The position numbers and the translations under genes are program-made. Under the pieces are notes generated by a model that worked only from the letters and a program-made list of their open reading frames with translations, did not search any database and was not told where the DNA came from. Positions 1-64,000 of a stretch of 64,000 nucleotides of DNA are shown piece after piece. The stretch lies in NCBI RefSeq assembly GCF_009789575.1, contig NZ_CP046908.1:1860001-1924000 (forward strand), read 5' to 3'. Origin of the DNA: Stappia indica. Its GTDB lineage: Bacteria > Pseudomonadota > Alphaproteobacteria > Rhizobiales > Stappiaceae. Position 1 is the stretch's first letter. Every line of letters begins with the position of its first letter.

Positions 1-1282
1 TGAACGGCATGTCGACGCTGTAGAACAGGCGCAGATAGCCGATGCCGAGCACGACGCCGGGAACCGCGAGCGCGGCCATGGCGATATAGTCCAGCCATTT
101 GCGCCCGATCAGCGTCGTGCGCGCCGCCAGATAGGCGATGGCCGTGCCCAGCAGCACGTCGATCAGCGCGGCGATGCCGGCATAGAGCAGCGTGTTCTTG
201 ATGAAGGGCCAGGCCTTGTTGACCGCCACCGCATAGTGCTCGGTGGTGAAGCCGTCCGGCAGCACCGAGAAGGACCACACCGTGCCGAGCGACAGCAGCA
301 GCAGGCCGATATGCGGCGCCAGCACGATGGCCAGCAGCGCCAGCACCACGAGATAGCAGCCGGCCGTTTCCAGCGCGCCGAGATCCCGCTTGGACAGCCC
401 CCCGCCGCCCTTCTGGGTGGTGGAATAGTCCTTGCCGCGCATCGCGCTGATCGACACCCACATGGCGAAGATCGAGCAGACGATAAGGATGACCGAGATC
501 ACGTAGCCCATCGGGTCGGAAATGCCGACCGAGGAGATGCGCAGGTAAGCCTGCGGCGCCAGCATGTTGTTGACGTTGAGCAGCAGGGGCGTGCCGAGGT
601 CGTCGAACACCTTGACGAAGACCAGCGAGGCGCCCGCGATGTAGCCCGGCATGGCCAGCGGCAGCACGATGCGGCGGAACAGCCGCATGCCGTGCGATCC
701 GAGCATCTGCGCAGATTCTTCCATCGACCGGTCGATGTTGCGAAGGCTCGCCGACAGGTTGATCAGGATGAAGGGGAAGTAGTGGATCGACTGGACGAGG
801 ATCACCCCGTTCAGCCCTTCCATGAAGGGCAGCGTGATGCCGAACCAGTCGCGCAGCAGCAGGTTGACGCTGCCGTTGGAGCCGAACAGCAGCTGCATCG
901 CCACCGCGCCGATGAAGGGCGGCATGATCAGCGGCACGAAGCCGAGCGTCTGGATCAGCACCGCGCCGCGGAAGTTGAAGCGCGAGGTGATGTAGGCGAG
1001 CGGCAGGGCGAAGACGGTGGCAAGGACCACCGACATCGCCGCCACGTAGAAGGAATTGTAGAAGGACTCGCGGAACAGCGCGCTCCGGAAGAAGTCCATG
1101 AAGTTGGCAAGCGTCAGCTGGCCGCTGCCGGGATCGGTGAAGGCGACATAGATCACCATCGCCACGGGCAGGATCAGGAAAGCGACAAGGAAGAGCAGGA
1201 TACCGAGCGCGGCCGTCAGCGGCCCCCAGGATATGCGCTGCCCGAAACTTGCACGCGAAGAGACGGTCGACAGCGCAGCCAT
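1..1282 (-). CDS. ABC transporter permease, FbpB/AfuB type (partial)
   Basis: Inner-membrane permease of a binding-protein-dependent importer of the two-domain FbpB type. The ATG at 1282 opens a frame of 427 codons that runs off the left edge, so the C-terminus is missing; full members are about 550 residues. The N-terminus carries a first membrane segment at about residues 20-45, then alternating hydrophobic segments. It lies 95 bases after the binding-protein gene on the same strand, so the two are probably one transcript serving one substrate. An ATPase gene would be expected beyond the edge. The family takes up iron(III), phosphonates or organic phosphates; the substrate here cannot be read from the permease. 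Confidence 0.85.
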   Translation of the reverse strand, partial: MAALSTVSSRASFGQRISWGPLTAALGILLFLVAFLILPVAMVIYVAFTDPGSGQLTLANFMDFFRSALFRESFYNSFYVAAMSVVLATVFALPLAYITSRFNFRGAVLIQTLGFVPLIMPPFIGAVAMQLLFGSNGSVNLLLRDWFGITLPFMEGLNGVILVQSIHYFPFILINLSASLRNIDRSMEESAQMLGSHGMRLFRRIVLPLAMPGYIAGASLVFVKVFDDLGTPLLLNVNNMLAPQAYLRISSVGISDPMGYVISVILIVCSIFAMWVSISAMRGKDYSTTQKGGGGLSKRDLGALETAGCYLVVLALLAIVLAPHIGLLLLSLGTVWSFSVLPDGFTTEHYAVAVNKAWPFIKNTLLYAGIAALIDVLLGTAIAYLAARTTLIGRKWLDYIAMAALAVPGVVLGIGYLRLFYSVDMPF

Positions 1283-1333
1283 GCGCGGTCCTCCTCATCA
1301 ACGGGCGGAATGTGCGGGACTTAAGGAACCGGG

Positions 1334-1362
1334 GCGGGCGATCCCGTGCCGGGACCGCCCGC
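1334..1362 (-). terminator. Intercistronic hairpin between binding protein and permease
   Basis: GCGGGCG and CGCCCGC arms (with an inner TCCC/GGGA extension across one mismatch) form a hairpin in the 95-base gap. There is no T-run. In such operons a hairpin after the binding-protein gene often protects its mRNA or reduces read-through to the permease; that role is inferred. Confidence 0.5.
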
Positions 1363-1377
1363 AGACACTTTGGGGCG

Positions 1378-2721
1378 TCAGTTCGCGGACTTCGCCTTCT
1401 CGGCGAGGTCCACCGCCTTCGCATAGTTCTCGACGATGCGGGCGTCCCACTCCTGCTCGACCTCGGCCTGGCGACCGCTGGACTTGTCGTCCTCGCTCTT
1501 GCGCTTGGTCGTGAAGATCGCGCCGAAGGCCGGGTCGTTCGCCGTCTCCAGGTCGACCGGGGTCCAGGCCACCAGGGCGCGCGCCTCGGCAATCAGGTCC
1601 TTGGCTGCCTGCGAGCCGCCCTCGCCCACTGCCGCTTCGGCCTCGTGGATGGCCTTCACGGCCGCGGCCAGCTCCTTGTGGCGATAGGTGATCATGCTGT
1701 CGAACAGCGCGTTGACCGCGTTGTAATGCGCCTTGGAGGCGTCGCTGTCGAAGCTGACGCTGGCCTTGATCGTGTCGCCGACGAACGGGTTCGGGAAGCC
1801 TTCAGGCGCGTTGGCATAGGCTTCCGGATTGACCGGCAGACGCATGATCTTCGGATCGAGCAGCAGCTCCTGGCCCTTTGCCGACAGCAGGAAGTCGACG
1901 AACTTCCGGGCATTGTCCCCGTTCGGCGCGTTGGTCACGACGCCGACATTGGCCGGCACCAGGGCGGTCACGTCCGGATAGACGAAATCGACCGGGAAGC
2001 CCGAAGAGCGCGAGGAGAAGCCGAAGAAATCGATCACCACGCCGAAGCCGAAGGAGCCGGTGTTGACGCCGTCCGGCACGCCGAAGGAGCGCTCGGTGAT
2101 GGTGTAGGAGTTGCCGCCGATCCACTTGATCTGCTCCCAGCCCTTCTCCCAGCCCTCGCCCTGCAGGATCGTCTCGATCGTCAGGTGCGTGGTGCCGGAG
2201 CGCGAGGGCGAGGAAATGCCGACATGGCCGAAATACTGCGCCTTGGTCAGGTCCGACCACTGCTTCGCCGGCTCGATGTCGTAGGACTGGGCATAGCGGG
2301 TGTTCCACATGATGCCGTAGCCCGACAGGGCGAAGCCCGTGTAGAAGCCGTCCGGATCGTTGATCGGATAGGCGCCGATCTTCGCCGGCAGGCCCTCGAC
2401 CGACGAGGTGTACTTGACCAGCAGGCCGTCGGCCTTCAGCACCTCGAACGCATCCGGGGCCGAGGCCCAGAAGATGTCGGCGGAATTGTTCGACGCGGTT
2501 TCCTTCAGGAACTTGACGCCCGAGCTGGTGCTCTTGTTGACCACCTCGACGGTGACGCCGGGATTGGCCTGCTCGAAGGCGTTCTTGTAGACGTCGGTGA
2601 CGTCGGCCGGATAGGACGTGACGATGGTCAGCTTGTCGCTGGCGAGCGCGAGCGTGGTCATGGACACGGACGCGAACAGAGCGGCCGCCCCCGCGGCTGC
2701 TTTCAGGGCAAAAGAGCTCAC
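1378..2721 (-). CDS. ABC transporter periplasmic substrate-binding protein (PgtC-related)
   Basis: Extracellular solute-binding protein of 447 residues, in the iron/phosphoglycerate (FbpA/PgtC-like) class. I chose the GTG at 2721 because GGGAGGAA lies six bases upstream; an in-frame ATG at 2736 has no such site. A signal peptide of about 27 residues ends at ALAS. The mature part begins with the typical IVTSYPADV strand. It shares the blocks ARSGTT-like (SRSGTT) and RSFGVPDG with the protein at 6375-7790, so the two are paralogues. It sits behind a sigma-54-like promoter and before the permease, which makes it the transport partner, whereas its paralogue is tied to the sensor kinase. Confidence 0.85.
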   Translation of the reverse strand: MSSFALKAAAGAAALFASVSMTTLALASDKLTIVTSYPADVTDVYKNAFEQANPGVTVEVVNKSTSSGVKFLKETASNNSADIFWASAPDAFEVLKADGLLVKYTSSVEGLPAKIGAYPINDPDGFYTGFALSGYGIMWNTRYAQSYDIEPAKQWSDLTKAQYFGHVGISSPSRSGTTHLTIETILQGEGWEKGWEQIKWIGGNSYTITERSFGVPDGVNTGSFGFGVVIDFFGFSSRSSGFPVDFVYPDVTALVPANVGVVTNAPNGDNARKFVDFLLSAKGQELLLDPKIMRLPVNPEAYANAPEGFPNPFVGDTIKASVSFDSDASKAHYNAVNALFDSMITYRHKELAAAVKAIHEAEAAVGEGGSQAAKDLIAEARALVAWTPVDLETANDPAFGAIFTTKRKSEDDKSSGRQAEVEQEWDARIVENYAKAVDLAEKAKSAN

Positions 2722-2771
2722 TTGTATTCCTCCCAATGGATCCGGCCTTGGCAGCCGGTGCCCTTTCCCCT

Positions 2772-2787
2772 CTCAAATGCCGTGCCA
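2772..2787 (-). promoter_or_regulatory. Probable sigma-54 (-24/-12) promoter for the binding protein and permease
   Basis: On the minus strand the sequence reads TGGCAC-N5-TTGA, close to the sigma-54 consensus TGGCAC-N5-TTGC (last base differs). It ends about 50 bases before the GTG of the binding-protein gene. The gene just upstream encodes a sigma-54-activating response regulator, which supports the reading. Confidence 0.6.
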
Positions 2788-2903
2788 GAACCGAAAAGCC
2801 GGTCGAGAAAAACAATAGATCAATTATTTCAATTAACTATGGAGAAGGCGCGCAGGCGGCGCCCGGCGCACCTGTTGCGGAAATGACTCAGGTCGCCGGT
2901 TCG

Positions 2904-2927
2904 GAGTGAGTCGAAATCGACTCACTC
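2904..2927. promoter_or_regulatory. Perfect 11-bp inverted repeat, candidate activator site
   Basis: Arms GAGTGAGTCGA and TCGACTCACTC are separated by AA. The repeat spans the stop codon of the response-regulator gene and lies about 120 bases upstream of the sigma-54-like promoter, a usual place for an enhancer-binding protein site. A further half site, TGACTCA, is at about 2884-2890. It could instead be a terminator for the regulator gene, although there is no T-run. Confidence 0.5.
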
Positions 2928-4277
2928 AGCGGTGCCGCGCTCGGGCAGTTCGATGCCGAGCTTTTCCATCCGGAGATAGAGCTTCTTGCGCGGGATGCCG
3001 AGCTGGCGGGCGGCTGCCGACAGGTTGCCGGACGAGGCCTCGATGGCCTCGCGGATCGCCGCTTCCTCGAAACTGTAGAGCCGCTCCGGCAGGCTTGCCG
3101 CCGCCCCGCTCCCACCTGACGGCTGGCGGGACCCCAGGCCCAGCGCCAGCCGTTCGGCCCGGTTGCGCAGCTCGCGCACATTGCCCCGCCAGCGCTCGCC
3201 GATCAGCCCGGCCATCACCGCCGGCGCGATTGCCGGACATTCGCGCTGGCGCGCGGCCGCCGCCTCGCCGGCGAAATGGCGGAAGAGAACGGGAATGTCC
3301 TCCGCCCGCTCGCGCAGGCTCGGGATGCGGATCTCCGCCATGTTGAGGCGGTAGAACAGGTCCTCGCGGAATGTGCCCGCGTCCGCCGCCTCGCGCAGGT
3401 CGACCTTGGTCGCCGCCACCACCTTGACGTCGATGGGCACCGGCTCGTTGCTGCCGACCCGCTCGATGGCCCGCTCCTGCAGCGCGCGCAGCAGCTGGGT
3501 CTGCAGGTGCAGCGGCATGCTCTCGATCTCGTCGAGGAACAGCGTACCGCCGGAGGCATGCTCGAACCGGCCGATGCGCCGCTTCACCGCGCCGGTGAAG
3601 GCGCCGGCCTCGTGGCCGAACAGCTCGCTGGCGATGAGGTTCTCCGGGAGCGCGCCGCAGTTGATCGCGACGAACTGGCCCTGCCCGCGCGGGCTGAAGC
3701 GGTGCAGGCACCGCGCCACCAGCTCCTTGCCGGTGCCCGTCTCGCCGTGGATCAGCGTGTCGACATCGGCCGCGGCCACCGCCAGCACCTCGTCGCGCAA
3801 GAGCGCCATCGCCCGCGAGATGCCGATCAGAACGCCGGAGATCTCGCGGTCCGCGTCCCGCTCGCCGCGCAGGCGCCGGTTGTCGAGTTCCAGCGCCCGC
3901 AGCCGCAACGCATTGGCGGCGAGCGCGATCAGGTAGTCGGGATCGGCCGGCTTTTCCAGGAAATCGAAGGCGCCCGAGCGCATCGCCTCCACGGCGCGCG
4001 GCACGTCGCCATGGCCGGTCACCAGGATGACGGGGATCGCCGGGTCGATGCCATGCACCCGCGCCATCAGCTCCAGCCCGTCCATCTCCGGCATGCGCAG
4101 GTCCGAGACGACGACGCCGGCAAACCGGCTGTCGAGCCCGGCAAGCGCCGCCAGCGGCTCGCCATGGGCCCGCACCGCGTAGCCCTCCAGCATCAGGGTC
4201 TCGCGCATGGCCTCCAGCACGGCCGGATCGTCGTCCACCAGCACGACCGTGCCGCCACTTGCCCTAGACCCCGCCAT
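2922..4277 (-). CDS. Sigma-54-dependent response regulator (NtrC/PgtA type)
   Basis: Activator of sigma-54 RNA polymerase, 451 residues. Receiver domain at residues 10-125 with acidic pocket VLVDDDP and phosphoacceptor Asp59 (SDLRMPEMDG). AAA+ domain with Walker A GETGTGKE at 178-185, GAFTGA at 225-230 (the loop that contacts sigma-54) and Walker B at about 243-252. A Fis-type helix-turn-helix closes the protein (ASSGNLSAAARQLGIPRKKL). The ATG at 4277 overlaps the end of the kinase gene by 14 bases, which implies translational coupling. Its likely target is the promoter at 2772-2787. An upstream in-frame extension exists but does not look like this family. Confidence 0.93.
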   Translation of the reverse strand: MAGSRASGGTVVLVDDDPAVLEAMRETLMLEGYAVRAHGEPLAALAGLDSRFAGVVVSDLRMPEMDGLELMARVHGIDPAIPVILVTGHGDVPRAVEAMRSGAFDFLEKPADPDYLIALAANALRLRALELDNRRLRGERDADREISGVLIGISRAMALLRDEVLAVAAADVDTLIHGETGTGKELVARCLHRFSPRGQGQFVAINCGALPENLIASELFGHEAGAFTGAVKRRIGRFEHASGGTLFLDEIESMPLHLQTQLLRALQERAIERVGSNEPVPIDVKVVAATKVDLREAADAGTFREDLFYRLNMAEIRIPSLRERAEDIPVLFRHFAGEAAAARQRECPAIAPAVMAGLIGERWRGNVRELRNRAERLALGLGSRQPSGGSGAAASLPERLYSFEEAAIREAIEASSGNLSAAARQLGIPRKKLYLRMEKLGIELPERGTAE

Positions 4278-6378
4278 GCGCCGCGCCTCGTGCCTCCTCG
4301 TCATCCGCCAGGTGCAATTCCAGGATGGCGCGCGTGCCGCCGCCCGTCGCAGGGGCAAGGCGCAGGCTGCCGTCGAAATCGCGGACGATGTTGTAGGTGA
4401 TCGACAGGCCGAGACCAAGCCCTCGTCCCGGCCCCTTGGTGGTGAAGAACGGGTCGAACACCTTGTCGAGCACATCTTCGGAGATGCCGCAGCCGTTGTC
4501 CGCGACCTCGATCACCGCCCTCTCTCCGGCCGCGCGCACGCAGACGGCGACCCGCGGCGCCTCGCAGTCCTCGACCGCGTCGACCGCATTGCCGATCAGG
4601 TTGATCAGCACCTGTTCCAGCCGGTTGGCATCGGCCCGCACCAGGGGGCCGCCGGTATCCTGCGGCAGGTCGAAGGCGATGCGCGCCGCGCCGGGCTGCA
4701 GGCGGAACAGCTCCGCTGCCCTGAGCGCGATGGGCACCGGATCGCAGCTCGCCGCCTCGCGGGTGCGCCGGCGGGCAAGCGTCTTGAGGTGGTTGGACGT
4801 ATCGGCCAGCCGCAGCACCAGGCCCGAGACCTGCTCCAGCTTCTCCCGCACCTTCTCGCTGTTGGCCTGGTCGAGATAGCGCCGGGCATTGTGCAGGTAG
4901 GAGCGCATGGCCGCGAGCGGCTGGTTGAACTCGTGGGCGATCCCTGCCGACAGCTGGCCGAGCGCGGCCATCTTGCCGGCCTGGACCAGCTCCTCCTGGG
5001 TTTCCAGCAGCTTGGCCTCCACCTGCCGGCGCTCGCCGATCTCGTGGGTGAGCCGCTCGTTGATCTCCACCAGTTCCAGCCGCCGCCGCCGGGCCAGCTG
5101 GCTGCGCCCCTGCAGCGTGCGCAGCGCATCGGCGAGCTGGCCCATCTCGTCCCGCCCGGTGACGTTGACCGGCGCGTCGAGCTGCCCTTCCGCAATGCTG
5201 CGCATGGATTTCAGCAGGCTGGACAGGCGCGGGATGAACTGCCGGCCGACCGTCAGCCAGCCGACGACCAGCGCCACCACGGCGAGCGAGCCGCCGAGGC
5301 CGAGCAGCAGCACCGTGCCGCGCCCCAGCGCATCGCGGGCCGAGGCCGCCGCCGCGACCGAACGCCGGCCGGCAGAGGCGACCGCCCCGCTGACCAGGCG
5401 CGACAGCCGGTCGAGCTTGTCGCCCGCCTCGTCGACGATCACCGCGCTTTCGCCCGCCAGCGCCGCCTCGCTGAGCTTCAGGTCGAACAGCTCGCCCCCC
5501 GGCGCGCCGAGCCTTGCGATATCCGCCAGCGCCTGGCGCAGGGTTACCGTGCTTGCCGCCTGCGCCAGCAGCGAGACCATGTCGCCGGTGCCGGCCACCG
5601 CCTCGCCGACGTCCTGGCGCAGCAGTTCGATCACGTCGCGGTCCTGCGCCTGGGCAACGCGAAGCAGCTTGCCGATCAACAGGTTCACATGGGCATGGGC
5701 GTCCCACAGCGTCTCGGCGAAACGCAGCTCGCCTTGCAGCAGCTCCGTGCGGGGCGCTGCCCCTTGCGCCGCCGGAGCCGCCCCCTCCAGCGCGTCGAGC
5801 GCAACGCGGATGTTGAAATCCGTATCGACGGTCAGCGGCTCGATCTCGCGCAAGGCCTCGTCATGCAGCCGGTTGAGGCGCACGACCAGCCCGTCGACCT
5901 GCTGGCGGATCTCCAGATGCCGGGCGACGTTCGCATCGATCCGGGCGATGTCGCCGGCGAGCGCCTGCGGCAGGTCGGCGGTCGCACCGGCGCTGCCGGG
6001 AAGATCGTCGTCGAGCGTCCGGCCGATGCGCTCCAGCAACTCGGCAAGGCTGCCGACGGCCGCCTCCAGCCGCGCACGGCTTTCCTGCCGTGTCTCCGTA
6101 CCGCGCGCGAAAACGAGGCGCGGCATGTCGGCGCGAATGCCGGTCGCCACCTCGGCGAAGCGCGAGATGTCCGCCTGCCGCCCGCTTTCGATGGCGACCA
6201 GATCGCTCACCGTCTCGCCATAGCTGGAAAAGACGTAGACCGACAGCGCCGCCGTGCCGATGCCGACCGTCGCGATGATCGCCAGCGCCGCGATGAGACG
6301 GAAGCCGATGAAGGAGTGCAGCCGCTCCCGCCGCGAGGAAACGCCGTCCTGCCCACCGTCCTGCATGGCCATCGTCAC
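4264..6378 (-). CDS. Sensor histidine kinase (PgtB-like)
   Basis: Membrane sensor kinase of 704 residues. First membrane segment at about 26-50, a periplasmic domain of about 300 residues rich in helices, second segment at 354-378, HAMP at about 380-430, a coiled coil, then HisKA with His482 in AGIAHEFNQPL and a HATPase domain with DNGCGISE and GRGLGLGLS. The start is GTG at 6378, overlapping the upstream stop as GTGA; ATG codons follow at 6372 and 6366. Partner of the response regulator downstream. In Salmonella the PgtB kinase works with periplasmic PgtC; the same pairing is present here, with the PgtC-like gene overlapping it. Confidence 0.92.
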   Translation of the reverse strand: MTMAMQDGGQDGVSSRRERLHSFIGFRLIAALAIIATVGIGTAALSVYVFSSYGETVSDLVAIESGRQADISRFAEVATGIRADMPRLVFARGTETRQESRARLEAAVGSLAELLERIGRTLDDDLPGSAGATADLPQALAGDIARIDANVARHLEIRQQVDGLVVRLNRLHDEALREIEPLTVDTDFNIRVALDALEGAAPAAQGAAPRTELLQGELRFAETLWDAHAHVNLLIGKLLRVAQAQDRDVIELLRQDVGEAVAGTGDMVSLLAQAASTVTLRQALADIARLGAPGGELFDLKLSEAALAGESAVIVDEAGDKLDRLSRLVSGAVASAGRRSVAAAASARDALGRGTVLLLGLGGSLAVVALVVGWLTVGRQFIPRLSSLLKSMRSIAEGQLDAPVNVTGRDEMGQLADALRTLQGRSQLARRRRLELVEINERLTHEIGERRQVEAKLLETQEELVQAGKMAALGQLSAGIAHEFNQPLAAMRSYLHNARRYLDQANSEKVREKLEQVSGLVLRLADTSNHLKTLARRRTREAASCDPVPIALRAAELFRLQPGAARIAFDLPQDTGGPLVRADANRLEQVLINLIGNAVDAVEDCEAPRVAVCVRAAGERAVIEVADNGCGISEDVLDKVFDPFFTTKGPGRGLGLGLSITYNIVRDFDGSLRLAPATGGGTRAILELHLADDEEARGAAHGGV

Positions 6379-7790
6379 CGGACTTCCGAAGGAACGACGA
6401 GGGCTGCCGCCATGCGTCGCTGGGCCTGCTCGACCAGCGCGCCGGCCTCGGCCAGCCGCTCGCGCGTCTCCCGGTGCCAGCTTTCCATCAGCCGCTCGCG
6501 AAAGGCGCGGTTTTCCAGCCGTTCCGGGCCACCGGGCGAGAACACCCGCACCAAGGCCGGATCATGCGCCATGAAGGCGCGCACGGGCACGCCGGTCGCC
6601 CGGCGATAGGCCCGGTCGAGCAGGGCGCGGGCCTGACGCGCCGCATCGCCCTCGCCCTGGCCCTCGCCCGGAACCATCGCCCCGACCTCCCGCCAGCGAC
6701 GCCAGAACCGCCGGTGCTCGTCGAGCTGATAGGTCACCAGCTGGTCGAACAGCGCCACCACGACGTCCCGCCGGGTGGAGGCGAGCAGATAGTCGAACCG
6801 CTCCTCGAAGGGCGTTGCCTGCCGCGCCTCGGCCAGCGGAATGCGCGCCACCTGCGGCTCGGCCAGCAGCGCCTGTCCCGCCTCCCCTTGCAGGAAGGCG
6901 GCGAAGCGGCGCGCGCCTTGCGCGTGACGGGCGGTACTGAGCGCGGCAACGCCGGCCGGCAGCATCACGTCCTCGGGCACGGCGAGAAAGGCCAGCGGCT
7001 CGCCATTGGTCTGCTGCGTGCGGGCAAGGAAGCCGACACCGATGCCGACCGGAAACCGGCCATGCGCCAACCCCTCCGGCACGCCGAAGGAGCGCGCCGT
7101 CACCGTCGCCAGGTTGCCGGCCAGCTGCTGCAGATAGGCCCAGCCCTCCTCCCAGCCGAGCGATTGCAGCACCAGCTCGACGAAAAGCAGCGTGGTGCCC
7201 GAGCGCGCCGGCGCCGACATGGCGACCATCCCGGCATAGTCCGGCGCCAGCAGCGAGGCGAGGCCGGTGGGCGCGGGCAGCCCCTTGGCGCGGAGGAGAT
7301 CCGGCCGCCACATGATGCCGAACTGCGAATAGGCGAAGGCATGCAGGCGCGGGGCGGACGGCGGCGCCGCGCCTCCCGCAGCACCGCCTGCAGGGACGGG
7401 CGGCGACAGCAGCCTCCCCCGCGCCAGCTCGGCAATGCCGATCGGCGAGCTCATCCACACCACATCGGCGCGCGGCAGGCGCTCGCTCGTCACATGCTCG
7501 ATGATCGCGTGGGTCGACTTGTGCAGGAAGCGCAGCTCCTCGCCCGGATGGACGCGCGAATAGGCGACTGCCACCGCCTGGGCGAACGGTTCGGGATAGG
7601 AGGTCAACACGATGATCGGCGGTGTGTCCGGACTGTCGCCGGGCGCGCCGGCATCCTGCGCGACGAGAGGGCTGGGCAGCAGAGCAAGGGCGAACACCGC
7701 CAGTCCGGCAACGAGTCCGGCGACGATCATCCACGGGCGGCCGCCCCCTCCTCCCGGGGCGGACCGGACTGCAAGACGTGAGAGTGTCAT
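6375..7790 (-). CDS. PgtC-like periplasmic binding protein linked to the kinase
   Basis: Solute-binding protein of 471 residues. ATG 7790 is chosen because AGGAAAG lies five bases upstream. The N-terminus has a long hydrophobic segment (residues 21-44) that could be a signal peptide or an anchor. Blocks IVLTSYPEPF, ARSGTT and RSFGVPEG match the transport binding protein at 1378-2721. The gene overlaps the kinase gene by four bases (GTGA), so it probably serves as the ligand-sensing arm of the two-component system rather than in transport. The actual ligand is unknown; phosphoglycerate is the known signal for the Salmonella relatives. Confidence 0.85.
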   Translation of the reverse strand: MTLSRLAVRSAPGGGGGRPWMIVAGLVAGLAVFALALLPSPLVAQDAGAPGDSPDTPPIIVLTSYPEPFAQAVAVAYSRVHPGEELRFLHKSTHAIIEHVTSERLPRADVVWMSSPIGIAELARGRLLSPPVPAGGAAGGAAPPSAPRLHAFAYSQFGIMWRPDLLRAKGLPAPTGLASLLAPDYAGMVAMSAPARSGTTLLFVELVLQSLGWEEGWAYLQQLAGNLATVTARSFGVPEGLAHGRFPVGIGVGFLARTQQTNGEPLAFLAVPEDVMLPAGVAALSTARHAQGARRFAAFLQGEAGQALLAEPQVARIPLAEARQATPFEERFDYLLASTRRDVVVALFDQLVTYQLDEHRRFWRRWREVGAMVPGEGQGEGDAARQARALLDRAYRRATGVPVRAFMAHDPALVRVFSPGGPERLENRAFRERLMESWHRETRERLAEAGALVEQAQRRMAAALVVPSEVR

Positions 7791-7982
7791 TGTCTTTCCT
7801 GTGCCCGGCCCGGCGCGCTGCTCCTCCGCAGCGTCCGCAAGACCGGTCACGGTGATCACGATTGCGGCATTTGGCCACAAGGAAGCCGGCTCTTCAAGGC
7901 GTGCGCCCGCGCTTCTGACATCGGAATTTCTGCGCAGGCTTGCCTTGACGGCCGGACCATGCCCCTATTTGCAGGCATGAAA

Positions 7983-7998
7983 TGTTCGATTTCGAACA
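7983..7998. promoter_or_regulatory. Candidate DeoR-family operator 1
   Basis: TGTTCGATTTCGAACA is a perfect 7-2-7 inverted repeat, 55 bases before the DeoR regulator start and between two divergent genes. A related site (13 of 16 bases) lies before the binding-protein gene at 8940-8955. Likely binding site for the regulator itself. Confidence 0.6.
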
Positions 7999-8053
7999 AA
8001 ACAGCGGAAGCTGAAGAGCTTCAAAGACCACGGGGCGGCAAGAGACACGGCGG

Positions 8054-8833
8054 ATGCGGACGGACGAAAACCCCAAGAAGAAGACCCTGCGTCAGCAGCA
8101 GGTCATGAGCTTCCTGGAGAAATCCGGCTATGCCTCGGTCGAGGAACTGACCCAGCGCTTCGCCGTCACCTCGCAGACGATCCGTCGCGACATCGGCGAA
8201 CTGGCGCAAACCGGCCGCGTTCGGCGCCACCACGGCGGCGTCGCGCTGGCGAGCCCCATCGACGCCCACACCTACCGCCAGCGGCGGGTCGAGCGCGCCA
8301 GCGCCAAGCGCCGCATCGCGCGGCGGGTTGCCGAACTGGTGCCGGACGGAGCCTCGGTCTTCCTCGACACCGGCTCGACCTGCGAGGCGGTTGCCGAGGC
8401 CCTGTGCGAGCGCACCGGACTGCGGGTCGTCACCTATGGCCTGCGCGCCGCGGTCACCCTGATCGACCGGACGGACTTCACCGTCGCCGTACCCGGCGGC
8501 TTCGTCCAGAACGTCGCCGGCAGCGTCAGGGGCGAGGACATCGCCGATTTCATTCGCCGGTTCCGCTTCGACGTGGCGATCATCGCCGTCAGCGGCATTG
8601 CCGAGGACGGCGGCATGGGCGACGACGACCAGAACGAAGTCTCCATCGTGCGCGCCGCCATCGGCCAGGCCCGCTCGACGCTGCTTGCCAGCGATTCCAG
8701 CAAGTTCTGCCGCACTGCCCTCGTGCATCTGGGGCCGGTGACCGAGGTTTCCGACCTCGTCACCGATGCGGCTCCCCAAGGTGCACTGCAGCAGATCCTT
8801 GCCTCATCTCAGGTCAGGCTGCACATTGCGTGA
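8054..8833 (+). CDS. DeoR/GlpR-family transcriptional regulator
   Basis: Repressor of 259 residues. N-terminal winged helix-turn-helix at about 12-65 (VMSFLEKSGYASVEELTQRFAVTSQTIRRDI split over the helices) followed by the RRHHGG motif, then the sugar-phosphate-binding DeoRC domain with the conserved LDTGST and VSGI blocks. It precedes an ABC importer on the same strand, with a 135-base gap that carries a second copy of its presumed operator, so it probably represses the importer and itself. Effectors of the family are usually phosphorylated metabolites. Confidence 0.92.
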   Translation: MRTDENPKKKTLRQQQVMSFLEKSGYASVEELTQRFAVTSQTIRRDIGELAQTGRVRRHHGGVALASPIDAHTYRQRRVERASAKRRIARRVAELVPDGASVFLDTGSTCEAVAEALCERTGLRVVTYGLRAAVTLIDRTDFTVAVPGGFVQNVAGSVRGEDIADFIRRFRFDVAIIAVSGIAEDGGMGDDDQNEVSIVRAAIGQARSTLLASDSSKFCRTALVHLGPVTEVSDLVTDAAPQGALQQILASSQVRLHIA

Positions 8834-8939
8834 CCGCACGTCGCCGGAAATCCGTTCGGCGGCTAAAAAATCTCGAAAGTTTCATTTAGACTGTTGTGAA
8901 GCCGCGCCATTTGCGCATTAAATGTCGCAAAAAGAAAAA

Positions 8940-8955
8940 TGTTGTCTTTCGAACA
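8940..8955. promoter_or_regulatory. Candidate DeoR-family operator 2
   Basis: TGTTGTCTTTCGAACA shares 13 of 16 bases with the palindrome at 7983-7998, with the right half fully conserved. It ends 13 bases before the ATG of the binding protein, where bound repressor would block transcription of the importer. Confidence 0.55.
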
Positions 8956-8968
8956 GAGGAGAACCGAG

Positions 8969-9976
8969 ATGCACCTGACAAAGCGGTCCGCACTGGCCGC
9001 CCTCGCAGCGATGATGCTGTCGGGCACGGCAATGGCCGACACGATCACGGTCTACACGTCCTATGAAGAGGACGAGGCCGCGGCCTTCCTCGAGGAGGCG
9101 AAGAAGGCGCTTCCCGATCTCGAGGTGAACATGCTGCGCCTGTCGACCGGCGATCTGGCGGCGCGCATCATCGCCGAAAAGGCGAATCCCCAGCACGACG
9201 TGCTGTGGGGCTTTGCCGTGACCTCGATGGTCAATCCGCAGATCCTCGAGGGTCTGGAAGCCTACAAGCCGGCCGGCATCGACCAGGTTCCCGAGCGTTT
9301 CCGCGATGCGGACGGCAAGTGGTTCGCCGTCACCGGCTACATGGCCGCGCTCTGCGTCAACAACGAGCGGCTGAAGGACAAGGGCCTGAAGATGCCCACC
9401 TCCTGGGCCGACCTGACCGACCCGTCCTTCAAGGACGAGGTGGTGATGCCCAACCCGGCCAGCTCCGGCACCGGCTACATCCAGATCAACTCGCTGCTGC
9501 AGCTGATGGGCGAGGAGAAGGGCTGGGAATTCCTCGACAAGCTGGACAAGAACGTCGCCCAGTACATCAAGTCGGGCTCGCGGCCCTGCAACGCCGCGTC
9601 CGCCGGCGAGTACACCGTCGGCGCGTCGTTCGGCCTGCGCGCGGTCAAGAACATCGAGGAAGGCTATCCGATCACGCTCGTGGTCCCCTCCGAAGGGGCA
9701 GGCAACGAGATGGAGGCCAACGCGCTGGTCGCCGCCTCCAAGAACAAGGACGCCGCCAAGCGCTTCCTCGACTGGACCTTGAGCGAGCAGGCCGCCAACG
9801 TCTATTACGACTGGAAGGCCATCGTCACCGTGCCGGGCGGCAAGATGCCCGAGCGCTTCACCTCTGCCGGCCTGCCGGACGACGTGTCGAAGGTCCTGTT
9901 CCCGGTCGACTTCAAGGCCGCGGCCGAGGAGCGCGCCCGGATCATCCAGACCTGGCAGGAAAAATACGAGCGTTGA
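8969..9976 (+). CDS. ABC substrate-binding protein, putative 2-aminoethylphosphonate type
   Basis: Periplasmic binding protein of 335 residues. ATG 8969 follows AGAGGAGAA; an earlier ATG at 8939 lies inside the presumed operator and is less likely. Signal peptide to about residue 23 (SGTAMA). Blocks ITVYTSYEEDE, VMPNPASSGTGY and SGSRPCNAASAGE match what I recall of the PhnS2 group annotated as 2-aminoethylphosphonate binding. The ATPase and two-domain permease follow. No phosphonate-degrading gene (phnW, phnX) is in the window, so the substrate remains provisional. Confidence 0.85.
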   Translation: MHLTKRSALAALAAMMLSGTAMADTITVYTSYEEDEAAAFLEEAKKALPDLEVNMLRLSTGDLAARIIAEKANPQHDVLWGFAVTSMVNPQILEGLEAYKPAGIDQVPERFRDADGKWFAVTGYMAALCVNNERLKDKGLKMPTSWADLTDPSFKDEVVMPNPASSGTGYIQINSLLQLMGEEKGWEFLDKLDKNVAQYIKSGSRPCNAASAGEYTVGASFGLRAVKNIEEGYPITLVVPSEGAGNEMEANALVAASKNKDAAKRFLDWTLSEQAANVYYDWKAIVTVPGGKMPERFTSAGLPDDVSKVLFPVDFKAAAEERARIIQTWQEKYER

Positions 9977-10009
9977 GAACGGCTTGAGCCTGAACTCGTA
10001 GGGGGCATT

Positions 10010-10145
10010 CCGGCGGTCTTGCGCATGACGCGGGACCGCCGGGCGAGCCCCGCCTCGCGAGACGATGCTGCCGGCGCCGCCCCCTTGCGGGAGGGTGCCG
10101 GCCGCCGCCTTCGGGCGGTGCAGGCTTGCGCGCCCGTGCAAGCCT
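10010..10145 (+). other. Three hairpins between binding protein and ATPase genes
   Basis: The 217-base gap holds no gene but three stems: CCGGCGGTC/GACCGCCGG (10010-10042), CCGCC-TTCG-GGCGG (10105-10118) and AGGCTTGC/GCAAGCCT (10122-10145). None has a T-run. Their position suggests mRNA stabilisation or attenuation, giving more binding protein than ATPase. Confidence 0.55.
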
Positions 10146-10193
10146 TGCTTCGCCGCCATCCTTTTGAAAAATCGCGCCCGCAGGGAAAGCCCC

Positions 10194-11252
10194 ATGGACC
10201 TTTCGATCCACGATCTCGTCAAGCGCTTCGGCAAGCTGACCGCGCTCGACCATGTCTCGCTGGAGGTGGCCCAGGGCTCCTTCGTCTGCTTCCTCGGCCC
10301 TTCGGGCTGCGGCAAGACCACCTTGCTGCGCGTCATCGCCGGGCTGGAAGAGGCCGATGGCGGCAGCATTCGCCTCGGCGATTCGGACCTGTCCGCGATC
10401 CCCGCGCGGAACCGCAATTTCGGCGTCGTGTTCCAGTCCTACTCGCTGTTTCCCAACATGACGGCGGCCCGAAACGTCGGCTACGGGCTGGAATGCCGGC
10501 GCTGGGACAAGGCGAGAATGCAGTCCAGAATCAAGGAGATGCTCGATCTCGTGCATCTCGCCGACCAGGCCGAGAAGCTGCCCGCACAGATGTCCGGCGG
10601 CCAGCAGCAGCGCATCGCGCTGGCAAGGGCGCTAGCGCCCGACCCGTCCGCGCTGCTGCTCGACGAGCCGCTGTCGGCGCTCGACGCCAAGGTTCGCGAG
10701 GAACTGCGCATCGAGATTCGCGCGGTGCAGAAACGCCTCGGCATCACCACCATCATGGTCACCCACGACCAGGAGGAGGCGCTGGCCATGGCCGACCTGA
10801 TCGTCGTCATGAGCAAGGGCCGGATCGAGCAGATCGGCACGCCGCAACAGCTCTACCGCGAGCCGGCCACCGCCTTCGTCGCCGACTTCATCGGCCGCAT
10901 GAACGTGCTGCCGCTCGATCCCGAAACGGCCGGCGGGTTCAGCTTCGGCGGCATCCCGCTGGAAGTTGCAACGCATGCCAACGGCAGCGCAAGGCCCTCG
11001 GCGGCAGCCGCGCTCGGCATCCGTCCGGAGGCCGTCGCCCTGCAGGAGGCGGGCGCCTCCGGCCGCAATATCCTCGCGGCAGACGTGCGCTCCGTCTCCT
11101 TCCTCGGCAACATCACCCGCATCGAGCTCACGCCGGAAAACCGGCCGGAAACCGCCATTGTCGCCGAGCTGCACGGCACCGCCGCCATCCCGGAAGCCGG
11201 CGCGCGGCTGGCCGTCTCTCTCCCCGCCGACGCGCTGCGGGTGCTGTCATGA
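10194..11252 (+). CDS. ABC transporter ATPase, putative 2-aminoethylphosphonate importer
   Basis: Cytoplasmic ATPase of 352 residues. ATG 10194 is preceded by AGGGAA. Walker A GPSGCGKTT at about 36-44, Q-loop in VVFQSYSLF, signature MSGGQQQR at about 136-143, Walker B LLLDEPLSALD and switch His in VTHDQEE. The last 110 residues form a TOBE-type regulatory domain, usual for the CUT1/phosphonate/spermidine class. The stop overlaps the permease ATG (ATGA), so the two subunits are made together. Confidence 0.93.
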   Translation: MDLSIHDLVKRFGKLTALDHVSLEVAQGSFVCFLGPSGCGKTTLLRVIAGLEEADGGSIRLGDSDLSAIPARNRNFGVVFQSYSLFPNMTAARNVGYGLECRRWDKARMQSRIKEMLDLVHLADQAEKLPAQMSGGQQQRIALARALAPDPSALLLDEPLSALDAKVREELRIEIRAVQKRLGITTIMVTHDQEEALAMADLIVVMSKGRIEQIGTPQQLYREPATAFVADFIGRMNVLPLDPETAGGFSFGGIPLEVATHANGSARPSAAAALGIRPEAVALQEAGASGRNILAADVRSVSFLGNITRIELTPENRPETAIVAELHGTAAIPEAGARLAVSLPADALRVLS

Positions 11253-12937
11253 GCGCAACAGTCGAACGCGGATCGCAGTCGGTCGGCAGGACCGCCGGCT
11301 GGGCCAGCGATCGCTCGATCACCATGGGCCTGTCGGTCCTTGCGGCGATCCCGATCCTGCTGTTCCTGCTGCTGCCGCTGACCGGCATCCTGCTGCGCGG
11401 TTTCGAGACGCCGACGGGCTTCGGCATCGGCAACTTTACCGAGACCTTCGGCGCGGAGCGCTTCTGGCGGCTGGTCGGCAACAGCATCGCCATGTCGCTG
11501 ACCGCGACGCTGGCCGCCGTCGGCCTTGCCTATTTCTACGCTTATGCCCTGCAGCGGGCATCGATCCCCTTCAAGCCGTTCCTGCGGATCGCCGTGCTGA
11601 CGCCGCTCTTCGCCCCCTCGCTGGTGCAGGCGCAGGGGCTTATCCTCCTGCTCGGCCGCAACGGCGTGTTCAACCGTTTCCTCGGCTTCGACATTGATAT
11701 CTATGGCTTTTGGGGCACGGCAATCGCCAATGCGCTCTACGCCTTTCCCTATGCCTACCTGATCCTGTCCGCGGCGCTGGCGGTGGCCGATGCGCGGATC
11801 TACGAGAGCGCCGAGACGCTCGGCGCGGGGCCGGCGCGCATCTTCCGGGACGTGACGCTGCCGGCCACCCGCTTCGGTCTGGCGGCGGCGATCTTCGTCG
11901 TCTTCACCCTGGTGATGACCGATTTCGGCAACCCGATGGTGATCGGCGGCGACTTCAGCGTCCTCGCCACCGAGGTCTACAACCAGGTGATCGGACAGGC
12001 GCAATTCGGTCTCGGCGCGGTGATCGGCATCGTCCTCCTGGTGCCGGCTATCCTCGCCAAGCTGATCGAGAAGCGCATCTCCAGCCGCCAGCACGCGCTG
12101 GTCACCGCCCAGTCCAAGCCCTTGGAAACAAAGCCGTCCCGCGGCCGCGACATCGCCTTCTCGCTCTATGCCTACGCGGTCGTGTCGCTGATCCTCAGCG
12201 TCCTTGTCATCGTCGTGGTGGCGAGCTTCGTGCGGCTGTGGCCCTACAACATGAGCTTCACGCTGAAGCACTACGAGTTCGACGTCCAGAACGGCACGGC
12301 GCCGCTGTGGAACAGCGTCGGCGTCTCGCTCGCCACCGCCATCCTCGGCGTCGCGATCACCGGCCTCACCGCCATCGTGGTGCAGAAGTTCAAGAACCCT
12401 CTCACCGGTCCGCTGTCGCTGCTGGCGATCCTGCCGGCGGCCGTTCCCGGCATGGTCCTGGGCCTCGGCTACGTGCTGACCTTCAACGAGCCGGCCAACC
12501 CGCTGAACGTGCTCTATGGCAGCTTCACGCTGATCGTTATCCTCAGCGTCTATTACAACCACGCCCACGCTTTCCTCATTTCCTCGACCAGTCTCAAGCA
12601 GATAGGCCCGGTCTTCGACGAGGCCTCGACGACGCTCGGCGGCAGCACGCTGACCACCTTGCGCAAGGTGACGCTGCCGCTTCTGTGGCCGACGCTGCTC
12701 GGCGTCGGCGTGTTCTATTTCATGCGCACGATGGTCTCGCTCTCGGCAGTTATCTTCCTGGTGACGCCGTCGACGCAGCTCGCCGCCGTCTCGGTGCTGC
12801 AGCTCTCCGACCGCGGCGCGGTGAACCAGGCGGCGGCCTTCTCGGTCTGCATCATGGCCATCGTGATCGGATGCCTTCTGGTCGTGCGCGCCATCCTGTG
12901 GCTGGCCGGCGCCAAGAACGTCACCCTGATCCGCTAG
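11249..12937 (+). CDS. ABC transporter two-domain permease, putative 2-aminoethylphosphonate importer
   Basis: Inner-membrane permease of 562 residues made of two fused permease halves, about 12 membrane segments. Each half has the EAA-type loop that contacts the ATPase (first near ESAETLGAGPARIF, second near EASTTLGGSTLTTL). This fused layout is that of the FbpB/PhnU2 class. ATG 11249 overlaps the ATPase stop. It is the last gene of the importer operon; a hairpin follows at 12965. Confidence 0.92.
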   Translation: MSATVERGSQSVGRTAGWASDRSITMGLSVLAAIPILLFLLLPLTGILLRGFETPTGFGIGNFTETFGAERFWRLVGNSIAMSLTATLAAVGLAYFYAYALQRASIPFKPFLRIAVLTPLFAPSLVQAQGLILLLGRNGVFNRFLGFDIDIYGFWGTAIANALYAFPYAYLILSAALAVADARIYESAETLGAGPARIFRDVTLPATRFGLAAAIFVVFTLVMTDFGNPMVIGGDFSVLATEVYNQVIGQAQFGLGAVIGIVLLVPAILAKLIEKRISSRQHALVTAQSKPLETKPSRGRDIAFSLYAYAVVSLILSVLVIVVVASFVRLWPYNMSFTLKHYEFDVQNGTAPLWNSVGVSLATAILGVAITGLTAIVVQKFKNPLTGPLSLLAILPAAVPGMVLGLGYVLTFNEPANPLNVLYGSFTLIVILSVYYNHAHAFLISSTSLKQIGPVFDEASTTLGGSTLTTLRKVTLPLLWPTLLGVGVFYFMRTMVSLSAVIFLVTPSTQLAAVSVLQLSDRGAVNQAAAFSVCIMAIVIGCLLVVRAILWLAGAKNVTLIR

Positions 12938-12964
12938 GGCGGGCGCGCGAAAATGCGAATGGAT

Positions 12965-12984
12965 GCAAGGACTTGGCTCCTTGC
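12965..12984 (+). terminator. Hairpin after the importer operon
   Basis: GCAAGGA-N6-TCCTTGC, 28 bases after the permease stop. No T-run follows, so termination is only possible. The rest of the 247-base gap 12938-13184 contains the next promoter and no gene. Confidence 0.4.
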
Positions 12985-13131
12985 CTCCGCGCAGGCGGCG
13001 CGGCTTGTCCCCGCACTCGGAAAATTGAGAAATTTCGAGACGGATTTTGCAAAATTGCGCGCCGAAACCGCCGCATTTCGAGAAAGGCGTCGCAATCTCC
13101 CCGTCCCCGGCAGGTCGCCGGAGAAAATGAC

Positions 13132-13156
13132 GGAACCTCGTGGTGCCCGGCCGGTT
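13132..13156 (+). promoter_or_regulatory. EcfG-type promoter (GGAAC-N16-GGTT)
   Basis: -35 GGAAC at 13132-13136 and GGTT at 13153-13156, ending 28 bases before the small membrane-protein gene at 13185. It is the leftmost of 21 such sites in the window. Confidence 0.65.
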
Positions 13157-13184
13157 AGGACCGTTCAACCACAGGAGTTCCGAC

Positions 13185-13376
13185 ATGGCCGAAAACCTCT
13201 GGCTGCTTGTTGTCCTCGGGGGGCCCGTGATCCTGGCCCTGTTCTTCTTCTACGTGCTGATGCGCCGGAGAAAGCGGGCCGAGCCGGCCGAGCGCCCGCG
13301 CGGCGAGGAGGCGACGAAGGAGCTGTACCGGAAGGACGCGACCGAGGGCGACCGCACCCACCCGCCGGAATACTGA
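13185..13376 (+). CDS. Small single-span membrane protein
   Basis: Protein of 63 residues with one hydrophobic segment at about 4-26, a basic MRRRKR stretch just inside the membrane and a charged tail. The ATG at 13185 follows ACAGGAG by seven bases. I do not recognise a family. Its EcfG-type promoter suggests a general stress gene, in line with the many tiny proteins farther right. Confidence 0.7.
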   Translation: MAENLWLLVVLGGPVILALFFFYVLMRRRKRAEPAERPRGEEATKELYRKDATEGDRTHPPEY

Positions 13377-13440
13377 CGACAGGCGGCAGGGCCCATCCGC
13401 CGCTGCCCCTTACGCAGGGACAAATGCCGCCGCCCCCCGT

Positions 13441-13485
13441 GGACAAGTGGGGGGACAAGTGGGGGGGGACAAGTGGGGGACAAGT
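13441..13485. repeat. Four irregular copies of GGACAAGT in a G-rich tract
   Basis: GGACAAGT occurs at 13441, 13453, 13467 and 13478 (spacing 12, 14 and 11 bases), separated by G-runs. It lies between the convergent ends of the small membrane-protein gene and the HWE kinase gene. Probably a slippage-prone repeat; G-runs could form a quadruplex. No function can be stated. Confidence 0.6.
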
Positions 13486-13496
13486 CGCGCTGTCCG

Positions 13497-15287
13497 CTAT
13501 TCGGCAGCCTTGTAGGTGAGGTTCTCCGAAACCGCGTCGAGCGGGTTCGAGCTGCCGTCCTTGCGCAGCGCCGACCAGGGCGCATGCAGCGACCAGTAGA
13601 GCCCGTCCGGCCGATACTCCAGCGTCACGCTGGCCGAGAAGGCCGCCGCCGCATGCCGCTCGATGATCACCGAGCCGAAGCCGCTCCGTTCGGGCGGCGT
13701 GACGGGCGGCCCGCCCTCTTCCTTCCACTCCAGCAGCACACCCGGCTCGTCCCGCCGGTCGTCGGCGCTCGTCCAGGAGATGCGGATGCATCCGAGCGGG
13801 CTCTGCAGCGCACCGTACTTGATGGAATTGGTGGCAAGCTCGTGCAGCACGAGACCGAGATTCTGCACCGCGCTGACCCCGAGGACGAAATCCTCGCCGT
13901 CGATTGCCCGCTGGTTGAGCGACACGCCGACGGTCGTCAGATGCTGGTCGATCAGGCTGTGCATCGACACGCCGTACCAGTTTTCCTGGGCCAGCAGCTC
14001 GACGGACTGGGCAAGGCCCTGCAGCCGGCTGTCCGCTGCCTCCTGGAACTCTTCCTTGGTGGCGGACTGGCGCGCGATCTGCCGCAGGATCGCCTGCACC
14101 AGGGTCAGCACGTTCTTGGTGCGATGGACCAGCTCGCGCAGCAGCAGATGGACGCGGTTTTCCGCTTCGCTCCGGTCGAAGGAGGCGTTGCACAGCGCAA
14201 CGGCGATCTGGTTCACCTCCAGCACCCGCGTCTCCAGCGGCGCGACGACCTCGCCGCGCCCCATCCGCTCGGCCATCCGCGACAGCTGCCGCACGGACCG
14301 GCTGAGCTGGCGGGCCACCAGATAGGCCAGCAGCATGCTCATGGCGATGAAGGCGATGCTGCCGAAGATCAGCAGCTTCCAGGTGACGACCGACGACTGC
14401 ACCGAGGCGACCGGCCCCGACACGACCACCACCCAGGGAAAGCTGGGCAGCCGGGCGTAGCCGCTCACCATCGCCTCGCCGCCATGCTCGAACTCCACCG
14501 CATCGCTGTGCCGGCTGAAGCCGTTGTGCGGATCGGCGGGAAAGGCGGTCGCGGTAGGCAGGCCGCTGGCCCCGCTGGAGGCGATGACCATGTCGGTCTG
14601 GTCGATGACGGCGGCGCTCCAGCCGGGCGGGATCATCTCGCGCGACAGCACGGCCTGGACCTGGTCGGTGCCCTGGGTCAGGACGAGGGCGGCGCCGACA
14701 TCGCGCAGGTTCTCGGGCAGCGGCATGGTGACGTTGAACACCCACTCTCCCCCGGTCTTGCCGAAGAAGATGTCGGAGACGGTGGTCTTGCCGCTCGAAA
14801 GGGCCGCTTGCAGCGCATCCTTGTTCGATGTGGGGCCGAGCGGCGTGCCGTAGGGCACACGGGTGTTGAGCAGCTGCTGCCCGGTCTCGTCCATCAGGAT
14901 GAGATACATGGAATGCGACGACAGGATGTGCTGCGTCCGGTTCTGGAAGCCCCGAAGGTCGCCGTCCTCCAGTTCCGGAAAGACCGCCAGCAGCCGCAGC
15001 GTCGACGTCATGTCGGTGAGATGTCGCTCGACGATGCGCCCGAGCGCGCGTGCATCCGTGGTCGCCCGTTCGCGCAGCTCCTTTCGCTCGTTCGCCTCGA
15101 TCTCCACGAAGAGAAAGGTCGCGAACGCGATCAAGGGCACGGCGATGGCGGCCGCGAGCAACGTCAGATACGACGTTATGGACGCCGTTGCCGGCGTAAG
15201 CGAGAACGCAGAAAAGAGTTTGCGCAAACGTGTCCGGTGCCGCCCCACGTCCGCACATGCCCCCACGCACGGCCCGACAGACACCAC
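13497..15287 (-). CDS. HWE-family sensor histidine kinase
   Basis: Membrane sensor kinase of about 596 residues. Membrane segments at about 38-62 and 302-326 enclose a periplasmic Cache-like sensor domain; a HAMP-like linker follows. The catalytic part has His388 in ELVHRTKN, the N-box HELATNSIKYGAL and WKEEGGP, the H and W-x-E residues that name the HWE class. Kinases of this class phosphorylate PhyR in the general stress response. The start is uncertain: GTG 15287 is used, but shorter GTG or TTG starts before the first membrane segment are possible. No EcfG-type site precedes it. Confidence 0.88.
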   Translation of the reverse strand: MVSVGPCVGACADVGRHRTRLRKLFSAFSLTPATASITSYLTLLAAAIAVPLIAFATFLFVEIEANERKELRERATTDARALGRIVERHLTDMTSTLRLLAVFPELEDGDLRGFQNRTQHILSSHSMYLILMDETGQQLLNTRVPYGTPLGPTSNKDALQAALSSGKTTVSDIFFGKTGGEWVFNVTMPLPENLRDVGAALVLTQGTDQVQAVLSREMIPPGWSAAVIDQTDMVIASSGASGLPTATAFPADPHNGFSRHSDAVEFEHGGEAMVSGYARLPSFPWVVVVSGPVASVQSSVVTWKLLIFGSIAFIAMSMLLAYLVARQLSRSVRQLSRMAERMGRGEVVAPLETRVLEVNQIAVALCNASFDRSEAENRVHLLLRELVHRTKNVLTLVQAILRQIARQSATKEEFQEAADSRLQGLAQSVELLAQENWYGVSMHSLIDQHLTTVGVSLNQRAIDGEDFVLGVSAVQNLGLVLHELATNSIKYGALQSPLGCIRISWTSADDRRDEPGVLLEWKEEGGPPVTPPERSGFGSVIIERHAAAAFSASVTLEYRPDGLYWSLHAPWSALRKDGSSNPLDAVSENLTYKAAE

Positions 15288-15385
15288 CCCTTTCCGGCTA
15301 GACGTTTACCCCCCGATCCGTTGCAAAACGTACTATCAAATTGCGGGCTTGGCCATAACGCCATTTTTGCGAAGCTGTGAACAAA

Positions 15386-15411
15386 GGAACATCGGCCGGC
15401 GCCGCGCGGTT
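15386..15411 (+). promoter_or_regulatory. EcfG-type promoter (GGAAC-N17-GGTT)
   Basis: GGAAC at 15386-15390 and GGTT at 15408-15411, 34 bases before the ATG of the dehydrogenase at 15446. Confidence 0.65.
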
Positions 15412-15445
15412 CGAGAGGGTCGAAACCCAGCCGCAGGAGCACGAA

Positions 15446-16417
15446 ATGGCGACACCCAACCGCAAGACCACGACCGAGGCGACCGCCGGACACCAGCGCA
15501 GGATCCAGGACGAGATAGACAAGGGCGGCAGCCCGGCGCACGCAAAGAGCGGCGCCATGCAGGCCGGCGCCAGGCTCTATCCCGAGCCGCCGCTGCCCGA
15601 GCAGCACCAGCCCAAGCCCGGCGCCGAATGGGCGCTCGATCCCCCGCCGATGTGCGATGCCCCCTATTACGAAGGCTCGCGCAAGCTCGCCGACAAGGTG
15701 GCGATCATCACCGGCGGGGATTCCGGCATCGGCCGCGCCGTCGCCATCCTGTTCGCCAGGGAAGGTGCGGATGTGGTGATCTCCTACCTGAGCGAAGACA
15801 GGGACGCCAAGGACACGGCCGAGATGGTGGAGAAGGAGGGCCGCCGCTGCCTGATGAGCCGGGGCGACCTGCGCGATCCCGCCTATTGCGCGCAGCTGGT
15901 GGACAAGACCGTCGACACGTTCGGCCGGCTCGATGTCCTGGTCAACAATGCCGCCTTCCAGGTGCATGCCGATGCGATCGAGGATCTGTCGACGGAGCAT
16001 TTCACGGAGACCATCGAGACCAACCTGCACGGCCTGTTCCACATGTGCCGGGAAGCGGTGCCGCACATGAAGGCCGGCGCGGCGATCATCAACACCGGCT
16101 CGGTGGTCGGGCTCGAGGGCAAGGGACAGCTGCTCGACTACGCGATCACCAAGGGCGGCATCCACGCCTTCACCAAGTCGCTGGCCGAGCAACTGCTGCC
16201 GCGCGGCATCCGGGTGAACGCGGTCGCCCCCGGCCCGGTCTGGACGCCGCTCAACCCGTCCGACCAGGCGGCCGACAGGATCGCCCGGTTCGGCGCCTCG
16301 GTGCCGATGAAGCGTCCGGGCCAGCCGGAGGAACTGGCCCCGGCCTATGTCTTCCTGGCCTCGTCGCACTGCTCCAGCTACATCACCGGCGAGATCCTGC
16401 CCGTCGTCGGCGGCTGA
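15446..16417 (+). CDS. SDR-family oxidoreductase (general stress type)
   Basis: NAD(P)-dependent short-chain dehydrogenase of 323 residues. An N-terminal tail of about 70 residues precedes the Rossmann core, as in the YhdF/YhxC-type stress dehydrogenases. Cofactor motif TGGDSGIG at about 90-97, NNAAF after strand 4, catalytic Ser in NTGSVVG and Y-x-x-x-K in YAITKGG. ATG 15446 follows GCAGGAGC. The substrate is unknown. The EcfG-type promoter fits the common appearance of this family in general stress regulons. Confidence 0.9.
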   Translation: MATPNRKTTTEATAGHQRRIQDEIDKGGSPAHAKSGAMQAGARLYPEPPLPEQHQPKPGAEWALDPPPMCDAPYYEGSRKLADKVAIITGGDSGIGRAVAILFAREGADVVISYLSEDRDAKDTAEMVEKEGRRCLMSRGDLRDPAYCAQLVDKTVDTFGRLDVLVNNAAFQVHADAIEDLSTEHFTETIETNLHGLFHMCREAVPHMKAGAAIINTGSVVGLEGKGQLLDYAITKGGIHAFTKSLAEQLLPRGIRVNAVAPGPVWTPLNPSDQAADRIARFGASVPMKRPGQPEELAPAYVFLASSHCSSYITGEILPVVGG

Positions 16418-16451
16418 GGGGCGGACAGGCAGCACACAGCACAGACGCGAA

Positions 16452-16475
16452 ACGGGGCGGCCGAAGCCGCCCCGT
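16452..16475. terminator. Bidirectional hairpin between convergent genes
   Basis: ACGGGGCGGC-CGAA-GCCGCCCCGT: a perfect 10-bp stem with a CGAA tetraloop, between the ends of the dehydrogenase and CBS genes. It probably serves both. Confidence 0.7.
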
Positions 16476-16510
16476 CGTCTGCGTTGAAAGCCTGTTCCGG
16501 ACCTGGCGGA

Positions 16511-16948
16511 TCAGCTCGCCGCCGCCTGGTTGTGCGCCCCGCCGGGACGCACCACCCTGCCGAAGCCGATGCCCGTGACGGCCTGGTCCTGCTGCACCGC
16601 ATCGGCCAGCGAGACGACGCCTGCCAGCCGCTTGTCGGCGTTCAACACCACGAGGCGGCGCACCTGGATGTCGCCCATGTTCATCACCACCTCCTCGATC
16701 TCGTCGTCCTCGCGGCAGTATTTCACGTCGCGCGACATGACGTCCCGCACGCGGGCCGAGCCGTCCAGCCCCCGCGCGACGCCGCGCACGACGATGTCCC
16801 GGTCGGTGATCATGCCGACCAGAGTGTCGCCCTCGCCGACGGGAAGCAGGCCGATGTCGCTTGCCGCCATGCGCGAGGCGATGGCTTCCAGCGTGTCGTC
16901 GGGGCTCGCGATCTGTACGTCCCGCGTCATGATCTGAGAAATCTTCAT
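16511..16948 (-). CDS. CBS-domain pair protein
   Basis: Cytoplasmic protein of 145 residues consisting of two CBS domains (about 7-60 and 75-130), which usually bind adenine nucleotides. Typical elements MTRDVQIASPDDTL, VGMITDRDIVVRG and RRLVVLNADKRLAGVVSLAD are visible. The ATG at 16948 follows GGGAGACC. No catalytic domain is attached, so it is a stand-alone sensor or stress protein. Its EcfG-type promoter at 17063-17088 stands head to head with that of the BON gene. Confidence 0.92.
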   Translation of the reverse strand: MKISQIMTRDVQIASPDDTLEAIASRMAASDIGLLPVGEGDTLVGMITDRDIVVRGVARGLDGSARVRDVMSRDVKYCREDDEIEEVVMNMGDIQVRRLVVLNADKRLAGVVSLADAVQQDQAVTGIGFGRVVRPGGAHNQAAAS

Positions 16949-17062
16949 GTTGGTCTCCCGGTGTCTGATGCCAGCGGTACCGCTGCCGCGAGGGGCAGCG
17001 AGACCTGGAAAGGCCGGACCCGGCAGGTGGGTTCGTGTCCCGCGGCGGCCCGGCACCTCCCG

Positions 17063-17088
17063 AACCGCGGCCGCACCCGGAATGTTCC
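17063..17088 (-). promoter_or_regulatory. EcfG-type promoter (GGAAC-N17-GGTT)
   Basis: On the minus strand GGAAC is at 17088-17084 and GGTT at 17066-17063, 114 bases before the CBS gene start. It is paired with the opposite site at 17124. Confidence 0.65.
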
Positions 17089-17123
17089 CGGCCGAAATCG
17101 CCCGATAGCGCCCGAGAGCGCCT

Positions 17124-17148
17124 GGAACATTCGCGCCTCCTGCCGGTT
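17124..17148 (+). promoter_or_regulatory. EcfG-type promoter (GGAAC-N16-GGTT)
   Basis: GGAAC at 17124-17128 and GGTT at 17145-17148, 60 bases before the ATG at 17209. Only 35 bases separate its -35 element from that of the divergent site. Confidence 0.65.
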
Positions 17149-17208
17149 GTGCCCCGTGAAGAGGATCCGGCGAAGAGGATCCGAAACGGACCGAGCAAGG
17201 AGGCAAGC

Positions 17209-17793
17209 ATGCCGTATCACGACGACGACGACATTCGGCGGGACGAGCGGGAGGGCCGCCGGCGCCGCCGCCATCCCGGCATCGGCGCGCTGTACGGGCC
17301 CTATCCGATGATCGGCGAAGGTCTCTATCCCCAGTATCCGGGCTATTACGGCGAGGATTACGACGACTACCGGCGCGGCGACCCGTGGCGCGGGCCGGGC
17401 CGACCGGAGCACCATGCCCGGCGCGGCCGCGATGAGCGCGGCGTCTGGGACCGCGCCAGCGACGAGGTCGCCTCCTGGTTCGGCGACGAGAGCGCCGAGC
17501 ATCGCCGCGACATGGACAAGCACCGGGGCAAGGGGCCGCGCGGCTACAAGCGCTCGGATGCGCGCATCAGCGAGGATGTGCACGACCGGCTGAGCGACGA
17601 TCCCTATCTCGACGCCAGCAACATCTCGGTCGAGGTCAACGACCGCGAGGTGACGCTGAGCGGGCTGGTCGACCATCGCCACGACAAGCGGCGGGCCGAG
17701 GACTGCGTCGACTCCGTCTCCGGCGTCACCCATGTGCAGAACAACCTGCGCGTTCGTCCGCATCCGGTGCCGCCGCAAAGCGACCTGGCATGA
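17209..17793 (+). CDS. BON-domain protein with SWFGDE motif
   Basis: Protein of 194 residues. The first 75 residues are rich in charged residues, Tyr, Pro and Gly without a signal peptide; SWFGDE lies at about 87-92, a motif that recurs in BON proteins of this group. The BON domain (about 118-185, with VEVNDREVTLSGLV and VQNNLRV) is thought to bind phospholipid surfaces. ATG 17209 follows AAGGAGG. Regulated with the stress set through the promoter at 17124. Confidence 0.85.
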   Translation: MPYHDDDDIRRDEREGRRRRRHPGIGALYGPYPMIGEGLYPQYPGYYGEDYDDYRRGDPWRGPGRPEHHARRGRDERGVWDRASDEVASWFGDESAEHRRDMDKHRGKGPRGYKRSDARISEDVHDRLSDDPYLDASNISVEVNDREVTLSGLVDHRHDKRRAEDCVDSVSGVTHVQNNLRVRPHPVPPQSDLA

Positions 17794-17814
17794 CGGATGC
17801 CGCGGCCGGCCTCT

Positions 17815-17847
17815 CTCCCGTCTCCTCCCCTCCCCGGGAGACGGGAG
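17815..17847. terminator. Hairpin between convergent BON and phosphatase genes
   Basis: CTCCCGTCTCC and GGAGACGGGAG form an 11-bp perfect stem with an 11-base loop. It follows the BON stop by 21 bases and lies beyond the end of the minus-strand gene. Confidence 0.65.
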
Positions 17848-17900
17848 CGGGAGCCGGCCGCCGGCGCTTTGGCGCCCTGCCTGCTTCAGCCCCCTTGCCT

Positions 17901-18638
17901 CTATTTCCGGTCGAGGACGGCGAGCAGCGGCAGGTGGTCGGAGGCAAGGCGTGCCAGCGGCGTGCGCAGGGCCGTGCAATCGAGGCAGCGCAGGCCCTTC
18001 GACAGGAAGATGTGATCGAGCCGCAGCAAGGGAAAGCGCGCGGGAAAGGTCGGCCCGGCAAGCCGGCCGGTTCTCGTGCGGGCCGAGGGGCGGGCCGAGG
18101 GGCGGGCAAGCTCCAGCACCGAGGCGACCTGCGCGAAGCTGGGAGAGGAGGGCACCGAGTTGAAATCCCCCATCAGCACCGCATCCTGCCCCCGGCACTC
18201 CGGATGGCCGAGCCAGGCCGGCCCGAGCAGCGTGCGCACCTGCGCCAGCCGCTCGCCCCGCCACAGGCCCAGATGCGTGTTGAAGACGTGGAGCGGGCGG
18301 CCCTCATGCTCGATCTCGCACCAGATCGCGCCGCGCGGCTCGCCCCGCGAGGGGATCGGCCCGGTCTTGACCACGCGCATCGGCAGCGAGGTGAGGATGG
18401 CATCGCCGTATTTTTCCTCCGCCATATGCATGGCGGGATGGAAGACGGAGGTCATCTCCAGCGCCGCGGCGATCTCCTCGGCCTGGTCGACGCCGCCGCT
18501 GCGCGAGCGGCCGACATCGAGTTCCTGCAGGGCGACGACATCCGGCTGCGCCTCGGCGATCACCTCGACGATGCGCGCAAGGTCGAGACGCCGGTCGCCG
18601 CCGACGCAGCCATGCACATTGTAGGACAGGAACCTCAC
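17901..18638 (-). CDS. Endonuclease/exonuclease/phosphatase-family protein
   Basis: Protein of 245 residues of the DNase I-like fold. Metal and catalytic motifs are present: SYNVHGC at the N-terminus, ALQELD, NTHLG, MGDFNSVP and SDHLPLL at the C-terminus. The start is GTG at 18638, since an ATG would lose the first strand. Ten bases separate it from the phospholipase D-like gene upstream, so the two are cotranscribed; this pair recurs in bacteria and may act on phospholipid or a phosphodiester. A short repeat encodes ARPSARPSAR near residue 180. Confidence 0.88.
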   Translation of the reverse strand: MRFLSYNVHGCVGGDRRLDLARIVEVIAEAQPDVVALQELDVGRSRSGGVDQAEEIAAALEMTSVFHPAMHMAEEKYGDAILTSLPMRVVKTGPIPSRGEPRGAIWCEIEHEGRPLHVFNTHLGLWRGERLAQVRTLLGPAWLGHPECRGQDAVLMGDFNSVPSSPSFAQVASVLELARPSARPSARTRTGRLAGPTFPARFPLLRLDHIFLSKGLRCLDCTALRTPLARLASDHLPLLAVLDRK

Positions 18639-18648
18639 TGCGCCGGCC

Positions 18649-20217
18649 TTAAAACCACGCCTTCAACATCCCGGTCAGGCGCGAGGCGGCAAAGCTGCCG
18701 ACTTCGCGGAAGCGCTGCAGCGGCCAGTAGCGCCGCTTCGGATCGACGATGCCCGAGCCCAGATGCAGCAGGCCGGCGCGCTTGCGCGGATTGACCCGGT
18801 AGGGCCGCAGGCCGCGTTCGTTGACGTTGAGCTGGTCGATGACGGCGGCAAGCGAGCCGGTGCGCGCGATCACCTGTTCGACCGCGGCCGGGTCGGCGTC
18901 GAGATGCTCGGCCATCAGCGAGTTGCGCAAGCGCACGATCGCCTGCCGGCAGGCCTCGCCCTCCCCCTCGCTCTGGACCTCGCCCTGAACCTCGATCGCC
19001 AGGTCGCACTCCGTGTCGAAGCCTTCCGACCGGTTGTTGAGGTTCGACGAACCGACGCGCACGAAGCGGTCGTCGACGATCACCAGCTTGGCGTGGATGA
19101 GCACTTCCTGCTCGCCGCCCTCGCCGTCCGGCACCACGGCATAGGCGATGCGCAGCCGGCCCTCGCCATTGGCCCGCATCAGCCGGCGGATCGCCAGCGT
19201 GCGGCCATAGCCCATCGTCCACTGCTCCAGAAGGCCGCGCGTGTCGCGGGTGACGAGGATCACCACCTCCGGCCCGCCGGGCTCGCGCAGGCGCGCGGTC
19301 AGATGCCGGACCACCCGGGTCGAGACGAGGTACTGGGTCTCGATATAGATGCTCTCGCGCGCCGCATCGATGGCATCGCACGTGAGCTGGATCGGGTCCG
19401 TGCGCCGCTTGTGGTCGCTGTCGCCGGCCTCGGCCAGGGCGATGGCGATGTCGCACCCGGTGAGGTGCGGCTCCAGCTCTTCCGGCCAGCTCTCGTTTGG
19501 CCAGCTCTCGTTTGGCCAGCTCTCGTTCGGCGCCTCGGCGGAGGGAAGCGCGTCCGGAACCGCCCGTCCCCAGCGCCGGCGCACCACATCGGCAACGACG
19601 CGCGCGCCCTCGCCCGACAGCGCCACCTGGATGTCGTGCACGGGACCGTAGGGGTCGCCGTTCGGCCGGCAGCGCAGCGGGTTCTGCGCAAGGTGATCGG
19701 ACGTGTCCCAGCGCTGCGAGGTCAGGTCGATGCCGCCGACGAAGGCGAGCTCCTCGTCGATCACCACGAGCTTCTGGTGATGGGAGGCGCGCAAGGGATG
19801 CTCGAAATCGTAATGCAGCGCGATGCGCGGATGCTCGCACCACTCAGTATCCTGCAGCACCGGAATGCGGCCGCTCGAATAGACCGGTCCCTCGCCCCAC
19901 ACGAGAATGCGGATGTCGAGATCCGGCAGCGCCTCGACCCGCGAGCGCAGCAATTCGCCGAGCGTCATCGCGCCCTCGTTCTGCGGCTGCAGGCGGATGT
20001 CGGGATCGAAGTCCCAGCCGACGATCCAGATGGAGCGGCGCGCCTGCATCAAGGCCGCCTCGACCTGACGGTAATAGGCATCGCCGTCCACCAGGAAGGC
20101 GAGGCGGTCGGCCCGCGCCACCCGCCAGGCGTTGCGGTCGGTATCGATGATCGGGGAAGGGTCGGAAAAGCTGTCTGTGCGTGTCATCCGGGGGCCGTTG
20201 CTGCCTTGAAACATCAA
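18649..20217 (-). CDS. Phospholipase D/cardiolipin synthase-like protein
   Basis: Protein of up to 522 residues with two HKD signatures: HHQKLVVIDE with GGIDL at about 146-165 and HAKLVIVDD with GSSNLNNRS at about 373-392. These make the active site that transfers phosphatidyl groups or hydrolyses phosphodiesters. No membrane segment is obvious. The start may be ATG 20217 or ATG 20187; neither has a clear ribosome site. A threefold PNESW repeat sits between the two halves. Probably in one transcript with the small gene upstream and the phosphatase downstream. Confidence 0.88.
   Translation of the reverse strand: MMFQGSNGPRMTRTDSFSDPSPIIDTDRNAWRVARADRLAFLVDGDAYYRQVEAALMQARRSIWIVGWDFDPDIRLQPQNEGAMTLGELLRSRVEALPDLDIRILVWGEGPVYSSGRIPVLQDTEWCEHPRIALHYDFEHPLRASHHQKLVVIDEELAFVGGIDLTSQRWDTSDHLAQNPLRCRPNGDPYGPVHDIQVALSGEGARVVADVVRRRWGRAVPDALPSAEAPNESWPNESWPNESWPEELEPHLTGCDIAIALAEAGDSDHKRRTDPIQLTCDAIDAARESIYIETQYLVSTRVVRHLTARLREPGGPEVVILVTRDTRGLLEQWTMGYGRTLAIRRLMRANGEGRLRIAYAVVPDGEGGEQEVLIHAKLVIVDDRFVRVGSSNLNNRSEGFDTECDLAIEVQGEVQSEGEGEACRQAIVRLRNSLMAEHLDADPAAVEQVIARTGSLAAVIDQLNVNERGLRPYRVNPRKRAGLLHLGSGIVDPKRRYWPLQRFREVGSFAASRLTGMLKAWF
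19486..19530. repeat. Three tandem 15-bp copies inside the phospholipase D gene
   Basis: CCAGCTCTCGTTTGG is repeated three times (last copy with one change) and encodes PNESW three times in the linker between the two HKD halves. The 15-base unit keeps the frame, so copy number could vary without breaking the protein. Confidence 0.9.
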
Positions 20218-20284
20218 GAACGGGGAACATCAAGGGAAGGAGGCGCGCGCCGCGCGCCCTCTTCCGCAATTCGACGGACCGAAG

Positions 20285-20506
20285 TCAGCTGTCCCGTACG
20301 ATCCGGTTGGACTCGTGATCCTGCCGCTGGTCGTTCTGCACGCCCTTGCTGTCGAGGCCGCGCTCCTTGCCGTGGCTGGCCTTGTCGCGGTTGGAAAGGG
20401 TCATGTTGTCGCCGAGGACGTCCTTGTCGGCGATGGTGCGCGCACCGCTGCCGCTGCCCTTGCCCTGCGAACCGGCGCCCATGTGCTTCTTGCTTGCGTT
20501 GGCCAT
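20285..20506 (-). CDS. Small hydrophilic protein
   Basis: Protein of 73 residues, rich in Gly, Ser, Lys, Asp and Asn, with no membrane segment and probably disordered. The ATG at 20506 follows AGGACAGGA. I do not recognise the family; the composition resembles small stress-induced hydrophilins. It lies 67 bases before the phospholipase D gene and after a degenerate EcfG-type site. Confidence 0.6.
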   Translation of the reverse strand: MANASKKHMGAGSQGKGSGSGARTIADKDVLGDNMTLSNRDKASHGKERGLDSKGVQNDQRQDHESNRIVRDS

Positions 20507-20570
20507 CTGGTCCTGTCCTCCTGGTCTGTGCGGTCCGGCACGCGCCCGGATGGCGCCCGCCTCCAAGGAT

Positions 20571-20595
20571 AAGTCGCGAGGCCGCAAATCGTTCC
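20571..20595 (-). promoter_or_regulatory. Degenerate EcfG-type promoter (GGAAC-N16-ACTT)
   Basis: On the minus strand GGAAC is at 20595-20591 and ACTT at 20574-20571. The central G of the usual NGTT is C, but both T residues are in place. It is 65 bases before the small gene at 20506 and could drive that gene, the phospholipase and the phosphatase. Confidence 0.4.
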
Positions 20596-20610
20596 GACGG
20601 GCGCCCCGCC

Positions 20611-21177
20611 TCAGCCGGCGCGCAGGCTCGCGACCGGATGGTCCGTGTTGCGCTCGAGGGAGGAATGGGGCGAGCCCTCCCCCAGCTCTTCCAGCAGGCG
20701 GTGGCGGGCCCTGTTGAGCCGGCTCTTGATCGTGCCCATCGCGCAGCCGCAGATTTCCGTCGCCTCCTCGTAGGAGACGCCGCGCAGGCCGATGAGAACA
20801 AGAACCTCGCGCTGCTGTGCGGGAAGACGATCGATCGCCTCGGCGATCTCGTGGCCGCGGCACGACCATTCCTGCGTCGGGTCGGCGGCCGGGCGCAGGG
20901 ACACGCAGTCGGCCGCCCCCGGCGCCTCGCGCGTGTCGATCTTGATCTTGGTGTAGAACGCATTGCGCATGATCGTGAACAGCCACGACTTCATGCTGGT
21001 ACCCGGACGGAACTGGTGAATGCTGGTAAGCGCGCGGGTCAGGGTCTCCTGGACCAGGTCGTCGGCATGGGTCGGTTCCCGGTAGAACGTCCTTGCGAAG
21101 GCACGCAGGGCGGGGATCAGGTGGACGATCTCGGATTGCGGACCGCTTAGACGGGCGCGACTGCGTATTCCCGGCAT
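20611..21177 (-). CDS. ECF RNA polymerase sigma factor, EcfG-like
   Basis: Sigma factor of 188 residues. Region 2 (about 15-80) contains ADDLVQETLTRAL and WLFTIMRNAF; region 4 (about 120-170) contains LPAQQREVLVLIGLRGVSYEEA and GTIKSRLNRAR, the recognition helix for the -35 element. No anti-sigma gene is adjacent. From memory the sequence resembles the second group of EcfG-like (ECF15-type) factors of rhizobia. ATG 21177 follows GAGGAGGAG. Its own promoter is of the GGAAC type, so it may feed back on itself or be controlled by a main EcfG elsewhere. Confidence 0.9.
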   Translation of the reverse strand: MPGIRSRARLSGPQSEIVHLIPALRAFARTFYREPTHADDLVQETLTRALTSIHQFRPGTSMKSWLFTIMRNAFYTKIKIDTREAPGAADCVSLRPAADPTQEWSCRGHEIAEAIDRLPAQQREVLVLIGLRGVSYEEATEICGCAMGTIKSRLNRARHRLLEELGEGSPHSSLERNTDHPVASLRAG

Positions 21178-21232
21178 CGGGGCTCCTCCTCGACTGCAAG
21201 ATCTGGCTGGCCCCCGCTGCCCTCCCTGACTC

Positions 21233-21257
21233 AACTTGCCGTGAGCGGCATTGTTCC
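21233..21257 (-). promoter_or_regulatory. EcfG-type promoter (GGAAC-N16-AGTT) of the sigma-factor gene
   Basis: Minus strand GGAAC at 21257-21253 and AGTT at 21236-21233, 55 bases before the sigma-factor ATG. Confidence 0.65.
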
Positions 21258-21347
21258 CCGGTTCGCGCCGATTTCTCGCAACCCTCCGCAGTCTTGCGGA
21301 GGCCGGCACGCCCGGAGCGCGCCACGGCCACGGGAACACGATGGTCG

Positions 21348-21372
21348 GGAACACGATTGCCGGCCGCGGGTT
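21348..21372 (+). promoter_or_regulatory. EcfG-type promoter (GGAAC-N16-GGTT)
   Basis: GGAAC at 21348-21352 and GGTT at 21369-21372. It is 136 bases before the next start codon (21509), the longest leader of the set. A repeated GGGAACACGAT element at 21332-21342 and 21347-21357 duplicates the -35 box. The whole 331-base gap 21178-21508 has no gene. Confidence 0.6.
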
Positions 21373-21410
21373 TGGAACAGTGTGGCCTGCGGCAACCGCG
21401 GCCGGCCGCG

Positions 21411-21452
21411 GCGGGCGGAAGGCCCGATGCGGATCACGGGCCTTCCGCCCGC
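21411..21452 (+). ncRNA. Perfect 16-bp stem-loop in a stress-promoter leader (possible small RNA end)
   Basis: Arms at 21411-21426 and 21437-21452 are exact complements with a 10-base loop. It lies 38 bases after the -10 element of an EcfG-type promoter and 56 bases before the next gene. No T-run follows. It could end a short transcript of about 70 bases, or fold the leader of the 21509 mRNA. The structure is certain; the RNA gene is inferred. Confidence 0.4.
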
Positions 21453-21508
21453 ATTGCCCCGGTTCCGGCCGGCGCGTGCCCGTTCCGCGCACAGCAAGGA
21501 GACAGGAC

Positions 21509-21772
21509 ATGTCGCAGCTGGAGCCGTTCGAACTGGAAGGCCGCCTCAACGGATTGCGCGATGCGCTGGAGATCGTCCTGCGCCACCTGATCGCCCAGGG
21601 CGGAGCGCAGGACCTGCGCGCCCAGCTGGAGGCGCGGCGGGAGCTTGCCGACCAGCAGGAGGATCCCGGCGCAGTGCCGCAGGCCGCCTTCGCCGTGGAG
21701 GCGGCGGCGGCACGCGAGATCAAGCTGTTGCTGGAACGGGTCGAGGCCGGCCTGGAGCAGCGCCAGACATGA
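21509..21772 (+). CDS. Small helical protein of unknown function
   Basis: Protein of 87 residues, strongly helical and charged, with heptad-like Leu spacing (LNGLRDALEIVLRHL and IKLLLERVEAGL). No signal peptide or membrane segment. The ATG at 21509 follows AAGGAGA. Family not recognised. It is expressed from the promoter at 21348 if the hairpin between them allows read-through. Confidence 0.7.
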   Translation: MSQLEPFELEGRLNGLRDALEIVLRHLIAQGGAQDLRAQLEARRELADQQEDPGAVPQAAFAVEAAAAREIKLLLERVEAGLEQRQT

Positions 21773-21828
21773 GACAATGGCAGTCCGGCGGCAGCACTCC
21801 CGCCGCCGCCGGACCGGGTTGCCTGACC

Positions 21829-22341
21829 TTATTCGATGACGGCGCAGGCCCGCCGGTCGCCGGCATCGCCGGTCGGCTGGCTGGAATAGTCGTCCTTGCC
21901 GCCATGGATCATCAGCGCCTTGCCGCGAATGGCCTGCTCGCCATCGAGCGTCACCTTGGCGTTGAACACCTGCGCCCGCAGCGTGCCCGCGCCATCCACC
22001 CACTGGTTGGGCATGTCGCCGGCATGCGGGCCCTTTTCCGCAAGGTAGCCGTGATCGGCGCCGCCCGGATTGAAATGGCCGCCGGCCGACTTGTGGCCGT
22101 CGGAGGCATCGCAGGTGCCGGTCTCGTGCACATGGAAGGCGACCCACTGGCTGGTGGGAAGGCCGCTCACCTCGAGGTCGATGAGCACGCCGGCGGAGGT
22201 GCCGGTGAGGGTGGCGCGGCCGGTCTCCCGGCCGTCCTGGCCGATGAAGGTGGCGCTCGCCTCCTGCCGGGCCTCACCCTGCGCGGCCGCTGGCAGCGCG
22301 GCGATGGCAACGAGGCCGGCGGCGATCATGACAGTTTTCAT
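21829..22341 (-). CDS. sodC: Periplasmic Cu/Zn superoxide dismutase
   Basis: Enzyme of 170 residues that converts superoxide to peroxide and oxygen in the periplasm. Signal peptide of about 20 residues ending AAA. Metal ligands are seen in HVHETG (two copper His), the Zn loop from about GHFNPGG to GPHAGDMPN, and the late copper His in MIHGGKDDY. Two Cys for the disulfide are present (GTCDAS and RRACAV). The ATG is at 22341. The EcfG-type promoter at 22412-22436 links it to the stress set. Confidence 0.95.
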   Translation of the reverse strand: MKTVMIAAGLVAIAALPAAAQGEARQEASATFIGQDGRETGRATLTGTSAGVLIDLEVSGLPTSQWVAFHVHETGTCDASDGHKSAGGHFNPGGADHGYLAEKGPHAGDMPNQWVDGAGTLRAQVFNAKVTLDGEQAIRGKALMIHGGKDDYSSQPTGDAGDRRACAVIE

Positions 22342-22411
22342 CCCTTAGTCTCCTGCATTTGGCGGTGACGGCGAGCGAACGGCGACGGCCGCCGTCAGCC
22401 CGTCCCTGCCG

Positions 22412-22436
22412 AACCGGTCAGCGGCCGGCATGTTCC
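22412..22436 (-). promoter_or_regulatory. EcfG-type promoter (GGAAC-N16-GGTT) of sodC
   Basis: Minus strand GGAAC at 22436-22432 and GGTT at 22415-22412, 70 bases before the sodC ATG. It is divergent from the site at 22479. Confidence 0.65.
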
Positions 22437-22478
22437 GCATTTCTTTCCCCCGCCTGGTCCCCCGTAGCCATCCTGCGG

Positions 22479-22504
22479 GGAACATGAGGCGCCCTTGCGG
22501 CGTT
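22479..22504 (+). promoter_or_regulatory. EcfG-type promoter (GGAAC-N17-CGTT)
   Basis: GGAAC at 22479-22483 and CGTT at 22501-22504, an exact match to the EcfG consensus, 49 bases before the GTG at 22554. Confidence 0.7.
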
Positions 22505-22553
22505 GGACTTGGAGAGTTGGGAAACGAAACCGGCCCGAACCAGGGAGGCTCCC

Positions 22554-22907
22554 GTGACACCAAGATCCGCACCTCTTTTCCTTGCCGCGCTGCTGGCCCT
22601 TGCCGGTCCGGCGAGCGCCCAGCAGCAGGACGCCGAGCCGCCCGCCATGGGCGACGAGCGCTGCCGCCTCAGCCCCGATCCGGACGGCGAGGGCCTCACC
22701 GGCCAGCCGGGCACCCAGCCGGGCACGGAGGGCGAAGGCGAGACGCTGTCCGGCATGCTGGACGCGTGCGGGGGCGTGCTGGAGCCGCCGCCTTCGAACA
22801 ATGGCGAATTCGTCCAGCCGGCGCCCGATGCGGGCGAGACCCCGGTGATCCCGCCCCGCGCCCTGCCCGACCAGCAGACGCCGGGCGGCGAAACGACGAC
22901 GCAGTAA
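22554..22907 (+). CDS. Small secreted protein of unknown function
   Basis: Protein of 117 residues with a signal peptide (cleavage near ASA-QQQ, residue 21), then a Pro/Gly/Glu-rich, probably unfolded mature part with GTQPGTEGEG repeats. Two Cys (ERCRL and DACGG) could form a disulfide. The GTG at 22554 follows AGGGAGG by five bases; no nearby ATG keeps the signal peptide. Family not recognised. Stress promoter directly upstream. Confidence 0.7.
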   Translation: MTPRSAPLFLAALLALAGPASAQQQDAEPPAMGDERCRLSPDPDGEGLTGQPGTQPGTEGEGETLSGMLDACGGVLEPPPSNNGEFVQPAPDAGETPVIPPRALPDQQTPGGETTTQ

Positions 22908-22940
22908 CGGAACGACGCGCAAGGTGAAGGTTCGCCAGAC

Positions 22941-23252
22941 ATGACCCGCAGGATCTACAAGCTCGTTCCCGTTGCCGCCGCAGGGGACCCGAACTGGGAG
23001 CGCGCCGGCGGCAGCGGCATCGTTCTGGTGCGCGCCGACTCGGCCGGCGATGCAAGGCTCGTCGCCAGCGAGGCCGAGCCCGATTTCCTCGACATCGACC
23101 GCAAGCCCTCGCACGGCGTCTCGACGCGCTTTGCCAGCGCCTTTCGCGACGAAAAGCTCTACGCGGTCGAGGATTGCGAGAGCTCCGGCCATTCCCCCGA
23201 CGGCCCGCGCGAGGTGGTGGAAGGAACGATCAGGAATCCGCTTGAGGACTGA
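22941..23252 (+). CDS. Hypothetical protein
   Basis: Soluble protein of 103 residues without signal peptide. ATG 22941 lies 33 bases after the previous stop, preceded by AAGGTGAAGG. It is acidic, and I do not recognise the family. Probably cotranscribed with the secreted protein upstream. A perfect hairpin follows immediately. Confidence 0.65.
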   Translation: MTRRIYKLVPVAAAGDPNWERAGGSGIVLVRADSAGDARLVASEAEPDFLDIDRKPSHGVSTRFASAFRDEKLYAVEDCESSGHSPDGPREVVEGTIRNPLED

Positions 23253-23253
23253 C

Positions 23254-23275
23254 GGGAGGGGCGAGCGCCCCTCCC
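23254..23275. terminator. Hairpin between convergent genes
   Basis: GGGAGGGGC-GAGC-GCCCCTCCC, a perfect 9-bp stem starting two bases after the stop of the plus-strand gene and ending 15 bases before the end of the minus-strand gene. Confidence 0.65.
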
Positions 23276-23289
23276 CGTCTTCGCGAGCG

Positions 23290-23529
23290 TCAGCTCTCGA
23301 CCTCGGTCTGCGGCCGGTCGTTGCCCGCCTCCTGCTCGACATGCCAGGCGCCGGCCTCGTCCTGATATTCGATCCACTCCGCATCGCCCGGCCGGGTCTG
23401 TTCGCGGGCGGCCTGCAACGCGGCAAGGCGGGCCTCGTCGGCCGTGGCGAAGGTCTCGGAAAAGACGTCGGCGACGCGGTAGGCCCAGCCGCCGTCATGC
23501 TCGACGACGTGATAGACGACCTTGGTCAT
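23290..23529 (-). CDS. Small protein, DUF2188-like
   Basis: Protein of 79 residues. The pattern VVYHVVEHDGGWAYRV followed by a helix TADEARLAALQAAREQ and the strand EWIEYQDEAG resembles DUF2188, a small alpha/beta fold without known activity. The ATG at 23529 is 28 bases after the stop of the hydrolase gene on the same strand, so it ends that transcript. Confidence 0.7.
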   Translation of the reverse strand: MTKVVYHVVEHDGGWAYRVADVFSETFATADEARLAALQAAREQTRPGDAEWIEYQDEAGAWHVEQEAGNDRPQTEVES

Positions 23530-23557
23530 GGTGCGCTCCTTTGCGGTTGTCGGATGC

Positions 23558-24286
23558 TCAGCGGGCGCTGAGCATCATTTCGCGCACCCATCGCAGCAGC
23601 AGTTCGTCGTAGGAGCGCCGGCTTTCGGCGTCCGACAGGCCGTGGTCCGCGCCCTTGATGATGCGGTGGGTGATCGAGCAGGCATTGCTGAAGGCGGCGA
23701 GATAGCTGGCGATGGTGGGATGGGGAACGAGATGGTCGTTCTCCGATTCCACCACCAGCACGTCGCCGGAAAAATCCTGGCAGTGGCGCAGGGCCCGGTT
23801 GGCATCGCGCGCCACCTGCCGGCTGCGGTATTTCTGCAGCTCGCGCCGGTCGAGCGAGACCTTGGGCGTGTCCCAGTCTTCGTCGCGGTAGAGCGCCGGC
23901 ACGCGCAGGGCCAGCCATCTGACCCGGCGCGAGGTCGCAAGAAAAGTGCTGAGATAGGCGCCGTAGCTGCTGGCGATGACCGCGATCGACGTGGTGTCGA
24001 CGGCAGGATGCGAGGCAAGCACGTCATAGGCGGCGCAGATGTCGGCGAGATTGTCGGCGCGGCTGACCTTGGTCTTGTCGATATCCATCGCGCCATGGCC
24101 GCGCATGTCGAAGGTGAGGCAGATGCAGCCGAGTCGCGAGATGGCGCGCGAGCGCTTCTCGTCGCGCTTCTGGCTGCCGCCCCAGCCGTGAACGAAGAGA
24201 ACGCCCGGCCAGCCGGTCTGCGGCTCGAAGATCTGGCCGGCAAGCCGGGCGCCTGCAACCTCGATATGTGTATCGGTCTTTCTCAA
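23558..24286 (-). CDS. Alpha/beta-hydrolase
   Basis: Hydrolase of 242 residues. Oxyanion region VHGWGGSQ, nucleophile Ser in ASSYGAY (residues around 105), acid in SENDHL and catalytic His in GADHGLS make a complete triad. The start is TTG at 24286, overlapping the upstream stop (TTGA), so translation is coupled to the ATP-grasp-like gene. Substrate unknown; the pair with DUF3182 suggests one pathway. Confidence 0.85.
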   Translation of the reverse strand: MRKTDTHIEVAGARLAGQIFEPQTGWPGVLFVHGWGGSQKRDEKRSRAISRLGCICLTFDMRGHGAMDIDKTKVSRADNLADICAAYDVLASHPAVDTTSIAVIASSYGAYLSTFLATSRRVRWLALRVPALYRDEDWDTPKVSLDRRELQKYRSRQVARDANRALRHCQDFSGDVLVVESENDHLVPHPTIASYLAAFSNACSITHRIIKGADHGLSDAESRRSYDELLLRWVREMMLSAR

Positions 24287-25401
24287 GGCGCGTCCTGTAC
24301 GAAAGCGTATTTCAGGACCGGCCCGACCTCGGCATCGGTGCCGTGGAAGTAGAGCCTGGCGTTCTCAGGGGGAACGGCCGTGGCGCCGTATCGTTCCACC
24401 GAGGCGGCGACAACGTGGCGGCGCTCCGGATCGCGGTCCAGCACCTCCAGCGCGGCAAGCTCGGCCGGGCTCGCCCCGCCGACCCGCCAGGACTGTTCCA
24501 GCACCGCGCAGCGCGGCTCGCCGGACTGGTCGGTGCCGACGATGATGTCGTAGTTGCGCCGCGAGGCGACGAGGCCGAGCTCGCGCTCGGCCAGCCGGTC
24601 GAAGCGCATGGCCATGGCGCACAGTTTCGCCACGTCCGGCGGCACCAGCTTCAGCAGGTCGGCATAGCCGCCGCGGGCGACGAACAGGCGCGAGCCGCCA
24701 TAGACCTCCTCGCCGGTGTTGCTGAGGGTGAGCTCCTGCGTGCCGACATAGGCCGCATGCAGGCCGCCGAGCATCACCTCGCCGACGCTGTAGGTCTTCA
24801 CGTTCTCCAGATGCTCCTCCAGCACCAGCCCTTGCGCGAGCAGGCCGGTCTCCTCGACCCGCACCAGCACCCGGTCGAGCTCGTCCCGCGAGCGTGCCAC
24901 GAACTGGCCGAGACCGCCGCTGGCGCCGACCGCCTTGATCCGCACCGGGCCGCGCTCGAGCAGCCGGCGGCCGACCTTCACCGCCCCGTCGGTGGTGAAG
25001 CTGCTCGCCCCCACCAGCACCACATCGCAGGCAGCTGCAGCAAAGGCGGCGGGCCAGCCCTCGGGCGGCGTTTCGCCGGGCGCCAGCGGATGGACGATGG
25101 CCTTGGTCGCCAGCAGCCCGGCCGGCACCCACCCGCCGAAGAAGCGCGACGGATCGGGCCCGGCGGGGCCGAACACCGCCGCGCCGTCGTCGGCAAGCAG
25201 CGTGCTGCGGGGAATGCAATAGCAGGCCTCGGCGCCTGCGACATCCTCCAGGCGGCCGCCGTAGCGGCGGCGCAGGAGCTCGGCCGCATGCCGGGCAAGG
25301 GCCATATGGGTCTGCGCCTGATGGGTCGGCGCGTCCTCGCACCCCCATGTCACGAGCAGACCCTCATCTGAAGATCCGCGATCTTCGGTGCTGGACGTCA
25401 T
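24283..25401 (-). CDS. DUF3182-family protein (ATP-grasp-like)
   Basis: Protein of 372 residues. From memory it matches DUF3182, annotated as biotin-carboxylase or ATP-grasp-like. Visible hints are VRIKAVGASGGLGQFV, LVLEEHLENV and the late acidic block AVLEQSWRVGG. ATG 25401 is chosen for GGGGA eight bases upstream; ATG 25419 is an alternative. It overlaps the hydrolase gene by four bases. The reaction is unknown; ATP-grasp enzymes join a carboxylate to an amine or thiol. Confidence 0.75.
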   Translation of the reverse strand: MTSSTEDRGSSDEGLLVTWGCEDAPTHQAQTHMALARHAAELLRRRYGGRLEDVAGAEACYCIPRSTLLADDGAAVFGPAGPDPSRFFGGWVPAGLLATKAIVHPLAPGETPPEGWPAAFAAAACDVVLVGASSFTTDGAVKVGRRLLERGPVRIKAVGASGGLGQFVARSRDELDRVLVRVEETGLLAQGLVLEEHLENVKTYSVGEVMLGGLHAAYVGTQELTLSNTGEEVYGGSRLFVARGGYADLLKLVPPDVAKLCAMAMRFDRLAERELGLVASRRNYDIIVGTDQSGEPRCAVLEQSWRVGGASPAELAALEVLDRDPERRHVVAASVERYGATAVPPENARLYFHGTDAEVGPVLKYAFVQDAP

Positions 25402-25430
25402 CGCAGTGTCCCCAAGCATGCGCGGGGCCG

Positions 25431-25462
25431 GGGGGAGGCAGCCCTTGCAGGCCGCCTCCCCC
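25431..25462 (-). terminator. Hairpin after the 25490-25924 gene
   Basis: GGGGGAGGC and GCCTCCCCC form a 9-bp stem with a 14-base loop, 28 bases beyond the stop of the minus-strand gene and 30 bases before the next start. No T-run. Confidence 0.5.
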
Positions 25463-25489
25463 GATCCGGCAACCGCCGATCCGCAGCGG

Positions 25490-25924
25490 TTACTCCTTGA
25501 TCCAGCCGCAAGCCTGCTGGATGGACGCGGTGTGATCCGACTTCGCGGTCGGCAGCGCCGTGCCGGCGGGCGCCTGGCCACCGGCGGACCCGGTCGAGCC
25601 GGTCACGTCGCTGCCCGCACCCGGCGTCGTGGTGGCGCTGCTGGCGGTGTCGACGCTGGCGCAATGGGAGCGCACCCGGGCCTGCTGGTCGCTGGTGAGC
25701 GTGTCCCAGTTGGAACGCACCTCGGTCTCCGGGCGCAGCGTGCCGGTCTGCGGGTCGCTGAAGAAGGCATCGCCGATGGCGCCGTCCCAGCCCATCGGAA
25801 GGCCAGAACTGGTGCTGGTGCCGGCCGCTGCCGGGTCCGTGCCGGTCTGCGGCGCGGTCTGGGCCACGGCGCCGGTGGCAAGACCCAGCGAGAGCGAGGC
25901 GGCGATCAGAAACTTGCAAGACAT
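25490..25924 (-). CDS. Small secreted protein of unknown function
   Basis: Protein of 144 residues with a signal peptide (MSCKFLIAASLSLG to about AVAQ) and a mature part rich in Thr, Ser, Gly and Ala; a folded core may lie around DAFFSDPQTGTLRPE to QQARVRSHC. Two Cys could pair (SHCAS, QACGW). The ATG at 25924 follows GGAGG. Similar secreted proteins occur in rhizobial stress regulons, but the function is not known. EcfG-type promoter at 25956. Confidence 0.7.
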   Translation of the reverse strand: MSCKFLIAASLSLGLATGAVAQTAPQTGTDPAAAGTSTSSGLPMGWDGAIGDAFFSDPQTGTLRPETEVRSNWDTLTSDQQARVRSHCASVDTASSATTTPGAGSDVTGSTGSAGGQAPAGTALPTAKSDHTASIQQACGWIKE

Positions 25925-25955
25925 GGACAGTCCTCCTGGTGTGTGGAGCCCTGCC

Positions 25956-25980
25956 AACACGTGGAGGCGGGTTATGTTCC
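25956..25980 (-). promoter_or_regulatory. EcfG-type promoter (GGAAC-N16-TGTT)
   Basis: Minus strand GGAAC at 25980-25976 and TGTT at 25959-25956, 31 bases before the ATG at 25924. The short stretch to 26041 also carries two copies of CGGCTCGATTTTT. Confidence 0.65.
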
Positions 25981-26041
25981 GAAAGATCCGGCTGGGGACG
26001 ACATTATTTGTCGGCTCGATTTTTCGGCTCGATTTTTCGGC

Positions 26042-26371
26042 TCACTGGCAGGTGGACAGGAAGAAGATGCCGGCAAAGGAAAAAACGCTGGCGCCAAGCG
26101 CCGCGACCGCCGCGAAATAGGCGAGCGTGTAGAGAAAGCCGCGGTCCTTCCAGCGCCTGAGCACCGCGACCACGGCCGCGCCCGCCGCCAGGTGCACCAG
26201 GAAGATCGCCGCGAGCTGCAGCCGCTGCAGCGACACCCCGCCGAGACTGCCGAGCGCGATCTCGTGCCAGCCGAAACGGCAGCCGACCGACAGCATGGCG
26301 TAAAGCGCGACGAAGGCGGCCGCCCAGACCGTGAAGCCGGCCCCGAGAAGAAGGATGCTGCGCGGTCTCAC
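26042..26371 (-). CDS. Small membrane protein of the oxidase operon
   Basis: Protein of 109 residues with three membrane segments (about 4-28, 48-68 and 80-104). The GTG at 26371 overlaps the stop of the oxidase subunit I/III gene (GTGA), so it is translated with it. It may be an accessory or assembly subunit of the oxidase, perhaps a subunit IV equivalent; I do not recognise a family. Confidence 0.7.
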   Translation of the reverse strand: MRPRSILLLGAGFTVWAAAFVALYAMLSVGCRFGWHEIALGSLGGVSLQRLQLAAIFLVHLAAGAAVVAVLRRWKDRGFLYTLAYFAAVAALGASVFSFAGIFFLSTCQ

Positions 26372-28920
26372 GAGCCCGCCCCCCCGGTTGCCGCCAGCCA
26401 GGCGAAGGCGAAGGAGGCACTGATCCCGATGAGGCCGGTGGCCGCGGCATAGTCGTGCCAGACCCGGCCGATGCGAAGGTCGAGGCTGCGCGCCGCCGAC
26501 AGGAAGCCGGCCCGCCAGCGCCAGAGCCCATAGGCAGCAAGCAGCGCGCCGAAGCCGGCGCGAAGGCCGCACAGGGCAAGCAGAACCAGCGCCGTCGCGT
26601 TGTGCGCATGGGCGGTGGGCACCGGCACGCTTGCTGCCATCAGCGCGAACAACAGCGCCGCCCCGCCATGGGCGAGCGCGCAAAGGGCAAGGCGCAGGGT
26701 GGGCGAGCGCTGCTGAAGCAACGAGGCAAGACCGCCCCGCCCGAACAGCGCGGCAAGCACCAGGAGACCGCCGCAGGTGGCGGCAAGCAGCGGATCGGGC
26801 ATGGCCGGGCGGGCCGGCGGCCATTGCGGGGCGACCAGCCACAGGAACAGTCCGCCGAACACGAGCGAGGAAAACAGCGTCGCCTCGGCGGCGCAGGTCA
26901 GCACCATCGCCCACCAGGAGGGCGGGCCATCGGTCTCCCAATGCGGGCGGGCGGAGGCGCCGTTGCCGATGGGAAGCGCGCCGGTGTCCTGCCGCGCGCC
27001 GGTGGCGCCGGTCCAGGCCAGCAGCGAGACGACGACCGCTGCAAAGGCGACCAGCGCCAGCCAGTAGAGCTTGGCAAGCAGGAACAGGACCAGGGCGGCG
27101 GTGAGAAGCCCGCTCCACAGCGGCAGGAAGCTCTGGCGCGGCAGGACGATGAGCTGGTCCGGCCGGCCGGCGACCATGTCGACGCCGAGCGTCTCCATCC
27201 AGCCATTGCGGGTGAAGCCGAGATAGCCGCGCCCGCCGGCAAGCCGCGCCCCCTCCGCGTCGGGCGCCAGCCGGTCGCCGCGCTCCTCGATATGCGGCAG
27301 CGAGGCGAAGCCGTAGGAGGCCGGCGGCGTCGGCATCGCCCATTCCAGCGTGCGCGCGCCCCACGGATTGCGCCGAAAACGGCGGCCGAAGCGCATGTGC
27401 ACGACGAGGTCGACGACGAAGAGGGCAAAGCCGATGGTCATGACGAAGGAGCCGACGGAGGACAGCAGGTTGAGCCAGTCGAGCCGCGCCTCGACCGGGT
27501 AGCTGTCGACCCGGCGCGGCATGCCGCGCAGGCCCGTCAGGTGCATGTGCAAGAAGGTGAGGTTGAAGCCGAGGAAGATCAGCCAGAACGCGGTTTTCGA
27601 CAGCCGGTGCTCGGCAAGCCGCCCGGTGAAATGCGGCAGCCAGTAATAGGTGGCGGCCATCATCGGGAAGACGAAGCCGCCGACCAGCACGTAGTGCAGA
27701 TGCGCGACGACGAAATGCGTGTCGTGCGCCTGCCAGTTGAACGGCACCATCGCCAGCATGACGCCGGTAAGCCCGCCGACGACGAAGATGAAGAAGAAAC
27801 CGCCGAGATAGAGCATCGGCACGTCGAAGCGCGGCCGCCCCGCCGCGAGCGTCGCGATCCAGGCGAAGATCTGCACCGCGGTGGGAATGGCCACCAGCCC
27901 GCTGGCGGCGGAAAAGAAGGCCAGCGCCAGATGCGGGATGCCGACGGTGAACATGTGGTGGACCCACAGGCCGAAGGACAGGAAGGCCATGGCGATCACC
28001 GCGAGGATGACGGCGCGGTAGCCGACCAGCTCGTGCCGGGCGAAGGTCGGGATCATCATCGAGATCGCCCCGGCCGCCGGCAGGAAGATGATGTAGACCT
28101 CCGGATGGCCGAACAGCCAGAACAGGTGCTGCCACAGGAGCGAGTCCCCGCCCCTGGTCGGATCGAAGAACGGCAGGTCGGCGGCCCGCTCCAGCTCCAG
28201 CAGGATCGAGCCGAGGATCAGCGGCGGGAAGCCGAACAGCATCATCAGGGCGGTGATCAGCAGGTACCAGGCCATGATCGGCATGCGGGCAAGGCTCATG
28301 CCCGGCGCGCGCACCTTCAGCACCGTCACCGTGATCTCGATGGCCGCCGACAGGGCCGAGATCTCCACGAAGGTGATGCCGAGCAGCCAGACGTCGGCAT
28401 TGATGCCGGGCGAATAGGTGGAGGAGGACAGCGGCGTGTACATGAACCAGCCGCTGTCCGGCGCAACGCCGGCGAGCATGGCGAGAAGCAGGATCGAAGC
28501 GCCGAAGATGTAGCACCAGAAGCCGTAGGCGGTGAGGCGCGGGAAGGCGAGATCGCGCGCGCCCAGCAGCTTGGGCAGCAGGTAGATCGCAAACCCCTCG
28601 AACATCGGGATCGCGAACAGGAACATCATCACCGTGCCGTGCATGGTGAAGAGCTGGCCGTAGATCTCCGGCCCGACGAAACCCGTCCCGGAGGTGGCGA
28701 GCTGCACCCGGATCAGCATGGCGAGCAGCCCGCCGACGCCGAAGAAGAAGAAGGCGGCGAGAATGAACCGCTTGCCGAGGATGGTGTGGTTGACGGCGCC
28801 GAGCTGCTGCCAGCCGGCCGGCGTGTCCCAAAGGGCGGCAAGCTCCCGGTGCAGGCGGATCGGATTGGCGGGGAGCGGTGCGGGGGTCTTTTCCCCCTGC
28901 GGCGGCACGTTCCGGCTCAT
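26368..28920 (-). CDS. Cytochrome c oxidase subunit I fused to subunit III
   Basis: Fused oxidase subunit of 850 residues. Residues 20-560 are subunit I: haem and copper ligands in HGTVMM, HPEVY (with the cross-linked Tyr), HHMF and the HDTHFVVAHLHY stretch. Residues about 620-840 resemble subunit III with a further seven membrane segments. Fused I+III genes occur in some bacterial caa3-type oxidases. The ATG at 28920 overlaps the subunit II stop (ATGA). It would reduce oxygen at the cytoplasmic membrane as an alternative to the housekeeping enzyme. Confidence 0.93.
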   Translation of the reverse strand: MSRNVPPQGEKTPAPLPANPIRLHRELAALWDTPAGWQQLGAVNHTILGKRFILAAFFFFGVGGLLAMLIRVQLATSGTGFVGPEIYGQLFTMHGTVMMFLFAIPMFEGFAIYLLPKLLGARDLAFPRLTAYGFWCYIFGASILLLAMLAGVAPDSGWFMYTPLSSSTYSPGINADVWLLGITFVEISALSAAIEITVTVLKVRAPGMSLARMPIMAWYLLITALMMLFGFPPLILGSILLELERAADLPFFDPTRGGDSLLWQHLFWLFGHPEVYIIFLPAAGAISMMIPTFARHELVGYRAVILAVIAMAFLSFGLWVHHMFTVGIPHLALAFFSAASGLVAIPTAVQIFAWIATLAAGRPRFDVPMLYLGGFFFIFVVGGLTGVMLAMVPFNWQAHDTHFVVAHLHYVLVGGFVFPMMAATYYWLPHFTGRLAEHRLSKTAFWLIFLGFNLTFLHMHLTGLRGMPRRVDSYPVEARLDWLNLLSSVGSFVMTIGFALFVVDLVVHMRFGRRFRRNPWGARTLEWAMPTPPASYGFASLPHIEERGDRLAPDAEGARLAGGRGYLGFTRNGWMETLGVDMVAGRPDQLIVLPRQSFLPLWSGLLTAALVLFLLAKLYWLALVAFAAVVVSLLAWTGATGARQDTGALPIGNGASARPHWETDGPPSWWAMVLTCAAEATLFSSLVFGGLFLWLVAPQWPPARPAMPDPLLAATCGGLLVLAALFGRGGLASLLQQRSPTLRLALCALAHGGAALLFALMAASVPVPTAHAHNATALVLLALCGLRAGFGALLAAYGLWRWRAGFLSAARSLDLRIGRVWHDYAAATGLIGISASFAFAWLAATGGAGS

Positions 28921-29621
28921 TGTCCGCCCTCCCCGTCCGGCGCCGTGTCCTGCCGCGTGTCGTCCGATGGCCCAACGATCCGCGCAAAGGCGTCCGGTTC
29001 GTGCGCCTCGACGGAAAAGCGCATCGGCGCATGGCCGATGCCGCAATATTCGGCGCAGACCCCGCCATAGGTGCCGGGCCGGTCTGCCCTGAGGCGGATG
29101 ACGTTGACATGGCCGGGAATGGCGTCGAGCTTGCCGCCGAGACGCGGCACCCAGAAGCCGTGGATGACGTCCTCGCTGGTCAGGACGATGTCGACATCGC
29201 GCCCCGCCGGCAGATGCAGTAGGTCGTCGGTCTCGTACCCGCCGGGATAGCGGAAGCGCCAGGTCCACTGGCGGGCCACCGCCTCGATGCGCAGCGCCTC
29301 GCCCCGGCCGACCACCAGAACCCGTTCGCCCAGCGCAAGCGCCGCCGTCACAAGGCCGGAGAGAATGACCAGCGGAACGACGAGCCCGCCCCACAGGATC
29401 AGCCGCGCCTCGCCGAAACGGCGCAGCCAGGCGGGGCGGACGAAGGCCAGCATCAGGACCGAGGCGACGACGAGGAAAATCGCCGTTCCGGCCGCGAGCA
29501 TGACCCACCACAAGGTGCCGATGCCACGCGCTGCCGGCCCCTCCGGCTGCAGCGCCGACAAGGGCCCGGCGCAGGCCGAGAGGGCGAGACCGCCGGCCGC
29601 AATCGCGCCGAAGCGGAACAA
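28917..29621 (-). CDS. coxB: Cytochrome c oxidase subunit II
   Basis: Oxidase subunit of about 234 residues that takes electrons from cytochrome c. A lipobox-like LSAC follows a short hydrophobic leader, two membrane segments come next, and the periplasmic domain carries the Cu-A ligands in CAEYCGIGHAPM plus an earlier His in DVIHGFW. No haem-binding CxxCH domain is attached. The start is uncertain: TTG 29621 is the best fit just before the lipoprotein signal; no clear ribosome site is seen. A divergent DUF2231 gene starts 42 bases away. Confidence 0.85.
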   Translation of the reverse strand: MFRFGAIAAGGLALSACAGPLSALQPEGPAARGIGTLWWVMLAAGTAIFLVVASVLMLAFVRPAWLRRFGEARLILWGGLVVPLVILSGLVTAALALGERVLVVGRGEALRIEAVARQWTWRFRYPGGYETDDLLHLPAGRDVDIVLTSEDVIHGFWVPRLGGKLDAIPGHVNVIRLRADRPGTYGGVCAEYCGIGHAPMRFSVEAHEPDAFARIVGPSDDTRQDTAPDGEGGQ

Positions 29622-29640
29622 AACCCCCGCACCGCGACTT
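29615..29640 (+). promoter_or_regulatory. Degenerate EcfG-type promoter (GGAAC-N17-ACTT)
   Basis: GGAAC at 29615-29619 and ACTT at 29637-29640, 23 bases before the ATG at 29664. The same G-to-C change as at 20571. It overlaps the first codons of the divergent oxidase gene. Confidence 0.4.
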
Positions 29641-29663
29641 GTCCTGACAAAGGAAGGGACACC

Positions 29664-30164
29664 ATGAACGAAATGGACGACACGGACAGCCCGGTCATCG
29701 AGGCGGTGGCCGACGAGCCGGTCGCCTCCACCGTTGCCGTTGCAGGGCACCCGCTGCACGCGATGAGCGTGCATTTCCCCATCGCCCTGGTCGTCGCGAC
29801 GCTGGGCTGCGACGTGTTCTACTGGTGGTCCGGCGATGCGTTCTGGCTGCGTGCCGGCCTGTGGTCGGCGGGCATCGCCTTCTTCGCCGGCGTGGGGGCG
29901 GGACTTGTCGGGACCGCCGAGCTGCTGCTGGTGTCCGGCATCCGCATCCGCGTGGCGAGCTGGACCCATGCCGTTGCCGCGATGATGCTGATCGCGACCG
30001 CCGGCACCAACTGGGGCCTGCGGCTGACCGACCCCGATGCGGTGCTGCCGCAAGGCCTGATGCTGTCGGTGCTGGCCAGCGTCTTCACCGGGCTGGCGGG
30101 CTGGCATGGCGGCAAACTCGTGTTCGATCACGGCATCGGCCTCATCATCTCCGAAAAGGATTGA
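29664..30164 (+). CDS. DUF2231 membrane protein
   Basis: Protein of 166 residues with four membrane segments after a 25-residue acidic N-terminus. GHPLHAMSVHFPIAL is typical of DUF2231, whose members sit near redox and haem-copper genes. The ATG at 29664 follows GGAAGG. Its end overlaps the convergent CopD-like gene by 20 bases. Two His in the conserved block could bind metal or haem; the role is not known. Confidence 0.85.
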   Translation: MNEMDDTDSPVIEAVADEPVASTVAVAGHPLHAMSVHFPIALVVATLGCDVFYWWSGDAFWLRAGLWSAGIAFFAGVGAGLVGTAELLLVSGIRIRVASWTHAVAAMMLIATAGTNWGLRLTDPDAVLPQGLMLSVLASVFTGLAGWHGGKLVFDHGIGLIISEKD

Positions 30165-30639
30165 ACGCGCCGGCAAGACGGCGGAGCCCGCCGGGCTCGG
30201 ACAGGATGGCGGGGAGCAGGTCCGCAAGGTCCGGCTTGGCGAGCACCACGACGAGGATCGCGGCGGCCGTGACCGAGACGGCCGCCATGGCGACCATTCC
30301 CCGCCAGAGCGGATAGGCGCTGCCCCGCCGGAACAGCCCGATGATCACGGTCCCGGCCAGGACGTGCAGCGCGACCAGGACCGCGACGAAGGCGAGCTTG
30401 AGCTGGAACCACGCATCGAAGGTCTGCCGCAGGAACACCAGCGCGGTGCCGCTGCCGACGGCGAGGAAGGCCGCCGGGGAGACGATCGCCACATAGAGGA
30501 ACCGCACGGTGACGTGCAGGGAGTTGAAGGCGGTCTCGTCGCGCATATGGGCGCGGCGCAGGTAGAGCCCCGGCAGGCAGAACAGCCCGGCGACCCAGAC
30601 GGCGATGGCGGCGATGTGCAGCGCCTTGACCCACAACAT
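30145..30639 (-). CDS. CopD-like membrane protein
   Basis: Integral membrane protein of 164 residues with four membrane segments. Conserved His in MLWVKALHIAAIAVW and in RFLYVAIVSP-flanking helices resemble the CopD/HemJ-type fold. The ATG at 30639 overlaps the CtaG stop by one base (TGATG), so it is cotranscribed with ctaG and may help copper or haem supply to the oxidase. Confidence 0.75.
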   Translation of the reverse strand: MLWVKALHIAAIAVWVAGLFCLPGLYLRRAHMRDETAFNSLHVTVRFLYVAIVSPAAFLAVGSGTALVFLRQTFDAWFQLKLAFVAVLVALHVLAGTVIIGLFRRGSAYPLWRGMVAMAAVSVTAAAILVVVLAKPDLADLLPAILSEPGGLRRLAGAFNPFRR

Positions 30640-31367
30640 CAGCGCACGCGCCGCGAGGCGGGCGCCAGCTGCACGGAGAGCAGCAGGAGCGCGCCCGCCA
30701 GATAGGGCAGCGAGGCGGGAACCCACATGATCAGGCCGGCAAGCTGCTGGTCCGCGAGCGGCGACAGGCCGAAGGGCTGCGTGGTGAGCGAATGCGCCGC
30801 ATAGAGCGGCGTGCGGGCGAAGGTGAGCAGCGCACCGAGCATGCCCATCTGCACCATGGTCGCAAGCAGCGCGAACACGGCAGAGCCTAGATGGGCGGAC
30901 GGCGCGAGCACCGCGCGCCACAGGGCGAAGGCCGCACCAAGCAGGCTGAGCTGCATGGTCCAGTAGGGCAATGCGCCGACGATGGCGACGTCATAGACCT
31001 GCGGCACATGCCAGAACCACAGCAGCAGCGCGTTGAGCACGGTCAGCACGCTGAGCGGCAAGGCGGGCGCGGGCAAACGGACGCTGCGAAAGGCGAGCGC
31101 CAGCAACGGCGCGGCAACGCCGATCAGCAGCGCATGATGGGCGACACGGGCGGAAAACAGCGAAACGGTGAGGGCGCAAAGGGGCGAGAGAAACAGCAGC
31201 GCCAGCACGCCGGTGCCGGCAAAGGCCATCCCCCGTCCGTTCCGCCGGCCGGACGCGGCGTGGACTGCAAGAATGGCCGCGCACAGGCCGAGCGCGACCG
31301 GATCGAAGTTCCAGGCAAAGAGCAGGGTCTGCGGCGCTGGCGCCGGTCCGCAATAGACGTCTGGCAT
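30639..31367 (-). CDS. ctaG: Cytochrome c oxidase assembly protein, caa3-type CtaG
   Basis: Membrane protein of 242 residues with seven hydrophobic segments, matching the caa3_CtaG group that helps copper insertion or assembly of the oxidase (not the Cox11 group that shares the name). His in RVAHHALLIG and WHVPQVYD are typical. ATG 31367 follows GAGGGGGAAACC. It lies opposite the oxidase operon and has its own consensus EcfG-type promoter. Confidence 0.88.
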   Translation of the reverse strand: MPDVYCGPAPAPQTLLFAWNFDPVALGLCAAILAVHAASGRRNGRGMAFAGTGVLALLFLSPLCALTVSLFSARVAHHALLIGVAAPLLALAFRSVRLPAPALPLSVLTVLNALLLWFWHVPQVYDVAIVGALPYWTMQLSLLGAAFALWRAVLAPSAHLGSAVFALLATMVQMGMLGALLTFARTPLYAAHSLTTQPFGLSPLADQQLAGLIMWVPASLPYLAGALLLLSVQLAPASRRVR

Positions 31368-31396
31368 ATCGGTTTCCCCCTCGCGGTCGAAACCGA

Positions 31397-31421
31397 AACG
31401 CCTTTCCGGCCGGATTGTTCC
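31397..31421 (-). promoter_or_regulatory. EcfG-type promoter (GGAAC-N16-CGTT) of ctaG
   Basis: Minus strand GGAAC at 31421-31417 and CGTT at 31400-31397, full consensus, 29 bases before the ctaG ATG. Confidence 0.7.
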
Positions 31422-31445
31422 CGAACCTGCAGCGGGCAGAGCGAA

Positions 31446-31470
31446 GAAACGGGCCCGTCAGGCCCGTTTC
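31446..31470 (-). terminator. Hairpin after the NepR-like gene
   Basis: GAAACGGGCC-CGTCA-GGCCCGTTTC, a perfect 10-bp stem, nine bases beyond the stop of the NepR-like gene and 24 bases before the next promoter. Confidence 0.7.
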
Positions 31471-31479
31471 GTTCCCGCT

Positions 31480-31992
31480 TCACCCCTTGCCGGGACCGCC
31501 GTTTTCCGGCTTGCCGCCGCGCTTGTCGTGCTGCTCGGCCAGCGCTCTCTCCAGCTGATGCGCAAGGTCGAGAAGCCGGTCCGGTACGGGCTCGTTTTCG
31601 ACGTTTTTCAGAAGATCGGCGAAATAGCGCCCGCCCAGCGGGCTGGGCTGGTTGGGCTGACGTGCCTTGCCCGGACGGCTCTTCCTGGAGTTGTCGTCAT
31701 CAAAGGTCATGTCGATCCTGCATTCCTGCGCCTCGTTCCCGGCGCCTCGTTCCGCCGCCATCGCGGCCTTGGCGAGCAGGTCACCATAGACCTTGCCCGA
31801 CCAGGCGGGCATATCGCCCCGCCCTTTCCATGCATCTCGTGCATGTTGCGGTGGATTGTCGGTTTCGTCCGGATTGGGCAAAGGGTCCTCGTCCGGCAGC
31901 CGCCCGGGATCCGGCTCGCGCACGGGCGGGGGTGGAAAGGGCGTCGGCGTCGGTGTCGGCCCCGGCTCGGGACGGGGGTTTTCGATGCTCAT
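31480..31992 (-). CDS. Protein with NepR-like anti-sigma motif and Pro-rich N-terminus
   Basis: Protein of 170 residues. Residues about 119-152 (GGRYFADLLKNVENEPVPD, then RLLDLAHQLERAL) closely resemble the NepR core, which binds EcfG and is released by phosphorylated PhyR. NepR proteins are normally 60-80 residues; here the motif follows a Pro-rich stretch (PTPTPTPFPPPP, residues 13-24) and a charged linker. ATG 31992 has a strong GGAGG site. An internal ATG at 31710 with AGGA six bases upstream would give a 76-residue, NepR-sized product. It has an EcfG-type promoter and so may close a feedback loop. Confidence 0.7.
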   Translation of the reverse strand: MSIENPRPEPGPTPTPTPFPPPPVREPDPGRLPDEDPLPNPDETDNPPQHARDAWKGRGDMPAWSGKVYGDLLAKAAMAAERGAGNEAQECRIDMTFDDDNSRKSRPGKARQPNQPSPLGGRYFADLLKNVENEPVPDRLLDLAHQLERALAEQHDKRGGKPENGGPGKG

Positions 31993-32003
31993 GGCTCTGC
32001 CTC

Positions 32004-33089
32004 CTATCGCATAACCTGAGCCGGCCCGGCTTGTTCCCGCCGCATGCGATCTTTTCCCGGCAGCGAGACGGGCTCGCCCAGGACCCGGCCGACCCAGACC
32101 TGCTTGGCCACCACCAGGCAGACCACGGCGAGCGGCGTTGCCAGCAGGACCCCCAAGGGTCCGAACAGCACGCCGAAGGCGAGCAGCGCGAACATCGTCA
32201 CGGCGGGAGGAAGCGAGACGGCCTGCTGCTGGATCAGGGGGTTGAGCACATTGCCCTCGAACTGCTGGACCGCGAGATAGAGCAGAAAAACCCAGATCGC
32301 CGTCGAGGTGTCGACCGCAAGAGCGAGCGCGACCGCAGGCGCAATGGCCAGAACCGGGCCGAAGAAGGGGATGAACTCCAGGATGCCGGCGATAAAGGCG
32401 AGCGCCAGTGCCGCCTCGATCCCGATGGCCCAAAGACCCAGGAAGATCAGCGTGCCGACCACCACCATCGAGGCGAGCTGACCCAACAGCCAACGCTGCA
32501 GCGCGCTGCCCAGCGCATCCATCGTGGCGGCGGCGCCCTTGCGCGCCCGCCGCGGAAACAGCATCAGCAACCCGCCGCGGTAAAGACCCGGCCGATAGCC
32601 GATGTAAAGACCGGCCGCCGCGACCAGGACCACATTGGCAAGCAGCGTGACGGCCCAGCCGGAGAGGCCGGCGATCCGGCTCATCACCGCCCCTTCCGAG
32701 ACCATGGCCTCCGCCCGCTCGACCAGCCATTCGCCGACATCGCCGCTGCCGAGCCAATCCTCCACCGGCGCCAGCAGCTCCGGCAGCCGGTCGCGCAACT
32801 CCAGCAGCTGTGCCTGCAGCTGGGCGCCGAGCACGGTGACGAAGAGGGCCACCGCCAGCACGGCCGTCACCGTGGCGACGACGAAGGACCAGCCCTCGCC
32901 AAGGCCCGTCGGCCGCGCGACAATGGCGGAAAGGCTGCGCAGGACGATGGCGAACAGGATGGCGGCAAAGACCAGGAGCAGCAGGCTGCGCAGGTACCAC
33001 AGGGCCAGCGCGGCGACGATGATGAGGGTGACGGCGACGAGCCGCTGCGTGAAGCTGCCGAGGGCGACAGGAGAGGATTGCACGGTCAT
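32004..33089 (-). CDS. AI-2E-family membrane transporter (PerM-like)
   Basis: Membrane protein of 361 residues with seven or eight hydrophobic segments and the conserved late block FIAGILEFIPFFGPVLAIAPA and NVLNPLIQQQAVSLPPAVT, typical of the AI-2E/PerM family of exporters. ATG 33089 is used (GGAGGGG about 11 bases upstream). Substrate unknown. A GGAAC at 33154 on this strand lacks a matching -10 element. The last codons overlap the promoter of the NepR-like gene. Confidence 0.87.
   Translation of the reverse strand: MTVQSSPVALGSFTQRLVAVTLIIVAALALWYLRSLLLLVFAAILFAIVLRSLSAIVARPTGLGEGWSFVVATVTAVLAVALFVTVLGAQLQAQLLELRDRLPELLAPVEDWLGSGDVGEWLVERAEAMVSEGAVMSRIAGLSGWAVTLLANVVLVAAAGLYIGYRPGLYRGGLLMLFPRRARKGAAATMDALGSALQRWLLGQLASMVVVGTLIFLGLWAIGIEAALALAFIAGILEFIPFFGPVLAIAPAVALALAVDTSTAIWVFLLYLAVQQFEGNVLNPLIQQQAVSLPPAVTMFALLAFGVLFGPLGVLLATPLAVVCLVVAKQVWVGRVLGEPVSLPGKDRMRREQAGPAQVMR
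32013..32037 (-). promoter_or_regulatory. EcfG-type promoter (GGAAC-N16-GGTT) of the NepR-like gene
   Basis: Minus strand GGAAC at 32037-32033 and GGTT at 32016-32013, inside the 3' end of the transporter gene and 20 bases before ATG 31992. Confidence 0.65.
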
Positions 33090-33256
33090 CGGCAGGCCGC
33101 CCCCCTCCGGTTCGCGGATCGGTCCCTGACCTGGTCCTTCGGCGTCCCCGTTCCTGGCGGCCAACTGTCGATGATGCTCATTGCGGCGTCCCCGTTTGCG
33201 GTTCTGGTTCGGGAGCACAACTGCCGGGCGCGCCAAATGTTCGCGCAGGACCGGAG

Positions 33257-33281
33257 GGAACATTCGCGCGGGCAATCAGTT
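33257..33281 (+). promoter_or_regulatory. EcfG-type promoter (GGAAC-N16-AGTT)
   Basis: GGAAC at 33257-33261 and AGTT at 33278-33281, 34 bases before the ATG of the DUF3008 gene. Confidence 0.65.
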
Positions 33282-33315
33282 GAAAGGGCTGCGACACCCG
33301 GGTGGGAGAGAGAAG

Positions 33316-33504
33316 ATGCCCGCAAAATCCAAGTCCCAGCAGAAGGCCGCCGGCGCCGCCCTGTCGGCGAAACGCGGCGAGACCGACAAGAGCGACCTGA
33401 AGGGGGCCTCCAGGGAAATGGTGGAGTCCATGACCGAGAAGGAACTGGAGGAGCTGGCCTCCACCTCCCGCAAGGGCAAGCCCGACCACGCGTCCAAGTC
33501 GTAG
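33316..33504 (+). CDS. DUF3008-family small protein
   Basis: Basic protein of 62 residues that follows the DUF3008 pattern (MPAKSKSQQKAAGAALSAKR, then LKGASREMVESMTEKELEELA). Function unknown; the family is common in alphaproteobacteria. ATG 33316 follows GGGAGAGAG. The BON gene follows after 24 bases and shares its promoter. Confidence 0.88.
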   Translation: MPAKSKSQQKAAGAALSAKRGETDKSDLKGASREMVESMTEKELEELASTSRKGKPDHASKS

Positions 33505-33528
33505 GACCCCAGGTCACAGGAGACGGAC

Positions 33529-33807
33529 ATGGTTCAAAAAGACAGGCGGTTTTTCGGCGAGGCCCCCGAATTTCTTTCCGAGCGCGCGGCCGCCGCCGAG
33601 ATGGAACACCAGGTGGCCTCGGCGCTGGCGAACGACGGCACAGTCGACGCCTCGGACGTGACGGTGACCGCCGATCACGGCGGCATCACCCTGGCCGGAA
33701 CGGTGGCCAGCACGCAGGAGATCGCCAGGTGTTCGCAGATCGCCCTGGAGATCGGCGGCGTGCGCCACGTTCGCAACATCATCGGGATCTGGGGATCGAA
33801 GATGTAG
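33529..33807 (+). CDS. Small BON-domain protein
   Basis: Protein of 92 residues, essentially one BON domain (about 25-85; VTVTADHGGITLAGTV and VRHVRNIIGIW) without signal peptide. ATG 33529 follows CAGGAGACGG. Second BON protein of the island. Likely membrane-surface or envelope related. Cotranscribed with DUF3008. Confidence 0.88.
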   Translation: MVQKDRRFFGEAPEFLSERAAAAEMEHQVASALANDGTVDASDVTVTADHGGITLAGTVASTQEIARCSQIALEIGGVRHVRNIIGIWGSKM

Positions 33808-33870
33808 GGAGGGCCGTGAAAACCTCGCCCGCTCCCGCAAGCTGCCGCCCGCAAGCCGAGAAGGCCCGAC

Positions 33871-34146
33871 CTATTCGGTCGCGCCCTCCGGCTCGCGTTT
33901 CAGCGTCTCGTCCGGCAGCACCGGGGATGAGGGTTCGTAGCGCTCGCCGCCGGAAGTTGCCTCGGCAGCCGGCTCCTCGGGAGCGAGCGCCGCCTCCCGG
34001 TAGATGTCGAGCCCCCACCAGGCGATCAGCGCCAGCACGAGCGACACCACCAGCAGGATCAGGATGCGGGGCGAGCCCGTTCCCTGACGTGCCCTGCCGG
34101 GCGACACTTCGAGCGGTTCGGTTCGTTTGTTCTGGTTCTCGGCCAT
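33871..34146 (-). CDS. Small single-span membrane protein
   Basis: Protein of 91 residues: a basic N-terminal 27 residues, one membrane segment at about 28-47 (ILILLVVSLVLALIAWWGL) and an acidic, Pro/Glu-rich tail likely in the periplasm. ATG 34146 follows AGGAGACAGG. It lies 75 bases after a 24-residue membrane protein on the same strand and may share its promoter. Family not recognised. Confidence 0.65.
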   Translation of the reverse strand: MAENQNKRTEPLEVSPGRARQGTGSPRILILLVVSLVLALIAWWGLDIYREAALAPEEPAAEATSGGERYEPSSPVLPDETLKREPEGATE

Positions 34147-34221
34147 CCTGTCTCCTTTGCGTTGACGATCATGGGTTGACGGGGTCACGCCCCTTTCGTC
34201 AGGCCGCGGGCAGCGGCGGCC

Positions 34222-34296
34222 TCAGCCGAAGCCGAGGAAGGAAAGAATGGCGAGAACGACCACGATGAGGCCGACGAGATAAATGATGTTGTGCAC
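34222..34296 (-). CDS. 24-residue membrane microprotein
   Basis: A GTG at 34296 preceded by GAGGAGA opens 24 codons to a TGA. The product begins MHNIIYLVGLIVVV and ends AILSFLGFG, a single membrane helix. Similar tiny proteins are common in alphaproteobacteria but usually missed. A consensus EcfG-type promoter ends 33 bases upstream, and the ribosome site, start and promoter together support a real gene. Confidence 0.7.
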   Translation of the reverse strand: MHNIIYLVGLIVVVLAILSFLGFG

Positions 34297-34329
34297 GGAC
34301 TTTCTCCTCGTTGCTGAATGCCCTCTCTC

Positions 34330-34355
34330 AACGCCGCGACCGGCCGGGTTGTTCC
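34330..34355 (-). promoter_or_regulatory. EcfG-type promoter (GGAAC-N17-CGTT)
   Basis: Minus strand GGAAC at 34355-34351 and CGTT at 34333-34330, full consensus, 33 bases before the GTG at 34296. Confidence 0.7.
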
Positions 34356-34377
34356 ATCGAGGCCGGCGCGCGCTCCC

Positions 34378-34680
34378 TCACACCTCGTCGAAACGCCCGC
34401 CTTCCCGCGACGGATTGCGGTCGATCACCGCCTCTGCCTCGTCGTCCGGCAGGGCCTCGTCGCTGCGCTGATACGGATTGTCGGCCTCCTCGCCGGGCAG
34501 CTCGCCATCCGGCTCGGCAAGCGGCAGCTCGGGGAGCGGCCGCCCGTTTTCGTCCGCCGGAACCCGGCCGGCGAAGGGCGCCGCGCCTTCCAGCGCGGCC
34601 CAATCCTGCTGCTCCAGCTGCGGGCCGTCCTCGCGCGTTTCCTCTTGCGCCGGACGGGCGGGTTTCTTCAGCGGATCCAT
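34378..34680 (-). CDS. Small acidic protein
   Basis: Protein of 100 residues, rich in Glu, Asp and Pro, without membrane segment, probably disordered. Ends with EAVIDRNPSREGGRFDEV. ATG 34680 follows GAGGAGACACGAA. Family not recognised. Own EcfG-type promoter at 34769. Confidence 0.65.
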   Translation of the reverse strand: MDPLKKPARPAQEETREDGPQLEQQDWAALEGAAPFAGRVPADENGRPLPELPLAEPDGELPGEEADNPYQRSDEALPDDEAEAVIDRNPSREGGRFDEV

Positions 34681-34768
34681 TTCGTGTCTCCTCAAGGCTC
34701 CTGGCGAAGGAACAGTCCGGCAGGCAGCAACGCGCCGGACCTATTCCCCCCATCAAACTCCCCTGATG

Positions 34769-34794
34769 AACCCGGAAAGGGCGGGCAATGTTCC
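34769..34794 (-). promoter_or_regulatory. EcfG-type promoter (GGAAC-N17-GGTT)
   Basis: Minus strand GGAAC at 34794-34790 and GGTT at 34772-34769, 88 bases before the ATG at 34680. Divergent from the site at 34855. Confidence 0.6.
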
Positions 34795-34854
34795 CCCGCC
34801 GGTCTTCCTCGTTTCGGCACGCGGTTCGGCGCATGAGGATTTTTGCAGCTTTCC

Positions 34855-34879
34855 GGAACCTCGGCGGCTCCTGACGGTT
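34855..34879 (+). promoter_or_regulatory. EcfG-type promoter (GGAAC-N16-GGTT)
   Basis: GGAAC at 34855-34859 and GGTT at 34876-34879, 32 bases before the ATG at 34912. Confidence 0.65.
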
Positions 34880-34911
34880 CGGGAGGCGACAAGACCGGAA
34901 AGGAGACCCCC

Positions 34912-35148
34912 ATGGGCACATGCCACCAATGCGGAAACGACTACGACAAGTCCTTCGAGGTGACGATGGCGGGCAAGACCTATGTCTTCGACAGTTTCGA
35001 ATGCGCCATTCACGCGCTCGCGCCGAGCTGCGCGCATTGCGGCTGCCGGGTGATCGGCCACGGCGTCGAACAGGGCGAGACGATCTATTGCTGCGCCCAT
35101 TGCGCCGCCCACGAGGGCGCGACCGACCTGACGGACAGGGTGCCCTGA
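34912..35148 (+). CDS. Cys-rich metallothionein/zinc-ribbon-like protein
   Basis: Protein of 78 residues with nine Cys: CHQCG at the N-terminus, one Cys in FECAIH, CAHCGC in the middle and CCAHC near the end, plus several His, matching bacterial metallothionein-like proteins that bind zinc. ATG 34912 follows AAAGGAGA. The EcfG-type promoter is immediately upstream. Metal binding is inferred from the Cys pattern. Confidence 0.8.
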   Translation: MGTCHQCGNDYDKSFEVTMAGKTYVFDSFECAIHALAPSCAHCGCRVIGHGVEQGETIYCCAHCAAHEGATDLTDRVP

Positions 35149-35164
35149 CCGCCGGCCGGCGGGC

Positions 35165-35190
35165 GGAACAAATCGGCCGCCGGCGGCGTT
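35165..35190 (+). promoter_or_regulatory. EcfG-type promoter (GGAAC-N17-CGTT) of otsA-ku-ligD
   Basis: GGAAC at 35165-35169 and CGTT at 35187-35190, full consensus, 47 bases before the otsA ATG. No other promoter is visible in the 34-base and 3-base gaps of the operon. Confidence 0.72.
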
Positions 35191-35237
35191 GGTCATGTAA
35201 CCGGACATCCGCCAGCTCCAGCAGGAAGCTTCGCTCC

Positions 35238-36764
35238 ATGACCCAATTGTCGAGCCCTCCATCTCCCGTTCCCCCAAGCGACATTCCCTCGGCCCTGGCA
35301 GGCACGGCCGCCACGCCGGACGCCTCCGCGCATCTGGAGGAGACCGGCGGCGATGCGGAGACCGGCCGGCTGGTCATCGTCTCCAACCGCGTCGCCAACC
35401 TGCGCAGCACCGGCCAGGCCGGCGGCCTGGCGGTCGGGCTGGCGGAAACGCTGAAGGAGCGGGACGGCATCTGGTTCGGCTGGAACGGCGCCCCCGACGG
35501 CGTCACCGGAGGCGAGGTGCAGGTGGAGCGGGTCGGCCCGGCCGAGCAGGTGACGGTGCCGCTGTCGCCGAAGGACGTTGCCGGCTACTATCTCGGCTAT
35601 GCCAACAGCGTGCTGTGGCCGCTCTTCCACTACCGGCTCGACCTCGTCGACTACCGGCCGGCCTTCTACGAGAGCTACCAGCGGGTCAACGAGACCTTCG
35701 CGCGGCAGCTGGCGCCCTTCCTGAAGGACGACGACCTCATCTGGGTGCACGACTATCACCTGATCCCGCTCGCCCGCTGCCTGCGCAAGGCCGGTTGCCG
35801 CCAGCGGATCGGCTTCTTCCTGCACATCCCCTTCCCCCCGCCCGACATCCTGGTGGCCTCGCCCAACCATGCCGAGCTGGTCGAGGCGCTGCTGGACTAC
35901 GACGTGATCGGCTTCCAGACCCAGGCGGATGCGGTCAACCTGAAGGCCTATCTCGCCGAGCGCAGCCCGGCCGTGCAGCTGGACGACACCCGGTTCCGCG
36001 TCGGAACCCGCACGGTGACGATCGACCGCTTCCCCATCGGCATCGACGCGAAGGGCTTTGCCGCCATGACCCGCGAGGCGGACGACGAGGTGCAGATCGA
36101 CCTGATGCGCCGGCAGGTGCTCGGCCGGCGCCAGATCATCGGCGTCGACCGGCTCGACTATTCCAAGGGCCTGCCGGAGCGGCTGAAGGCCTTCGACCGG
36201 CTGATGGCGCAGCATCCGGAGTTGGAAAAATCGGTGACCTATCTGCAGGTCGCCCCGCCGACCCGCGAGAAAGTCGGCGCCTATGGCGACATCCGCGCCG
36301 AGCTGGAGGCGCTGGTCGGCGCGATCAACGGCCGGCTCGCCGACTTCAACTGGACGCCGATCCGCTACATCCACCGGAGCGTCGACCGCGCCAAGCTGGC
36401 TCCCCTGATGCGCGGCAGCCAGGTCGGCTTCGTCACCCCCTTGCGCGACGGCATGAATCTGGTCGCCAAGGAATACGTGGCGGCGCAGGACCCGGCCGAT
36501 CCCGGCGTCCTCGTCCTGTCGCGCTTTGCCGGAGCGGCCGAGGAGATGCACGAGGCGCTGCTCGTCAACCCCTACGACATCGACGAGATGGCACGAACGC
36601 TCTACCAGGCGCTGACCATGCCCCTGGCCGAACGCCGGCGCCGCCACGAGGCGCTGCTCGACCATGTCATGCGCCACGATGCCCGCGCCTGGCAGGAGGC
36701 GTTCCTCGCCGCCCTCAGCGGGGCGACAGGCAGCGCCGCACGCCCGCAGCAGGCGCCGTCGTAA
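35238..36764 (+). CDS. otsA: Trehalose-6-phosphate synthase
   Basis: GT20 glycosyltransferase of 508 residues that joins UDP-glucose and glucose-6-phosphate to trehalose-6-phosphate. After a 40-residue Pro/Ser-rich extension come LVIVSNRV, WFGWNG, VWVHDYH-like IWVHDYHL, FFLHIPFPP, GVDRLDYSKG and the donor-binding PLRDGMNLVAKEY, all usual for OtsA. ATG 35238 is used. No otsB phosphatase is in the window. It heads an operon with ku and ligD. Confidence 0.96.
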   Translation: MTQLSSPPSPVPPSDIPSALAGTAATPDASAHLEETGGDAETGRLVIVSNRVANLRSTGQAGGLAVGLAETLKERDGIWFGWNGAPDGVTGGEVQVERVGPAEQVTVPLSPKDVAGYYLGYANSVLWPLFHYRLDLVDYRPAFYESYQRVNETFARQLAPFLKDDDLIWVHDYHLIPLARCLRKAGCRQRIGFFLHIPFPPPDILVASPNHAELVEALLDYDVIGFQTQADAVNLKAYLAERSPAVQLDDTRFRVGTRTVTIDRFPIGIDAKGFAAMTREADDEVQIDLMRRQVLGRRQIIGVDRLDYSKGLPERLKAFDRLMAQHPELEKSVTYLQVAPPTREKVGAYGDIRAELEALVGAINGRLADFNWTPIRYIHRSVDRAKLAPLMRGSQVGFVTPLRDGMNLVAKEYVAAQDPADPGVLVLSRFAGAAEEMHEALLVNPYDIDEMARTLYQALTMPLAERRRRHEALLDHVMRHDARAWQEAFLAALSGATGSAARPQQAPS

Positions 36765-36798
36765 AGCCGAGCGGTACCCGAGAGGAGAGACCAGGCGC

Positions 36799-37647
36799 AT
36801 GACGGCACGGGCCATCTGGAAGGGGCATCTCAGCGTCGGCGAGCTGTCCTGCGGCATCGCGCTCTATTCCGCCGCGACCACGTCCGAGCGCATCTCCTTC
36901 CACTATGTGAACCGCAGGAGCGGCAACCGCCTGCGCCGGGAGTTCGTCGACGAGGCGACCGGCAAGCCGGTGGAGCGCGACGACCAGGTCAAGGGCTACG
37001 AGACGGCGAAGGATGCCTATGTGGTGCTGGAGCCGGACGACATCGCCGATGCGGTGCCCAAGGGCGACAAGACGCTGGAAATCTGCGAGTTCATCGCCTG
37101 CGACGATGTCGACACGGTCTATTTCGACAAGCCCTATTTCCTGAAGCCCGCCGACGAGGCGGACGAGGAGGCCTTCGCGCTGATCCGCGAGGGCATGCGC
37201 GCCAAGAAGGTCGCAGCGCTCGCCCGGGCGGTGCTGTTCCGGCGGGTCCGCTCCATGCTGATCCGCCCGCGCGGCTGCGGGTTGCTCGGCCATACGCTGC
37301 ATTTCGACTACGAGGTGCGTGCAGCGGGCGAGGCGTTTAACGACATTGCCGACATCGCGATCACGGGCGAGATGCGCTCGCTGGCCAAGCACATCATCGA
37401 GACCAAGACCGGCAGCTTCGATCCGTCCGCCTTCGACGACCGCTACGATGCGGCCCTTGCCGAGCTGGTCAAGGCCAAGGCCGAGGGGCGCGAGATCCCG
37501 AAACCGAAGGCGCAAGACGAGGCCAAGGTGGTCGATCTGATGGAGGCGCTGCGCGAAAGCGCGGCCGCCGCCGACAAGCAGAAGAAGACCGGTCGGAAGA
37601 AGCCCGGAGAGAAACGCGCCGCCCCGCAAGGGCGCAAGGCGGGCTGA
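36799..37647 (+). CDS. ku: Ku DNA end-binding protein (first copy)
   Basis: Ku homodimer subunit of 282 residues that encircles DNA ends for non-homologous end joining. The start TARAIWKGHLSVGEL and the core (about 1-255) match bacterial Ku; the tail (about 260-282) is Lys/Arg-rich (KKTGRKKPGEKR), as in Ku proteins that contact LigD or DNA. ATG 36799 follows GAGAGGAGAGACC. It lies between otsA and ligD in one transcript. Confidence 0.95.
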   Translation: MTARAIWKGHLSVGELSCGIALYSAATTSERISFHYVNRRSGNRLRREFVDEATGKPVERDDQVKGYETAKDAYVVLEPDDIADAVPKGDKTLEICEFIACDDVDTVYFDKPYFLKPADEADEEAFALIREGMRAKKVAALARAVLFRRVRSMLIRPRGCGLLGHTLHFDYEVRAAGEAFNDIADIAITGEMRSLAKHIIETKTGSFDPSAFDDRYDAALAELVKAKAEGREIPKPKAQDEAKVVDLMEALRESAAAADKQKKTGRKKPGEKRAAPQGRKAG

Positions 37648-37650
37648 GCC

Positions 37651-40092
37651 ATGTCGCTGGAAACCTATCGCCGCAAGCGGGATTTCGCCGCGACGCCAGA
37701 GCCGAAGGGAGAGCCGGAGGGAAAGGCCTCCAGGGGCGCCGCGAAGCACAGTTTCGTCATCCAGGAGCATCACGCCCGGCGGCTGCATTACGACCTGCGG
37801 CTGGAGCTCGGCGGCGTCTACAAGAGCTGGGCGGTGACGCGGGGGCCGAGCCTCGTCGCCGGGGTCAAGCGCCTCGCCGTCGAGGTGGAGGACCACCCGC
37901 TCGCCTATGGCAGTTTCGAAGGCACGATCCCGAAGGGCGAATACGGCGCCGGCACGGTGACGATCTGGGACAAGGGCAGCTGGGCGCCCGAAGGCGATGC
38001 TGAAAAGTCCCTCGCCAAGGGGCATCTGGAATTCACGCTGTCGGGCAACAAGCTGAAGGGCCGGTGGCATCTGGTGCGCATGGCCCGCAAGGGCCGGGAA
38101 AAGCGCAACAACTGGCTGCTGATCAAGAGCGAGGACGAACACGCGCGGGACGAAGATGCGCCCGATATCCTGGACGAGGACGGCACGGCCGAGGCGGCCG
38201 ACCGGGAAAAGCCCGCCGCGACCGTCAAGGGCTCGAAGACGGCGAAGATGCCGGACTTCGTGCCGCCGCAGCTGGCGACGCTGAAACGGCACGCCCCGAC
38301 GGGCAAGGGGTGGATCCACGAGATCAAGTTCGACGGCTACCGGCTGCAGGCGAGGATCGAGGACGGCAAGGCGGTGCTGCTGACCCGCAGCGGGCTCGAC
38401 TGGACGGAGCGGTTCGGCCCCAAGGTCGCCGAGGCGCTGGCCGCCCTCCCCGTGCAGCAGGCCGTGCTCGACGGCGAACTGGTGGTCGAGGCCTCCGGCG
38501 GGGCCTCCGACTTTTCCGCGCTGCAGGCCGATCTCAGTGCCGGCCGCACGGACCGTTTCGTCTATGTCGCCTTCGATCTTCTCCATCTCGACGGCCGCGA
38601 CCTCACCGGCGTGCGCCTCGATGCGCGCAAGGCCGCGCTGCAACGGCTGCTGGGCACAGCGCCGGAGGTGCTGCGCTACAGCGAGCATTTCGAGGAAGAC
38701 GGCGAGATGGTGCTGCGCCATGCCTGCCGGCTGAGCCTGGAAGGCGTGATCTCCAAGCGCGCCTCCGGCCCCTATCGCTCCGGCCGCAGCAAGGACTGGA
38801 TCAAGTCGAAATGCGGCGAACGGCAGGAGATGGTGATTGCCGGCTATATGCCCTCCTCCACTTCGGACGAGGCCATCGGCTCGCTGATGCTCGGTGTTTA
38901 TGAGGACGGCAAGCTGCGCCATGCCGGGCGGGTCGGCACCGGCTTTTCCCGCGCCGTCGCCGAGGACCTCTACAAGCGCCTGCACGCGATCGAGCGCAAG
39001 ACCTCGCCCTTTGCCGAGCGGCTGGATGCCACCGCCCGGCGCGGTGTCCGCTTCGTCAAGCCGGAGCTGGTCGCCGAGGTCGAGTTCCGCAGCTGGACGG
39101 CGGACCGGCGCGTGCGCCACGCCTCGTTCCGGGGCCTGCGCGAGGACAAACCCGCGCGCGACGTCACCCGCGAAGCGCCGGCAGGCAGGGACGATCCCCC
39201 GGCGCAGCCGCGGCCGAGCATCAAGCTGACCCATCCCGACCGGGTCTACTGGGCAGACGCCGGCGTGACCAAGGAAGGGCTTGCCGACTATTACACGCAG
39301 GTCTGGCGCTTCATGGCGCCGCTGGTCGTCTCGCGCCCCCTCGCCCTGCTGCGCTGCCCGCGCGGAACGGCGCAGAAATGCTTCTTCCAGAAACACGCGT
39401 GGAAGGGCATGAACGGCGAGATCCTGACCCGGCAGGACCCGCTCGGCGAGGAGGGCGACAGCCTGATCGCCATCGACTCGCTGGATGGGCTGATCGGCCT
39501 CGTCCAGGGCGCGGCGCTGGAGATCCATCCCTGGCAGGCCTCGCTCGACGATCTGGAGAAGCCCGACCAGGTGGTGATCGACCTCGATCCGGGCGAGGGC
39601 GTCGACTGGCCGGTGATGCTGGACGCCGCCCGCCAGGTGCGGGACCGGCTGCAGGATGCGGGCCTCGTGCCCTTCGTCAAGACCACCGGCGGCAAGGGCC
39701 TGCATGTGGTCGCGCCCTTGAAGCCGAAGGCCGGCTGGGACGAGGTGAAGGGCTTTGCCCGCGACCTTGCCGATGCGATGGAGGCGGACGATCCGGAGCT
39801 TTTCATCGCCAGGTCGACCAAGGCGGCACGCAAGGGGCGGATCTTCGTCGACTACCTGCGCAACGGGCGCAACAACACCGCCATCGCGCCCTATTCGTCC
39901 CGTGCCCGCGAAGGCGCGACGGTCGCGATGCCGCTCGCCTGGGACGAGCTCGACCCGTCCATCGGCTCCGGCCATTTCACGGTCGCCAACGCCATGGCCC
40001 GGCTCGACAGCCTGGACGAGGACCCCTGGGCGGATTTCCGCAAGGCGGAGGCACCGCTGAAACCGAAGGCGGGCAGGAAGCGCAAAGGCTAG
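37651..40092 (+). CDS. ligD: ATP-dependent DNA ligase D
   Basis: End-joining enzyme of 813 residues with three domains in the order phosphoesterase, ligase, polymerase. Phosphoesterase about 30-165 (HHARRLHYDLRLE). Ligase about 205-505 with active-site Lys in EIKFDGYR and motif VISKRASGPYRSGRSKDWIK. Polymerase about 535-800 with metal-binding IDLDPGEG and the RKGRIFVDYLRN block. The ATG lies three bases after the ku stop. Its stop TAG is inside a long inverted repeat. In Sinorhizobium part of this repair system depends on RpoE2, in agreement with the promoter before otsA. Confidence 0.96.
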   Translation: MSLETYRRKRDFAATPEPKGEPEGKASRGAAKHSFVIQEHHARRLHYDLRLELGGVYKSWAVTRGPSLVAGVKRLAVEVEDHPLAYGSFEGTIPKGEYGAGTVTIWDKGSWAPEGDAEKSLAKGHLEFTLSGNKLKGRWHLVRMARKGREKRNNWLLIKSEDEHARDEDAPDILDEDGTAEAADREKPAATVKGSKTAKMPDFVPPQLATLKRHAPTGKGWIHEIKFDGYRLQARIEDGKAVLLTRSGLDWTERFGPKVAEALAALPVQQAVLDGELVVEASGGASDFSALQADLSAGRTDRFVYVAFDLLHLDGRDLTGVRLDARKAALQRLLGTAPEVLRYSEHFEEDGEMVLRHACRLSLEGVISKRASGPYRSGRSKDWIKSKCGERQEMVIAGYMPSSTSDEAIGSLMLGVYEDGKLRHAGRVGTGFSRAVAEDLYKRLHAIERKTSPFAERLDATARRGVRFVKPELVAEVEFRSWTADRRVRHASFRGLREDKPARDVTREAPAGRDDPPAQPRPSIKLTHPDRVYWADAGVTKEGLADYYTQVWRFMAPLVVSRPLALLRCPRGTAQKCFFQKHAWKGMNGEILTRQDPLGEEGDSLIAIDSLDGLIGLVQGAALEIHPWQASLDDLEKPDQVVIDLDPGEGVDWPVMLDAARQVRDRLQDAGLVPFVKTTGGKGLHVVAPLKPKAGWDEVKGFARDLADAMEADDPELFIARSTKAARKGRIFVDYLRNGRNNTAIAPYSSRAREGATVAMPLAWDELDPSIGSGHFTVANAMARLDSLDEDPWADFRKAEAPLKPKAGRKRKG

Positions 40093-40165
40093 TGTGGTGA
40101 ATTTGAAATACGCCTCACTTTGGCAGCACACCCAGAGCGTATTTCAAATTCGAAAACCACACTAG
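40089..40165. repeat. Long inverted repeat A (between ligD and ku)
   Basis: CTAGTGTGGT (40089-40098) pairs with ACCACACTAG (40156-40165), and AATTTGAAATACGC (40100-40113) with GCGTATTTCAAATT (40137-40150), leaving a one- versus five-base bulge and a 23-base loop. The left arm contains the ligD stop. It is much more AT-rich than its surroundings. Likely terminator or a small mobile palindrome. Confidence 0.85.
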
Positions 40166-40180
40166 AAACATAAACTTGCC

Positions 40181-40252
40181 AGTCACCCTTTTAAATCTGA
40201 AGTTCGTTCAGAGCATGCCGCAAAATGCGACGAACTTCAGATTCGGGTGACT
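40181..40252. repeat. Long inverted repeat B (between ligD and ku)
   Basis: AGTCACCC (40181-40188) pairs with GGGTGACT (40245-40252), and ATCTGAAGTTCGT (40195-40207) with ACGAACTTCAGAT (40230-40242). The layout (outer stem, asymmetric bulge, inner stem of 13-14 bp, loop of 22-23 bases) copies repeat A although the sequences differ. The right end runs into the stop codon of the minus-strand ku gene. Confidence 0.85.
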
Positions 40253-41099
40253 AGCGGCGCGATTTGCCTGTTGATTTCTTGTCCGCCCCCTTTTCCGCCG
40301 CAACGCTCTTGCGCAGGGCGTCCATGATCGACACCACGTTGCCGGATGTCTCCTGCGGCGCATCGCCCTCGTCGTGTTTTGCAGACTTGCGGGGCGCCTT
40401 CGGCTTCTGCTTGCGCTTCTTCGCCGCGATGATCGCCTTCAGGCGCTTCTGCACTGGATCGCTGACCATCTCGCCGGACCAGTCGGCCGTGCGCTCCTCG
40501 ATCAGCTTGCCGATCAGCTTCAGCGCCTTGGGCTCGGGCCGGGATGTGTCGATGTCGGCGAAATAGTCCTCCGCCTCGCGGACCTCGTCGCCGTAGCGCA
40601 GCGTCCACACGACGATGCCCTTGCCGCGCGGCTCCAGCATCACCGCCCGCTCGCGGCGATAGAGCACCAGCCGGGCGATGCCGACCGTGCCGGTTGCGGC
40701 CATCGCCTCGCGGATGACGGCGAAGGCCTCCTCGGCGATCTTGTCGTCCGGCGTCAGGTAGTGGGCGTCGTCGAGATAGATCCAGCCGATATCCTCGCGC
40801 GGAACGAAGGTCTCGATGTCGATCATGCGGGTGCTGTCGAGCGCCACCGCGTCGAGCTCCTCGTCCTCCATCACGATCAGCTTGTCCTCGGAGACGGGAT
40901 AGCCGCGCCGCTGGTCCTGCTCGCGCACCGGCTTGCCGGTCTTCTCGTCGACATAGCGGCTCTCCACCCGGTTGCCGGTGGCGCGGTTCAGCGTGTGGAA
41001 GCGGATCTTCTTTCGCGTGGTGGTGGCCGGCATCATCGCCACCCGGCAGGTGACGAGCGAAAGCCGCAGATAGCCCTTCCAGAAGCTGCGCGGTGCCAT
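40251..41099 (-). CDS. ku: Ku DNA end-binding protein (second copy)
   Basis: Second Ku of 282 residues, convergent with ligD. The N-terminus APRSFWKGYLRLSLV and core blocks (RVESRYVDEKTGKPV, YYLTPD-like HYLTPDD) fit Ku; the tail after residue 225 is long and Lys-rich (KKRKQKPKAPRK), then ends with VVSIMDALRKS, which parallels the VVDLMEALRES of copy 1. The two copies are distant in sequence, so this is not a recent duplication. ATG 41099 follows GGGGAGAA. Own EcfG-type promoter. Confidence 0.94.
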   Translation of the reverse strand: MAPRSFWKGYLRLSLVTCRVAMMPATTTRKKIRFHTLNRATGNRVESRYVDEKTGKPVREQDQRRGYPVSEDKLIVMEDEELDAVALDSTRMIDIETFVPREDIGWIYLDDAHYLTPDDKIAEEAFAVIREAMAATGTVGIARLVLYRRERAVMLEPRGKGIVVWTLRYGDEVREAEDYFADIDTSRPEPKALKLIGKLIEERTADWSGEMVSDPVQKRLKAIIAAKKRKQKPKAPRKSAKHDEGDAPQETSGNVVSIMDALRKSVAAEKGADKKSTGKSRR

Positions 41100-41153
41100 G
41101 CCGTTCTCCCCTCTCGCCTGCCGAGCCAGTCCCAGGACAGGCCAAAGAACCCG

Positions 41154-41179
41154 AACGCGCCGGGGCGGGTCCGTGTTCC
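41154..41179 (-). promoter_or_regulatory. EcfG-type promoter (GGAAC-N17-CGTT) of second ku
   Basis: Minus strand GGAAC at 41179-41175 and CGTT at 41157-41154, full consensus, 54 bases before the ku ATG. Only 17 bases separate it from the opposite site at 41197. Confidence 0.7.
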
Positions 41180-41196
41180 CTGCTTCGCCGTCGAGC

Positions 41197-41221
41197 GGAA
41201 CACGGAGGCTCCTGCCGTGTT
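41197..41221 (+). promoter_or_regulatory. EcfG-type promoter (GGAAC-N16-TGTT)
   Basis: GGAAC at 41197-41201 and TGTT at 41218-41221, 23 bases before the ATG at 41245. Confidence 0.65.
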
Positions 41222-41244
41222 GGGATCGACAGGAGGACCGACAG

Positions 41245-41430
41245 ATGTGGAACCGACTGCAAGGTTTGATGGCCGAATTGCTGCCCGGCTGGGCGCGGGA
41301 CCATGCCCTGCGCCGCGAGCGCCGCCGGGCGCTCCGCAATGCCGCTTACCCCGCCGCGGACGAGGCGACGGCGGCGCGCCCGGCCTCACGCGAGGAGCAG
41401 CGGCCGGAAGATCGCCGGCCGGGAACATAA
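41245..41430 (+). CDS. Small basic protein
   Basis: Protein of 61 residues, Arg- and Ala-rich, with an amphipathic N-terminal helix (MWNRLQGLMAELLPGWA). The ATG at 41245 follows AGGAGG. Family not recognised. It ends 16 bases before the end of a convergent gene. Stress promoter directly upstream. Confidence 0.6.
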   Translation: MWNRLQGLMAELLPGWARDHALRRERRRALRNAAYPAADEATAARPASREEQRPEDRRPGT

Positions 41431-41446
41431 GCGCGCCGCGCAAGCC

Positions 41447-41983
41447 TCAATAGACGAGGCCGGCTTCCTTGCAGGCCCGCAAGATGACGGAGGCCAGGTC
41501 GTCGCCTGTGCCGTCGCCTGTGTCGGCGTTGCTCCCTCCCTCTCCGCTCTCGCCTCCGTCTGCCGATGTGCCGGGCGGACGGGTGCCGCTGCCGCCTCCG
41601 TCCCCGGACGCAGCGCTTCCCTCGCCGGACGAGGCGAGCGCGTCGACCGACAGCGACAGGGCAGCGCGGTCGACGGGGTCGGCGGGTGCCTCTCCGGAGG
41701 GTTCGGCCGGGGCGGCCTCGCCTCGCGGCATCTGCTCGGCGGCAGGTGTCGCCGGCGATGCCTCGGGGGTTGCCGAACCGCGGGTGAAGGCGGCCGCCTG
41801 CTGCGCATCCGGTGCTGCCGCGGCAAGCGAGGCGCAGCGCTCAATCGCCGAGCGAACCTGGCCGCGATCCTCCGTGTCGACTTCATGCTCGCCGAGATAG
41901 AGCGTCTGCGCCGCCGCGGGAGCGGCCAGCAGCAGGGCGAGAGCGGGAACGCAGAGCGCCGGGACGGGAAACTTCCGGGTCAT
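41447..41983 (-). CDS. Secreted protein of unknown function, dehydrogenase operon
   Basis: Protein of 178 residues with a signal peptide (cleavage near AAA-QTL, residue 26). Two folded ends with Cys (ERCAS at about 50, LRACKEAGLVY at the C-terminus) flank a long Ala/Pro/Gly/Ser-rich low-complexity middle. It starts nine bases after the cytochrome c stop, so it is the last gene of the dehydrogenase operon. Family not recognised. Confidence 0.7.
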   Translation of the reverse strand: MTRKFPVPALCVPALALLLAAPAAAQTLYLGEHEVDTEDRGQVRSAIERCASLAAAAPDAQQAAAFTRGSATPEASPATPAAEQMPRGEAAPAEPSGEAPADPVDRAALSLSVDALASSGEGSAASGDGGGSGTRPPGTSADGGESGEGGSNADTGDGTGDDLASVILRACKEAGLVY

Positions 41984-41992
41984 CGCATGACC

Positions 41993-43234
41993 TCACTTCT
42001 CCTCGAGATGTTCGCGCATGTCCTCGACCTCGCCGGCCGAGACGGGGCCGGCCTTTCGGTCCGAGACCGCGCGCAGATAGGTGACGACATCGGCCACCTG
42101 CTGGTCGGTCAGCTTCCAGGCGAAGCCCGGCATGGCGATCTGGCTCGGAACCGCCTCGGTCTGCTGCGCCCGCGCGCCGCCGAGGATGATGCGGATGACC
42201 GTCGCCGGATCTTCCGCCGTCAGCTTGTTGGAGCTTTCCAGCGAGGCGAAGATGTCGGGAACGCCCGAGCGGTCGGCCGAATGGCAGGCGGCGCAATTGT
42301 CGAAATAGATCGCCTCGCCGGTCTCGAGGCGCGCCTGCGCCGGGGCTTCGGCCTCCTCGCGCGGGGCATCGTCGAGGCTCTTGAGATAGACCGCGATCGC
42401 CATCAGGTCCTCGTCCCGCAGATGCTGGGTGGACAGGCCGACGACCTCGCCCATGCGCTGCATCGGCGCGGTGTGGCGCGAGCGCCCCTCGCCGAGGAAG
42501 CGGACGATGTCCTCCGCCTCCCAGTCGGCAAGGCCGCCGTTGACGCCGCCGCGAATATTGGGGGCGTACCAGTTGTCGAGGGTTCCCCCGCGCAGGTATT
42601 CGTCCTCCTTGTCGGCGCCCAGCAGGTTCTTGCCCGTGTGGCAGGCGCCGCAATGGGCCAGCGCATCGACGAGGTAGCGGCCGCGGTTCCACTCCTGCGA
42701 CTGGTCCGGATCGACCGCGAAGTCCACCTTGTCGAAGAACAGCAGCTTCCAACCCGCCACCGACATGCGGATGCTGAGCGGGAAGGGCAGCGCGTTCTCC
42801 GGGATCTCCGCCGTCACCGGCTCCAGCGTGCGCAGATAGGCGAAGATCGCATCCGCGTCCTCGCGGGACATCTTGGTGAAGTGCGGATAGGGCATGGCCG
42901 GATAGAGATGCGACCCGTCCCGGCTGATCCCCTCGTTGAGCGCCCGGTAGAACTCGTCGCGGCTCCAGCCGCCGAGGCCCGTCGCCTCGTCCGGCGTCAG
43001 GTTGCTGGAATAGATCGTGCCGAACGGCGTCTCCAGCCCGCGCCCGCCGGCATAGCGTTTGCCGCCCTCCTCGATATTGGTGTGGCAGGCGACGCAGTCG
43101 CTGGCGGTCGCAAGGTAGCGGCCGCGCTCCACCTGCGAGAAGGAGAGTTCCTGCGCCATTGCCGCGGAAGCTATCCAAAGGCCCAGCGCGCCGGCGAACG
43201 TGCCCGCCAGCAAGGCATTGCGAAGCCGGCTCAT
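41993..43234 (-). CDS. Triheme cytochrome c subunit of a membrane-bound dehydrogenase
   Basis: Periplasmic cytochrome of 413 residues with signal peptide and three haem c sites: CVACH (47-51), CGACH (195-199) and CAACH (314-318). This is the layout of the cytochrome subunit of gluconate, sorbitol and fructose dehydrogenases, which passes electrons from the flavin subunit to quinone. No strong C-terminal anchor is visible. ATG 43234 overlaps the flavin subunit stop (ATGA). Confidence 0.93.
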   Translation of the reverse strand: MSRLRNALLAGTFAGALGLWIASAAMAQELSFSQVERGRYLATASDCVACHTNIEEGGKRYAGGRGLETPFGTIYSSNLTPDEATGLGGWSRDEFYRALNEGISRDGSHLYPAMPYPHFTKMSREDADAIFAYLRTLEPVTAEIPENALPFPLSIRMSVAGWKLLFFDKVDFAVDPDQSQEWNRGRYLVDALAHCGACHTGKNLLGADKEDEYLRGGTLDNWYAPNIRGGVNGGLADWEAEDIVRFLGEGRSRHTAPMQRMGEVVGLSTQHLRDEDLMAIAVYLKSLDDAPREEAEAPAQARLETGEAIYFDNCAACHSADRSGVPDIFASLESSNKLTAEDPATVIRIILGGARAQQTEAVPSQIAMPGFAWKLTDQQVADVVTYLRAVSDRKAGPVSAGEVEDMREHLEEK

Positions 43235-44991
43235 GGGCGCACCAGGGGGCCGGGATCCGGCAGATACCGGTTGATGATGGCATCCACCGACCAGTAGGCC
43301 AGCGCGCCCACCGTGCCGGTCGGATTGTAGCCGGCGTTTTGCGGGAAGAGCCCGGCGCCGGTGACGAACAGGTTCGGCAGGTCCCAGCTCTGGCCGTAGC
43401 GGTTGACGACGCTGCTTGCCGGATCGGTCCCCATGATGGTGCCTCCCGTGTTGTGCGTGGTCTGATAGGGCTCGCTGTCGTAGGAGCCGCGGCGGGCGTT
43501 GACCTTCACATGCGCCCCGCCCATGCCGTGGGCGATCTCCTCGGCAACCGGCGTCAGGTGCTCGGTCAGGCGCCGGTCGTTGAGCGTGAAGTCGTAGGTC
43601 ATCCGCAGGAGCGGGCGGCCCCACACGTCCTTGTAGGTCGGGTCGAGATCGAGATGGTTGCTGCGATGGGCCATCGACGAGCCGTGCACGCCGACGCTGG
43701 TCGTCTTCAGGAAGTTCTCCCGCACTGCCCGTTTCCAGGCCGAGCCCCAGCGCGGCACGTCCTCGGGCACCGGGTGGCTCTCGATCGGCCGGGCATTGGT
43801 GGTGCCGCAGGCGATATAGCCGCCGCCGATGAAGCCGAGCCCCGAATGGTCGAAATTGTCGCCATTATAGTCGTCGACGACCATGCCGAGCGCGCCCGCG
43901 CCGACGAAGCCGTTGGTGTATTCGTCCTCGAAGAACACCGTCGCCGAGGACATCACCTGGTAACAGTAGTTCTTGCCGACGACCCCTTCGCCGGTGCGCG
44001 GGTCGTAGGGCGTGCCGATCTCCGACAGGAGCAGCAGCCGCGTGTTCTGCAGCGGATAGGCACACAGGATGACGATGTCGGCGGGCTGGAACCAGACCTC
44101 GCCGCTGGTGTCCACATAGGTGACGCCGGTCGCATGCTTGCCGTCGGGCGTCTTTTCCACCGACAGCACCTCGGAATTGGTGCGCAGGCCGAAATTCGGC
44201 CGCTGCATCAGCACGGGAATGATCGTCGTCTGCGGCGAGGCCTTGGAATAGTTGCCGCAGCCGTGCTTTTCGCAGAAGCCGCAATAGGTGCAGGGGGCGA
44301 GCTGCATGCCGAGCGGATTGACATAGGCGCGCGACATGTTGGCGGAGGGGACGGGAAAGGGATTGAGCCCCAGCGCCCGCGCCGAGGCCGCGAACCGGTC
44401 CTGCGAGAAGGTCATGCGCATCGGCGGATTGGGATACTGGTCGCTGCGCATGCCCTCGAACGGGTTGCCGCCCTCGATTGTCTCGCCGTCGACGTTGCCG
44501 GCCTGGCCGCAAATGCCGCAGATCTTCTCGAAATAGTCGAAATGCGGCTCCAACTCCTCGTAGGTGACGCCGTAGTCCTGCACTGTCATGTCCGCGGGCA
44601 GCGGGCCGTAGCGCTCCTCGTTATGGCTGCGCGCGACGAAGTCGGAGGGAAGAAAGCGATAGGTCTGGCCGTTCCAGTGGACGCCGGCCCCGCCGACGCC
44701 GTTGCCGGGCAGGAACGAGCCCCAGCGCCGCATCGGCAGCGCCGTCTGGGCGCTGTTGTTGCGGAAGGTCAGGGTGTCCTGCGAGGCCTCCTGGAACATG
44801 CCGTGCCGCCAGTAGTAGCGCAGCTCGTCCTGGGCGAAGGTGGTGGCGAAGTCGGACGGCGTGTCGCGCCAGGGCCCGCGCTCCAGCGCCAGCACGTCGA
44901 GGCCGGCGGCCGTGAGCTTTTCGGCGAAGATCGCCCCGGTCCAGCCGAAGCCGACCAGAACCACATCGACGCGCGGAAGTTGCTTGGTCAT
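43231..44991 (-). CDS. FAD/Fe-S catalytic subunit of a gluconate/fructose dehydrogenase-type complex
   Basis: GMC-family flavoprotein of 586 residues. FAD-binding VGFGWTGAIFAEKL at 12-25, and a Cys cluster C234-x2-C-x2-C-x4-C245 (CTYCGFCEKHGC) that in fructose and FAD-glucose dehydrogenases holds a 3Fe-4S centre. Catalytic His region HNTGGTIMG and the C-terminal NPTGTVGALAYW. It oxidises a sugar, sugar acid or polyol; which one is unclear. ATG 44991 follows GGGAGA. No own signal peptide: such subunits are exported with the small Tat subunit. Confidence 0.92.
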   Translation of the reverse strand: MTKQLPRVDVVLVGFGWTGAIFAEKLTAAGLDVLALERGPWRDTPSDFATTFAQDELRYYWRHGMFQEASQDTLTFRNNSAQTALPMRRWGSFLPGNGVGGAGVHWNGQTYRFLPSDFVARSHNEERYGPLPADMTVQDYGVTYEELEPHFDYFEKICGICGQAGNVDGETIEGGNPFEGMRSDQYPNPPMRMTFSQDRFAASARALGLNPFPVPSANMSRAYVNPLGMQLAPCTYCGFCEKHGCGNYSKASPQTTIIPVLMQRPNFGLRTNSEVLSVEKTPDGKHATGVTYVDTSGEVWFQPADIVILCAYPLQNTRLLLLSEIGTPYDPRTGEGVVGKNYCYQVMSSATVFFEDEYTNGFVGAGALGMVVDDYNGDNFDHSGLGFIGGGYIACGTTNARPIESHPVPEDVPRWGSAWKRAVRENFLKTTSVGVHGSSMAHRSNHLDLDPTYKDVWGRPLLRMTYDFTLNDRRLTEHLTPVAEEIAHGMGGAHVKVNARRGSYDSEPYQTTHNTGGTIMGTDPASSVVNRYGQSWDLPNLFVTGAGLFPQNAGYNPTGTVGALAYWSVDAIINRYLPDPGPLVRP

Positions 44992-45013
44992 GGGTCTCCC
45001 TCTGGCTGTTGGG

Positions 45014-45748
45014 TCAGGGTTGCGACCAGCCCGGACGCCCCTGCAGGCTGACGGGCTCGAGCGGAATGGCCGCGCCGTTGTGGCCGACGAAGTCGCGGTA
45101 GTCGTAGCGGGTGCCGGGAAAGCCGACATAGCGCCAGCCGATCATGTCGCGGTTGCCGCCGTAGATCGGGTCGGCGAAGAAGCCTTCGACGGTGTTTTCC
45201 AGGATGAGGTCGAAGAAGGTCTTGGCGGAGACGCGCTCGAACGCGATTTCCTCCTCGTCGAGCCCGGTGAGGACCGCGTCCTGGTCTTCCTCGGTCAGTT
45301 CGGCGAAGGGACCGCCCATCTGCGAGCGGCAATGCTCGTCGAGCTCGGCAAGGGCGAGGCGGTACAGCATCGCCGGCGGGTGTTCGCTCTGGTAGCCCTG
45401 CGTCGAGGTGCCTTCGGCGAAGGGGCCTTGCATGTACCAGTGCTGGGCCCGGCCGTAGAAGCCGGCCATCTGGCGGTCGATGAAGGTGACGACATCGGCC
45501 TCGCTCGCGCCCGGGCCGTCGTCGTCGCTGGGGATGAGCCTTGCGCAGATCGCCGCCACCGCCCGTCGCTCCTCGTGGCTGAAGAAGCGCTCGCTGCCGG
45601 TGCCGTAATACGGCACCTCCCCCGACATCGGCGACCAGGGCATGCCCGCCCCGCGCCCGTAGTCGGAGGCGAGGACGCGAGATGCCGCAAGGGCGGTGCC
45701 CGCCATCAGCATGAGTCTCAGTGTCTGTCTCCGCGTGTAGTGCGTCAC
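45014..45748 (-). CDS. Small (gamma) subunit, gluconate 2-dehydrogenase subunit 3 family
   Basis: Protein of 244 residues with a Tat signal (TRRQTLRLMLMAGTALAASRVLA) that carries the folded flavin subunit across the membrane. The mature part FFSHEERRAVAAICARLIP is typical for the family. The GTG at 45748 follows GGAGGGCACC; an earlier start would bury the Tat motif. First gene of the operon, behind an EcfG-type promoter. Confidence 0.92.
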   Translation of the reverse strand: MTHYTRRQTLRLMLMAGTALAASRVLASDYGRGAGMPWSPMSGEVPYYGTGSERFFSHEERRAVAAICARLIPSDDDGPGASEADVVTFIDRQMAGFYGRAQHWYMQGPFAEGTSTQGYQSEHPPAMLYRLALAELDEHCRSQMGGPFAELTEEDQDAVLTGLDEEEIAFERVSAKTFFDLILENTVEGFFADPIYGGNRDMIGWRYVGFPGTRYDYRDFVGHNGAAIPLEPVSLQGRPGWSQP

Positions 45749-45774
45749 GGTGCCCTCCGGGTTTCTGCCTGCCG

Positions 45775-45799
45775 AACAGGTTGGCCCGGCGGATGTTCC
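45775..45799 (-). promoter_or_regulatory. EcfG-type promoter (GGAAC-N16-TGTT) of the dehydrogenase operon
   Basis: Minus strand GGAAC at 45799-45795 and TGTT at 45778-45775, 26 bases before the GTG at 45748. Confidence 0.65.
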
Positions 45800-45865
45800 C
45801 GCGATCCCTGCCGTTTTTGCAGCACCCGTTGCGGATGCCGGTCGCAGGGATAGGCAAAACGCCGA

Positions 45866-45891
45866 GGGCCGCGACGTTGCCGCCGCGGCCC
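45866..45891 (-). terminator. Hairpin after the PRC-barrel gene
   Basis: GGGCCGCG and CGCGGCCC with a 10-base loop, 33 bases beyond the stop of the minus-strand gene at 45925. No T-run. Confidence 0.5.
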
Positions 45892-45924
45892 CCGAACCCT
45901 TGCGCAATCCTGCGCCCTGCCCGG

Positions 45925-46899
45925 TCAGCGCGTGTCCATGCCCGACCAGAACTCGTCGACCGGACCGCGGGACTTCTCCCGCGTGCCGGGGTTGCGGAAC
46001 TCGGCCGGGTCGACGGTCGGCGCCTGCTCGAGTTCCTCCTGGCTGAGGGTCAGGACGATGGTCTCAAGGCCCGGCGTTGCATGCAGCCGCTCCCAGGGCA
46101 CGGCCACATATTCCTCGCCAAGGCCGAGGAAGCCGCCGCGCGCGACCAGCACGTAGGAGACGCTGCCCGTCGCCGGGTCGAGCACCACGTCGTGAACGCT
46201 GCCGAGGGTCTCGTCGTCGATGTTGCGCACGTCGGTGCCGGTCAGATTGTCGATGCGATAGGACCGCATGCCCTCGACCTCGTCGATCGGCTGGGCAAGA
46301 GCCAGCTGCTCGCGGCGCCAGTCGGTCACTTCCGACGGCTCGACGCCGGCCGAAGTGAGCTGGCTCGTGTAGTCGTCATAGACCGCATCGAGCTGGCCGG
46401 CGACATAGTCGCAGCCCTCCTGCTCGCCGCGCTGGGAGAGGATATGGGCGGCGAAGTACAGCGTGCGGATCTGCTCGCGCGGGGAATAGGCGCCTTCTAC
46501 CGTACCGCGCGGATCGCCGGCCATCGGCTGACGAACGCCGGTCGGCGAAGCGGGCGTCTCGGCGCCCGGCCGCGCGGCGCCGTCCGGCGCGGCAGTGGGC
46601 GTACCCACGGGCCGCGTGCCGTAGCCGGCGCCCCAGCCCGTCAGCCAGAACTGATCCTCGCGCATGCGCTCGGCCGACTGTTCCAGCCGCTCCTGGCACT
46701 GGCCCGCGACCTGGGCATTGGCCTGCCGGCCGGCCTGACCTGCGTTCTGGCCGGCCTTCTGATCCTGGCCCTGCTGGCGCATCTGCTGCTCCTGGCCTGC
46801 CGGCGCATTCCCCTGCTGGGCAAATGCTGCATGCGGCAGCAGCGACAGCGCGGTGGCGGCGAGCAGAACGCCGGCGGTCTTGGTTGCGTAGCGGGTCAT
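45925..46899 (-). CDS. Secreted PRC-barrel protein
   Basis: Protein of 324 residues with a signal peptide (to about residue 27), a Gln/Ala-rich linker, a helical middle and a PRC-barrel domain at about 210-280 (GMRSYRIDNLTGTDVRN, GSVHDVVLDPATGSVSYVLV, VPWERL). PRC barrels bind other proteins or RNA; secreted forms are common in rhizobial stress sets. ATG is at 46899. EcfG-type promoter at 46969, head to head with that of DUF892. Confidence 0.85.
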   Translation of the reverse strand: MTRYATKTAGVLLAATALSLLPHAAFAQQGNAPAGQEQQMRQQGQDQKAGQNAGQAGRQANAQVAGQCQERLEQSAERMREDQFWLTGWGAGYGTRPVGTPTAAPDGAARPGAETPASPTGVRQPMAGDPRGTVEGAYSPREQIRTLYFAAHILSQRGEQEGCDYVAGQLDAVYDDYTSQLTSAGVEPSEVTDWRREQLALAQPIDEVEGMRSYRIDNLTGTDVRNIDDETLGSVHDVVLDPATGSVSYVLVARGGFLGLGEEYVAVPWERLHATPGLETIVLTLSQEELEQAPTVDPAEFRNPGTREKSRGPVDEFWSGMDTR

Positions 46900-46968
46900 T
46901 CGTTACCTCCTTCTTGGTGTGACTTTTCCCGGGGCACGGCATCGCCGCGCCGCCCGGTCTGCCCTGCC

Positions 46969-46994
46969 AACACCTGTCCCCCGGCGGATGTTCC
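46969..46994 (-). promoter_or_regulatory. EcfG-type promoter (GGAAC-N17-TGTT)
   Basis: Minus strand GGAAC at 46994-46990 and TGTT at 46972-46969, 69 bases before the ATG at 46899. Its 11 bases after GGAAC (ATCCGCCGGG) nearly match those of the dehydrogenase promoter at 45775. Confidence 0.65.
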
Positions 46995-47041
46995 GTTGCG
47001 CCCCGCCGGATCCTTGCAGCCGCAGATGCACGGACGCGGAG

Positions 47042-47066
47042 GGAACAATCCCTGCGGCGAGACGTT
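47042..47066 (+). promoter_or_regulatory. EcfG-type promoter (GGAAC-N16-CGTT)
   Basis: GGAAC at 47042-47046 and CGTT at 47063-47066, full consensus, 48 bases before the ATG at 47115. Rightmost site of the island. Confidence 0.7.
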
Positions 47067-47114
47067 CGCACACCGCACCGTCCGGCGGTGACCAACACGA
47101 GAAAGGAAAACGCA

Positions 47115-47612
47115 ATGGCCAAGGAAAAGACCCTCGAAGACCTGTTCCACGACACGCTCAAGGACATCTATTACGCCGAGCGCAAGATCCTGAAGACGCT
47201 GCCGAAGATGCAGCGGGCGGCGCAGTCCGACGATCTGAAGAAGGCCTTCGAGACGCATCGCGAGGAGACCGAAGGCCATGTCGAGCGCCTGCAGAAGGTG
47301 TTCGAGATCCTCGGCAAGGCCCCGCGCGGCAAGACCTGCGATGCCATCGAGGGCATCATCGCGGAAGGCGAGGAGATCATCGACGAGTTCAAGGGCACCC
47401 CTGCCCTCGATGCCGGTCTGATCTCGTCCGCGCAGGCGGTCGAGCACTACGAGATCACCCGCTACGGCACCCTGCACCGCTGGGCCAACGAGCTGGGTCT
47501 CAAGGATGCGGCCAAGCTGCTCCAGGACACCTTGAAGGAAGAGGCGAAGACCGACGAGAGCCTGACCAAGCTCGCCGACGCCTCGGCCAACGCGCGCGCC
47601 AAGGCGGCCTGA
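47115..47612 (+). CDS. Ferritin-like DUF892 protein (YciE/YciF family)
   Basis: Four-helix protein of 165 residues. The pattern TLEDLFHDTLKDIYYAERKIL at the start, EETEGHVERL in helix 2 and AVEHYEITRYGTL in helix 3 give the Glu/His residues of a di-iron site. The family is a common general-stress marker, including in EcfG regulons. ATG 47115 follows GAAAGGAAA. No clear signal peptide. Confidence 0.93.
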   Translation: MAKEKTLEDLFHDTLKDIYYAERKILKTLPKMQRAAQSDDLKKAFETHREETEGHVERLQKVFEILGKAPRGKTCDAIEGIIAEGEEIIDEFKGTPALDAGLISSAQAVEHYEITRYGTLHRWANELGLKDAAKLLQDTLKEEAKTDESLTKLADASANARAKAA

Positions 47613-47808
47613 CCGACCCCGGATCTGCCGGTCATCGGCCCGGCGGGCCTGTGATCGGCTCGCCGGCGAGACGAGCGGCTTTTCCCCTCCGCCATCCGGG
47701 GTGGGGAAGAAGATGCGCAAGGGGCGAGCGGCAGAGCCGCCGCCCCGCTCGCGCCGGGGCGGGTCGAGTTGGGTTGAGTTGGCGGGGGCCGGCCAGAAAG
47801 AGAGACGA

Positions 47809-48783
47809 ATGTCGTTCTACAAGTTGTTTCTTCGGCTCGTGATCGTGATGGCGATCGCCGGTGCAGCCTATCTGCTCTACCGGACGCTGAGCCAGTATTC
47901 GCTCGCCGAGATCATGGACTCCGTCCGCGCCATTCCGGCCGCGTATCTTGCCCGCGCCTTCGCCTTTGCCGCAGCGTCCTATCTTTGCCTCACCTTTTTC
48001 GACTGGCTGGCCGTGCGCTATGCCGGCAAGCCGCTCGCTTGGCGCCGCACGGCGCTCGCCTCCTTCACTGCCCTGTCCATCGGCCACAATGTCGGGGTCG
48101 CGGCGCTGTCCAGCGGCGCCATCCGCTACCGCTTCTATGCGCGCTGGGGCCTTGGCGTCGGGGATGTCGCCAAGGTGATCCTGTTCTGCGGCATCACCGT
48201 CGGGCTGGGACTGGCGACGATGGGCGGCATCGCTCTCTTGCTCTATCCCTCGACGGCGGAAGGGCTGATGGGCGTCAACGGGCCGGAGCTGAAGGGCATG
48301 GCGATCGTCTGCCTGTCGCTGCCCCTGGCCTGGATCGTCCTCTCCGCCTTCGTGCGCGGCGAACTGTCGGTCCGCAAATGGTCGGTGAAACTGCCGCCGC
48401 TGCCGCTTGCCATCGGCCAGGTCGCAGCGGGCACGGCCAACTATGCCTGCGTCGCCGCCTGCCTGCACCAGCTGCTCGCGGCAACCTCGGAGGTCAACTA
48501 TCTCGAGGTGGCGGCGATCTATGTGATCGGCATCCTCGCCTCGCTGATCAGCCACGTGCCGGGCGGGCTGGGCGTGCTGGAGGCAACCGTGCTCTATCTG
48601 CAGCCCGGCGCGGAAGCCGTCGGCGCGCTGCTCGTCTTCCGCCTGGTGTATTTCCTGGTGCCGCTGGCGCTCGGCCTGCCGACCCTGCTGGCGAGCGAGT
48701 ATCTCCTGCGCCCGGCAGGCAAGCGGCAGCAGCGCGCGGAAACGCCGTCCGGGGCGACGCCTGCCGCCGACCGCCGGTCCTGA
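47809..48783 (+). CDS. Membrane protein of the lysylphosphatidylglycerol-synthase transmembrane family
   Basis: Protein of 324 residues with eight hydrophobic segments. ALSIGHNVGVAALSSGAIRYRFY and SHVPGGLGVLEA are the hallmark blocks of the LPG_synthase_TM/UPF0104 group. No aminoacyl-transferase domain is attached, so aminoacylation of lipid is not implied; flippase-like roles have been suggested. ATG 47809 follows AAAGAGAGACG. It lies 196 bases after DUF892 and has no EcfG-type site of its own. Confidence 0.87.
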   Translation: MSFYKLFLRLVIVMAIAGAAYLLYRTLSQYSLAEIMDSVRAIPAAYLARAFAFAAASYLCLTFFDWLAVRYAGKPLAWRRTALASFTALSIGHNVGVAALSSGAIRYRFYARWGLGVGDVAKVILFCGITVGLGLATMGGIALLLYPSTAEGLMGVNGPELKGMAIVCLSLPLAWIVLSAFVRGELSVRKWSVKLPPLPLAIGQVAAGTANYACVAACLHQLLAATSEVNYLEVAAIYVIGILASLISHVPGGLGVLEATVLYLQPGAEAVGALLVFRLVYFLVPLALGLPTLLASEYLLRPAGKRQQRAETPSGATPAADRRS

Positions 48784-48808
48784 TCCGCAATTTCGAAACG
48801 CAAGAGAT

Positions 48809-48833
48809 CGGGCCGGCACGAACGGCCGGCCCG
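48809..48833. terminator. Hairpin between convergent genes
   Basis: CGGGCCGGC-N7-GCCGGCCCG, a 9-bp perfect stem between the membrane-protein stop and the end of the minus-strand gene. Confidence 0.6.
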
Positions 48834-48839
48834 CACGCC

Positions 48840-49154
48840 TCACATGGCGTTGAGACGCAGCGCGATCTTGTTCAGCGCCTCGACCTTCGCCTCCGCGGAG
48901 CCGCCCGCATAGGCAGTCTCCAGCGTCTGCAGCAGATCGCGGAACTGCTCCAGCGCCTGGCCGGCGACGTCGAGCGTCAGCGGCTGGTCGTCATAGGCAT
49001 CGACGAAAGCCTGGGCCGCGCGCGACACCAGCAGCCAGGCGACAGCATGCTCCGGCTCGCCGGCGATGCGGGCACGAGCCTCGCGCGCGCACGCCTCGAA
49101 GCTCCGCACGCTCGCGCTGTGCTCGGTCAGACCATTCGCAACCTCAATGAACAT
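48840..49154 (-). CDS. Hypothetical helical protein downstream of pyrC
   Basis: Protein of 104 residues, all-helical by pattern, with no membrane segment or signal. ATG 49154 follows AGGGAGAG. It is 47 bases after the pyrC stop on the same strand, so it may end the orotate operon transcript. Family not recognised. Confidence 0.65.
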   Translation of the reverse strand: MFIEVANGLTEHSASVRSFEACAREARARIAGEPEHAVAWLLVSRAAQAFVDAYDDQPLTLDVAGQALEQFRDLLQTLETAYAGGSAEAKVEALNKIALRLNAM

Positions 49155-49201
49155 CACGCTCTCCCTTGAAGAAGATTTTTTGCCGGCTTGGCCGCCGGCC
49201 C

Positions 49202-50251
49202 TTACGACCTGCGGGCCGCGACCGTCCAGCGGACCGGCACCATGGGATCGAAAACCGTGACCGTGCCGTCGCCCGTCACCACCTTGTCCGGCACCGGGAC
49301 CGGCGCCTCGCGCTTTTCCAGCACGAGTTGGCCCTCGTTCGGCGGCAGACGGTAGAAGGCCGGCCCGTTGAGCGAGGCGAAGGCCTCGAGCTTGTCGAGC
49401 GCGCCCTCCTCCTCGAAGACATGGGCAAGGCAGGCCATCGCGTTCGGCGCGGTGTAGATGCCGGCGCAGCCGCAGCCGCATTCCTTCGCCGGGTCCACAT
49501 GCGGGGCCGAATCGGTGCCGAGGAAGAAGCGCGCATCGCCCGAGGTCGCCGCCTCGCGCAGCGCCAGCCGGTGCTCCTCGCGCTTGGCGACGGGCAGGCA
49601 GTAGTAGTGCGGGCGGATGCCGCCGGCGAAGATCGCATTGCGGTTGATCATCAGGTGATGAACCGTGATCGTCGCGGCGAGATCCTTCTCCTGCGAGCGC
49701 ACATACTCGACGCCGTTGCGCGTCGTCACATGCTCCAGCACGACGCGCAGGCCCGGAACGCGCCGACGCAGCGGATCGAGCACCTTTTCCAGGAACACCG
49801 CCTCACGGTCGAAGATGTCGACGGAAGGGTCCGTCACTTCGCCGTGCACGCAGAGCGGCAGGCCGATCTCGGCCATGCGCTCCAGCACCGCGGTGACCTT
49901 GGAAAAGTCGCGCACGCCGCCATGCGAATTGGTGGTGGCTCCGGCCGGATAGAGCTTCACCGCCTTGACGAGACCGCTGCGGAAACCGGCCTCGACATCG
50001 TCCGCCTCGGTGCCTTCCGTCAGATAGAGCACCATCAGGGGCGTGAAGTCGTGCCCCTCGGGCAGGGCGGCGAGAATGCGCTGGCGATAGGCTTCCGCAT
50101 GAGCGGTGGTGACCACCGGCGGCACCAGGTTCGGCATGATGATCGCACGCGCGAAGTCGGCGGAGCTGTGCGGCAGGACGCCGGCGAGCATCGCCCCGTC
50201 GCGCAGGTGGAGATGCCAGTCGTCGGGCGTCCGGATCGTCAGCTGTGTCAT
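49202..50251 (-). CDS. pyrC: Dihydroorotase, class II
   Basis: Zinc hydrolase of 349 residues that interconverts dihydroorotate and carbamoyl-aspartate. HLHLRDG (metal His pair), carbamylated Lys in [12 protein letters not shown], His in VHGEV and LEHVTT, and Asp in LGTDSAPH are all present, with the usual class II tail motif. ATG 50251 overlaps the upstream amidohydrolase stop (ATGA). In this operon it probably works in the ring-opening direction. It could also serve biosynthesis if it is the only copy. Confidence 0.95.
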
Positions 50252-51531
50252 GGCGCAACCATAAGATATTGATGGACGATATCGGTGGCGGAAAGGAGAT
50301 CGGGCAGCTCCATCGCCTCCTGCGGATTGTGCGAGCCGTTGCGATTGCGCACGAAGACCATGCCGGCCGGCACGCCGGCGGCCGAGAAGACCGCCGCATC
50401 GTGTCCGCCGCCGCTCGCCATCACGAACGGCTCCTGGCCGACTGTCTCCATGGCCTTGCTCAGGCGCGCGACGAGACCGGCATCGCACAGGGCGGGGGCA
50501 ACGCGCAACTCCTCGTCGAGCTCGAAGCGCACTTTCCGGTCCCGCTCGATCTGCGCCATCTCCGTCTTCAGCAGGTCGCGCATCTCGTCCAGCACCCGCG
50601 CGCTCTGGCTGCGGATGTCGAGACTGAAGGACACCTGGTCGGGAATGCGCGTCATCGCGTGCTTTTCCGGGTCGGTGCCGACGATGCCGCTGGTCAGCAC
50701 CAGATCGTCGCCCTTGGCGAGAATCGTTGCCCAGCTTTCGTCGAGCCGCACCAGGAGGTCGGCCATGGCCAGCACCGGATCGCGGCGGAAGGCACGCGGC
50801 ACGGCGCCCGAATGGCCGGCCTCGCCGATGCAGCGCAGGGAGCGGTAGCGGATGTTGCCGCGAATGCCGGAGACCACGGCGGCCGGGACCGCCTTGCCGA
50901 TCAGCAGCGGCCCCTGCTCGATATGCACCTCGAGATAGGCCTCGATCCGCGACAGGTCGATCAGCGGCTTGCCGGCGCGCACCGGCGCCATGTCGATGCC
51001 GATGGCTTCCATATGCGCATCGAGCGTGCGGCCGTCGCCCTTGTGGCGGGCGGCAAGGTCGGAGGCGGACAGCGTGCCGGTCAGCGCCTTGGAGCCGATA
51101 TAGCACGGGCCGAACCAGGCGCTTTCCTCGCCGCGCATGGCAAGCACATGCACCGGGAAGGCGAACTTGCGCCCCTCGCGCCGCGCCCGCACCAGGCACA
51201 GCAGCCCGGCGACGACACCGGCGAGACCGTCGAAATTGCCGCCGAAGGGGACGCTGTCGACATGCGAGCCGATGACCGTGTAGCGCGCGGCCTCGCGGTC
51301 GCCCGGCAGGCAGAAATTGGCGTTGAGCCCGGCATCGTACCAGACCTCCAGCCCCTCGCGGCGGGCGAAGTCCTCCAGGAAGGACAGCGTCCTGGTCTCG
51401 ATGTCGGAAAAGGCCGGACGGCTGACGCCTTCCACGTCCGGCGACATGCGCGCGATCTCGTCGAAGAGGAAGCCGGCAAGGCGCAGCTCCTCCGCGCGGT
51501 CGTAAGCCCCGGTCTTCCTCAGCGCGGTCAC
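50248..51531 (-). CDS. Zn-dependent amidohydrolase (N-carbamoyl-L-amino acid hydrolase/allantoate amidohydrolase family)
   Basis: M20/M28-type hydrolase of 427 residues. Metal ligands are seen in GSHVDSV, GGNFDG, the EE of RGEESAWFG, His in HIEQGP and the late His in NGSHNPQEA. The family removes the carbamoyl group from N-carbamoyl amino acids. Between a dihydroorotase and a dihydroorotate dehydrogenase the natural substrate would be carbamoyl-L-aspartate (ureidosuccinate), giving aspartate, ammonia and CO2. GTG 51531 overlaps the pyrD stop (GTGA). Confidence 0.88.
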
Positions 51532-52472
51532 GGTGCCGCCTCCATGAACACGACGCCCTCCTTCTGCTCCTCGTCGATCAGCGTGCCGATCAGGTCGCGG
51601 ACGGACGAGAGCTTCTCGCGCTCCAGATAGCTCTCCAGCTCGGCGATGACGGTGACCATCGCGGTCGGATTGATGAAGGTGGCGGTGCCCACCTGCACGG
51701 CGGTGGCACCGGCAATGAGGAACTCGATCACGTCCTCGGCGGTGGAGATGCCGCCGCAGCCGATCACCGGAATGGTCGTCGACTTGGCGCACTGATAGGC
51801 CATGCGCAGAGCGATGGGCTTCAGCGAGGGACCCGACAGGCCGCCCATCAGGTTGCCGAGCTTCGGCCGGCGGGTGCGGATGTCGATGGCCATGGCCAGC
51901 AACGTGTTGGCGACGACCAGCGCATCGGCGCCGCCTTCCTGCGCCGCGCGCGCCACTTCCGGCGTCTCGCCGGTGTTGGGCGTCAGCTTGGCCCACAGCG
52001 GCAGATGCGTCGCCGCACGCAGCTTCTGCATCACGTCGTAGGTCGAGGAGGGACGGATGGCGAAGGCCTTGCCGTCTTCCTCGATGTTCGGACAGGAGAT
52101 GTTGACCTCGATGGCGGCAACGCCCTCCACCGTCACTTCCGAGCACAGGCGGGCGAACTCGTCCGCCGTGTTGCCGGAGATCGACACGACCAGCGGCGTC
52201 TCGTAGGCCTGGTAGAACGGCACCACCTTGTCGAGGAAGGCGCCGACGCCCTTGCTCGGGATGCCGATGGAATTGAGCATCGACGAGCCGACCTCGCACA
52301 CGCGCGGCGTCGGGTTGCCGTCGCGCAGGCCCCTTGTGATCGTCTTGGTCACATGGGCGCCGAGGCACTCGATGTCGAAGACCTCGGCCAGTTCCTCCGA
52401 GAATGTCCCGGAGGCCGGCATGATCGGGTTCTTCAGCGTCAAGCTGCCGATGTCGACGGACAGGTCTACCAT
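51528..52472 (-). CDS. pyrD: Dihydroorotate dehydrogenase, class 1B catalytic subunit
   Basis: FMN enzyme of 314 residues. The active-site Cys lies in NISCPN, Lys in WAKLTPN, and the phosphate-binding GCGGIST and VQVGTA blocks are typical of class 1B. Class 1B enzymes work with PyrK and NAD, and can run as orotate reductases, unlike the quinone-linked class 2 enzyme usual for synthesis in proteobacteria. ATG 52472 overlaps pyrK by seven bases. Its neighbours suggest reduction of imported orotate. Confidence 0.95.
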
Positions 52473-53317
52473 GGCATGGCCTCCTGGATATCGAAGACGG
52501 GTCCTTCGCGGCACACGCGCAGCTGCACGGTCTTGTCGCCCTTGCGGAACGGCCGGACGCAGCAGTGGCACATGCCCAGGCCACAGGCCATCTGCTGCTC
52601 CAGCGCGATCTCGCCCGGAATGCCGTGGCGCTTGCCGATGCGCTGCAACAGGGTCAGCAGGCGGTTGGAGCCGCAGGTGTAGAAGGCATCGATGCCGGGA
52701 CCTGCGATCCTCTCCTCGATCACCTTTTCCAGGTTCTCGAGCGACGAGGTGCCTTCCGCGTCGGTGACCGGGATGATCTCGGCCCCCAGCTCGCGGAAAT
52801 AGTCGATGGACATCAACAGGTCCGGATGGCGGGCGCTGCAGATCGCGGTCAGATGCCGGCCGAGGCGGTTGGCCTCCAGCGCCAGCGGCGCCAGCGTTGC
52901 AAGGCCGACGCCGCGGGCGACGAGAACCAGCCGCTGCCAGTCGTCGTCGATGCGGAAGCCCTGGCCGAGCGGGCCCATGACGTTGAGCGCATCGCCCGCG
53001 CCAAGCTGCGAAAGCGCCCGGGTGCCGGCGCCCGTAACCTTGTAGAGGAAGTGCAGCTCGCCGCGCTCGGGATAGAAGCCGTAGATGCTCATCGGCCGCC
53101 GCAGATAGGGCGTCTCGCCGCCGAGCGCCGGGCACAGCAGGTTGAAGAACTGGCCGGCCCGGCAGAGATCGAGCATCTCGCGCGGGGCCGCCAGGACGAG
53201 GCGCATGTACTCGCCGTTGACCGGGTCGTTGGAGAGCACATCGAGGTCCCGCTCGAAGACGACGGGCTGGGCCCGTCCGCCGGCAGCGGAAGCGGGTCTT
53301 GTCAGAACGCTGGTCAT
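52466..53317 (-). CDS. pyrK: Dihydroorotate dehydrogenase electron-transfer subunit
   Basis: Subunit of 283 residues with an FAD domain (LRRPMSIYG, GVGLATLAP), an NAD domain and a 2Fe-2S cluster: Cys in MACGLGMCHCC and a last Cys in RVCREGP. It links NAD(H) to the FMN of PyrD. ATG 53317 overlaps the dctM stop (ATGA). Confidence 0.94.
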   Translation of the reverse strand: MTSVLTRPASAAGGRAQPVVFERDLDVLSNDPVNGEYMRLVLAAPREMLDLCRAGQFFNLLCPALGGETPYLRRPMSIYGFYPERGELHFLYKVTGAGTRALSQLGAGDALNVMGPLGQGFRIDDDWQRLVLVARGVGLATLAPLALEANRLGRHLTAICSARHPDLLMSIDYFRELGAEIIPVTDAEGTSSLENLEKVIEERIAGPGIDAFYTCGSNRLLTLLQRIGKRHGIPGEIALEQQMACGLGMCHCCVRPFRKGDKTVQLRVCREGPVFDIQEAMPW

Positions 53318-54600
53318 CCGAACACCAGATTGGGCAGGAAGGTGGAGATCGACGGGATGTAGGTGATGATCCCGAGCGCAACGAGGTTGGCGATCACGAA
53401 GGGCCAGATACCGGAAATGATCGTCATCACCGGCTTGCCGAGCGTCGAGGACGCCACGAACAGATCCAGCCCGAAGGGTGGCGTGATCATGCCGGCGGAG
53501 ATGTTGAGCGTGACGATCATGCCGAAATGCACCGGGTCGATGCCCATCGCCATCGCCACCGGATAGAGCGGCGGCACGAGGATCAGCAGCGCCGAATTCG
53601 GATCGATGAACATGCCCGCGATCAGGAAGACGACGTTGACCACCAGCAGGAAGACGATCGGCCCGGCATCGACGGCGGCCAGGAACTCCAGGATCTGCCC
53701 GGGGATCTGCGCCAGCGTGATGAAGTAGGAGAGCAGGCCGCCGAGCGCCAGCAGGATGAAGATGATGGCGGTGGACACGGCCGCCCGCTCGGTCACCTTG
53801 AACAGCTTCGCCAGGGTCAGCTCGCGGAACACGACCATCTCCACGAAGATGGCGTAGACGACGCTGACGGCAGCGGCCTCGGTCGGGGTGAAGACGCCAG
53901 AATAGATGCCGCCGAGGATGATCGCCGGCATGCCGAGCGCCCAGCCGGAATGTACGACGGCACGCAGCCGGTCGCCCCAGGAGGTGCGCTCTCCGGCCGA
54001 AACCCCGGCGCGGCGCGCCTCGATGGCGACCATGATGGCGAAGACCAGGCCGAGCACCAGGCCGACGGCCATGCCGGCGACGAACAGGCGCGCGACCGAG
54101 GTGCCGGTCATCCAGCCGTAGATGATGAAGGTGATCGACGGCGGGATCAGCAGCGCCGTCTCGGCGCTGGAGGCGATGAGGCCGAGCGAGAACTTGTCGC
54201 TGAAGCCGGCCTTGCGCATTTCCGGATAGACCAGCCGGCCCATCGCCGCCACCGTCGCCGGCGCCGAGCCGGACACGGAGCCGAAGGCCATCGAGCCGCC
54301 GACGATGGTGTAGCCGATGCCGCCCTTGCGATGGCCGAGCAGCGACTGGACGAGGCTGGTGAGCCGGCGGGCGATCTGGCCCTCGCCCATCAGCTCCGCC
54401 GCCAGGATGAAGAAGGGGATGGCGAGCAGCGTCGAATGGTTGATGCCGCCGAGGATCTTCTGCACCACGACCGGATCCGGCAGGGAGCCGTAGAAGAACT
54501 GCTTGATCAAGAGGGCCGGCACGCCGAGCACGAGAAACATCTCGAAGCCCGCGATCAGCAGCACGACGGCCAGCGCAACGATGAGGAAGAGGAGAATCAT
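53314..54600 (-). CDS. dctM: TRAP transporter large membrane subunit
   Basis: Integral membrane protein of 428 residues with about 12 segments, of the DctM family that drives uptake with a sodium or proton gradient. FSVSGSAPATVAAMG-like (FGSVSGSAPATVAAMG) and NISAGMITPPFGLDLF are the standard blocks. The ATG at 54600 overlaps the dctQ stop. Being fused into the pyr genes by overlap, the transporter likely imports a pyrimidine-pathway carboxylate such as orotate. Confidence 0.95.
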   Translation of the reverse strand: MILLFLIVALAVVLLIAGFEMFLVLGVPALLIKQFFYGSLPDPVVVQKILGGINHSTLLAIPFFILAAELMGEGQIARRLTSLVQSLLGHRKGGIGYTIVGGSMAFGSVSGSAPATVAAMGRLVYPEMRKAGFSDKFSLGLIASSAETALLIPPSITFIIYGWMTGTSVARLFVAGMAVGLVLGLVFAIMVAIEARRAGVSAGERTSWGDRLRAVVHSGWALGMPAIILGGIYSGVFTPTEAAAVSVVYAIFVEMVVFRELTLAKLFKVTERAAVSTAIIFILLALGGLLSYFITLAQIPGQILEFLAAVDAGPIVFLLVVNVVFLIAGMFIDPNSALLILVPPLYPVAMAMGIDPVHFGMIVTLNISAGMITPPFGLDLFVASSTLGKPVMTIISGIWPFVIANLVALGIITYIPSISTFLPNLVFG

Positions 54601-55100
54601 GCCTCGTCGGCCTCCCGTGCCGGCGTGCGGTCGATCAACCCGAGGAAGCTCAGCAGGTAGCGCAGGGCAAGCAGCCCGAAGCCAACCAGGGGCGCGACAT
54701 AGATCCAACCCATCTCGAGGCCCAGCGTCGGGCTTCTCTGGCCGGAGCCGAAGACGAACAGCGTCATCTTCCAGGCGAGCCAGACGAGATAGAGCGAAAA
54801 GAGGAAGCCGACGGCATCAATGATGCGCTGGACCGGCAGGCGGGTCGCCTCGGCGATGCGGGACCGCCAGGTATCGACGGCGACGTGCCGGCCGATCTCG
54901 AGCGCGTAGCCGAGGGCGAGGAAGACCAGGTAGAGGTTCATCAACCGGACCGCCTCCTCGATCCAGCCGAGGCTGGAGGCAAGGGGACTGCCCGAGGCGC
55001 GAACCAGGACATTGACGAAGTAGAGCCCCGCCATCGTCAGAAAAATCGAAACGAGTGCGCACCGTTCGACGGTGCGCAGGACCGAAAGAGCGCTGCGCAT
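54597..55100 (-). CDS. dctQ: TRAP transporter small membrane subunit
   Basis: Protein of 167 residues with four membrane segments (about 13-35, 48-66, 88-108 and 128-152) and the DctQ block WIEEAVRLMNLYLVFL. ATG 55100 follows GGAGCAACT. Partner of DctM. Confidence 0.93.
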   Translation of the reverse strand: MRSALSVLRTVERCALVSIFLTMAGLYFVNVLVRASGSPLASSLGWIEEAVRLMNLYLVFLALGYALEIGRHVAVDTWRSRIAEATRLPVQRIIDAVGFLFSLYLVWLAWKMTLFVFGSGQRSPTLGLEMGWIYVAPLVGFGLLALRYLLSFLGLIDRTPAREADEA

Positions 55101-55169
55101 AGAGTTGCTCCAGACATCCGCCGCAAGGGCCATCCCGTCCGCCGCCGGACGGTGGTCAGGATGAAGATC

Positions 55170-55335
55170 GCGGGCGCGGTCCGAGCCGCGCGGACAATCA
55201 AGTCGGGACGCACACCGTCCGCCACGAATGCGGGCCGGGACGAAACCACCCGCCGCAGGACGACGGTCAAGGCGCCTGCAGGCATCAGGCACTGCAGGTA
55301 AAGAGCCTGCGGGCGCGGTCCGGGCCGCGCCCGCG
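55170..55335 (-). other. dctP-dctQ gap: duplicated GC element and strong hairpin
   Basis: A 22-base element starting GCGGGCGCGGTCCG occurs at 55170-55191 and again, with one change, at 55310-55331. The second copy forms GCGGGCGCGG-N6-CCGCGCCCGC (55310-55335), 14 bases beyond the dctP stop. It probably stabilises the dctP message or cuts read-through. No gene is in the 249-base gap. Confidence 0.6.
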
Positions 55336-55349
55336 GGCACCGCCGACGA

Positions 55350-56372
55350 TTACTTGGTAATCGTAGCGTATTCCTGCTCGTACAGGTTCACCAGCTCGAG
55401 GCCTTCCTCGCCGGCGCCCTGGATGTAGGCGTTACGGGCAGCCGGGTACATGGTCTCGCGGAACGCGGCCTTCTCCTCGGCGGAGAGCTCGCGCACCTCG
55501 ACGCCGGCAGCCTTGATCTCTTCCAGCGAGGAGGCGACCGAGGCCTTCTTGTGGGCGATCAGGTCCGGGACGACCTCGGCGAAGGCGTCGGTGATGATGG
55601 TGCGGTACTCTTCCGGAAGGCTCGCCCAGAAGGTCGGGTTGAAGAGGATCACGTCCTCCATCGCGCCGTGGTTGGAGAGCACGAGGTACTTCTGCACCTC
55701 GTAGAACTTCATGGCGCGGATGGTGTCGAGCGGGTTCTCCTGGGCATCGACGACGCCGGTCTGCAGCGAGGTGTAGAGCTCGCCGAAGGGCAGCGCGATG
55801 GCGGAAGCGCCGACGGACTTGAACTGCTCGATCAGGATGCTGGAATCCATCACGCGGAACTTCTGGCCCGAGAAGTCTTCCATGGAGGCCAGCGGCTTGC
55901 TGGAGGAGAAGTTCTTCCGGCCGTTCGGCCAGAGCATCAGGCACTCGACGCCGCGGCTCTCGAAGGACTCGCACAGCGCCTTGCCGAAGGTGCCCGAGCG
56001 CAGCTCCTGCGCCTTGGCATCGTCTTCCGGCAGCAGGAAGGGAATGTCGAGGATCGACACGACCGGGTTGAAGCCGCCGAGGAAGGCAGCCGGAGCGACG
56101 GTCGCCTCGAGCGAGCCGAGCTGCACGCCCTCGGTCATCTCGCGCTGCTGGCCGAGCTGGCCCTGCGGGAAGATCTGGAACTCGACGGCGCCGTTGGTGC
56201 GCTCGGCGACCAGTGCCGCAACCTTTTCAAGGTGCACGTGGCGGGACTGCTGGGTCGACTCCAGATGGCCGATCTTGGCGACGAAATCCGCCGCGAAGGC
56301 ACCGGTCGAGAAGGCGACACCGGCAACGGCGAGAACGGCCGTTGCGGCCAGTTTGCGAACAGTATGTGTCAT
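55350..56372 (-). CDS. dctP: TRAP transporter periplasmic binding protein (orotate operon)
   Basis: DctP-family binding protein of 340 residues. Signal peptide to about residue 28 (AFAADF). The carboxylate-binding Arg is in KFRVMDS and the DAQENPL block follows, both usual for family members that bind organic acids. ATG 56372 is preceded by GGTGGAG. First gene of the operon; its ligand is likely the substrate of the pyr genes. Confidence 0.93.
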   Translation of the reverse strand: MTHTVRKLAATAVLAVAGVAFSTGAFAADFVAKIGHLESTQQSRHVHLEKVAALVAERTNGAVEFQIFPQGQLGQQREMTEGVQLGSLEATVAPAAFLGGFNPVVSILDIPFLLPEDDAKAQELRSGTFGKALCESFESRGVECLMLWPNGRKNFSSSKPLASMEDFSGQKFRVMDSSILIEQFKSVGASAIALPFGELYTSLQTGVVDAQENPLDTIRAMKFYEVQKYLVLSNHGAMEDVILFNPTFWASLPEEYRTIITDAFAEVVPDLIAHKKASVASSLEEIKAAGVEVRELSAEEKAAFRETMYPAARNAYIQGAGEEGLELVNLYEQEYATITK

Positions 56373-56483
56373 AGGGCTCCACCTCTAAGGCTAACAGGCA
56401 CTGGATACGCTTTTGTTTCTTGGCGCGATACAGGCGCGGAAGTGAATAGCGTATTGAGCGATCCGGATGCTGTCAACGACTCA

Positions 56484-56517
56484 TCTCAAAAATGAGACAA
56501 TTGGACAATTCGTCCAA
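56484..56517. promoter_or_regulatory. Two adjacent palindromes between dctP and the XRE regulator
   Basis: TCTCA-AAAA-TGAGA (56484-56497) and TTGGAC-AATTC-GTCCAA (56501-56517) lie three bases apart in the 234-base divergent gap, the only AT-rich part of it. Candidate operator for the regulator encoded next to it; the second repeat could also overlap a promoter. Confidence 0.55.
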
Positions 56518-56606
56518 GAACTGATTATCATGCTCGGAATTGAACACTGCAACGGTCATCCGGCCTCGCGCCGGCATCGCCTGCTCCCAGCCCACGGGAC
56601 ACCCTT

Positions 56607-57527
56607 TTGACCCAGGACGACGACGCCATCCGTTTCAGCGATATCGGCGCGAGGCTGAGGGCCTATCGCCTCGGCAAGGGACTGACGCCGGAGGCGCTGG
56701 CGGAGAAGCTCGGCATTTCCCGTGCCGCCCTCTACCGGGCCGAAAAGGGCGAGATCCGCAAGATCGAGATGCTGACCTCCATCGCCGACGAACTCGGCGT
56801 GTCGCTGCCGAGCCTCCTCGGCGTCGGCGTGGAATATGTCAGCACCTCCATCGGCTTCTTCGAGCGCATGCGCCAGCTGGAGGACGAGTGCCAGCAGATC
56901 ATCGGCCTGTTCAGCCCGATGTCCTACCTGCTCACCTCCGACGGCTACGACGAGATCCTCAAGGAGGTGCTGCTCGAATCGATTCCCGAAGGCACGGACC
57001 CTGCGGGCGAGGCCGCCGAAGCGGTGGAACGGCTGCTGGAGATCCTGCACGCCCGAAAGGACGCCTTCCGCCTGCGCCGGCCGCTGATCGTCAGCCTGAT
57101 CTCCTCGGCCGACCTGGAGCGGTTCCTGCTGCACGGGCTGATCGGCCGGCACGACCTGTCGCCGGAGACGACCGACCATCGCCGGCTGATGGCGCGGCGC
57201 GAGGCGGAGTATCTGCTGTCGATGCTGCGCGACCAGCCCATCGGCATCCAGATCGGCATCGTGCGCGGCCCGGTGCCGGCAACGAGCTTCCAGATCTTCC
57301 GCCAGACCAACCGCTCGGTGCTGGCGATCAGCCCATTCCGGCTCGGCGAACAGCCGAATGTGCGCCTCGGCGTTGCGCTGATCACCTCGGCCGCCGAGGC
57401 GATGACGCTGCACGAATCCATCGCCGAACGCCTGTGGGGCGACGCGCTCAAGGGCGCCGAGGCAATCGCCTATCTGGAAGCGATGATCGAGAAATACGCG
57501 ATCGCGGAGACGCCCGGCGCGAAGTGA
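56607..57527 (+). CDS. XRE-family transcriptional regulator
   Basis: Regulator of 306 residues. Helix-turn-helix at about 13-68 (LRAYRLGKGLTPEALAEKLG, SRAALYRAEKGE); the remaining 230 residues form an unrecognised ligand-binding domain. The start is TTG at 56607; no ATG in frame is suitable. Divergent from dctP, so it probably controls the orotate operon in response to its substrate or product. Confidence 0.85.
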   Translation: MTQDDDAIRFSDIGARLRAYRLGKGLTPEALAEKLGISRAALYRAEKGEIRKIEMLTSIADELGVSLPSLLGVGVEYVSTSIGFFERMRQLEDECQQIIGLFSPMSYLLTSDGYDEILKEVLLESIPEGTDPAGEAAEAVERLLEILHARKDAFRLRRPLIVSLISSADLERFLLHGLIGRHDLSPETTDHRRLMARREAEYLLSMLRDQPIGIQIGIVRGPVPATSFQIFRQTNRSVLAISPFRLGEQPNVRLGVALITSAAEAMTLHESIAERLWGDALKGAEAIAYLEAMIEKYAIAETPGAK

Positions 57528-57542
57528 GGCCGCCGCGGCCTC
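57526..57542. terminator. Short hairpin between convergent regulators
   Basis: GAGGCCG-CCG-CGGCCTC, overlapping the stop of the XRE gene and 25 bases from the end of the GntR gene. Confidence 0.4.
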
Positions 57543-57566
57543 GCTGAGGGCGGGGCCAAGGCAGCG

Positions 57567-58322
57567 TCAGGGCAGCGCCAAGGCGGACAGCGCCTCCAGG
57601 CATTCCTCGTCCGAGCGCCGCTTGCCCTTCTGCCGCGCCGAAGGGCCGGCCTGCAGCCCGTTCTCCGGCAGGGCGAGCGAGCGGTTGATCACCAGGATAT
57701 GCTCGCGCAGCAGGGCGTGGGCCGCCTCGAATTCGCGCCGCACGATGAGGTCGCGCATCTCCACATGCTCGGAGAAGGACCGGCTCCAGAAGTTGCCCTC
57801 GCCCGACTGCAACCTTGCGCGCAGCGCCTCCAGCGCCGTCGCGGTGAGGTCGTAGGCCTTTTCCAGGTAGCGGTTGCCGGCGGTCTGCAGAATGACCCGA
57901 TGATAGGCGCTGTCGGCGCGGCTGTAGAGCCACCACTCGCCCACGTCGATGGCGTGCTGCATCTGGGAGATCGCCCCGTTCAGCCGGTGCACGAGGGTCT
58001 CGGGATCGCGCGCCAGCGCGTCCTGCAGCGCTTCGCGCTCCAGCATCGCGCGAAAGCGGCTCATCTCCGCAACGTCCTGGCGCGAGGGCGTCACCACATA
58101 GGTGCCGGCCTGCGGCACGATGGTGACGAGCCCCATGTCGCGCAGGTCCATGAAGGCCGCGCGCACCGGCGCCTTGCTCATGCCAAGGGCCCGCGCGATC
58201 TGCTCTTCCGACAGCCGTTCGCCGAACTCGAACCGGCCCGACACGATGGCATCGCGCAGCCGCTCGCAGGCCTCCTGAGTGAGTGACAAGACGCTCTCCT
58301 TCCCGGTCCGGTCGTGTTCCAT
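57567..58322 (-). CDS. GntR-family (FadR subgroup) transcriptional regulator
   Basis: Regulator of up to 251 residues: winged helix at about 12-75 (LSEEQIARALGMSKAPVRAAFMDL) and an all-helical FCD effector domain with metal-binding Asp/His (RADSAYHRVIL, SFSEHVEMRDLI). ATG 58322 gives the longest form, but TTG 58289 has AAGGAG seven bases upstream and gives the usual start LSLTQEACERL. Divergent from the 2-hydroxyacid dehydrogenase operon, which it likely represses through the palindrome at 58400. Confidence 0.92.
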   Translation of the reverse strand: MEHDRTGKESVLSLTQEACERLRDAIVSGRFEFGERLSEEQIARALGMSKAPVRAAFMDLRDMGLVTIVPQAGTYVVTPSRQDVAEMSRFRAMLEREALQDALARDPETLVHRLNGAISQMQHAIDVGEWWLYSRADSAYHRVILQTAGNRYLEKAYDLTATALEALRARLQSGEGNFWSRSFSEHVEMRDLIVRREFEAAHALLREHILVINRSLALPENGLQAGPSARQKGKRRSDEECLEALSALALP

Positions 58323-58399
58323 CGCGGACGAACAAGCCTGAAATCACCTGAATTCCGGACTTTTTCAAGCGCGATAAAAACCGTTTGACATTCCATGAA

Positions 58400-58417
58400 A
58401 TTCTAGAATTCTAGAAT
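58400..58417. promoter_or_regulatory. GntR-type operator
   Basis: ATTCTAGAATTCTAGAAT is a perfect 18-bp palindrome made of two TTCTAGAA units, flanked by TTCCAT and ATGGAA. TTGACA at 58385-58390 just to the left could be a -35 box for the plus-strand operon, so a bound repressor would cover the promoter. It ends 49 bases before the ATG at 58466. Confidence 0.65.
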
Positions 58418-58465
58418 GGAAACGTCAATGACCAATCGCGTCTCGAGAACTCCAAGAGGTTCCCC

Positions 58466-59503
58466 ATGTCCCGCCTTCGCCTGTTGACCCCCGACGCCCA
58501 GTACCCGGACGACGCCCTGATCGAAAGGGCGACGGCGGGCGAGGAGGTCGACTGGGACATCCACCGGGAGCGCAGCTTCGACCGGCTGCCCGATGCGGTG
58601 CTGCGCGGCTGCGACGCGATGGTGGTCTGGCACGAAATGCCGGTGACACGCGAGATGATCGCCCGGCTGGAGCGCTGCCGCATCATCGTGCGGGCCGGCG
58701 TCGGCTTCGACCATATCGACCTGGACGCGGCCGCCGCCGCCGGCATTCCGGTCTGCAACACCCCCGACTACGGCACCAGCGAGGTGGCCGACCACGCCAT
58801 CGCCCTGATGCTGACCCTGCGCCGCGGCATCGGCTCCTATCACCGCAACCTGATGGCCTCGCCGCAGGAGGGCTTCGACCACGCCCGCGCTCCGCTGCTC
58901 GCCCGGCTGAGGGGCAAGACCTTCGGCGTCGTCGGGCTGGGCCGCATCGGCATCGCCGCGGCGCTGCGGGCCAAGGCCTTCGGCATGCGCGTGCTCGCCT
59001 ATGACCCGCTGGTCTCGCGCGGCACGGAGATCGCCGCCGGCGTCGACCGCTGCGACCGGCTGGAGGAGCTGCTGGCGCAGGCGGACGTGGTCAGCCTGCA
59101 CTGCCCGCTGACCCCGCAGACGCTGAAGATGATCAACGCGGAGCGGCTGGCGCAGATGCAGCCGCATGCGGTGCTGATCAACACCGCCCGCGGCGCCATC
59201 ATCGACATGGATGCGCTGCTGGAGGCCCTGCGCAACGGCACCATCGCGGGAGCGGGGATCGACGTGCTGCCGGTCGAGCCGCCCTCGCCTGCGGACGCCA
59301 TCGCCCGCGCCTATGCGAACGGCGCCGACCCAATCGTCGGCGAGCGCCTGTTCGTCACCCCGCATGCCGCCTGGTCCAGCCCGGAAAGCGTTGCCGACGC
59401 CCGCCGCCTGTCGGTGGAGACGGCCATGCAGTTCCTGCGCGAGGGACGGCTGCGCAACCTGGTGAATTCGCCGGTCGCGACCCCGCTGAGCGGCGTCGCC
59501 TGA
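58466..59503 (+). CDS. D-isomer-specific 2-hydroxyacid dehydrogenase
   Basis: NAD(H)-dependent enzyme of 345 residues. Cofactor motif VVGLGRIGIAAA at about 153-164, substrate Arg in NTARGAIID, acid in AGIDVLPVEPP and catalytic His in VTPHAAWSS. Several members of this subgroup (C-terminal-binding-protein-like) reduce or oxidise short 2-oxo/2-hydroxy acids. First gene of a plus-strand operon with a TRAP transporter and a GMC oxidoreductase. Confidence 0.93.
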   Translation: MSRLRLLTPDAQYPDDALIERATAGEEVDWDIHRERSFDRLPDAVLRGCDAMVVWHEMPVTREMIARLERCRIIVRAGVGFDHIDLDAAAAAGIPVCNTPDYGTSEVADHAIALMLTLRRGIGSYHRNLMASPQEGFDHARAPLLARLRGKTFGVVGLGRIGIAAALRAKAFGMRVLAYDPLVSRGTEIAAGVDRCDRLEELLAQADVVSLHCPLTPQTLKMINAERLAQMQPHAVLINTARGAIIDMDALLEALRNGTIAGAGIDVLPVEPPSPADAIARAYANGADPIVGERLFVTPHAAWSSPESVADARRLSVETAMQFLREGRLRNLVNSPVATPLSGVA

Positions 59504-59587
59504 CGTGGCAGACTTCGCGGGAAACACCTGCGACACGATCCAAGGACATGGGATCAGACAAACATGTCCGCCCCTGGGAGGAAGACC

Positions 59588-60604
59588 ATGAGAAAGACGC
59601 TTGCAACCGCCATCCTGGCCACCGGCATGCTGGCCGGCACCGGCGCCCTGGCGCAGGAGTTCGAGTTCACGTTCCAGTCGGTCGACCCGGCCGGCAACCC
59701 GAACTTCGCCATCCAGCAGGCCTGGACCGAGCGGGTGAAGGAAATGTCGGGCGGCCGCCTCGTCATCGAGCTGCTGCCGGTCGGCGCCGTGGTCGAGTAC
59801 AACGAGACCCAGGACGCCGTCGGCTCCGGCATTCTCGACGGCCACATCACCGATGTCAGCTACTTCTCCGGCAAGGACCCGGCCTTCGGCCTGATCGCCA
59901 ACCCGATCGGCGCCTGGTCGTCGCCCGACGAGATGTTCCGCTTCATCAACTATGGCGGCGGCCATGAGCTGATGAACGAGCTGGAAGGCCCTTATGGCCT
60001 GCGCTTCATCGGCGCCACCACGACGGGCCTGGAGGGCTTCGTCTCCGCCCGTCCGCTCGACGGCGTCGACGACCTCAAGGGCCTGAAGGTCCGCGCTCCG
60101 GAAGGCCTGATCCAGGAAGTCTTCGCCGCCGCCGGCGCGGTGCCGGTGAACCTTCCCTATTCGGAGGTCTATACCGCGCTCGACAAGGGCGTGATCGATG
60201 CCGCGGACTCCACCGTGTTCTCGACCAACCACCAGCAGGGCCTGCACAAGGTCGCCCCGCATCCGGTCTATCCCGGCTTCCACTCCATGCCGCTGGTCGA
60301 GGTGTCGATGAACCTCGACAAGTGGAACGCCCTGCCGGCCGACCTGCAGGCGATCCTCACCGTCTCGGTCCGCGACTTCGCGCAGGATTCGGTCGCGATC
60401 CTGTCGATGAACGACCTGAAGACCTATGCGGAAGCCAGTGCCGATCCGAACATCACCGTCCACAACTGGCCGGCGGACGAGCGAGCCCGGTTCCGCACCA
60501 TCGCCATGGACCAGTGGGCCAAGATCGCCGACCGTTCGGACAATGCCCGCAAGGTCTACGACACGCTGACCGCTTACCTGAAGAGCCAGGGCATGCTGAA
60601 CTGA
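59588..60604 (+). CDS. dctP: TRAP transporter periplasmic binding protein (second system)
   Basis: DctP-family protein of 338 residues with signal peptide (ATGMLAGTGALAQ). Arg in LKVRAPEG and the DAADST block fit the family; the substrate pocket differs from the first DctP, so a different acid is bound. ATG 59588 follows GGGAGGAAGACC. A terminator-like hairpin follows. Confidence 0.92.
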   Translation: MRKTLATAILATGMLAGTGALAQEFEFTFQSVDPAGNPNFAIQQAWTERVKEMSGGRLVIELLPVGAVVEYNETQDAVGSGILDGHITDVSYFSGKDPAFGLIANPIGAWSSPDEMFRFINYGGGHELMNELEGPYGLRFIGATTTGLEGFVSARPLDGVDDLKGLKVRAPEGLIQEVFAAAGAVPVNLPYSEVYTALDKGVIDAADSTVFSTNHQQGLHKVAPHPVYPGFHSMPLVEVSMNLDKWNALPADLQAILTVSVRDFAQDSVAILSMNDLKTYAEASADPNITVHNWPADERARFRTIAMDQWAKIADRSDNARKVYDTLTAYLKSQGMLN

Positions 60605-60619
60605 GCCAGGCCTGAATAT

Positions 60620-60651
60620 CCCGGGCGCATCCCCTGCGCCCGGGCCTTTTT
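60620..60651 (+). terminator. Rho-independent terminator-like hairpin after dctP
   Basis: CCCGGGCGCA-TCCCC-TGCGCCCGGG followed by CC and five T. The best terminator in the window by shape, yet it lies between dctP and dctQ; partial read-through would give excess binding protein. Confidence 0.8.
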
Positions 60652-60699
60652 GCCGAAGAACGCCCGACAGCACCGCGCCCCAGACCGGAGTGGCTCCCC

Positions 60700-61299
60700 A
60701 TGTCCGAAGCCCCGGACCCGCGTCCAGACATCGCCGGCATCGCCAACGCCCCCGCAAGGCGGCTCGAACACCTGCCGGAAGCCGGGCGGCTCGGCTGGGC
60801 CATCACCCGGATCGCACGCCTCTTCGCCATCGGCATCATCGTTGCGATGGCCGTGCTCGTGGTGGAGATCTTCCTGCGCTACGTCTTCAACTCGCCGACC
60901 ACCTGGGCGCACGAAACGACGACCTTTCTCAGCGCCCTCACCTTCATCTTCGGCGGCCTCTACTGCGTGGCGCGCAACAGCCATATCCGCGTCGTGCTGA
61001 TCTACGACCTCGTCGGCGCGCGCCTGCGCAACCTGCTCGACGTGCTGATCTCCCTCGCCTGCCTCGGCGCCAGCCTGTTCTTCGCCTGGGCCGCCTGGCT
61101 GATGGCGCGGAAGGCGGTCTATCGCCCCGACGGCAGCTTCGCGCTGGAAACCAGCGGCAGCGCCTGGAACTCGCCCGCCCCGGCGGTGCTGAAGGTGTTC
61201 CTGTTCGTCGTCCTGGTGACGATGAGCCTGCAGTTCCTGGTCCTCACCTTCAATTACCTGCGCGGCCTCGCAAGGCCTGAGAGGCACGACGATGCTTGA
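60700..61299 (+). CDS. dctQ: TRAP transporter small membrane subunit (second system)
   Basis: DctQ of 199 residues with an N-terminal cytoplasmic extension of about 30 residues and four membrane segments. WAHETTTFLSALTFIFGG is the family block. ATG 60700 follows CCGGAG. It overlaps dctM by eight bases. Confidence 0.92.
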   Translation: MSEAPDPRPDIAGIANAPARRLEHLPEAGRLGWAITRIARLFAIGIIVAMAVLVVEIFLRYVFNSPTTWAHETTTFLSALTFIFGGLYCVARNSHIRVVLIYDLVGARLRNLLDVLISLACLGASLFFAWAAWLMARKAVYRPDGSFALETSGSAWNSPAPAVLKVFLFVVLVTMSLQFLVLTFNYLRGLARPERHDDA

Positions 61300-62620
61300 C
61301 CTTCTCGACCTCGGCCTGAACCTGAAGGCGCTCGGCATCGAATACGGCACGCTGGTCCTGTTCGCCCTGCTGGTGGCCCTGCTGCTCACCGGCATGCCGC
61401 TGGCGCTGGTCACCCTGCTGGTGGCGCTGGTCTTCGCCATCGGCTGGTTCGGCCCCAATGCGGTGCCGCTGATCACCAGCCGCGTCTATTCCTTCGTCTC
61501 CTCCTTCGTCTTCGTCTCCGTGCCGATGTTCGTGCTGATGGCGGCGATCCTCGACCGCTCCGGCATCGCCCGCGACCTGTTCGACGCCATGAAGCTGGTC
61601 GGCGGGCGCCTGCGCGGCGGCGTCGCGGTGCAGACCGTCTTCGTCGCGGTGATCCTGGCGGCGATGAGCGGCATCATCGGCGGCGAGATCGTGCTGCTCG
61701 GCCTCGTCGCGCTGCCGCAGATGCTGCGCCTGGGCTACGACCGCCGGCTCGCCATCGGCGTCGTGTGCGCCGGCGGCTCGCTCGGCACCATGGTGCCGCC
61801 CTCCATCGTGCTGATCATCTACGGCCTGACCGCAAACGTGTCCGTCGGCGAGCTGTTCACCGCCGCCTTCGTGCCGGGCTTCATGCTGGCCGGGCTCTAT
61901 ATCGGCTACATCCTGTTCCGCTCCTACACCGATCCCGCAGTCGCCCCGCCGCCGCCGGAAGACCGCCCGTCCCTGTCGGAGATGCTGCCGCTGCTGAAAG
62001 GTCTGATCCTGCCCGTTCTCGTCGTGTCGGTGGTGCTCGGCTCGATCTACGGCGGCATCGCCTCGGTGACGGAGGCCTCGGCCATCGGCGTTGCCGGCGT
62101 CATCGTCTCGACGATCCTGCGGCGCGAGTTCTCCTTCTCCATGCTGCTCGACGCGGCCATGCACACGCTGGCCACCGTCGGCATGATCATGTGGATCGGC
62201 ATCGGCGCCAGCGCGCTGGTCGGCGTCTACAACCTGATGGGCGGCATCCGCTTCATCTCCTCGCTGATCACCGGCGTCTCGGACTCGCCCACCGTCATCA
62301 TCCTGCTGATGATGGGCATCCTCTTCGTGCTGGGCATGTTCCTGGACTGGGTCGGCATCGCGCTGCTGACCATGCCGATCTTCGTGCCGATCGTGATCGG
62401 CCTCGGCTACGACCCGGTCTGGTTCGGCGTGCTCTTCGCCATGAACATGCAGGTGTCTTTCCTGACGCCGCCCTTCGGACCGGCCGCCTTCTACCTCAAG
62501 AGCGTGACGCCGCCGGAGATAACGCTCGGCGAGATCTTCCGCTCGCTGGTGCCCTTCATCTGCCTGCAGGTCCTGGCAGTGGCGATCCTGATCCTCTTCC
62601 CCGGCATCGCCCTCTACTGA
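61292..62620 (+). CDS. dctM: TRAP transporter large membrane subunit (second system)
   Basis: DctM of 442 residues with about 12 segments; [18 protein letters not shown] and [18 protein letters not shown] are the conserved blocks, the latter as in the mannitol/chloroaromatic (FcbT3-like) branch. ATG 61292 overlaps dctQ. Translationally coupled. Confidence 0.94.
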
Positions 62621-62661
62621 CGTCGCCGGCCACCTGCAACACAGCCCCTTCGGATACCTTC

Positions 62662-64000
62662 ATGACGTCCACCCTCGACGGCGACTACGACTACATCATC
62701 ATCGGCGCGGGAACCGCCGGATGCGTGCTCGCCAACCGCCTGAGCGAAGACCCGCGCACCCGCGTCCTGCTGCTGGAGGCCGGCGGCAAAGACACCTATC
62801 CCTGGATCCACATCCCGGTCGGCTATCTCTACTGCATGGGCAATCCGCGCACGGACTGGATGCTGCGCACCCAGCCCGAGAACGGGCTGAACGGCCGCTC
62901 CCTCGCCTATCCGCGCGGCAAGGTGCTGGGCGGCTGCAGCTCGATCAACGGCATGATCTCCATGCGCGGACAGGCCGCCGACTATGACGGCTGGGCCGCG
63001 CTCGGCAACACCGGCTGGAGCTGGCAGGACGTGCTGCCGCATTTCCTGCGCTCGGAAGACCGGCCGGGCGGCAACGGCCCGCTGCACCGCGAGGGCGGCG
63101 AGTGGAAGGTGGCGCGGCAGCGGCTGAAATGGCAACTGCTGGAGGACGTGCAGACGGCGGCGGCGGAAATGGGCATTCCCCGCAGCAGCGACTTCAATGC
63201 CGGCGACAACGAGGGCGCCGGCTATTTCGAGGTCAACCAGAAGAACGGCCGGCGCTGGAGCGCGGCCCGCGCCTTCCTGAAGCCGGCCCTCAAGCGCCCC
63301 AACCTGCGCCTTCTCACCCATGCCGAGGTGGAGCGCATCCTCGTCGAGGACGGGCGCGCCGTCGGCGTCGCCTTCACCCGCGGCCACAGGCGGGGCGAAG
63401 CGCGCACGCGCGGCGAGGTGCTGCTGGCGGCAGGTGCGATCCACTCGCCGGCGCTGCTGGAGCGGTCCGGCATCGGCCAGGGCGCGCGGCTGAAGGAGGC
63501 CGGCATCGACGTCGTGCAGCACATGGAGGAGGTCGGCGAGAACCTGCAGGACCACCTGCAGCTGCGCATGGTGTTCCGCGTCGAGAACGCGCTGACGCTG
63601 AACCAGATCGCCAACTCGCTGACCGGCAAGATCGCCATGGCGGCGGAATATCTGTGGCGCCGCTCGGGCCCGTTGTCGATGGCTCCGAGCCAGCTCGGCA
63701 TCTTCACCCGCAGCGGCCCGGACCAGGCAACGCCGGATCTGGAATACCACATCCAGCCGCTCTCCACCGACCGGCTCGGCGAGCCGCTGCACCCCTATCC
63801 CGCCGTCACCGTGTCCGTGTGCAACCTGCGCCCCGAAAGCCGGGGCAGCGTGCACCTGTCGCCCGGCAGGCCGCACGACCCGCCGCAGATCGCGCCGAAC
63901 TACCTGGCAACGTCCGGCGACCGCGAGATCGCCCGCCGCTCGCTGCGCCATGCCCGCAAGCTGATGACCATGCCAACCTTGCGCAAATACGCGCCGCAAG
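62662..64000 (+). CDS. GMC-family oxidoreductase, choline/alcohol dehydrogenase-like (partial)
   Basis: Flavoprotein cut by the right edge after 446 codons (family usually 530-560). FAD-binding [20 protein letters not shown] at 12-31, [15 protein letters not shown], and [15 protein letters not shown] are the three GMC signatures; the catalytic His pair lies beyond the window. It resembles choline and polyethylene-glycol/alcohol dehydrogenases. Following a 2-hydroxyacid dehydrogenase and a TRAP system, it probably oxidises an alcohol group of the imported compound or a precursor. Confidence 0.93.

Follow-up and report, generated by a model that had tools for sequence, protein, structure and literature searches.

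Background

Canonical EcfG sigma factors (EcfG/RpoE2/SigT) of the PhyR-NepR-EcfG system read promoters with a GGAAC -35 element, a spacer of 16 or 17 nucleotides and a -10 element with a GTT core that is mostly CGTT. Half of the completed alphaproteobacterial genomes are reported to carry at least two EcfG copies, and the additional ones are described as lacking a satisfactory explanation (PMC3892343). The non-canonical, accessory EcfG2 of Rhizobium etli (PF00052, plasmid p42f) is one of these. In the available text of the same source, this factor acts partly apart from EcfG1, each R. etli EcfG favours its own promoter in E. coli, EcfG2 has no identified motif and additionally reads from the phyR promoter, the EcfG2 subgroup is described as plasmid-encoded, and no anti-sigma gene lies near ecfG2 (PMC3892343), which a check of the locus bears out.

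Two further paralogues invite comparison. RpoE5 of Sinorhizobium meliloti is a second ECF15 factor with a NepR-like ORF just downstream on the opposite strand (PMC6180224), and its overexpression yielded one target; it is likened here by layout to the loci around EcfG3-type sigmas, the divergent group described below, and the same arrangement is found at such loci in S. sojae, Mesorhizobium and genome G011. Caulobacter SigU, likened by its description, is an EcfG paralogue beside the canonical one, with no separate regulon in the available part of PMC4814048.

A cluster of predicted EcfG-type promoters in Stappia indica

The window is the whole 64-kb stretch of Stappia indica DNA that was analysed, and all positions refer to it. 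A pattern search recovered the 21 GGAAC-N16/17-NGTT sites that an earlier note had described in it (13132-47066), with A directly after GGAAC in 19 of them and a start codon downstream of all 21, as that note had stated. Twenty are intergenic; the exception, at 32013, overlaps the 3′ end of an AI-2E gene. The equation of these sites with the EcfG/RpoE2/SigT signature stood for the GGAAC -35 element and the spacer but not for the -10 element, because canonical CGTT is present at only 6 of the 21 and C is absent from the other 15. The window holds 25 matches to the pattern against 1.6 expected, and none of 100 shuffles reached 25; the four further matches form two self-overlapping intragenic pairs (10408/10410 and 24371/24373). 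The flanks proved to lack such sites before their transcription units, as claimed: an exact site was found at 20 of 28 predicted island transcription units and at 0 of 16 flank units, the gene and unit calls being those of the author's script, which does not include the 61-aa ORF at 41245-41430.

Genome-wide (5,116,759 bases), the NGTT-type pattern has 200 matches, 23 of them within the island, against 183 for the reversed pattern, and the GGAACA-type pattern has 62 against 30. Nineteen of the 62 GGAACA-type sites fall in the island, which makes up 0.7% of the genome, where the density outside would predict 0.29. The reversed pattern was distrusted as a genome-wide null, its ratio to the real pattern swinging widely over 101 genomes, and site contexts were therefore read instead. 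The 90 outside matches read (39 of the 43 GGAACA sites and 56 of the 57 CGTT sites outside the island) comprise 70 within ORFs and 11 that are promoter-like; 3 of the 39 GGAACA sites read are promoter-like. The density that had been called unusual was thus borne out. Clustering near PhyR is nevertheless not unique, since the core locus of another genome of the genus (G007), which has no EcfG3, holds 14 sites within 20 kb of EcfG, 12 of them CGTT.

The 34-kb island comprises some 40 genes, a large share of which are stress genes. Pfam identified all of the types previously listed (DUF892, CBS, BON, SDR, SodC, OtsA-type and Ku/LigD), and the tiny proteins amount to ten short ones without a Pfam family, plus the 61-aa ORF, which lay outside the Pfam scan. 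The earlier reading, a clustered stress regulon of EcfG type, is upheld; the gene types are shared with the targets of canonical EcfG. NCBIfam, applied to ten island proteins, gave no match for the NepR-like protein and seven small proteins and placed the kinase below cut-off; an Rfam search of the window gave no match.

In the left part of the island, a site with GGAACC and -10 GGTT (13132-13156, +) lies 28 nt before the gene for a 63-aa protein without a Pfam family (13185-13376, +), followed by an HWE histidine kinase with a dCache sensor domain (13497-15161, -; PF07536, PF02743). GGTT sites precede the genes for an SDR oxidoreductase (site 15386-15411, gene 15446-16417, both +), a two-CBS protein (17063-17088 and 16511-16948, both -) and a BON-domain protein (17124-17148 and 17209-17793, both +). 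Two genes for endonuclease/exonuclease/phosphatase-family and PLD-like proteins (17901-20187, -) have no exact site upstream, and a 73-aa protein without a Pfam family (20285-20506, -) separates them from the sigma factor gene ecfG3 (20611-21177, -), whose own site has AGTT (21233-21257, -). A GGTT site (21348-21372, +) lies before the gene for an 87-aa protein without a Pfam family (21509-21772, +) and another (22412-22436, -) before sodC, encoding a Cu/Zn superoxide dismutase (21829-22341, -). A CGTT site (22479-22504, +) stands before an 86-aa gene; two small proteins without a Pfam family are encoded at 22647-23252 (+), and DUF2188, alpha/beta hydrolase and DUF3182 genes at 23290-25353 (-).

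The central part opens with a 144-aa protein without a Pfam family (25490-25924, -; TGTT site at 25956-25980, -) and a terminal oxidase block encoding a 109-aa protein without a Pfam family, COX1 and COX2 (26042-29501, -), next to a DUF2231 membrane protein (29664-30164, +). UPF0093 and CtaG-type oxidase assembly genes (30145-31229, -) have a CGTT site before ctaG (31397-31421, -). The candidate anti-sigma gene nepR3 (31480-31707, -, with the short start) has the GGTT site at 32013-32037 (-) upstream, at the end of the AI-2E-family membrane protein gene (32004-33089, -). An AGTT site (33257-33281, +) precedes DUF3008 and BON genes (33316-33807, +).

Three small genes for proteins without a Pfam family follow, each with its site: a 91-aa protein (33871-34146, -; CGTT at 34330-34355, -), a 100-aa protein (34378-34680, -; GGTT at 34769-34794, -) and a 78-aa protein (34912-35148, +; GGAACC with GGTT at 34855-34879, +). 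The genes for an OtsA-type glycosyltransferase 20, Ku and LigD (35238-40092, +) stand behind a CGTT site (35165-35190, +), as does a second ku gene (40251-41099, -; site 41154-41179, -). The TGTT site at 41197-41221 (+) faces the 61-aa ORF (41245-41430, +), which begins 23 nt further on behind AGGAGG; a counterpart to this site sought among the small genes of G005 was not found. A trio encoding cytochrome c, a GMC oxidoreductase and gluconate-dehydrogenase subunit 3 (41993-45712, -) has a TGTT site before the subunit 3 gene (45775-45799, -), a PRC-barrel gene (45925-46899, -) has another (46969-46994, -), and a CGTT site (47042-47066, +) leads into the gene for a DUF892 (YciF-like) ferritin-fold protein (47115-47612, +).

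EcfG3 and its clade

By its domains and its place in trees, EcfG3 is the third, divergent EcfG of this genome, situated inside the island. It matches PF04542, PF08281 and PhyR_sigma2, as expected of an ECF15/EcfG factor, and shares 48% identity with EcfG1 and 43% with the other canonical EcfG; among the 25 NCBIfam matches listed, only the general ECF superfamily cut-off was passed. Unlike canonical factors it lacks YSxxRKxxREV in region 2.4, having YTKIKIDTREA instead; its best PDB match, 5uxx, keeps FYSQMRKRGREV. The non-canonical sigmas and R. etli EcfG2 group in a single clade (support 98/81; recovered in 98% of bootstrap trees) in a tree that took the 20 of 21 non-canonical sigmas that could be placed. 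With ten more rows the clade has support of 98/89, and nine of the ten new sigmas join it, G187 falling outside. Unlike its R. etli relative, EcfG3 is not plasmid-encoded: the host genome is a single 5.1-Mb contig, and the gene lies on the chromosome in the 34-kb island.

The first -10 base is C at 134 of 180 sites around 26 canonical loci, compared with 76 of 292 around 21 non-canonical loci. Sites inside sigma genes, where the conserved GTNMKAWLF stretch produces a coding match, are left out of these counts, and with ORF sites removed the shares are 131/169 and 65/253. Compared per locus (Mann-Whitney), the difference in C share has p = 3e-7, or 4e-6 when the four Stappia genomes count as one. 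Out of sample, with the outcome predicted beforehand, C occurred in 7 of 47 sites at ten new non-canonical-type loci; at 19 canonical loci it occurred in 62 of 81. The sixth position of the -35 element changes as well, with A at 158/292 non-canonical and 16/180 canonical sites. Among chance matches roughly one in three has C (69/200 in the Stappia genome; background C share about 0.35), so that the 26% at non-canonical loci implies a preference lost rather than avoidance. Some loci run against the trend (G029, 5/5 C; M. huakuii, 5/9; G053a, 3/6), and the shift corresponds to roughly one event on the tree, so that the link between protein and promoter rests on very few transitions.

Loss of the R-K pair in region 2.4 was considered as an explanation for the changed -10 element and set aside, since both R. 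etli EcfG2 (R-R) and R. leguminosarum 4B (R-K) are off CGTT. The replacement of S by T in the same stretch is more regular across the clade: T stands there in 20 of the 21 non-canonical sigmas and in 2 of the 34 canonical ones. By our own alignment and a self-derived residue offset, this position corresponds to SigH N92, which reads the G:C pair neighbouring the -10 C; the available part of that account mentions no contact with the C itself (PMC6411747).

At the R. etli ecfG2 locus there are 15 NGTT sites within 20 kb, three of them CGTT, and a nearby ferritin-like gene has a product 69% identical to the island DUF892 protein. The sequence just before ecfG2 contains no forward GGAAC-NGTT match.

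Core locus, anti-sigma candidate and distribution in the genus

About 30 kb upstream of the island lies the core general-stress locus, with PhyR and two NepR/EcfG pairs, whose promoters have GGAACC/T and end in CGTT or GGTT; ecfG3 is 46.5 kb from the core ecfG1, and PhyR was not found in the island. The earlier note had missed this locus, EcfG3 and the NepR-like protein in the island, and the related plasmid-borne sigmas. NepR3 scores 20.2 bits against Pfam NepR with its longer start, below the curated cut-off of 25.7 that the two core NepRs pass. Several EcfG3-type sigmas adjoin NepR3-type relatives; as a constant partner NepR3 was rejected, since only part of the clade has one.

Among 14 genomes of the genus, EcfG3 is present in four, an oxidase orthologue (89% or more) in five, and the HWE kinase in six, S. 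indica included. The site upstream of ecfG3 has AGTT in S. indica, G005 and G012; in G003 the nearest upstream match lies at a distance of 322 nt and has CGTT, which speaks against an EcfG3-led reading. Promoters of sodC, DUF3008 and BON genes have G or A in the readable genomes with EcfG3 and CGTT in G008, which lacks it, a difference that favours such a reading. G008 has a 15-kb island whose promoters are mostly GGAACA, which implies that a canonical EcfG can presumably read such promoters; GGAACA was accordingly dropped as a mark of EcfG3 alone.

A related island on a plasmid

Fifteen of the 39 island genes have homologues on a Roseinatronobacter plasmid, and none of 25 flank genes does; the plasmid also encodes a related sigma. 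The 78-aa and 87-aa proteins have homologues there, and two runs are conserved: the oxidase/CtaG/DUF2231 block and the GMC trio. Of the plasmid's 61 sites, 36 lie in the 54 kb around the sigma gene, 3 of these 36 being CGTT. These features suggest that the stress response is movable and semi-independent.

Interpretation

We regard it as moderately probable that the region forms an accessory island for general stress and that its own EcfG3 is the main reader of the island promoters, with a relaxed -10 element, NGTT. EcfG3 would keep the -35 code GGAAC while the -10 code loosened from CGTT, and it is probably self-activating through its AGTT site. NepR3 is the likely anti-sigma, judging from its sequence, and would presumably be relieved by the core-locus PhyR, possibly also through signals from the island HWE kinase. 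The canonical EcfG1 and EcfG2 probably share the CGTT promoters of otsA-ku-ligD, ctaG, the second ku and DUF892, and canonical EcfG may share or even dominate the reading of the island promoters.

That last point, taken to its end, gives an alternative that we consider rather unlikely: an ordinary PhyR-NepR-EcfG1/2 regulon in which canonical EcfG reads all 21 sites, EcfG3 acts as a minor amplifier in the manner of SigU, and the clustering merely follows from gene order. The proximity of the core locus, the promoters kept in G008 and the CGTT of G003 agree with it, as do the clustering around PhyR in G007, the flexible canonical -10 element of Sphingopyxis (in the available part of PMC7083833) and the description of both SigU and Methylobacterium EcfG2 without a regulon of their own (in that of PMC4814048). 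Against it stand the -10 composition, which differs between canonical and non-canonical loci and did so in the out-of-sample prediction too, the preference of the same-clade R. etli EcfG2 for its own promoter in the available text of PMC3892343, and the similar island on a plasmid of Rhodobacterales, in a 66-kb stretch that carries no annotation of PhyR or of another EcfG. The compositional argument would itself fail if non-canonical loci merely held more chance matches, about one third of them with C, and no code had changed. The background C share and the few sites of several non-canonical loci (control counts of 3-8) fit this, and at three of the ten new loci the site counts hardly rise above, or stay below, the reversed controls (G151, 5 to 4; G187, 4 to 3; G270, 2 to 3). 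It is nonetheless very improbable, given 20 sites against 0 in the control at the Stappia island locus and 24, 24 and 23 against 0 in G003, G005 and G012, the intergenic position of the island sites and their aim at genes, and the greater share of A directly after GGAAC, which chance would not lead one to expect. The Roseinatronobacter locus, with 24 sites against 3 in the control, has C in 1 of the 24 (p = 0.0005); among all loci, it alone was tested for a C share below chance.

Mobility is a separate matter, for the cluster could be resident and never have moved, the plasmid islands being separate assemblies of popular stress genes. Genomes G000, G003, G005, G012 and G008 share the chromosomal neighbourhood, no tRNA was found in the window, gene order on the plasmid differs, and the other clade loci hold homologues of only 1 to 9 of the 39 island genes, sigma included. 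The patchy occurrence of island genes in the genus and the recurrence of 15 of them together on the Roseinatronobacter plasmid, with runs kept, argue the other way, and we find a permanently resident cluster doubtful; the accessory island may have moved as a whole. The Pfam matches of the island genes include no integrase.

A broader proposal is held tentatively, at somewhat less than even confidence: EcfG3-clade sigmas, often with a NepR3-type anti-sigma, could make up a second, portable general stress response, one that is passed between orders along with its targets, runs beside or without the host PhyR-EcfG system, and has a code that drifted from CGTT to NGTT without C preference. If true, the clade-wide shift would supply the motif missing for R. 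etli EcfG2 and explain how that factor can have targets without a known motif, and the promoter code (GGAAC, frequently with A next, then NGTT with no C preference) would be directly testable. A stress regulon would then travel with its own sigma factor instead of having its genes connected to the host one at a time. Relatives of EcfG3 are common on plasmids and lie among slightly different promoters.

Island content and confinement of sites

The 34-kb island (window positions 13132-47612) is an EcfG-type regulon that is real, strongly clustered and largely confined. The earlier note had read 21 GGAAC-N16/17-NGTT sites in it; pattern matching in the window bears these out, at a count far above chance, and the claim of clustering holds in an exact-pattern scan of the source genome, a single contig of 5.12 Mb in which the window spans bases 1860001-1924000. 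Exact matches number 200 genome-wide, with 23 in the island and six in the core stress locus. GGAACA-type matches number 62, including 19 in the island versus 0.29 expected from the outside density, and CGTT-type matches number 69 versus 80 for the reversed pattern. Context was read for 90 outside matches, comprising 39 of 43 GGAACA and 56 of 57 CGTT sites; the other GGAACA sites are one more within the window and three without a context reading, and matches of neither type mostly fell outside this reading. Of the 90, 70 fall in ORFs and 20 outside them, and 11 have a start no more than 250 nt away. A few dispersed promoters elsewhere are thus likely; one good-looking candidate, at 3212457, precedes a small protein whose start looks signal-like. 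Most of the site set detectable with exact patterns, which miss looser promoters, is in the island.

The core locus (1833.4-1843.9 kb) includes PhyR (1839750), NepR1-EcfG1 and NepR2-EcfG2, together with two putative sensor kinases, a PRC-barrel protein and a CsbD protein assigned by eye. Its six sites read GGAACC (five) or GGAACT (one), with a -10 element of CGTT in four and GGTT in two. The 29 kb between core locus and island hold chiefly transport and catabolic genes, as judged by eye, and three motif matches: an outside CGTT site at 1847615 that overlaps the 5′ end of an opposite-strand gene, and a self-overlapping pair within a gene (window 10408/10410). The nearly palindromic, self-overlapping matches inside genes at window 10408-10434 and 24371-24397 are likely due to chance.

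Genes were called with a purpose-written codon-usage script, and start codons are therefore approximate; the island has 39 called gene starts, plus a 61-aa ORF found later. Pfam assigned the gene types named in the earlier note, among them DUF892, SodC and Ku/LigD, and further ones: an HWE kinase, a PLD-like protein, a GMC oxidoreductase trio and a terminal oxidase block that includes CtaG. In the PLD-like protein (18649-20187, minus strand) NESWP occurs three times in tandem, as a short in-frame repeat. Two Ku genes lie within 36799-41099, one in line with ligD and the other convergent behind, and each unit has its own CGTT site.

A third sigma factor and its candidate anti-sigma factor

The island encodes its own sigma factor, EcfG3 (20611-21177), which shares 48% and 43% identity with the two core EcfGs and reads YTKIKIDTREA in region 2.4, versus YSxxRKxxREV in canonical EcfG. 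A tree of 58 sigmas places 20 of 21 non-canonical sequences in one clade with R. etli EcfG2 (support 98/81; 98% of bootstrap trees); the 21st, from R. NXC24, was dropped because of a stop in the aligned stretch. Two rows that flank the clade, G046b_15177 and Ketogulonicigenium, have retained the canonical stretch. With ten new rows added, clade support is 98/89 and nine of the ten join; G187 falls outside G046b_15177, so that the label needs two changes on the enlarged tree. G011, G029, Paracoccus, N. galegae and G187 are long branches whose placement is less certain.

The candidate anti-sigma factor NepR3 (31480-31707) matches the Pfam NepR model below cut-off. A dedicated model was built on nine NepR3-type ORFs, of which three were Stappia ORFs chosen by position and six were found via a first model of NepR1-3. 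It matches at 10 of 21 non-canonical loci (E<1e-7, seeds counted), the non-seed matches being those of S. indica itself (G000), G012 and NGR234b; of the ten new loci, G151 also matches. Weak matches at many canonical loci arise because their own NepR is related. The NepR3-type ORF is convergent with, and directly downstream of, the sigma gene in S. meliloti pSymA, S. sojae, S. fredii NGR234b, two Mesorhizobium plasmids and G011, and about 10 kb from it in Stappia. R. etli, R. tropici and others have no NepR3-type match in the stretch examined.

Shift of the -10 element

Sites were counted up to 20 kb from the sigma gene, excluding matches inside that gene. At 26 canonical loci, 134 of 180 sites have C as the first -10 base, versus 76 of 292 at 21 non-canonical loci, and A follows GGAAC in 16/180 versus 158/292. 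Compared per locus (23 canonical and 21 non-canonical loci with at least four sites), Mann-Whitney p is 3e-7, or 4e-6 when the four Stappia genomes count as one; excluding all matches in called ORFs, by a caller trained on Stappia, leaves C in 131/169 versus 65/253 (p 7e-7). About 35% of chance matches have C, and the non-canonical share therefore means that the preference is lost; the Roseinatronobacter locus shows avoidance of C as well (1/24). With one or two changes of the label on the tree, the loci do not amount to independent evidence of a cause.

Five sigma rows were unclassifiable, and three of these, each the sole row of its locus, led to omission of G011 (no C in ten sites, which would favour the shift), R. 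leguminosarum WSM2304 (4/15, which fits it) and E. adhaerens (4/5, which would count against it). G029 is a clear exception among non-canonical loci, with C in 5/5. As the classes were drawn up after part of the data had been seen, a prediction was fixed before ten new loci were fetched. They come from eight genomes; three of the loci are near-copies of one genus, and one locus, G270, retains R-K. C occurs in 8/52 sites of the ten loci, or 7/47 without sigma-gene matches; nine loci then retain sites, each with at most one third C, and G270 retains none. Site counts at G151, G187 and G270 are not clearly above the reversed control. For 29 of 38 named loci the sigma search gave a match at the applied cut-off; 19 of these loci are canonical (C in 62/81) and ten unclassed (31/38).

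EcfG genes themselves can mislead promoter scans, since their conserved GTNMKAWLF stretch may spell GGAAC-N17-TGTT (for example L260 about 150-176 and G029 14520).

Most likely, to judge from sequence, this is an accessory stress island whose main reader would be its own non-canonical EcfG, canonical EcfG being a probable co-reader of its promoters. Among the titles and abstract openings listed by searches of the open-licence PMC library, none describes such an EcfG island.

Relatives on plasmids

Searching with EcfG3 (tblastn) returned 250 plasmid records at E<=1e-34, among which 165 belong to Rhizobium or Sinorhizobium. Plasmid NZ_CP121115.1 of Roseinatronobacter sp. S2 encodes a 59% homologue, and 36 of its 61 sites fall within 405.7-459.2 kb (CGTT in three of these, A after GGAAC in 25). 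Over 66 kb it has homologues of 15/39 island proteins, including SodC, SDR, the GMC trio and the oxidase block, versus 0/25 other window proteins. Twelve other loci have homologues of one to nine of the 39, sigma counted; at the R. etli locus flank genes match more (6/25) than island genes (3/39), because they belong to common transporter families. An extensive island is thus shown at two distant places, and elsewhere only site clusters around the sigma gene. Sites are not enriched over control in E. adhaerens (5 to 4) or R. leguminosarum 4B (4 to 8).

Around ecfG2 on R. etli p42f (L176 19702-32223), intergenic GGAAC-N16-NGTT sites form a small cluster in front of ferritin-like, P450 and small genes. 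Rhodobacterales are not generally known to carry PhyR-EcfG; a canonical-type EcfG is found on a Ketogulonicigenium plasmid.

The island in other Stappia genomes

EcfG3 is present in four of 14 Stappia genomes examined, always 42-51 kb from both core-locus EcfGs; besides the source genome (G000) these are G005 (Stappia sp. WLB 29), G012 (S. indica SBBC 49) and G003 (Stappia sp. TSB10P1A). Both flanks are as in the S. indica window in G005 and in G003, the latter with an insertion beyond one end, and in G012 the mapped stretch takes in one flank. The site upstream of EcfG3 is AGTT in G000, G005 and G012; the nearest match in G003 is CGTT, 322 nt upstream.

Between the same flanks, G008 has a 15-kb version of the island without EcfG3 and with nine sites. 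CGTT makes up 7/9 of these versus 6/21 in the S. indica island (Fisher p 0.02), a weak comparison given shared ancestry, several sites being orthologous. A NepR3 orthologue is retained, which would fit a possible loss of EcfG3 after arrival.

G009 and G013, at 99% completeness, have no EcfG-like match better than about 1e-11, and may lack the EcfG system. In G002 an orthologue of the island HWE kinase (91%) stands beside a short DUF892-like remnant (C11, about 89701-92046; L141/L142), with no other island gene seen in the mapped stretch. A further Stappia genome, G007, has a site cluster at its own PhyR locus (C1, 3690977-3712661; L096, L097): 14 EcfG-type sites, of which 12 are CGTT, fall within 20 kb of the EcfG there.
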